Below are positions 1 through 25,178 of a stretch of DNA of 25,178 nucleotides, piece after piece. The notes under the pieces were generated by a model, which was given only the letters and a program-made list of their open reading frames with translations, did not search any database and was not told where the DNA came from. The stretch comes from Halieaceae bacterium. GTDB taxonomy: Bacteria > Pseudomonadota > Gammaproteobacteria > Pseudomonadales > Halieaceae. How positions within the stretch are numbered: position 1 is the first letter of the stretch; each line of letters begins with the position of its first letter. The position numbers and the translations under genes were made by a program. The stretch spans positions 1 through 25,178 of the forward strand of contig DOVB01000058.1 in assembly GCA_003520285.1 (NCBI GenBank), read 5' to 3'.

Positions 1-714
1 GCATGCCCCTTATCGATCATGGAAGATTTCGATACGTATGGTGTTGAAACTCGAGTCGGGTGGGGAATGACAGAGATGAGCCCGCTGGGGAGTACCAATG
101 CCAGCATTAATATTCGCGACGAGCTGAGCCCAGGTGACTACGCGAAATTAAGACTTAAAGCGGGCCGTCCTGTATTTGGGGTTGATGTCAAAATCACCGA
201 TGATAATGGCGAGCAGTTGCCCTGGGATGGCGTCGCATTTGGTTCCTTGCATGTCCGCGGCCCTTGGATTTGCAGCGCTTACTACAAGCTAGACGGCAGT
301 TCGGCGCACACCGCAGATGGCTGGTTTGAGACTGGTGATGTGGCTACCATCGACCCCAGAGGATATATCGCGATTACCGATCGCACCAAAGATGTCATCA
401 AATCTGGAGGTGAGTGGATCTCGTCGATCGACGTTGAAAACGTTGCAACAGATCACCCTAAAGTCGCGGAGGCCGCCGTCATTGGCAGACACCACGACAA
501 ATGGGGCGAGCGACCCTTACTGATCATTGTGCGTGGAGCCAACGGTGCGGATTTAACCGCTGAAGAAATTACCGAGTGGTTTGATGGCAAGATCGCAAAG
601 TGGTGGACGCCGGATGCAGTAGAATTTATTGAAGATATGCCTCACACAGCGACCGGTAAAATTCAGAAAACGACGCTGCGAGATATGTTTGCGGATTTCA
701 CATTTAAGTCGTAG
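1..714 (+). CDS. Acyl-CoA synthetase (AMP-forming), C-terminal part, 5' end outside window
   Basis: The frame is open from base 1 and ends at TAG, so the gene begins before the window. The visible ~237 residues are the C-terminal half of an ANL-superfamily ligase. The acyl-binding motif GWGMTEMSP comes first, then the hinge segment with [12 protein letters not shown] and [15 protein letters not shown], and finally the catalytic-lysine motif TATGKIQK near the end. Enzymes of this group activate a fatty or other carboxylic acid with ATP and CoA in the cytoplasm. The pattern resembles medium/long-chain acyl-CoA synthetases; the substrate cannot be told, although a steroid side-chain acid or a fatty acid would fit the region. 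A hairpin with a U-run follows about 60 bp after the stop, so this is the last gene of its transcript. Confidence 0.9.
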
Positions 715-774
715 GTGTCTTAGTTTTGGATTAACTGAACCCAAGTGTTATGTGTCGCTGAGTTTGTTCTAGCG

Positions 775-811
775 AAAAAAAAGCCCGCCGATGGTGATCG
801 ACGGGCTTTTT
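775..811 (+). terminator. Rho-independent terminator after the acyl-CoA synthetase
   Basis: AAAAAGCCCG and CGGGCTTTTT form a perfect 10-bp stem around a 14-nt loop and end in a T-run. It lies about 60 bp downstream of the acyl-CoA synthetase stop. The A/T symmetry means it could also work leftward for KSI transcription. Confidence 0.85.
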
Positions 812-814
812 CAT

Positions 815-1062
815 ATCGTGCGTCAGGGGGCTTATATTATACCGCCTATTACAACGTCCGCTATTGTTTCATAGCACTGATATTTTATTTACTCCCTCTT
901 TCATCGACGCCTGGCTGTGTCAAAACTGAACAGACAGTGTCTTGATTAACACCTAACCCGCAGCTTGTTCGGGCACTGGTATCGGCGTCTCTGCTAACTC
1001 AAAAGTAGACTCAGTCACCTTGCCAACATGTCGCTCGGCCAGCAAATATTACCTATTAGTAC
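815..1062. other. Non-coding gap between terminator and KSI gene
   Basis: Short AT-rich stretch at the 3' ends of two convergent genes. I see no convincing coding frame, RNA or repeat in it. Confidence 0.5.
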
Positions 1063-1446
1063 TCATGATTCTTCATAAGGGCCGGCAGTTTCAGGCCCCC
1101 AAAATGCACGCATTTGGATGATCAATCCCTCCCCATTCAGTATAAAATGATCAATGATATCAATTTTCATGGCACCATCTTCGCTACGCATAATGCATTG
1201 AAATGGGAATACCATCTCTGCATTGGCAAAGCGTACGGTGCCGGTTCTTGTGCAGGTAATATTGGTCTCGCCAATCCCGAAGTAAAAGTCGGTAATAGCG
1301 AGCTTGCCAATTTTAACTTCGCTGCCGACAGGATCTTCCAGCACAGCGTCCTCGGCATAGAGTTCCATCACTGCCGCCCAGTCTTGAGCGGACATAGCTT
1401 GCATGTACGTGTCCGCCACTTCAACTGCACGTTCATAAGTCACCAT
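1063..1446 (-). CDS. ksi: Steroid delta-5-isomerase (ketosteroid isomerase, NTF2/SnoaL fold)
   Basis: 127-residue protein that moves the C5-C6 double bond of 3-oxo-delta-5-steroids to C4-C5. The start is ATG at 1446 because GGAGAAC sits just before it; an ATG further upstream (1527) would add 27 residues unlike the family and overlap another coding remnant. Compared from memory with the Comamonas testosteroni enzyme, the three catalytic residues are present. These are Tyr in ADTYMQAM, Asp exactly 24 residues later in LEDPVGSE, and Asp in IIDHF. The C-terminal MRAFWG block also matches MRALFG of the known enzyme. This is one of the most specific functional calls in the window. Together with the 3beta-HSD-like SDR and the SCP2 protein it indicates steroid processing. 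It lies 14 bp after the stop of a decayed amidohydrolase-like tail and was probably co-transcribed with it. Confidence 0.87.
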   Translation of the reverse strand: MVTYERAVEVADTYMQAMSAQDWAAVMELYAEDAVLEDPVGSEVKIGKLAITDFYFGIGETNITCTRTGTVRFANAEMVFPFQCIMRSEDGAMKIDIIDHFILNGEGLIIQMRAFWGPETAGPYEES

Positions 1447-1459
1447 TGTAGTTCTCCAA

Positions 1460-1618
1460 TTAAATGCTAAAGTTGAATACACGCTGTGTATTTTCTCGCA
1501 GGAGTTTTGGCTCCAACGCTTCTTCAAACGGCTTATATGGCAGCTCCTTAAAAATACGCTTCAAGGATAAGCCCATCGGGAAGTGCCCACCATGCGTTAT
1601 TTTAGTCGCTGGCCCCCT
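1460..1618 (-). pseudogene. C-terminal remnant of an amidohydrolase-like gene upstream of KSI
   Basis: Reading leftward, an open frame of about 50 codons ends at TAA (1460-1462), 14 bp before the KSI ATG. The end of the peptide includes ELPYKPFEEALEPKLLREN and then TQRVFNFSI. This ending resembles the C-termini of metal-dependent amidohydrolases (compare GGNAAKFYNFDVD in the intact amidohydrolase at 23037). Further upstream the frame is broken by stops (TGA and TAA within about 50 bp), and no start or metal motifs are visible, so this is a truncated tail. The family assignment rests on a short stretch and is tentative; that it is residual coding sequence is more certain. Confidence 0.45.
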
Positions 1619-2057
1619 TTATTCGCAGAGTCAATGATTATTTTTGGATACTACTTTGGTTCAAAGGCTCTTGTCATCTGAAGGGTTAGGGTACTTGAGT
1701 ATTAGCTTCCGAGCCAGTTTCATCCAAGGTTCCTCACCGTGCCACATCATGAACTAATGATAAGCTCAACGTTCATATTTTGTGTTTTTGTAACACCATT
1801 GTTTAGACCAGATTGAGGCTAAAAATGCAACCTGGATTCGATGATCAGTAGGGTATGCGCTACTCAAATGTGAGCGTATGTTCGTCAAATACTCAGCTAA
1901 GACCAAACCGCTTGGGTAGAGGGATTTAGTCTATAACGAGACCAATAGCTTTGATCTAAGAGGAACGTATCCCAATTATGCTATTGCAACCAAACATGGC
2001 AAACTTATACCGTATACCATCATCCGATCTCAATATTAAACCAAGAGCTTATGTACA
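1619..2057. other. Gap without recognisable gene
   Basis: About 440 bp between the divergent amidohydrolase/KSI remnant and the SRPBCC gene. All frames carry frequent stops. It must hold the promoter of the SRPBCC gene and may hold the decayed body of the amidohydrolase-like gene, but I can point to no specific element. Confidence 0.4.
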
Positions 2058-2573
2058 ATGAAAAATCAGATCAGCGCGAGCACGATTGCAAACTTACCGA
2101 TTGACGAGGCATGGGTAAAATTGAGTGATTTAGGCAAAGCTCACTACTACGTGCCCGCTCTCACCGCTAGCGAGATCACCACCGAAAAAATCACTGGTAT
2201 TGGCGCCAGTCGCATTGTGCGCAGCAGTCGTCCACCGATGATCGAAACAGTTGTTGAGTGGAATGAAGGCGAGGGCTTACTACTATGGTTGCATCATGAC
2301 CAGGGAGACGGCATACCACCATTGCTTTCACAAGCGACCTTTCGCTATAGCCTCACTAAGGAAAGTGCGACCACAACGCGCCTCACAAACACGCTGAGCT
2401 ATGATATGAAATGGGGCATCATTGGTAACCTGTTTGGCTCTCTGGCTCGCAAGACCATGCTTAAAATGCAAAAACAAGTTACTTATGGGCAGCGCCTTTA
2501 CTATGAAACAGGCGAAAAAGTCGAGCTTGAACAAATCAACAATCTTATTCGCTCAGAAAGACGCCTAAAATAA
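2058..2573 (+). CDS. SRPBCC (START/Bet v1-like) family protein
   Basis: 171-residue protein with the layout of the SRPBCC superfamily, small beta-grip proteins with a deep hydrophobic pocket used as cyclases, aromatases or lipid/hydrophobe carriers. The opening ISASTIANLPIDEAWVKLSD is the typical first strand plus helix. ITGIGASRIV is the next strand block, and TRLTNTLSYDMKWGIIG leads into the long C-terminal helix. No signal peptide is seen. The start has only a weak purine tract (AAGAG) upstream. It stands alone on the + strand, facing the SnoaL-like gene tail to tail. A role in binding a hydrophobic substrate is compatible with the neighbours but is inference. Confidence 0.75.
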   Translation: MKNQISASTIANLPIDEAWVKLSDLGKAHYYVPALTASEITTEKITGIGASRIVRSSRPPMIETVVEWNEGEGLLLWLHHDQGDGIPPLLSQATFRYSLTKESATTTRLTNTLSYDMKWGIIGNLFGSLARKTMLKMQKQVTYGQRLYYETGEKVELEQINNLIRSERRLK

Positions 2574-2692
2574 GTCAACTGTTGGCGCACAAAGTGGACC
2601 TAGAGAACTGATGGTAGTATTGGTATTGTGGGGGTTACAGTATGTCTGGGATTTGCCCTGGAGCCATGGCCTTGAGCCAAGCAGTAAAACTG

Positions 2693-3196
2693 CTACATCT
2701 CGCTAGCCAGCCCCGGACGTGCGCCCATTTCAATTAAATTCATAATCCCTGCTGCATCTTTCTGCATCATCAAGTTAAAGGTGAGGGTGTACCGAGAGAT
2801 TGCAATTTTCCAAACGCCGCTTTCTCTGCGGTAAACATCTTCATAATAGCCACCCATAAACTGTGCGATCTCGGTTTTGGTTTCTATCAATTGAAATTGC
2901 ATCCGCCACCGTCCAGTGGCTTGCTCATCACCTGTGATAGATATTTCAGGTGCAAGCCCATGATGTAAATCTATATGGCTTGGCTTGTCGGTCATTTCTA
3001 AAAATACGCTTATAAACTCATCAATATCTCTGAATTGACCGATAAATCCGAAGTCGATATGCAGGTCTTCCGCAACGAAGCAATCACGGATACCGATTGC
3101 ATTTCTTTGGTCACAGGCGAACCAATAGCGCGCTTTTAATTGCTTTATGGCTTCAATGTCCTCGAGGGTTTGAATTCTTTGCTCTAGACTCTTCAT
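2693..3196 (-). CDS. SnoaL-like / NTF2-like domain protein
   Basis: 167-residue protein whose N-terminus (LEQRIQTLEDIEAIKQLKA, then RYWFACD) is the signature of the SnoaL-like family, alpha+beta barrels related to scytalone dehydratase and KSI. The motifs after it also fit: FVAEDLHIDF (strand after the first helices), TGRWRMQFQLI (barrel strand) and YYEDVYRRESGVWKI. Members act as dehydratases, isomerases or hydroxylase partners, or have no known reaction; they are common in steroid and aromatic catabolic clusters. No clear Shine-Dalgarno precedes the ATG at 3196, but the family start fits. It is too divergent from KSI to call it an isomerase. Confidence 0.75.
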   Translation of the reverse strand: MKSLEQRIQTLEDIEAIKQLKARYWFACDQRNAIGIRDCFVAEDLHIDFGFIGQFRDIDEFISVFLEMTDKPSHIDLHHGLAPEISITGDEQATGRWRMQFQLIETKTEIAQFMGGYYEDVYRRESGVWKIAISRYTLTFNLMMQKDAAGIMNLIEMGARPGLASEM

Positions 3197-3664
3197 AGTG
3201 TAAGGCTATTTTTTTCGTTATTACTAGGTTGCCACGTCGCTCGGCATCGCGCAAATGTGTTGAGTGATTGGTTGATGGAATTATACAGTGCGGTTTTTTG
3301 CAAATAGGCGATGCAAAACAAGCCGCGAGGTATAACCAGATCTGGTGTTTGAACAGTTGAAAAAAAGCAGCATATCTGGTCAGTTTGTTGTTGCCACACA
3401 GCAAACTAACCTGCAAAGAGATGCCACTTAAGAATTACATACCGACAAAAATCTTAATCGCTTGTACTCGGATACGACTTAGCCAAACCTCAAAATTACT
3501 AACAAGATAAAAACTATGGAAGCACTGATGGTGTGATTTGATTCAAACTTGCAATTGCTGATGGCGATAGAGGTGTCGAGCTATATAGCTCATGATTCGC
3601 AATTTACGTGTCCACGAGTAAGTCTAGTCAGGCGCGCCATGCGCTCTCGAGGCATCTATACACG
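3197..3664. other. Non-coding gap between SnoaL-like gene and receptor terminator
   Basis: About 470 bp of AT-rich sequence with no supported gene. It should hold the promoter of the leftward SnoaL-like gene. A 12-bp perfect palindrome ACCAGATCTGGT (3335-3346) is present but is not beyond chance. Confidence 0.4.
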
Positions 3665-3665
3665 C

Positions 3666-3697
3666 AAAAAAAGGGCCGGCTATGCCGACCCTTTTAA
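3666..3697 (-). terminator. Rho-independent terminator of the TonB-dependent receptor gene
   Basis: On the minus strand GGGTCGGC and GCCGGCCC pair around a 3-nt loop (with one G-U pair) and are followed by a run of seven T. The minus strand gives the better stem because the mismatch on the plus strand becomes G-U. It lies 26 bp after the receptor stop codon. Confidence 0.85.
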
Positions 3698-3722
3698 CCC
3701 TACTGCTAATTGCTTCTTAGCA

Positions 3723-6233
3723 CTAGAATTGAAAGTTAACAGTAATGCCTGCAGATCGCTCAGGTAACAACAAGACTTCGGTAAAGTCACCGTTAATATC
3801 GAAGTTTGGATCGCCAGCATTACGCAGATCAATGTCGGAATCCTCGTCGAGGAGATTCTTAACAAACGCTGAAATTTCGAAACTTTCGTTAACCCACCCG
3901 ACAAAGAAGTCAGCTAGAATGTAAGATTCAGTTTCACCCGCATCTTCGCCAAAGGAAACTGGTCGGGTTGATAATATCCCGTTAGAATATTTCATGTTGC
4001 CTCGAATGAAAATATTACTGGAACCTGAAATGGGCATCATTAACTCACTGAACAATGTTGCTTGGAGTTCCGTTGAACCGGGAAGGCGACCACTTGACTG
4101 GCAAAGGCCAAGAATTTGTCCTGGGGCACGGATATTACATGGTATCGCTGCATTGTCAAATTCGGCCTTGTTATAGCTAAATGTACCGCCAACTCGCCAT
4201 ACGTCTGTTGCTTGCATGCGCCAGTCCATTTCAACACCCTTGATCGAGGCGTCGCCATTAAATACTAGGCCACCAACCAGAGGGTCTAATTGACCTTGGG
4301 GGTTGATATATTCAATACCGCGCACGAATCCCTGATAACCATCGAAGTCTTGCAGATATGCAACGGTGTTTACTTCGAGTCGGCCATCAAATGCTATAGT
4401 TCTGAATCCTAATTCATAAGCCTCAGATGACTCCTCGTCATACAGTAGCGCGGACATCGGTAAAGTTTCACCGGGGAGAACCGAAATGCCGCCGTTTCGG
4501 TAACTGCGATTGTATGCAATGTAAGTGGTAAGCGAATCACTAAAATCATACTTTAGAGACAAACTACCGGTCGTTGCATCCGTCTCAAGGTTTTGTGCAT
4601 CAGTTGGAACGCCTTGGATATTGGTCGCACTGATAGTAGCGAGAGTGCCTTGTAACACGCCTTGTGCAATCGAATCAGCAACGGAACTGGGGAGGCCCAA
4701 AACAGACGCATTTTGTATAGAAATTCGTTCAGGTTGATGAAACGAATCAAACAAAATATCAGAAGATCTGAAGCCCGTGAACTCTTGATATCGCAAAGCA
4801 GTTTCCAGCGTTGTTTTCTCAGTCAACTTAAAACTGTGCGAAGTGAAGAGTGCCTCGGTTTTACCGTTGACTGGAATAGTTCCGCCAGTGGCAAAGTTAA
4901 TCCCCTCAATATGGCCACCGGTAAAGGTCACCCCGGGTATAGCTCCATTAAGAGACGTTAACGGAATATATCTCGCGGCTGTAGTAAAGGCTCTGAAATC
5001 GGTCGATGTCTCTTGATCTTGTGAGTACAGACCAAACATATAGTTCCAAGTTGGGTTGTCTTGCGACGCAATTCGGATCTCATGAGTATCAGCATCAACG
5101 ACTGTATTAGTGCTTTGATCTGTTCGATAATCGGTATCCCCAATAACACCCAGACCTGCCGCGAAGAAAAAGTTTTGGAGACCCAAATTACTCGAGATAT
5201 CGTTTTCGGTGCGCGACAGCTTGCCACTTTCTGTCTTGCCGTACGAATAGGCTAGTCGATGATTTTCGCCAAGGACCCAATCTAGATTTAATGTGGTAAT
5301 ATCCGCATCTCGATTTGAAACTGCATCACCAGCAGCGAAAGCTGCTCGATCTTTGGCCGTGAATGCCACACATAACAACTGTTCTGCTGCTGGCAAGAAC
5401 GAACATGGTATACTGGGAGCGCCAGCAAAAGCACCTGCGCCAGATCGAGAGCCGACCACTTGTGGAGTGCCACGTAGTTCTTGCTCAAGGGTTTGATGCA
5501 CGAGAGTCATATCTAGATTTTCAGTTGGCGCCCAGCGAAGAGACACTCTATGGGAATCGGTATCTGAGTCTTGCTCAACTCCGGTACGTATATTGACCAC
5601 TCCCGCTTGGTCGTTTGCATCAGAAAAAACCGTTACGCGTAAGGCCAAAGTTTCTTTAATGAGTGGAACACTCAAGGCGCCTTGGAGATTAGTGCCATCG
5701 TCTGCAGCTGTGCCTCGAACGTAGCCTGTAGTTTTATCAAGATCAGGTTTGGTGGTGTTGATCATAATTGCACCAGCAGGCGATGTTGCTCCTTGTAAAG
5801 CGCCCTGAGGACCACGCAAAATCTCGACCCGTTCGACATCATAGAGGGCTCCGAATAAGTTGTCTGCTCGCTGAGTTATACCATTTTGGTAAATATCTAC
5901 TGATGACGCTGAGCCAGACTCAGGGTCATAGAATACTCCACGAATTGAAATTAGGTTGTTGCGTGGGTTGGGTTGAATAAATTGCACGCCGGCAGTTACT
6001 CTCTCCAAATCTTCGAGTGTAAAGATATTAAGATCGTCTAGTTGTTGGCCGGAAATAACATTAACTGTTGCGGATATATCGCGAAGATTTTGTTCGCGTT
6101 TTTGCCCTGTCACAATTATTTCTTCGAGCACTGGTGCATCCGCATATATTGGAGCTGCTTCGCCCAGAATGCCGCCCAGAATGATCGAAGATACGACTAT
6201 TTTTAGCTCAGTTTTCAAAGTTCTACTCCTCAT
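3723..6233 (-). CDS. TonB-dependent outer-membrane receptor
   Basis: 836-residue precursor of an outer-membrane transporter. Residues 1-31 form a signal peptide with a hydrophobic stretch and likely cleavage after IYA. A TonB-box-like EEIIVTGQKR follows at 37-46, then the plug domain (DISATVNVISGQQL, ISIRGV, VERVEILRGPQGALQGATS). The remainder is a beta-barrel of usual length ending in ITVNFQF, with the terminal aromatic needed for assembly. Such receptors energise uptake of siderophores, vitamins, glycans or hydrophobic molecules. The plug/barrel style is that of the many receptors found beside steroid and aromatic pathways, so steroid uptake is a reasonable guess, but the ligand is not visible. 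The annotated ATG (6233) has no ribosome site; a TTG at 6218, with GGAG six bases before it, could be the true start. It is flanked by its own terminator and a large upstream palindrome. Confidence 0.92.
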   Translation of the reverse strand: MRSRTLKTELKIVVSSIILGGILGEAAPIYADAPVLEEIIVTGQKREQNLRDISATVNVISGQQLDDLNIFTLEDLERVTAGVQFIQPNPRNNLISIRGVFYDPESGSASSVDIYQNGITQRADNLFGALYDVERVEILRGPQGALQGATSPAGAIMINTTKPDLDKTTGYVRGTAADDGTNLQGALSVPLIKETLALRVTVFSDANDQAGVVNIRTGVEQDSDTDSHRVSLRWAPTENLDMTLVHQTLEQELRGTPQVVGSRSGAGAFAGAPSIPCSFLPAAEQLLCVAFTAKDRAAFAAGDAVSNRDADITTLNLDWVLGENHRLAYSYGKTESGKLSRTENDISSNLGLQNFFFAAGLGVIGDTDYRTDQSTNTVVDADTHEIRIASQDNPTWNYMFGLYSQDQETSTDFRAFTTAARYIPLTSLNGAIPGVTFTGGHIEGINFATGGTIPVNGKTEALFTSHSFKLTEKTTLETALRYQEFTGFRSSDILFDSFHQPERISIQNASVLGLPSSVADSIAQGVLQGTLATISATNIQGVPTDAQNLETDATTGSLSLKYDFSDSLTTYIAYNRSYRNGGISVLPGETLPMSALLYDEESSEAYELGFRTIAFDGRLEVNTVAYLQDFDGYQGFVRGIEYINPQGQLDPLVGGLVFNGDASIKGVEMDWRMQATDVWRVGGTFSYNKAEFDNAAIPCNIRAPGQILGLCQSSGRLPGSTELQATLFSELMMPISGSSNIFIRGNMKYSNGILSTRPVSFGEDAGETESYILADFFVGWVNESFEISAFVKNLLDEDSDIDLRNAGDPNFDINGDFTEVLLLPERSAGITVNFQF

Positions 6234-6904
6234 TTTGATGGTTTCTTATTGTTGGAAGTACAGTTTATTTCGAGAGTAAAATGGCCGCTTACGCCACCCC
6301 CTGACTAGTGACGCGATTGATTATCAAATAACGCGCACTAGCCTAAGACACAGTATTGAGCAACTTCTCTGGTGGCCCGCATGCTCTAATGAAACCAGCA
6401 TTAACCTCTACTTTGTTTAGGGCTCTTTTTAAGAGGATGCATACAACAACGCCAATTGTAAACCTTCCCTATGTGACATTTTTATTGGAGATTGTCAACC
6501 CACTTCTTCTGACGAGAGGGGTGTAAACCACGCTTTTATTGAGTTCAATTTAATTTACGCGGCCGGAGTTCAGTGGTACTTCCTCTGACGAGTTCTGGTT
6601 AGACTAGCCCCAGACCAGCGTCGTGAATTTCTCGCCTTTGCCTTATTGAAGACCCGTTTCCGGCTAATGAGAATGATGCTGTTTTTACCATGGTGATGAC
6701 TGCCCGTAGTGACGAAGTTGACACCGCTGTTCAAGTCCTCTCAGTTGTTAATGAGATACGTCTTGAACATAGTGATTTACCTGGGCGGTCTCAAATATTC
6801 TTGCATTGGCATTTCAGGCAAACTCTCGTAAGTCACATGATTTTTGATTTCGGTTGCGTCCGAAGCATAAGCTTATTAAGCTGCCCGCTCTGGAGAGCCA
6901 AAAT
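6234..6904. other. Intergenic region upstream of receptor gene
   Basis: About 670 bp between the receptor start and the SCP2 stop. Apart from the palindrome I see no supported gene. A + strand frame at about 6627-6908 stays open for roughly 90 codons but has no ribosome site and no recognisable domain, and may be old coding DNA. Confidence 0.4.
6305..6341. promoter_or_regulatory. Nested palindrome upstream of the receptor gene, candidate operator
   Basis: Outer arms CTAGTGaCGCG and CGCGCACTAG are inverted copies apart from one bulged A. Between them lies a second perfect palindrome, TTGATtATCAA (6317-6327). The element is 37 bp long and sits about 70-110 bp before the receptor start codon, where a repressor or activator would bind. 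No gene overlaps it. That it is an operator is inference. Confidence 0.5.
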
Positions 6905-7216
6905 CTAAATTGCAAAGAAGGTATTTATTTTTTGGGCCAACATAATGTTGCCCGTTACCTTTAGTTTGCCAGACATAAAAGCCTGCATGCCGTTGATGCT
7001 TCCATCAATAATTCCTAAAAAGGTCGCTAAGTCTGACGCGATTGTTACAGACGGTGATTCGTGGTTACCTTGCTGAATATCTTTAGTGCCCTCTTTTATC
7101 GCGATGTAGTAATTGTCGTCATCGCTGAATTCATACTGGAAAACAGCGTCGATCCCGACGGCGGCATCGGCATTAAAGTTTTCGTCCATCTTGGCAAATA
7201 GTTCTGCTGCGTTCAT
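6905..7216 (-). CDS. SCP2 sterol-carrier domain protein
   Basis: 103-residue stand-alone SCP2 domain. The visible hallmarks are a first helix (AAELFAKMDENFNADAA), the strand YEFSDDDNYYIAIKEG, the block SVTIASDLATFLGIIDG and the helix/strand MQAFMSGKLKVTGNIMLAQ, all in the usual order. SCP2 domains bind sterols, fatty acids or acyl-CoAs in a hydrophobic tunnel and deliver them to enzymes. AGGAGT lies 5 bp before the ATG. It follows the 3beta-HSD-like SDR by 54 bp on the same strand, so the two probably form one operon, which supports a steroid or lipid substrate. It could equally serve acyl-CoA transfer. Confidence 0.9.
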   Translation of the reverse strand: MNAAELFAKMDENFNADAAVGIDAVFQYEFSDDDNYYIAIKEGTKDIQQGNHESPSVTIASDLATFLGIIDGSINGMQAFMSGKLKVTGNIMLAQKINTFFAI

Positions 7217-7270
7217 TGGTTACTCCTGAAATTAACAGTTGAGCGGTTGAATGAAAAGACTAAACATAGC

Positions 7271-8035
7271 CTATAAGTAGGGCGGTGTAATAGTGGCTGT
7301 TTTGTTCACGTTAATGGCAGCGCCGTTAATACCAACTGAATCGTCAGAAGCCAAAAATAACACTGTTTTAGCGATATCCTCTGGCAAACAAGTGTAACTT
7401 AGCGCTTTCATTGCGCTGACACCATCCATTTCTGGCATATCACCGGCGACTTCCATCGGCATGTCAGTAGCAATGCCATCTGGGTGAATGCTGTTGCAGC
7501 GTACATTGTTACGCGAGCGATGGCAGTGTACCGCAACCGCTTTTGTGAGGCCCCGCACCGCAGACTTGCTCGCTGCGTATGCGACGAAGTATGGCATCCC
7601 AAACACGGCTGCTGAGGAGGACATATTAATGATAGAGCCGCCACCTGACTCTTCCATTAAAGGTAAGGCTGCTTGAGTGCCAATGAATACGCTATCTGAA
7701 TTCACTGACTGGATTTTTTGCCAACGTTCCAGCGTAGTATTGGTGATTTCACCAAAAAGCAAAATGGCCGCATTGTTTACGAGAATGTCTAAGCGGCCAT
7801 GTGTATCTCTTATTGCTTGAATTACCGCAGCCCAATCTTCTTGGCTGCTCACGTCTTGCTTGATAAACATGGCATCTTTGCCGATGATTTTTGCTGCCGC
7901 CTCACCTTGCTCTGAATTGATATCGGTCATTACTACTTTAGCGCCCTCGGCGACCATTAGCTGAGCGTCAGCCAAACCGACACCTCTGCTTGCGCCGGTG
8001 ATAAGGGCTACTTTACCGTTTAAACGTCCACTCAT
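7271..8035 (-). CDS. SDR, 3beta/17beta-hydroxysteroid dehydrogenase-like
   Basis: 254-residue classical short-chain dehydrogenase. TGASRGVG at 13-20 binds the cofactor and Asp38 in MTDIN favours NAD over NADP. NNAA is at 87-90 and the catalytic set is Ser140, Tyr153 and Lys157. Several segments match what I recall of the Comamonas testosteroni 3beta/17beta-HSD: the DVSS-x-x-DW block, SVFIG, SIINM and especially NSIHPDGI after the active site. It probably oxidises the 3beta-hydroxyl of a steroid to the ketone, making the substrate for the KSI at 1063-1446. The C-terminus (INVNKTATITPPYL) is a little unusual. It is the first gene of an operon with the SCP2 protein. The steroid specificity is by resemblance only; other cyclic alcohols are possible. 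Confidence 0.82.
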   Translation of the reverse strand: MSGRLNGKVALITGASRGVGLADAQLMVAEGAKVVMTDINSEQGEAAAKIIGKDAMFIKQDVSSQEDWAAVIQAIRDTHGRLDILVNNAAILLFGEITNTTLERWQKIQSVNSDSVFIGTQAALPLMEESGGGSIINMSSSAAVFGMPYFVAYAASKSAVRGLTKAVAVHCHRSRNNVRCNSIHPDGIATDMPMEVAGDMPEMDGVSAMKALSYTCLPEDIAKTVLFLASDDSVGINGAAINVNKTATITPPYL

Positions 8036-8307
8036 CTATTTACTCCAGTCTTTGTTTGTATGGTTTGATCAAAGATAGTTACTCTTTGAACTCTCAAGCT
8101 ATGCGACTATCGGAACGCCGTCATACTGGCCGCCCCTGCTTTCTACCCTTTCCCCGAAAAAATAGTATCGAGTTTTAGTACTCGAATAGTCGACCCTGAA
8201 CGACTCATTGTGATTGTTAACTATAAATGCCCTAGCGATTTTTAGCGCCATAAAATTGCAAGGTTTTGGTAAAATATGCGTATTTTCTCGCAATCTGAGG
8301 ACGACCC
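8036..8307. other. Intergenic region between SDR promoter and IS remnant
   Basis: This stretch holds the leftward promoter region of the SDR-SCP2 operon and, towards 8270-8307, probably the left edge of the insertion element. A 10-bp palindrome TTTGATCAAA (8064-8073) is present. I could not define an IS terminal repeat. Confidence 0.35.
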
Positions 8308-8835
8308 ATAAAATCTAAAGCCGATCCGGCGTCACAGCGTCAGCAGAGCAAGCTGTTCGATGATAAGGGCCCTGCGCTCGTTGAGTTCATCGATGGCAGA
8401 CACCCGCTGATGCGCATGGCGGATACGATGCCATGGGAGCTGTTCGAGCGGCACTGGGCCGCACTGCGTAGCAGTGCCCGTGGCCCGATGGCGAGTTCAG
8501 GTCGCCAAGTGGCGGGCTTACTGATGCTGAAGCACATGGAAGCGCTGTCGGATGAGCGACTAATACAGCAATCGGTAGCGAGCCCGTATTACCAGTATTT
8601 TGTGGTGAGACACACTTCCAGCAAGAGTCCCCAGTGGTCCCCACCTCACTGACCAAGTGGCGTCAGCGGCTCGGTGAAAAAGGCATGGAATGGCTATTGA
8701 CGACGGCAGTAGAGAACGCCACTGAGGCGGGTGTGGTGGATGCCAAGAGTTTGGCGCATGTGAGTGTCGATTCCACAGTGACGGGCATAACTTACGACAG
8801 ATGCGCGCCTGATGGATACGGCGCCTTTTTGCGCT
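8308..8835 (+). pseudogene. Degenerate IS5-family transposase (truncated)
   Basis: Residual transposase reading begins at an ATA codon (8308) where ATG would be expected. The frame encodes FDDKGPALVEFID, then RQVAGLLMLKHMEALSDERL and SPYYQYF, the N-terminal DUF772-type block of IS5-group transposases. A loss of about one T near 8597-8601 shifts the frame; it resumes as CGETHFQQESPVVPTSLTKW and RQRLGEKGMEWLL. The first catalytic Asp block reads VSVDSTV. A second shift occurs near 8790, after which TTDARLMDTA is readable and the element is cut off. The C-terminal half with the remaining DDE residues is missing. The element is therefore dead. It lies just upstream of the P450 cluster and may mark the junction where that cluster entered. 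Confidence 0.82.
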
Positions 8836-9100
8836 CTTAAAATAGAGGTGTGTTAGCCTCAAATTGGATTTTGGCATCAGCCAGATTGCTGTTACCGCGG
8901 AATCTAAGCAGATATTTGGACGCGTACTGGGATCGGCGAATCAGAGAATTAGCATTACGAACGTCGATCAGGGTCGACTTCGTAGCGGTCGCTCTTGTCA
9001 GTATCCAGCTGAGTCTGGCCAAGAAGAATTTAATAACGCTGTACTTGCTTGCAATCATGTTCGTATGTATTCTTTTGAGACTGTCCCTTGGAAGAGCGAT
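8836..9100. other. Region between IS remnant and P450 start
   Basis: The P450 frame is open upstream to 8864, but those 79 residues do not resemble a P450 N-terminus and lie before a good ribosome site, so I treat this as leader DNA. It should carry the promoter of cluster A. No specific element is seen. Confidence 0.4.
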
Positions 9101-10351
9101 ATGGTAATCAGCGCCGCCAACGACCCAAAAACACCGATTGAAATCTTGTTCAACCCAGCCTCGGATGGGTACCTCAAAGATCCTGTGCCCCAGTACCTGG
9201 CCTTGGCCAATCGCGGCGCGCTGGTTTGGTACGAGCCCTGGCAGGCCTGGATTATGACCCGCATGCCCGATATCATCGAGTGCTGGCGTACAGAGTACCT
9301 ATCCTCGGATTTTTACGATTGGGAATTTGCCCCACAGCGCCCGCCAGAAGACCAGTGGAGCAATTACGAACGTGCGATGATCGGCCACAGCCTGCTTGCT
9401 GACCAGGGTCACCACCGGCTCATTCGTAAAGTGGTTTCTCCAGCGTTTTCGCGCAACGTGGTGGATGAAATTCAGCGCCGTATTAAACCCGACGTGGTGC
9501 AGCTGATTGGTGACCTCGCTGGACTCGAGCGCTTTGATTACATTGAAAAGGTTGCCAGCCACATTCCCTTTATCAGTATCAGCCGCATGGTTGGCCTCCC
9601 AGAGAAGTATTGGCCAGAAATTAAGCAGGTCGTGCTGACATTCACCGAAGCCTGGAATCCGACGCTTTCAGACGATCGTCGCGAGGCGGCTCGCCAGGAC
9701 AGCAACCGCGCCATTGAAATCCTGCAGCGGGTGATTGCCGACCGGCGAGCCAATCCTGGCGATTCGGACTTCCTGAGTGTGCTGCTGAAAATCGAGGAAG
9801 AGAACGAGAAGTTCTCCGACTGGGACATCATCACCCTGATTCTGGCCCTGATCGGTGCTGGTGCCGACACCACCCTAGTAGCGCAACAGTGGACGCTCTA
9901 TTCGCTACTCAAGCACCCTGAGCAGATTCAAGCCGCGCTGGAAACTCCGGACAGCTTCTCCAACGCCTTCAGCGAGGTGATGCGTTGGTCTACGTCATCC
10001 AAGATGGGCTTTGCCCGCTATGCCCCACAAGATATGAAAGTGCTCGATCAGCAGGTGCGCAAAGGCCAGATGGTGCTGATGATGCCACACCTGAAAGACC
10101 ATGACCCAGCGTATTTCGTTGACCCCGAGCGCTTTGATGTGAAGCGCGAATTCAAGCCCGATGTGCTGTTTGGTTACGGCCCGCGCTACTGTATTGGCGC
10201 CGCAATGGCCAAGCGTCAACTTTACCTGACCATGGTCGAGCTGTTCAAGCGTTTCCCCAATCTGCAGCTCGATGGCGAGCCCGAAAAAGATAACTCGGAC
10301 CACAACGCTGTGGTATTTCGGGAATTATGGGTTCGGACCGATACTAGGTGA
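9101..10351 (+). CDS. Cytochrome P450 (bacterial class I type)
   Basis: 416-residue soluble P450, the usual bacterial length when started at ATG 9101, which has GGAAGAG just upstream. Visible motifs are HHRLIRKVVSPAFS at about 104-117 (C helix), GAGADTT at 252-258 (I-helix oxygen activation) and SEVMRW with the ExxR pair Glu292/Arg295. The heme loop FGYGPRYCIGAAMA has the cysteine ligand at 364. It inserts one oxygen atom into a hydrophobic substrate using electrons from a ferredoxin and a reductase. Neither partner is encoded in this window. It opens cluster A, 16 bp before the decayed Rieske gene, and its GC is visibly higher than that of cluster B. Hydroxylation of a steroid or terpenoid fits the context, but the substrate cannot be read from the sequence. 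Confidence 0.93.
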   Translation: MVISAANDPKTPIEILFNPASDGYLKDPVPQYLALANRGALVWYEPWQAWIMTRMPDIIECWRTEYLSSDFYDWEFAPQRPPEDQWSNYERAMIGHSLLADQGHHRLIRKVVSPAFSRNVVDEIQRRIKPDVVQLIGDLAGLERFDYIEKVASHIPFISISRMVGLPEKYWPEIKQVVLTFTEAWNPTLSDDRREAARQDSNRAIEILQRVIADRRANPGDSDFLSVLLKIEEENEKFSDWDIITLILALIGAGADTTLVAQQWTLYSLLKHPEQIQAALETPDSFSNAFSEVMRWSTSSKMGFARYAPQDMKVLDQQVRKGQMVLMMPHLKDHDPAYFVDPERFDVKREFKPDVLFGYGPRYCIGAAMAKRQLYLTMVELFKRFPNLQLDGEPEKDNSDHNAVVFRELWVRTDTR

Positions 10352-10367
10352 TAATGAGATAATCCCT

Positions 10368-11371
10368 ATGAAGAAGCTAGACGACAAACCCATCAATTTC
10401 CCTGGCGCACCTTGCAATAGTGCGACGAGCTCAAGCGCGGCGACATGAGTCCAGTCGAGTGTTTCGACCGCGAACGGGTGCTGTTTCACAGCGAGGACTG
10501 CGCAGTCTCAGTGCTCTATCCTTACTGCCGCGACTTTGGCACTCACCATGGCCAGTATGACATCACCGAAAGCGATTCGCTGAGTCACCCTCCTGGTGCC
10601 TGGGGTAAGTGCAGGGGATACTGGGAGTCAGTGCCTTGCGCCATGCAAATGCTACCGGAAGTCGACAGCGAGCAATATCTGGTCAAGTTCCCGTTGGTAG
10701 AGTTTAGTCACCTGTTCTGGGCCCGGTCCCACTCGAATGGCACTAAACCCAGTTTTGAAGTTGACTCTACCGCAGAGTCGAGTTCTGTGGCTTGGTCACC
10801 ACTAGAGAGCTGCGACTGGAAAATCAGCACCACTATTCAGAAGATTAGCGAGAATACTGTCTATAAGCGGCACTTTATGACTGCGCGCGGCATGCCTCCG
10901 CGCGACTCGGTATTTGACTGCCCGTACTGGATCAAAGAGTTTGACTCCCAGACCCATCCCATTGAGGAGCAGGGAAAAGTGGGTCTTAATGGTATTAATG
11001 ATGGTGCCGTCGTGCACCTGGTGCCTGAGAGCGTAGGCCTTGGCAACACTCTCCAATGCTTTTCAAGTACGTTTGATATGCCTATAGTGCCTAATGCTGC
11101 GTCGATCGAGAACCAAAACGTGCCTCTGCGTTTCAACTGTTCGCTGTCGCGTGAACAGTCCGAAAACAACTCAATGATGGCCAGTGACACGGTGCAGAAA
11201 ATAGTGCGTCAGGTAGAGCAGGACATTCGTACCTTAGATCACAAGGTCTACTTTGAATTGCCCACGCTGTGTGATAGCGACGGCCTGATTGCGAAGTACC
11301 GCAAGTGGTCCCAGCAGTTATACGCTTACATGCTGCACGAGAACCGAATGTTATGCCAAATCAATATTTAA
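10368..11371 (+). pseudogene. Decayed Rieske oxygenase paralogue (all key metal sites altered)
   Basis: A 308-codon frame from 10445 aligns along its length with the intact Rieske oxygenase at 21998, including the C-terminus (LCDSDGLIAKYRKW against LCDGDGPIAKYRKW). The Rieske block has the same 27-residue spacing, but the ligands Cys-His-Cys-His read Cys28, Asp30, His48 and Gly51. At the mononuclear iron site Asp-His-His reads Tyr140, His143 and Arg148. The original start was probably ATG 10368 (MKKLDDKPINFP). After it the frame shifts and an in-frame TAG (10418-10420) precedes CDELKRGD, which matches the region just before the Rieske domain. The protein cannot bind a [2Fe-2S] cluster in the normal way. 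The long remaining frame is surprising for a dead gene, so a non-catalytic product cannot be excluded. Confidence 0.75.
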
Positions 11372-11396
11372 CCGACCTATAAGGATAAATTACGTT

Positions 11397-12161
11397 ATGA
11401 ATGAGCTTTTGATGTCTACTCCTGGTGACCACTACAACTGGCCGATGCTAAAAATTCGATATTGTACCACCGAGGCCGCGGTGGCCGCCGTATTGCCGCC
11501 GGGCTTTGGCCTAGGCAGTCGTCCCGAAGTGACTCTGACAGTTTACAACGTGCCAGTGAACGGTCAGCCCGAGCAAGGCCTGCTGAGCACAGTGGCCTGC
11601 AATTACAAAGGACAGGAAGGCCAGTTCGCGCTGGGTTATGCCATCGACAAGGAAGCCGAGATTTTCATCAGCCAGGAAAAATTTGGCCAGCCCAAGTACC
11701 CGGCCGAGATCAAATACTTCCGTCTGATGGATCAGATCGGGGCGCGAGTCACCCACCAGAACTACACCTTCTTGGAATTCGTTGGCCATGTCACGGAAAC
11801 CCTGGATAATGGCCCCAAATTCGACGAGTACGAATTCTGGGTCAAGTACTCTCGCAAGGCCTCCTACACCGAAACCGGTTTTGATTTCCCGCCGCATGTA
11901 GTCAATGTTGTAAGCAACTACGGCACCGCACAAAAACTAAAAGTCGAAGGCAATTTAATCCTCCGCGACAGCCCCTGGGACCCCTTCTCTGAGCGTCTGC
12001 CGCCGGAATCTAAGCCTGAAACCTGGCTCTGGACTCCGGAGTTCCTGGGTCGTAGCGTCAACCTGGGTGATGCACTGGATGCAGAGGCCTTCGAGCCCTG
12101 GGCCAGCACTATTGGCAACTCACGTTGGCGTGGGAGTAATGGTGGCCCTCTGCAAGCCTGA
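11397..12161 (+). CDS. Acetoacetate decarboxylase-like protein (ADC family), cluster A
   Basis: 254-residue protein of the acetoacetate decarboxylase family. The start is ATG 11397, preceded by AAGGA; the frame is open further upstream but overlaps the Rieske remnant. The core shows LPPGFGLGSRPEVTLTVYN, ALGYAIDKEAEIF and the helix EKFGQPKYPAEIKYF. Lys100 in GQPK occupies the place of the Schiff-base lysine of true decarboxylases. Family members decarboxylate beta-keto acids through this lysine, although many relatives do other imine chemistry such as dehydration or aldol reactions. It sits 25 bp after the Rieske remnant. A sister copy in cluster B (20328) has lost this lysine, so this is probably the only working ADC here. 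The substrate is unknown. Confidence 0.82.
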   Translation: MNELLMSTPGDHYNWPMLKIRYCTTEAAVAAVLPPGFGLGSRPEVTLTVYNVPVNGQPEQGLLSTVACNYKGQEGQFALGYAIDKEAEIFISQEKFGQPKYPAEIKYFRLMDQIGARVTHQNYTFLEFVGHVTETLDNGPKFDEYEFWVKYSRKASYTETGFDFPPHVVNVVSNYGTAQKLKVEGNLILRDSPWDPFSERLPPESKPETWLWTPEFLGRSVNLGDALDAEAFEPWASTIGNSRWRGSNGGPLQA

Positions 12162-13142
12162 GCCGGGCTCACTGACATTTAGTGCGTCAACACTAACGAG
12201 TAGGGACAGATGGGAACTACGCCTGATCGCAGAAAAACTGCTGCAAGAGCCCTACCTCACTCTACCATGGTAATGTTGCGCTGGTCGGAGCCCCGATGCT
12301 GAACTGGACGCAGGACGTGGTGCTGGAGAAGGGGATGATCACCGCCCAGAAACGGGAGCAGGCAAGTCAGGGTGCGCGGGTCTCAATTGGTGCGTTCATC
12401 GCTACTTAGCTACGTGATGCCGGCAGCACCCTCATCGAGTGGCTCGGCTTCCATGTGCCGGATTTGCAGATTAACCGGTGTAGTACCGAAAAGTCTGCAT
12501 TCGCGGCAGCAACCAGCGCGACGCTGAGGCTTACGTTGACGGCCTGTATCTGCCGCGTAAAGAAAGCCAGCTGCTCGACCTAATCGATGTATAGCGTCTG
12601 TCGCCGTCGCTCGGCCGCGGAGGTGTTCTGCATTGCAAGATTACCACTGGCAGCGCCATCACTGTGACCTCGTGGTTTCCCGTGGCGGCATTCTTGAGCG
12701 TTGCTGAAGGTCGAGATTTTTGGACCGGCGTTTGTGCGTCAATCATTGAAAACACGCGGTCAAGCAGACTAACACTTGGCTCCATCTGCTATTACAGCTA
12801 CGAGATCAGTGCGGTGACCGGGCAGAAAGTCTATTCTGTGAGTCGTCAGCCCGCAGCTCTGCTGTCGCGTTGCGACACAGGATGCGGCTGGACTGCAGAT
12901 ACCATGCTTTACTCTGGTGAAGTGCAGCCTGCGAAAAATTTCGAGGTGATGCGGAGCGGCAACTTACGCTACCAACCCGACTGAAGAGCAGCACGTCTCA
13001 GGTACCACTGCCATAGCTGACAATATCGGTGCGTCCAGGATTAGTTTAGGCTCGCTGGGGATGTATGCGCTGGAATTGTGGTATAACTTTTTCATAGCCT
13101 ATGATTTGGGCTGATATTGATTCACTTTAAAGGAGAACCCAA
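12162..13142 (+). pseudogene. Decayed coding region of unknown origin
   Basis: Almost 1 kb between ADC and SDR with no intact gene but obvious coding traces. A frame near 12272-12408 reads VALVGAPMLNWTQDVVLEKG and on to a TAG. The next piece reads LRDAGSTLIEWLGFHVPD. A shifted frame near 12483-12594 reads CIRGSNQRDAEAYVDGLYL and then PRKESQLLDLID before another stop. These blocks have codon-like texture and lie in order on the + strand, so one gene of up to about 300 codons seems to have decayed. I cannot name its family. The last ~120 bp supply the leader and AAAGGAG site of the downstream SDR. Confidence 0.5.
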
Positions 13143-14021
13143 GTGCAGAATTTTAAAGACAAAGTGGTCGTCATCACGGGTGGCGCCAGCGGTATTGGAA
13201 AGTCCTTGGCTCGTGCATTCCTTGCCGCCGGCGCCAAGGTGGTGCTGGCGGATGTCGAGCGCGGTGCGCTGGAGACCACTCGGGATGAGCTGGCGCTTGC
13301 AGGTGGCACGGTGCGCGCCATCGTGACCGACGTATCAAAATCCGATTCGGTGTTAGCGCTCGCCGATGCCGTATTCGAGGAGTTTGGCAGTTGCCACGTG
13401 CTGTGTAATAACGCTGGTGTGAGTGTCACCAACACCAATGTTTGGGATACAACGCCCAACGACTGGCAGTGGGTGCTGGGTGTAAATTTGCGCGGGGTCG
13501 CTCACGGCATCCAGGCATTCGTGCCACGAATGCTCGAGTCGGATGAAGAGGGCGTGATCATGAATACCAGCTCCGGTGACGGGGGAATCTCACCTCTGGC
13601 TGATCAATCCGTCTATGCTTCCAGTAAAGCGGGTTTATCGATCATGACCGAGTGCCTGAATGCTCAGCTGGTGGGCCAGAGCACAAAACTGCGTGCCTGT
13701 ATTTTTTATCCTTCAGGAGGCATTCTCCCCACCGGTATCTGGACCACGAAGCGCAATCGCCCCGACGAGCTGGCCCGCGAAAAGCCGGTGCCTGAGGGTG
13801 GCGAGATGACCTTCGACGAGTTTATGTCGGGAATGAAGGAGATTGGTGTGGATCTACCGGTACAGGATCTGCACGAGCTCGCGGAGTTTGCTCTGGAAGG
13901 TCTGCGCAAACGGGACTTCGTAATAATGATAGGGCGGGAAGCAATGGAAGATACCCTGGTGGAGCGCGCTCGCAAGCTGGCCCGCGGGGAATGTCCCATC
14001 GAGCACGGCTTGCACGGCTGA
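13143..14021 (+). CDS. Short-chain dehydrogenase/reductase, cluster A (GTG start)
   Basis: 292-residue SDR. The start is GTG 13143, with AAAGGAG seven bases before it and an N-terminus (MQNFKDKVVVITGGASGIG) that matches the paralogue in cluster B. The cofactor motif is TGGASGIG at 12-19 and Asp37 suggests NAD. NNAG is at 89-92 and the active site is Ser144, Tyr158 and Lys162. It is longer than classical SDRs by a C-terminal extension of about 40 residues, shared with the SDR at 21109 but diverged in sequence. It probably oxidises a hydroxyl group made by the P450 or Rieske oxygenase. Its neighbours are a decayed gene upstream and a possible transposase remnant downstream. The substrate is unknown. 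Confidence 0.9.
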   Translation: MQNFKDKVVVITGGASGIGKSLARAFLAAGAKVVLADVERGALETTRDELALAGGTVRAIVTDVSKSDSVLALADAVFEEFGSCHVLCNNAGVSVTNTNVWDTTPNDWQWVLGVNLRGVAHGIQAFVPRMLESDEEGVIMNTSSGDGGISPLADQSVYASSKAGLSIMTECLNAQLVGQSTKLRACIFYPSGGILPTGIWTTKRNRPDELAREKPVPEGGEMTFDEFMSGMKEIGVDLPVQDLHELAEFALEGLRKRDFVIMIGREAMEDTLVERARKLARGECPIEHGLHG

Positions 14022-14616
14022 GGCTCGCTGTTACTCGCGTGATCAGGTTCGACAGTAAAAACGGCAGAAGTAGGGAAAGCGTAAACCCGCCTTTTCACTG
14101 AAGAACAAATGGTATGGGGCCCTTTTTCACTGCGGGATAGCCGTTGCTGGTGTCTATTACCTGTTACGTCTTCTCGCCTAGACTTCTTGTAGGCCCTAAG
14201 CTCCGCGGTGCATAAGCGTTGTCACATTGTCACCACGAGTCACTTCAATCGCTGGCTTCTTGGAATCCCTGACGGCCAAGCTGTGAGAGCTATCGCTCAA
14301 AAGTTGGATCGGGCTGCTACTCGCGCCATGAAAGTCAATGCCCGCATCGAAGACTCGGTGGTGATCTAGAAGATCCTAAATCACCTGAAGGAGAACGGTG
14401 AATACCAAGATGTGTTCCGATTGCTCGAGGGTCGCCGGTTCAGATTGGACGGATCACAAGGCCGAAATCCGGCCGATTTCGCTGATTAAGCCCCTGTATC
14501 AGACGAGATTGACGGCGTCTGCCCTCGAAATAGCCGGGTTGTTGCGGGGTGGGCAAGGGGTGGTTTTTCAGTCAAAAGGGGGTTTATACTATCGACACTT
14601 CGATGCCGAGTTCGCT
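14022..14616. other. Intergenic region with possible transposase tail
   Basis: About 600 bp between the SDR and the DUF3604 gene. Part of it is listed separately as a possible IS91-type remnant. The DUF3604 frame is open back to a GTG at 14398, but those 73 residues look non-native. I found no clear terminator for the SDR. Confidence 0.4.
14310..14490 (+). pseudogene. Possible C-terminal remnant of an IS91-type transposase
   Basis: One frame reads AMKVNARIEDSVVI, then a TAG (14367-14369), then KILNHLKENGEYQDVFRLLE. This resembles the ending of IS91/IS801-type transposases (a KVIA-IEDP-VIEKIL-HL pattern known from that family). The TAG would be a single-base change from GAG. No other part of such an element is seen. 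The assignment rests on a short match from memory. Confidence 0.35.
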
Positions 14617-16497
14617 ATGAAACTACTCGTCACAAACGCTATCAGTCTCGCATTCGCGGCAATGCTCATCGCATGCAGCCCCGTCGATGACCCCAGCATG
14701 TTTCCAGCCTTCGACGCGGCAACCGCTACATCCGTTCCGCCAAAGCCGCTGTCGGCACCTAACCCTCATGGCAATCTCTACTGGGGTGACCTGCACGTGC
14801 ACACCAGCTTTTCGACCGACGCCTACACCATGGGTGTGCGCGCTACGCCCGAAGACGCTTACCGCTACTTTAAAGGTGGCGAGATTCGACACGCTGGAGG
14901 CTACGGTATCAAGTTGAGGCGACCGTTGGATTTTGCGGCCGTCACGGATCACTCGGAGTACCTCGGTGTCTTAAAAACAGTAGAGCCGGAACTCACGCTG
15001 AACAAGCGCAACTTTCGAGATCGTCTTCTCGAGGACAGCAAGCTTTGGAACACCGTCATATTCGCCAGAACCCTCGCCTCGTTCGATCTGAAAAATATCC
15101 TGCAATCGGGATGGGAAGACATGACGCGCTCTGCCTGGCAGGAGAGCCAAGATATCACCGAACGCCACAACGACCCCGGCAGATTCACTAGCTTCCATGG
15201 CTACGAGTGGAGTTCAATGCCACAAGGGCGTAACCTGCATCGTAACGTCATTTATCGCAGTTCAGCAGTGCCGGACTTACCTTACTCCTCGCTGGAATCA
15301 GAAGACCCGCGCGATCTATGGAGTGCACTTGAGGTGCAGCGGGAGCAGGGTATGGATAATTTTGCGATCCCCCACAATGGCAACCTCAGTGATGGCATTA
15401 TGTACGGTGATGCGCAATTCTCTGGCGAGCCGATGACAGCCGCTTATGCCGCGCGTCGGCTGCGTAATGAGCCAATCAGCGAAATGTTTCAGGTTAAAGG
15501 CTCCTCTGAAACGCACCTGCTACTCTCCCCACAAGACCCTTTTGCCGGTTTCGAAATTTATGACACTCAGTTGGCCGCGTCCCAGGAATTCTCAGAACCG
15601 CAAGGCGGTTATATTCGCGACGCACTGCGTTTGGGAATCGAGATGTCTCACCGAGAGGGTTTCAATCCCTATCGCTTTGGCGTTATCGGCAGCTCCGACG
15701 GGCATAACGCGAGCTCACCGGTCGATGAAGACCGGTATCACGGTAAACTACCTATGCTGGATGGCAGTGCCGGTGTGCGCCTGCGTGAATCATTTTTCTT
15801 CCCAGAGGAGAGCCCCGGCGGCAAGCTATGGAGCGCTGCAGGACTGGCGGCGGTCTGGGCAGAAGAGAACACCCGCGACGCGCTGTTCGAAGCTATGCGG
15901 CGCAAGGAAACCTATGCCACTTCAGGCACGCGTATCAGTGTGCGCTTTTACGGTGGCTGGGCTTTTGCAAAAGACCTCACCAATAGTCTAAACCGCGATG
16001 TGATCGCACAGGCACAGGGTGTGCCGATGGGTGGGCAATTGCCGGTGCCGCTTGCGGAAGGCGGGGCACCCAGCTTTGCTGTTTGGGCACAGCGCGATCC
16101 AGACAGCGGCAATCTCGACCGCATTCAAATCATCAAAGGCTGGCTCGACAGTAATGGCAACTCGCAGGAGATCATCCATAACGTAGCCTGGGCGGGTGTG
16201 CGCGGGTTGGATGTTGATGGCGATCTGGCACCGATTGGTAATACGGTTGATATAGAGAATTCCTCTTACACCAATACAATTGGCGAAGACGCACTAGCGG
16301 CCGTCTGGACTGATCCGGATTTTGATCCCAATCAAGAGTCCTTTTACTACGCACGGGTGATAGAAATTCCAACGCCGCGCTGGAGCACCTATGATGCGAA
16401 AGTATTGGGTATCACAGCGCCCATGCCTGCTTGGCTTCAAGAGCGCGCGGTCACCTCAGCGATATGGCATCAACCCCCCACGCGACTAAAGCGCTGA
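14617..16497 (+). CDS. DUF3604 family lipoprotein (PHP-like)
   Basis: 626-residue protein. The start is ATG 14617, which gives a clean lipoprotein signal: hydrophobic MKLLVTNAISLAFAAML and the lipobox LIAC with Cys20. The mature protein belongs to the DUF3604 family. It shows GDLHVHTSFSTDA (His60, His62), AAVTDHSEY (Asp111, His112), HNGNLSDG and GSSDGHNASS, a metal-binding pattern similar to PHP-type phosphoesterases. Family members are periplasmic or outer-membrane lipoproteins of unknown reaction and are common in marine bacteria that degrade organic compounds. Only a weak ribosome site is seen. It is separated from cluster A by about 600 bp, so co-transcription is uncertain. A hydrolytic role on an imported ester or phosphate is conceivable but unproven. 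Confidence 0.85.
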   Translation: MKLLVTNAISLAFAAMLIACSPVDDPSMFPAFDAATATSVPPKPLSAPNPHGNLYWGDLHVHTSFSTDAYTMGVRATPEDAYRYFKGGEIRHAGGYGIKLRRPLDFAAVTDHSEYLGVLKTVEPELTLNKRNFRDRLLEDSKLWNTVIFARTLASFDLKNILQSGWEDMTRSAWQESQDITERHNDPGRFTSFHGYEWSSMPQGRNLHRNVIYRSSAVPDLPYSSLESEDPRDLWSALEVQREQGMDNFAIPHNGNLSDGIMYGDAQFSGEPMTAAYAARRLRNEPISEMFQVKGSSETHLLLSPQDPFAGFEIYDTQLAASQEFSEPQGGYIRDALRLGIEMSHREGFNPYRFGVIGSSDGHNASSPVDEDRYHGKLPMLDGSAGVRLRESFFFPEESPGGKLWSAAGLAAVWAEENTRDALFEAMRRKETYATSGTRISVRFYGGWAFAKDLTNSLNRDVIAQAQGVPMGGQLPVPLAEGGAPSFAVWAQRDPDSGNLDRIQIIKGWLDSNGNSQEIIHNVAWAGVRGLDVDGDLAPIGNTVDIENSSYTNTIGEDALAAVWTDPDFDPNQESFYYARVIEIPTPRWSTYDAKVLGITAPMPAWLQERAVTSAIWHQPPTRLKR

Positions 16498-16768
16498 TTA
16501 CGTCCACACCGTAACAACAATCATAACATCGGGAATCCACTATTTTAACGACTGTCCGACTGCCCTGAGCCAGTGGACATCAGGAAAGGCTGCACTGGGC
16601 CCCGTCTGAGCCTTTGGATACTAAAAGTTCGACCTAATAGTTGTGAAAATTATGACGACAATGATAGAACCAACGGATAGAATCGTGCTGCGATGGACAA
16701 ACTTACATGACAATCGCGATGAGAGTTAAACGAATATCGATGTTTACACACTACGCATAGACGATTCA

Positions 16769-18382
16769 TCAGCGACCTCTCAACTCCCGCCGGAGTATCT
16801 TTCCTGTAGTCGACATCGGAAATTTATCGACAAATTCCACTATGCGGGGCACTTCATGCCTAGCAAGATTCTGCCGAACAATATCTTTCAGAGCGTCAGC
16901 GAGCTCTTCACTGGCAGTATAACCGTCAGCAAGAATAATGAACGCTTTAACAACTTCAGTCCGCTGCGCATCCGGGACACCCACAACTGCGGCAGACTGA
17001 ACTGCGTCGCTTTTGAGTAAGCAGTCCTCTATCTCAGAAGGACCAATCCGATATCCGGAACTTGTAATCACATCATCAATTCTGCCGTGGAACCAGAGGT
17101 AGCCATCTTCGTCTTGCTCGCCCAAATCACCACTTATCATCCAATCCCCAATAAATTTTTCTGCAGTGGCTTTTGGATCATCTAGATAACCGGCAAACAT
17201 TGCTGGATGCGGCCTCTGTACAGCAATATTTCCTCTTACGCCGGGCTGAACAATAGCTCCTTTGTCATCAATGATCTTGCAGACGAATCCGGGCAATGGC
17301 TTGCCGAGTGATCCATGCCTAACCTCCATAAGGCGGGGATTTGTCCCAATCATCCCATTGCACTCGGTCTGTCCAAAACCCTCCGCGATAACCAGACCAA
17401 ATCGTTTATCGGCCCACTCAGCAAGCTCCTTGCCGACTGCCTCGCCACCTGACAGCACAACTCTAAGATCAATATTGTGGGCAGGCTCGACATCGACCTG
17501 ACGCATCAGTTTCAGAACCGTTGGAGGCAGAAGTGACACTGTGACCTTATGTTGTACTAGAATTCGAAAAGCCTCCGTGGCGTCGAAGCCTTTCATTGCC
17601 GTAGTTACCACTGGACAGCCCGCGTGCAAGCCCATTAGAAATATATCGACAAAGCCTGCCACCCAAGCCCAGTCGGCAGGAGACCACAACACGTCGTGTT
17701 TCTTAGGAAAATAGTCATAATAGTACTGAAAGAGCGGTACGTTACCCAATAAAACACGGTGTGGCATCATCACGCCCTTGGGCAACCCTGTTGTGCCCGA
17801 AGTGTAGTTAATCCAAGCGATATCTTCAGAATGCGAGCGTATATTACAATACTGATCAGACTCGGAGTCGATTGACTTCCAAAACGAGAGAGAGTCTAAA
17901 TCGCCATCCCCGTCTATAACGATGACGTGTTTTAAATGAGGGCATCCTGCACGAATTGTTTTTATTTTCTCCAAATTATTTGAATCTGTGATACAAATTT
18001 TAGCTCGACTACCTTCAAGTCGGTGTTGCAGCCCGTCAGGACCGAACAGAACAGAGGCCAGACAGGAAACAATACCCGACTTGAAACAGGCGATATGTGA
18101 AATCGCACATTCAGGCCCCTGTGTTAAAACAATCAGAGCACGATCCCCCGCGGAGACGCCCAGTGATCCAAACAAGTTCGCCATTTGATTGGCGTACGAC
18201 CTAAGATCGCTGAAAGTGTAATGTGTAATCTGCTGGTTATGGTCCTCGTGGGTAATAGCCAGCCGACCCTCGTCTTCCGCCCATCTGTCACAGATCGAAT
18301 CAGCAATATTAAAATACTCGGGAATCTGCCACGAAAATTGCTTGCATATTTCCTCATAACTTGACCCAATAGGGAGTTCCAT
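16769..18382 (-). CDS. Acyl-CoA synthetase (acetyl/medium-chain ACS type)
   Basis: 537-residue AMP-forming ligase of normal length for the medium-chain/acetyl-CoA synthetase group. AAAGGAGG precedes the ATG. The ATP loop is INYTSGTTGLPKG, the acyl-site motif is EGFGQTECNG, the hinge region is ISGDLGEQDEDGYLWF followed by GRIDDVITSSGYRI, and the catalytic lysine lies in STTGKILRREL at the end. It makes acyl-CoA from a carboxylic acid. The gene lies 140 bp after the enoyl-CoA hydratase-like gene on the same strand and probably shares its transcript, so the two could handle a side-chain or ring-cleavage acid. It is distinct from the ligase at the left edge. Confidence 0.92.
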   Translation of the reverse strand: MELPIGSSYEEICKQFSWQIPEYFNIADSICDRWAEDEGRLAITHEDHNQQITHYTFSDLRSYANQMANLFGSLGVSAGDRALIVLTQGPECAISHIACFKSGIVSCLASVLFGPDGLQHRLEGSRAKICITDSNNLEKIKTIRAGCPHLKHVIVIDGDGDLDSLSFWKSIDSESDQYCNIRSHSEDIAWINYTSGTTGLPKGVMMPHRVLLGNVPLFQYYYDYFPKKHDVLWSPADWAWVAGFVDIFLMGLHAGCPVVTTAMKGFDATEAFRILVQHKVTVSLLPPTVLKLMRQVDVEPAHNIDLRVVLSGGEAVGKELAEWADKRFGLVIAEGFGQTECNGMIGTNPRLMEVRHGSLGKPLPGFVCKIIDDKGAIVQPGVRGNIAVQRPHPAMFAGYLDDPKATAEKFIGDWMISGDLGEQDEDGYLWFHGRIDDVITSSGYRIGPSEIEDCLLKSDAVQSAAVVGVPDAQRTEVVKAFIILADGYTASEELADALKDIVRQNLARHEVPRIVEFVDKFPMSTTGKILRRELRGR

Positions 18383-18522
18383 TATTAATTCCTCCTTTTA
18401 TGTTGGCTATTGTTCGATTTATAATGTCAAACTTGATTAACACCAACTTTATTATGCTCGACTCAAATCTCAACAGACTCCGTTAAATCAATATTCCCTC
18501 GGCTCTACCAACAACTATCAAA

Positions 18523-19356
18523 TTAGCCGTAGAGTTCCTTTCTTTTTTTAAACGCTGCCTTAACACCATGATTTTTTAAGGTCTTAAAAAAATCACGAAA
18601 GCTATCAAACTGGTGATAAACAGCATCTAGGTCTGCACCTCTCCTAATCGAGGACTCCATCCCCATATTCTCAAACCATGTATTGGAGACATCCTTTAAA
18701 ACCGCTATGTTATCTAAGGGTACACGTGCAATATGCGCTGCTATAGTCGCCACCCTGGCCTCAAGCTCCTCGTGAGTAACCACTTCGTTTATCAGTCCAA
18801 TTCGTGCAGCTTCCTGGGCGTCTATCAGCCTTGAGGTATATAAAAGCTCTTTAGTCTTCCGATAACCGATAAGCATTGGCCAAAACATAATCGATGGAGG
18901 AATGCCGAGATCACATGCGGCTGGATGGCCAAACCGCGCCCATTCACTGACAATTGCTAAATCACAAACTGCAAGAAGTTCACCAGCACCAGAGAGGCAA
19001 TCTCCTTGAACTTGAGCAATGATTGGCTTAGGGTAGCGCCAAATCTTCATCCAATAATCTACAATCAGATGCACATCCCGCCTGTCCTGTTCAATATTGA
19101 CACTTCCTTCAAAATTTCCAGGATATTGACTGGTAATCCAATGCTCCTCTCGTAAGTCGTATCCAGTAGAAAAAGCCTTACCGTTTGCTTTTATAATAAT
19201 CACACTCACTGCGCTGTCGTTCTTTACAGCCTCGAGTGCAGCGGCGAGTTCATCAAGCACTTCCCGCGAGAGTGGGTTGAGCTCTGTCGGCCGATTTAAT
19301 GTAATACTGAATACTCGCTCTGCCTGAGACGTCAAGATCGTGTTATAAGTCATCAT
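18523..19356 (-). CDS. Enoyl-CoA hydratase/isomerase family protein (one catalytic Glu replaced)
   Basis: 277-residue crotonase-fold protein. The oxyanion-hole segments are GKAFSTGYDL (about 59-68) and GDCLSGAGELLAVCD (118-132). Of the two glutamates used by hydratases, the first is present (Glu126 in GAGEL). The second, normally in a QPE-like motif, is Ala146 here (FGHPAACDLG). Simple hydration is thus doubtful; isomerase, hydrolase, C-C cleaving or decarboxylating crotonases often differ at exactly this site. AAAGGA lies before the tandem ATGATG start. It is first in a likely operon with the acyl-CoA synthetase and downstream of the TetR gene. A thioester substrate is very likely. Confidence 0.88.
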   Translation of the reverse strand: MMTYNTILTSQAERVFSITLNRPTELNPLSREVLDELAAALEAVKNDSAVSVIIIKANGKAFSTGYDLREEHWITSQYPGNFEGSVNIEQDRRDVHLIVDYWMKIWRYPKPIIAQVQGDCLSGAGELLAVCDLAIVSEWARFGHPAACDLGIPPSIMFWPMLIGYRKTKELLYTSRLIDAQEAARIGLINEVVTHEELEARVATIAAHIARVPLDNIAVLKDVSNTWFENMGMESSIRRGADLDAVYHQFDSFRDFFKTLKNHGVKAAFKKRKELYG

Positions 19357-19575
19357 TGTTGTAATTTCCTTTGCTTGATGTGGTCAGTTGGCAATGCGCA
19401 CTGCGAAAGAACTGCACGTCGTCGAACTATTTGTTATTAGTAAATTAGAGCTTATCAACGAGTCCTGGTCATCATATAAATTTCATACTGTCAATTAACG
19501 CTTCCCTAAACCGGTGAGGTGCTGGTCGGACGATAAATGTCGTTACACTAATTTAGATCCTCTAATGTCGGCAAT

Positions 19576-20193
19576 CTAGCCATAATCTTTATCTTTGATC
19601 AAAGAAGGAACTAAGAAATTCCTCAACGTTGCTCTCGAGTAGAGGCGCGTCTTTTTGGAGGGCATATTTGCAACTTGCATAGACATAACGACAAAAGAGG
19701 CCCAGTCGATATAGTTATCCATCCTAATCCCTTTTCTTAATCTACCTTCTTTTAAGGCGCGTTGATAAGTCGGTGTGGCGCAGGCTATCGAAGCCCGACG
19801 AAATGCAGATAGAGACTCTGCAGTTTGTTGGTAGCGCTGCCACTTAATATCGGAGCATACAAGGCTCAGCGCTGGGCGACGAATAAATTGCTCAAGGAAC
19901 CAAAGCATGTCCTCCTCGATTTGCTCTTCTAATGACTCGTAGCATCTGCTAACAGATTGGAATTCAAGCATTAAAGCATCAAAATCTCTGTTCAATACTT
20001 GGTTGAGCAAATCATCACGACCACTGCAGTGGCGGTAGAACGTAGAGCGCCCAACTTCTGAGAGGTCGATTACTTGGCTTATTGAGGTTTTTTCAATGCC
20101 TAGCTTGCGATACAGGCTGATTGCTGCATCGAGAATAGTGTTTCGCGTACTGGTAATTCTTTTGTCAACATGAGCTCGATCGTTAGTCTTCAT
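19576..20193 (-). CDS. TetR/AcrR family transcriptional regulator
   Basis: 205-residue regulator. The N-terminal helix-turn-helix occupies about residues 17-65: TRNTILDAAISLYRKLGI, TSISQVIDLSEVGRSTFYRH and then CSGRDDLLNQVL, the classic TetR pattern. The C-terminal part is an all-helical ligand domain of usual size with no recognisable ligand signature. It is divergent from cluster B (134 bp gap) and upstream of the hydratase/synthetase genes on its own strand, so it probably represses one or both in response to a pathway intermediate. An inverted repeat in the gap is a candidate operator. Confidence 0.9.
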   Translation of the reverse strand: MKTNDRAHVDKRITSTRNTILDAAISLYRKLGIEKTSISQVIDLSEVGRSTFYRHCSGRDDLLNQVLNRDFDALMLEFQSVSRCYESLEEQIEEDMLWFLEQFIRRPALSLVCSDIKWQRYQQTAESLSAFRRASIACATPTYQRALKEGRLRKGIRMDNYIDWASFVVMSMQVANMPSKKTRLYSRATLRNFLVPSLIKDKDYG

Positions 20194-20327
20194 TTTTTAA
20201 AACTGTTTGTAATGTAGTGAAACAAAATACCACAGTATGTTCTGTTTAGTTAGACATTGAGAACAAAATCGCATAGCTTTGACAGACTATAAAGCGTCGA
20301 AGTAACCGCTATGGTGCGGAGGTGTTC
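20194..20327. promoter_or_regulatory. Divergent promoter/operator region of tetR and cluster B
   Basis: The gap contains the inverted repeat TGTTCT (20238-20243) and AGAACA (20260-20265), a weaker TGTTT/AAACA pair just left of it, and a -35-like TTGACA (20279-20284) facing cluster B without a strong -10. GGAGGT stands before the ATG of the decayed ADC gene. Binding by the adjacent TetR protein is inference. Confidence 0.35.
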
Positions 20328-21075
20328 ATGAGTATACATACCCCGCCCATGAGAGTGCCTGGCGACATAGCGAATTGACCGATGCTGAAGATCGAATATT
20401 GCACGGATCCAAAAGGCATCGCTATGCTGTGCCCCGAGCTGTAAAGTTGGCAAAAATCTAAAGTTGCTCTCTGTACACAATTATCACTTGATGGATGTTC
20501 TAAAAAATGGCTGCACAATGATGATCGCCGCTGACTGCAACATGATCAAAGGGCAATGCGCACTTGCTTATGCAATGGACCAAGAAGAGGTTGTCTATCC
20601 AAGCCGTGAACATTGGGGGCAGGCTCAATATTTGGCTACCATCAATTATTTCACTTTTATCGGTGAGGGTATGGCTCAGGTCATGCACCTAGCGCAAACT
20701 TTTGTTGAATGCAAAAGCGTGGTCTCTAGCTCTGATGGTCCTGGCGAAGCGTTTGAATTTACTGGGTGGCGGATCAAGTCGGCCTGCGACTTGAGTATAG
20801 GAAACGGTAAGCTTGAGTTCTCGCTACAAAGCTGTCGTGTCAATCAAAAATACGGCGCCGCCCTTCGGCAAACCGATAAAGGCGAGATGTTTCTGCGTGA
20901 AAGCAAATCGGATCTAATTTCTGAGTGTCTACCTACGTGGGAAATGGTTCACACCTACTTTTGGACACTAAACTCTCTAAATCGCAGTATTATAAAAGCT
21001 GGTGAGTTGGATGCCGATGAGTTTTGGCCTTACGCAGAAGCGATAGGCGACTCGAGATCTCCAGCTAAGGTCTGA
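20328..21075 (+). pseudogene. Decayed acetoacetate decarboxylase-like gene, cluster B
   Basis: The original start is ATG 20328 with a strong GGAGGT site. The reading GDIAN-stop-PMLKIEYCTD aligns with GDHYNWPMLKIRYCTT of the intact copy at 11397: the Trp codon TGG has become TGA (20376-20378). A second stop, TAA, is at 20442-20444, and a deletion/frameshift follows because the next 203 codons (from 20464) are in another frame. This remaining frame keeps the family pattern, but GQPK has become GQAQ, so the Schiff-base lysine is gone. The ending (ELDADEFWPYAEAIGDSR) still matches the intact copy (ALDAEAFEPWASTIGNSR). The gene cannot yield a normal decarboxylase. A separate C-terminal product from ATG 20464 has no visible ribosome site. 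Confidence 0.8.
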
Positions 21076-21108
21076 GCCTATGGAAACCTAAGAAGCAAAG
21101 GAGTAGCT

Positions 21109-21987
21109 ATGCAAGATTTTAAGGGTAAACTCGCTGTCATTACCGGCGGCGCCAGTGGGATCGGCCGTTCTCTTGCCTTTGCGCTTGGTGCAGAAGGGGC
21201 CAGTGTGCTAATAGCTGATGTAGACCAAGCAGCATTAGATGCTACGCTAGCGTCTCTCTCTGAACTAGGCGTGTCGGCCAGTGCTCAGATTTGTGATGTG
21301 CGCAAATCAGCCGACCTTGCGGCGCTGGCCAGTAAAGCATTTGACAAACTTGGTGGCGCACATTTAGTGTTTGCGAATGCAGGTGTTGCGGCGGGTGAAG
21401 CGGGGCCTATGTGGGGCTACGCTGACAATGACTGGAAGTGGTGTTTCGACGTTAACTTATGGGGAGTGATTAATACCATAAACGCGTTCATGCCTAGATT
21501 AATTGCTGCCGATGAAGAAGCCAGTATCATGATTACTGGCTCCGGTAACGGCGCATTTTTGGTTTATCCAGACCAACCGGTTTACTCGGCGACTAAAGCC
21601 GCAGTTCAGGCGGTCACCGAAGCTTTGTATCAGCAGTTACAAGTCGCGCAAAGTAAGGTAAAGGTGCACGCTCTGTTCCCAGGGCCGCATATTGTTGATA
21701 CTGGTATTTTTGATTCTGACCGAGTTCGACCAAGCGACTATACTAAGGCAGCAGACGCACCTGATAGCGGTATAAAGACCGCCGACGATTTGCGGATACT
21801 TATGGAGAGTTACGGCGCTAGTTTGGAAACCACACATCCTGATGAAGTTGCTCAGACTGCGCTGATGGGCATTCGCGATAGCAAATTTTGGGTGATGGAG
21901 TGGAATCCAAAAACACGTTCGGAAGTAGAAAAACGCATGCAATCAATTCTAAATCAAACCAACCCCGTACCACCCAGCTTGGGTTGA
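21109..21987 (+). CDS. Short-chain dehydrogenase/reductase, cluster B
   Basis: 292-residue SDR, the same length as the cluster A copy and with the same N-terminal pattern (MQDFKGKLAVITGGASGIGR). It has TGGASGIG at 12-19, Asp37 for NAD preference, a variant ANAG motif at 89-92, and Ser145, Tyr159 and Lys163 as the active site. It carries the longer C-terminal region shared by this pair. AAAGGAG lies before the ATG. It is second in cluster B and only 10 bp before the Rieske gene, so translation is probably linked. It likely oxidises the alcohol made by that oxygenase. Confidence 0.92.
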   Translation: MQDFKGKLAVITGGASGIGRSLAFALGAEGASVLIADVDQAALDATLASLSELGVSASAQICDVRKSADLAALASKAFDKLGGAHLVFANAGVAAGEAGPMWGYADNDWKWCFDVNLWGVINTINAFMPRLIAADEEASIMITGSGNGAFLVYPDQPVYSATKAAVQAVTEALYQQLQVAQSKVKVHALFPGPHIVDTGIFDSDRVRPSDYTKAADAPDSGIKTADDLRILMESYGASLETTHPDEVAQTALMGIRDSKFWVMEWNPKTRSEVEKRMQSILNQTNPVPPSLG

Positions 21988-21997
21988 GGAGCTAATT

Positions 21998-23026
21998 ATG
22001 GGACATTTACAGGATCTATCAACAGGCTTATCAATTCCATTTGGTTGGTACGCCGTTGCATACAGTAAGGACCTGCAACAAAAAGACGTTCAGGCTGTTA
22101 ATTTTTTCGGGCAAGAATTGGTCTTGTTTCGCACCGAGAGTGGTAAAGCAAAACTTATGGAACCTTACTGTCCCCATCTTGGCGCTCATTTAGGGCACGG
22201 CGGTAAAGTGAAGGGTGAGTCCATCGCTTGCCCCTTTCACGCTTGGGAAATTGACGGCACTGGGTCTGTAACAAATATACCGTACGCAAAGAATATGCCC
22301 AAGCGTGCAACGGAGGGGCCGTGCTTACACGCTTTTCCGATACAAGAGATGAACCAGATGGTGTGGGCTTGGTACCACCCAAATAAAGCCGCACCGTCTT
22401 TCGATATCATTGAGGTGCCAGAGTTCTCTGATCCAAATTGGAGTGAGTTAGATACATACGAGTGGGAGATTAATACCTGCTTACAAGAGTCTGGTGAGAA
22501 TGCAGTAGATATTGCACATTTTGTTTATGTGCATGGTGCAGCCGATATGCCGCGCGCAGAAGTTATCTTAAATGGCGCGCACCGATCAACCGACATGGTC
22601 ACGCGCACGCCTCGGATTGATGAAGAAGGGAATATCGACATGACCGAAATGGAAGACATGCATTTGGTCACGCAAAACTTTGGTCCAGGTATGGCGTTAC
22701 AAGTATTCGCTCGCGCTTTCAAAACAGTGATGATGGCAAGTATGGTGCCGATCACTGCCGACCGCATCAAGTTACGTTTTGCATTCACTAAACCCAAAGA
22801 CATTAGCGAGCAATTTAACATGTTCACAGATGTGCTGATTGAAGAAATTGTGCGCCAAGTAGGCCACGATATTCCAATTTGGGAGAACAAAATCTATCGT
22901 GATAACCCCATTCTTTGCGATGGCGATGGCCCAATCGCCAAATATAGAAAATGGTTCAAACAATTTTATGCAGAGGAAGGTGAAGGCGACACAACGGGAA
23001 GACCTTCACTCCGCGCAATAAATTAG
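21998..23026 (+). CDS. Rieske non-heme iron oxygenase, oxygenase component (KshA-like)
   Basis: 342-residue oxygenase with all metal sites intact. The Rieske motif is Cys58-x-His60, 17 residues, Cys78-x2-His81 (YCPHLGAH and ACPFHAWE). The mononuclear iron motif NAVDIAHFVYVH has Asp171, His174 and His179. The C-terminal IWENKIYRDNPILCDGDG and KYRKWFKQFY resemble, from memory, the end of 3-ketosteroid 9alpha-hydroxylase KshA (IWKHK-RIDNPLL and RRWYEQFY). This places it with KshA and the cholesterol-desaturase-like Rieske enzymes rather than with two-subunit ring dioxygenases; no beta-subunit gene is present. It probably hydroxylates a steroid or other alicyclic substrate, taking electrons from a reductase encoded elsewhere. 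GAGGAG precedes the ATG, and gaps of 10 bp on both sides imply an operon. Confidence 0.92.
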   Translation: MGHLQDLSTGLSIPFGWYAVAYSKDLQQKDVQAVNFFGQELVLFRTESGKAKLMEPYCPHLGAHLGHGGKVKGESIACPFHAWEIDGTGSVTNIPYAKNMPKRATEGPCLHAFPIQEMNQMVWAWYHPNKAAPSFDIIEVPEFSDPNWSELDTYEWEINTCLQESGENAVDIAHFVYVHGAADMPRAEVILNGAHRSTDMVTRTPRIDEEGNIDMTEMEDMHLVTQNFGPGMALQVFARAFKTVMMASMVPITADRIKLRFAFTKPKDISEQFNMFTDVLIEEIVRQVGHDIPIWENKIYRDNPILCDGDGPIAKYRKWFKQFYAEEGEGDTTGRPSLRAIN

Positions 23027-23036
23027 GAGCGTAGAA

Positions 23037-24251
23037 ATGGGATCTGACCGTCACTTGGTAATTTCGTCTGATTGCCATGCCGGGTTACCGGCAGCAAAAT
23101 ATCGGGAGTATATGGACCCGAAATATCGTGATATGTTTGATATTGCATTGCCCATTCAAACAGAAATGACCGATATGGCAGAAAAAGTGTTCCTGCTTAA
23201 GGATGTCAACGATGAGTGGCGCAGCGGCATTCAAGAGCATTTATGCGGTGCTTGGGATTACAAGAAGCGCATTGAGGTACTTAACGGTGACGGCATCGCT
23301 GGAGAAGTTATATTTCCTGACGGTATCACCGAGCAAAATGCGCCGCCATTTGGTGCTGGTTTGCAAATGCCGACTAAGAATGTCATAGCAGAACTGCAAT
23401 GGGCCGGTGCACGGGCGCACAACCGATGGCTGGCTGAAATGGTCTCGAACAATCCCGCGCGCCATTTTGGTATTGCTGTTTGCCCAATTCTTTGGGATGT
23501 TGAAGAAGGCATTAAAGAAGTGCGTTGGTCTGCTAAAAATGGACTAGGTGGGGTGCTTTTACCCTTATTGACTAATGAGTACGAGTCATACCACAACCCG
23601 AAATATGATCCATTCTGGGAAGTCTGTGAAGACCTTAACATTGTTGTATGTTTTCATTCTGGCCCAGCGCCGATGGAAGACTACTACGGGCAAATGTTCC
23701 CAATGGGTGACATTGAAAAGTACCCAGGTGCAGTGGGCATTTTCATCTCTGAAGTGTTCTTCTGGACATACCGCCCATTGATTTTCATGGCTTGGGGAGG
23801 TGTGTTTGAACGTTTTCCAAAATTGAAAGCCAGCGTTACAGAAACAGGCCAAGGCTTTTTATTGCCACCTATGTTGCGAATGCTAGATCACCATTATCAC
23901 GACACGCATTTCTCAGCGAAGCTCGGTGACTACCGCTCGCACTTGTCGATGTCGCCGGTCGATTATTTTAAACGTAACTGCGCGATTGGTGCATCTTGTA
24001 TGCCACGTGGTGATGTTGAAATGCGCCATCAATTGGGTATGGATCAACTAATGTGGGGCAGTGATTACCCACATCCCGAGGGTACATGGCCGCATACGGC
24101 GAAAGAAGTGAAAGAAGCGTTTCAAGGTTTTCCCGAGGACGACGTCGCTGCTATTCTTGGTGGCAATGCGGCTAAGTTTTACAACTTTGATGTAGATGCG
24201 CTGGCGCCTATCGTAGCGCAAGTAGGACCCCTTAAATCTGAATTTGTATGA
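23037..24251 (+). CDS. Metal-dependent amidohydrolase (amidohydrolase_2 family)
   Basis: 404-residue TIM-barrel protein of the amidohydrolase_2 group, which contains aminocarboxymuconate-semialdehyde decarboxylase and resorcylate decarboxylases. The first metal motif is SSDCHAG (Asp12, His14). The central His lies in CFHSGPAP (about residue 206), ETGQG follows, and the last metal Asp lies in WGSDYPHPEGTWPHT (about 340-354). The HPEG-W form is common in members of degradation clusters annotated only as amidohydrolase. It could hydrolyse or decarboxylate the product of the Rieske/SDR steps, for instance by C-C bond hydrolysis. AGGAG lies before the ATG. The stop overlaps the next start by 4 bp (ATGA), showing tight coupling. 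Confidence 0.9.
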   Translation: MGSDRHLVISSDCHAGLPAAKYREYMDPKYRDMFDIALPIQTEMTDMAEKVFLLKDVNDEWRSGIQEHLCGAWDYKKRIEVLNGDGIAGEVIFPDGITEQNAPPFGAGLQMPTKNVIAELQWAGARAHNRWLAEMVSNNPARHFGIAVCPILWDVEEGIKEVRWSAKNGLGGVLLPLLTNEYESYHNPKYDPFWEVCEDLNIVVCFHSGPAPMEDYYGQMFPMGDIEKYPGAVGIFISEVFFWTYRPLIFMAWGGVFERFPKLKASVTETGQGFLLPPMLRMLDHHYHDTHFSAKLGDYRSHLSMSPVDYFKRNCAIGASCMPRGDVEMRHQLGMDQLMWGSDYPHPEGTWPHTAKEVKEAFQGFPEDDVAAILGGNAAKFYNFDVDALAPIVAQVGPLKSEFV

Positions 24252-25042
24252 TCAAGCCGGGCGCTAATGCGAGCGATTTCACGAAAGGAGCCGCGTTGGT
24301 GCTCGGCGCCAGTGGCGCATTGGGAGCGGCCTGCGCTGAGAAGATAGGAGCGGACGGCAATAATCTTGCTCTCACTTACCGCAGTAACCAGCTCGCGATA
24401 ACCGAATTAAAAAGGAGAATTGAAGAAAAGGTCTTCAAAGGTTTTATTAGCAGCCATAAGCTAGACGTATCTTCCACTATCGAATGCCTCGACTTAGTGC
24501 GTGATGTTGTTTCAGCCCACGGTCGTATCAATACATTGATCTATGCTATTGGCACCAATATTGCGCAACCGCTGGTAGCTGAAATCACTCCTCAACAGTG
24601 GTCGGAGGTAGTCAATCAGGATCTGCAAGGATTTATGAACATTGTGCAACCGGTAATACAGCACATGCGTGATAATGGTGGCGGTTCACTTATTCATATT
24701 TCGTCCGCTGGCCTAAGTAAAACACCATCGAGAGATGCACTTTCTGTAGCACCCAAGGCCGCAATCGACGCATTGATGCGCACCATTGCCGTCGAAGAGG
24801 GAGCGAATAAAATTCGTGCCAACAGTGTTGGAGTCGGTGTTATAGAGGCGGGAATTTTTAAACGGCTCGAAGCAAAAGGCGTGTTTGATGAGAATTGGAA
24901 GGCGGCTGTTAAAGCTGTCTTACCGCTGTCTACTTTTGGTAGTGCAGAAGATATCGCTGAAGCGGCGAATTTTCTTGCCTCTGAGCGTGCCAAGTATATT
25001 ACGGGGCAATGTCTGTTTGTTGACGGCGGATACAGTGCTTAG
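24248..25042 (+). CDS. Atypical short-chain dehydrogenase (catalytic Tyr replaced)
   Basis: 264-residue SDR-fold protein starting inside the stop codon of the amidohydrolase. The cofactor motif is altered to LGASGALG at 19-26, and the usual NNAG is YAIG at 99-102. At the active site Ser153 and Lys170 can be placed, but the Tyr of YxxxK is Ser166 (LSVAPK). The C-terminal GQCLFVDGGYSA is normal for the FabG-like subgroup, so the fold is intact. It may be a reductase with another proton donor, an enoyl-reductase-like enzyme or a non-catalytic partner. The open frame and tight coupling argue against a dead gene. Confidence 0.88.
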   Translation: MIKPGANASDFTKGAALVLGASGALGAACAEKIGADGNNLALTYRSNQLAITELKRRIEEKVFKGFISSHKLDVSSTIECLDLVRDVVSAHGRINTLIYAIGTNIAQPLVAEITPQQWSEVVNQDLQGFMNIVQPVIQHMRDNGGGSLIHISSAGLSKTPSRDALSVAPKAAIDALMRTIAVEEGANKIRANSVGVGVIEAGIFKRLEAKGVFDENWKAAVKAVLPLSTFGSAEDIAEAANFLASERAKYITGQCLFVDGGYSA

Positions 25043-25178
25043 ACAATACGTGGCTCGAGAATAAGAATAAAAATAAGCCAGCTTTAGAAAAGGCGTTATC
25101 ACCAGATAAAATTAGTGGGCGAGGACCTCGCAATCGACTTTTACAAGGCGCACTGTGAGGGGTGTTGGCGATGACGAC
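25043..25178. other. Window end, no complete gene
   Basis: No terminator hairpin is visible after the last SDR. One + frame reads KISGRGPRNRLLQGAL before a TGA, faintly like the start of a TetR regulator, but it has no start codon or ribosome site. An ATG at 25170 may begin the next gene. Confidence 0.3.

Follow-up and report, generated by a model that had tools for sequence, protein, structure and literature searches.

Reciprocal gene loss between two neighbouring Rieske/ADC clusters on a contig binned as Halieaceae, probably following the import of one cluster beside the other

Most accounts of reciprocal loss concern genome or gene duplications. One such case (PMC6934887) is that of the bile-acid conjugating enzymes of animals, where duplication was followed by reciprocal loss; xenologous gene displacement in bacteria (for example PMC1274311) is a process in which a horizontally acquired homologue takes over from the resident one. 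The 25-kb contig described here resembles the former in the complementary loss of redundant copies, but whereas that case is an animal gene duplication, this one involves two steps of two clusters that share a contig but differ in origin; it differs from the latter in that displacement appears to have run both ways between neighbouring clusters, one step now being the newcomer's and the other the resident's. As for the enzymes, the best solved relative of the intact Rieske oxygenase of this contig (RieB) is KshA, the oxygenase of 3-ketosteroid 9alpha-hydroxylase (PDB 4qdc, 2zyl; 143.5 bits), with which RieB is predicted to share the Rieske and KshA_C domains as a distant relative. To our knowledge, partners of the acetoacetate-decarboxylase (ADC) and amidohydrolase families are not part of the KshAB system. 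The lysine of the intact ADC-family protein (ADC A) appears to align with the PK of the ADC-family structure 3c8w (PF06314), a weak match (E 0.04), and the amidohydrolase (AH) has as its best solved relatives DitZ (PDB 8uyr, 86.9 bits) and PtmU3 (6omp, 60.5 bits), both of which we take to be linked to diterpenoids. Halieaceae include steroid degraders, according to PMC5790920, and cassettes of a Rieske oxygenase, an ADC and a short-chain dehydrogenase (SDR) are widespread in the family, a Rieske match lying within 3 kb of the ADC gene in 32 of 32 ADC matches (23 genomes) whose identity is 45% or more. The present locus is unlike these cassettes in that the living Rieske gene and the living ADC gene sit in different ones. 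A literature search for the cassette returned no description of it and one on polarity and pseudogenes nothing on point, both as judged by titles and abstract starts, and a search on DitZ gave nothing relevant among the matches listed.

The window, by which we mean the whole stretch of DNA analysed (25,178 nucleotides; contig DOVB01000058.1), contains cluster A (9101–14021) and cluster B (20328–25042), each with a Rieske oxygenase gene and an ADC gene; its features are as follows, with loci of other genomes designated L and those genomes G.

2693–8035, minus strand: SnoaL-like protein, TonB receptor, SCP2 and SDR0, backbone left of cluster A; order partly matches L165–L167
9101–10351, plus strand: P450 (cluster A), PF00067, intact; 79–85% identical to the P450s of 13 loci, L090–L102
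10368–11371, plus strand: RieA, dead KshA-like Rieske oxygenase gene (cluster A), identified by alignment (46% identical to an intact orthologue) and its stops
10445–11371, plus strand: open 308-codon frame of RieA; P0001 contains a 98% identical ORF of 308 aa that begins at the same start
11397–12161, plus strand: ADC A, ADC-family protein (cluster A), PF06314 at 98.1 bits; intact, lysine kept
12275–13093, plus strand: remnant of a TonB-dependent receptor gene (cluster A), located by a tblastn search that used the intact L090 receptor; stops
13143–14021, plus strand: SDRA, SDR (cluster A), intact; SDRs in 11 loci share 83–89% identity with it
14617–16497, plus strand: DUF3604 protein, PF12228, GC-rich, many-copy family, adjoining cluster A
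16769–19356, minus strand: acyl-CoA ligase and enoyl-CoA hydratase, backbone right of cluster A; same pair in L168 and L169
19576–20193, minus strand: TetR-type regulator, divergent (cluster B), PF00440; 62–66% identical at the same place in L004–L006
20328–21075, plus strand: ADC B, dead ADC gene (cluster B), identified by alignment; stop, frameshift, lysine replaced
21109–21987, plus strand: SDRB, SDR (cluster B), intact; 76–79% identical in L004–L006
21998–23026, plus strand: RieB, KshA-like Rieske oxygenase (cluster B), PF00355 and PF19298, intact; 86% identical in L004–L006
23037–24251, plus strand: AH, amidohydrolase-2 family (cluster B), PF04909, intact; 82–89% identical in L004–L006, two of these orthologues being cut by a contig end
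24248–25042, plus strand: SDRC, second SDR of cluster B, PF13561, open; no orthologue identified in L004–L006

The two clusters have lost different genes. RieA has a frameshift near 10400 and a TAG at 10418–10420 downstream of its native start at 10368, and five of its eight catalytic positions are replaced in the alignment, namely three of the four Rieske-cluster ligands (CPH to CRD, CPFH to HPPG) and, at the iron site, D (to Y) and the second H (to R); the first C, the first iron H and the C-terminal D are retained; Pfam recognizes KshA_C only (56.9 bits, above cut-off) and finds no Rieske domain match. The preliminary description of this DNA, which reported lost ligands and a gained stop for this gene, was right on both, most ligands being replaced. 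It was also right that RieB is complete: the full-length frame contains CPH...CPFH, which we take to be the Rieske cluster ligands, and N..D..H....H, presumably the iron site, and Pfam matches both the Rieske (77.4 bits) and the KshA_C (118.3 bits) domains above the curated cut-offs. ADC A has an open frame that matches PF06314 above the Pfam cut-off and, as had been noticed, keeps the lysine of QPK, presumably the Schiff-base position of the family. In ADC B the motif has become QAQ and the frame is shifted near 20434; of the two in-frame stops formerly attributed to it, the TGA at 20376–20378 stands, but the other (20442) lies beyond the frameshift and is out of frame. The 203-aa piece of ADC B matched no Pfam family. 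A third dead gene is the TonB receptor remnant, with TAG at 12407 and 12592, a frameshift near 12488 and about 560 codons deleted; the remaining long genes of the window are open.

The dead copies are relaxed, and their living counterparts are under strong constraint. At positions invariant in intact relatives (10 intact rows for A, 3 for B), RieA keeps 107 of 195 residues (55%) and ADC A 171 of 177 (97%) in cluster A, and ADC B keeps 91 of 146 (62%) and RieB 272 of 284 (96%) in cluster B. A hand-written codon model, run on a fixed tree in each test, gives a branch omega of 0.524 for RieA against a background of 0.068 (2dlnL 36.0) and of 0.458 for ADC B against 0.048 (2dlnL 20.1). The values for RieB (0.051), ADC A (0.068), P450 (0.072), SDRA (0.033) and, on 204 codons, AH (0.029) are not above background, and SDRB (0.128) is mildly relaxed (2dlnL 4.71). 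With synonymous sites near saturation, an omega of 1 is compatible with the ADC B data (2dlnL 1.15) and is only weakly excluded for RieA (4.27).

Intact single versions of both cassettes exist in relatives, in 10 loci for A and three for B. P450-Rieske-ADC occurs in all 10 loci fetched for the A-type ADC (10 Halieaceae genomes), with SDRA after the ADC in eight and a TonB receptor in two; P450-SDR without an adjacent Rieske or ADC gene occurs in three genomes (L100–L102). The closest relative of ADC A with genome context is 87% identical, and one protein of 91% also exists. The B arrangement, TetR-ADC-SDR-Rieske, is found in three Arenicella-type MAGs (L004–L006), whose genomes have one ADC match each. 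The DUF3604 gene was considered as a member of cassette A and rejected, being unmatched in 16 context loci. The preliminary description had aligned three gene pairs across the clusters, and this holds for the Rieske and ADC genes but not for the SDRs: both are indeed 292 residues long, yet the equal length is misleading, since in a tree of 54 SDRs, which rules them out as a third counterpart pair, SDRA and SDRB are not nearest each other when compared with SDRs outside the cassettes. SDRA is 38% identical to SDRB as against 54–61% to SDRs found away from ADC hits, and SDRB groups with SDRs from 17 Halieaceae ADC loci. The two SDRs fall into different subfamilies, which leaves the Rieske and ADC genes as the only counterparts. 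Between the A and B types of Rieske protein the identity is itself only 51–54%, and with SDRs unrelated at cassette level the substrates of A and B may therefore differ.

Cluster A is most likely an import next to a resident cluster B, as suggested by the Arenicella-like character of B and the left flank and by the GC-rich, Halieaceae-type character of A. The GC of cluster A is 0.547 and that of its flanks 0.460 and 0.467, and the earlier impression that A is GC-richer is borne out at third codon positions (GC3 0.65–0.67 in P450, ADC A and SDRA versus 0.45–0.46 in SDRB, RieB, AH and SDRC). In 12 of 13 Halieaceae loci, recN is found no more than 0.8 kb away from cassette A or from its P450-SDR form; no match to recN occurs in the window. 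Parts of the gene set of the left backbone block occur in the same order in the Arenicella-type loci L165–L167, and its TonB receptor is 68, 56 and 55% identical to those of G162, G163 and G161, whereas in the 24 other genomes searched the identity over the length of the receptor does not exceed 42%. The origin of the right flank is equivocal on similarity and composition: the ligase/hydratase pair is 71%/76% identical in the Arenicella-type L168 and 63%/68% in the Halieaceae locus L169, the ligase is 71% identical in G163, 64% in a Halieaceae and 30–31% in G161 and G162, and the tetranucleotide distance is 0.270 to L004–L006 and 0.277 to the bin. Vertical inheritance of A in the genus of the bin was rejected, there being no ADC match in four same-genus genomes; those genomes gave no match to the right flank and two short ones (174 and 43 bases) to the left flank. 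Insertion boundaries were sought with blastn and tblastx of the cluster A spacers against the relatives' loci, which remained unmatched, the sole match being that of spacer 1500–2070; a repeat search of 8000–17000 gave no clear target duplication, no tRNA gene was found on the contig, and a promoter scan gave 17 matches against 11.7 expected.

We consider it rather probable, overall, that the imported cluster A came to lie beside the resident cluster B, that reciprocal loss ensued and that the survivors serve one predicted pathway. A Halieaceae-type cluster P450-Rieske-ADC-TonB-SDR would have been inserted beside a likely resident Arenicella-type one, ADC-SDR-Rieske-amidohydrolase-SDR, after which each doubly encoded step would have been lost once, the newcomer's Rieske and the resident's ADC, with loss presumably coming after redundancy and the newcomer's TonB receptor perhaps dropped because the cell already had one. 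One of the two proposals in the preliminary description, that transfer brought in the second copy and thereby made half of each cluster redundant, is supported by the different sources, the intact single versions and the constraint on one copy of each. The other, that the two transcripts together encode a single working pathway, is plausible from gene neighbourhoods, because the ADC elsewhere nearly always lies beside a Rieske gene. Each cluster is presumably one operon, and the surviving RieB and ADC A would serve a pathway fed by two separately transcribed clusters, one that probably breaks down a polycyclic compound of steroid or terpenoid type. The lesions themselves are observed, as are the intact single cassettes, the different sources and the strong constraint on the surviving Rieske, ADC, P450, SDRA and AH genes.

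The two clusters might instead encode independent pathways that decay separately, a P450-SDR(-ADC) module in A and a Rieske-amidohydrolase one in B, with unrelated lesions and no complementation, and this we regard as possible though distinctly less probable. It fits the P450-SDR loci that have no adjacent Rieske or ADC gene, the different SDR subfamilies and the distance between the Rieske types, and an ADC lies within 3 kb of 35 of 68 Rieske matches and of none of the other 33, among the matches listed. The partnership is therefore one-sided, and a RieB without its own ADC is not odd; an ADC without a Rieske partner, in view of the 32 well-matched cases, would be unusual. Three of six weaker ADC matches (25–31%) had no Rieske neighbour among the matches listed. 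Against independent decay, ADC A is still constrained in both omega and invariant positions. Two further Rieske genes lie elsewhere in the bin. It is highly improbable that the stops and frameshifts are sequencing or assembly errors, or that the contig joins two organisms. The genome is binned, 73.6% complete and in 285 contigs, and the composition of this contig differs from that of 20 sampled contigs of the bin, so that it is perhaps misbinned; but the dead genes have lost many conserved residues besides their frame, the other long genes are open, and ORFs 98% identical to both dead genes (308 and 194 aa) exist in clusters of 31 member sequences each, and because such ORFs recur in the protein collection the lesions are probably no isolated error.

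RieA may also be less dead than the reciprocal-loss reading has it, either as a pseudo-enzyme, a non-catalytic partner of RieB, or as a translated spacer that keeps ribosomes moving to ADC A, although we think either unlikely. Equally doubtful in our view is the related proposal that operon position keeps a dead RieA readable through selection for uninterrupted translation toward ADC A, the stop and the frameshift both lying within the first 26 codons and being overcome by restart at an ATGA (10445–10448), where the ATG at 10445 overlaps the stop of the short frame from the native start. Besides this overlap and the weak exclusion of an omega of 1, all three RieA indels beyond the start region span whole codons, conservation is higher over the last 49 residues (29 of 39 versus 78 of 156 invariant positions, P 0.007), and RieA has one stop in 309 codons where a neutral time of 0.3 predicts 5.7–7.5 (P 0.0025–0.0135), in a simulation with one nucleotide model in which present-day relatives stand in for ancestors and 0.3 is arithmetic from the omegas. 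However, none of these tests is more than modestly significant, and each hinges on the estimate of the decay time, one stop being ordinary at 0.1 (P 0.15–0.30); the TonB remnant, which likewise precedes a living gene, has not kept its frame; and for the whole of ADC B, where 249 codons hold one stop, P is only 0.01–0.09. If the proposal were true, pseudogenes in operons would accumulate missense changes before nonsense ones, and such fossils would systematically be mistaken for living genes.

For the reciprocal-loss reading, the existence of intact A and B cassettes in separate genomes makes the exchange of Rieske and ADC partners directly testable. Redundancy made by transfer appears here to be resolved one step at a time, the newcomer supplying one step and the resident the other, which would explain the scattering of catabolic pathways over several operons and would make operon membership a poor guide to which enzymes still cooperate.

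The window is the entire contig C262, placed in a bin of 1.80 Mb (285 contigs, 73.6% complete) whose family is probably Halieaceae; it carries one living Rieske oxygenase gene and one living acetoacetate-decarboxylase-family (ADC) gene, each in a separate cassette, and the evidence set out here gives good support to the view that the reciprocal decay between these two neighbouring clusters of different origin is real. The genes concerned are as follows.

Genes of clusters A and B
9101-10351, P450, cluster A
10368-11371, Rieske remnant RieA, cluster A
11397-12161, ADC A, cluster A
12275-13093, TonB-receptor remnant, cluster A, between ADC A and SDRA
13143-14021, short-chain dehydrogenase SDRA, cluster A
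19576-20193, minus strand, TetR, cluster B
20328-21075, ADC remnant ADC B, cluster B
21109-25042, SDR, Rieske (RieB), amidohydrolase and SDR, in that order, cluster B

A GC-rich DUF3604 gene (14617-16497) belongs to a family matched in 22 of 22 genomes searched, with 11 matches in the bin.

The lesions attributed to RieA and ADC B in the preliminary description are present, with some details corrected: RieA has a frameshift near 10400 in addition to the TAG at 10418, and of the two in-frame stops claimed for ADC B just the TGA at 20376 lies in the frame of the gene, the TAA at 20442 falling beyond the frameshift. By alignment, the Rieske-cluster motifs of RieA have changed from CPH to CRD and from CPFH to HPPG, and at the iron site D is replaced by Y and the second H by R; the first C and the first iron H survive, as does the C-terminal D. 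In ADC B, the position of the ADC lysine holds Q. The TonB remnant, previously overlooked, has two stops, one frameshift and a deletion of ~560 codons; aligned to a relative of 867 residues, it retains positions 22-261, apart from small gaps, and 822-867. Omega comes from a branch model, written by hand and applied to codon alignments, for which three starts gave the same optimum and synonymous saturation sets a limit: the window branch is raised in the dead RieA (0.524 versus a background of 0.068, 2dlnL 36.0) and ADC B (0.458 versus 0.048, 2dlnL 20.1), and is indistinguishable from background in the living RieB (0.051) and ADC A (0.068), as well as in the P450 (0.072), SDRA (0.033) and the amidohydrolase (0.029, 204 codons), with SDRB slightly above it (0.128, 2dlnL 4.71). 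Positions invariant in intact relatives are retained at 107/195 in RieA and 91/146 in ADC B, and at 272/284 in RieB and 171/177 in ADC A.

The Rieske and ADC pairs are counterparts: RieB is 51-54% identical to ten intact A-type Rieskes and ADC A is 46-48% identical to three intact B-type ADCs. The SDRs, which had been counted as a third such pair, fall apart in a tree of 54 SDRs (two outgroup SDRs sit on very long branches, according to a tool warning), where SDRB groups with 17 SDRs from the family's ADC loci and SDRA sits with cassette-A orthologues among 56-59% identical SDRs that, by the listings, lie away from ADC matches; Rieske and ADC alone are therefore paired across the clusters.

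Single intact cassettes of both types exist in relatives. Among 140 family genomes searched, 10 other than the bin have the A-type ADC, with identities of 78-87%, and none of the four same-genus genomes has it; P450, Rieske and ADC are adjoining and open in all ten fetched loci, SDRA comes next in eight, and in two a TonB receptor separates ADC from SDR. P450-SDR without an adjoining Rieske or ADC occurs in three more genomes, all of one genus (g16; L100-L102). Cassette A or P450-SDR lies within 0.8 kb of recN in 12 of 13 Halieaceae loci (the exception being L092), with dnaK on the same fetched stretch in L090, L091 and L093-L102; neither recN nor dnaK has a match anywhere in the window. Cluster B with open ADC and Rieske (TetR-ADC-SDR-Rieske-amidohydrolase) is found in the three Arenicella-type loci L004-L006, in two of which the contig stops inside the amidohydrolase, and each of these genomes has one ADC match; no other gene exceeds 55% identity to RieB in the 58 genomes searched, bin included. 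Arenicella-type here covers the genomes of these three loci, G161, G162 and G163: that of L004 bears the name Gammaproteobacteria bacterium, those of L005 and L006 the name uncultured Arenicella sp. In the Halieaceae genome G030, which has an intact cassette A, a second ADC (G030:C10:128143-128887) matched as two pieces in different frames and is possibly another dead ADC.

The suggestion that the copies came from different sources is borne out by relatives, GC and tetranucleotides. GC is 0.547 in cluster A, richer as had been noted than 1-8000 (0.460) and 16700-25042 (0.467), the bin having 0.527 (sd 0.021, 20 sampled contigs). Tetranucleotide distances to the bin and to L004-L006, respectively, are 0.243 and 0.177 for the left flank, 0.189 and 0.271 for cluster A, 0.277 and 0.270 for 16700-20200, and 0.249 and 0.158 for cluster B (the last helped by their own B copies), against 0.133-0.216 for the bin's own contigs versus the rest. 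The left-flank TonB receptor (3723-6233) has matches of 68% identity in the Arenicella-type genome G162, 56% in G163 and 55% in G161; in 24 further genomes searched, the bin not counted, identity across its full length does not go beyond 42%, with a 50% partial match in G030, and the SnoaL-TonB-SCP2-SDR0 order is partly common to L165-L167. The left flank (1-8035) and cluster B (20328-25042) point away from Halieaceae, being most like Arenicella-type MAGs. The right flank is equivocal: its ligase is 71% identical in G163, 64% in G030 and 30-31% in G161 and G162, and its ligase-ECH pair is present in L168 and L169. RpoB of G161 is 68.6% identical to that of the bin versus 83-91% within the family, which makes at least G161 a distant organism; a search for rpoB in G162 and G163 gave none. 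Judged by composition and identities, the contig is either a misbinned piece of an Arenicella-type organism with A from a Halieaceae, or a mixed block in a Halieaceae genome. Under both readings A and B differ in source, the two-cluster argument being internal to the contig.

Oddly, the dead RieA has a frame open over 308 codons. At a simulated neutral time of 0.2-0.3 substitutions per site, 4.4-7.5 stops are expected in 309 RieA codons and one is observed (P 0.0025-0.062 across settings; 0.15-0.30 at 0.1); ADC B as a whole has one stop in 249 codons (P 0.01-0.09). All three RieA indels past the start region are whole codons by alignment, the TGA ending the native-start frame overlaps the ATG of the open remainder (ATGA, 10445-10448), and conservation is higher in the last 49 residues (29/39 versus 78/156 invariant positions elsewhere, P 0.007). 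These observations are ground for a less likely reading, in which selection for translation would keep the frame, not for the verdict on reciprocal decay; against such selection, the TonB remnant, upstream of the living SDRA, lost its frame.

Across 23 other genomes, a Rieske match lies within 3 kb of every one of the 32 ADC matches with 45% identity or more (of six weaker ones, left out of the 32, three have a Rieske neighbour and three none listed), versus 35 of the 68 listed Rieske matches considered with an ADC match within 3 kb; a living ADC without a Rieske partner would therefore be unusual, and a Rieske without an ADC would not. The simplest account is redundancy after transfer, then one loss on each side, in which the newcomer's TonB receptor would also have been lost, another receptor lying ~6 kb upstream of the remnant. 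We infer that the surviving RieB and ADC A act on one substrate. Against a single pathway count the other Rieske genes in the bin (contigs C115 and C259), the Rieske genes of all four same-genus genomes, 44-46% identical to RieB and without an ADC match, and the occurrence of P450-SDR without adjoining Rieske or ADC. The substrate is likely polycyclic, because the closest solved relative of RieB is KshA, that of the amidohydrolase (23037-24251) is DitZ (8uyr), and steroid degraders are counted among the Halieaceae (PMC5790920). The evolutionary kind of this history is already known; what is new is the arrangement of the reciprocal decay.
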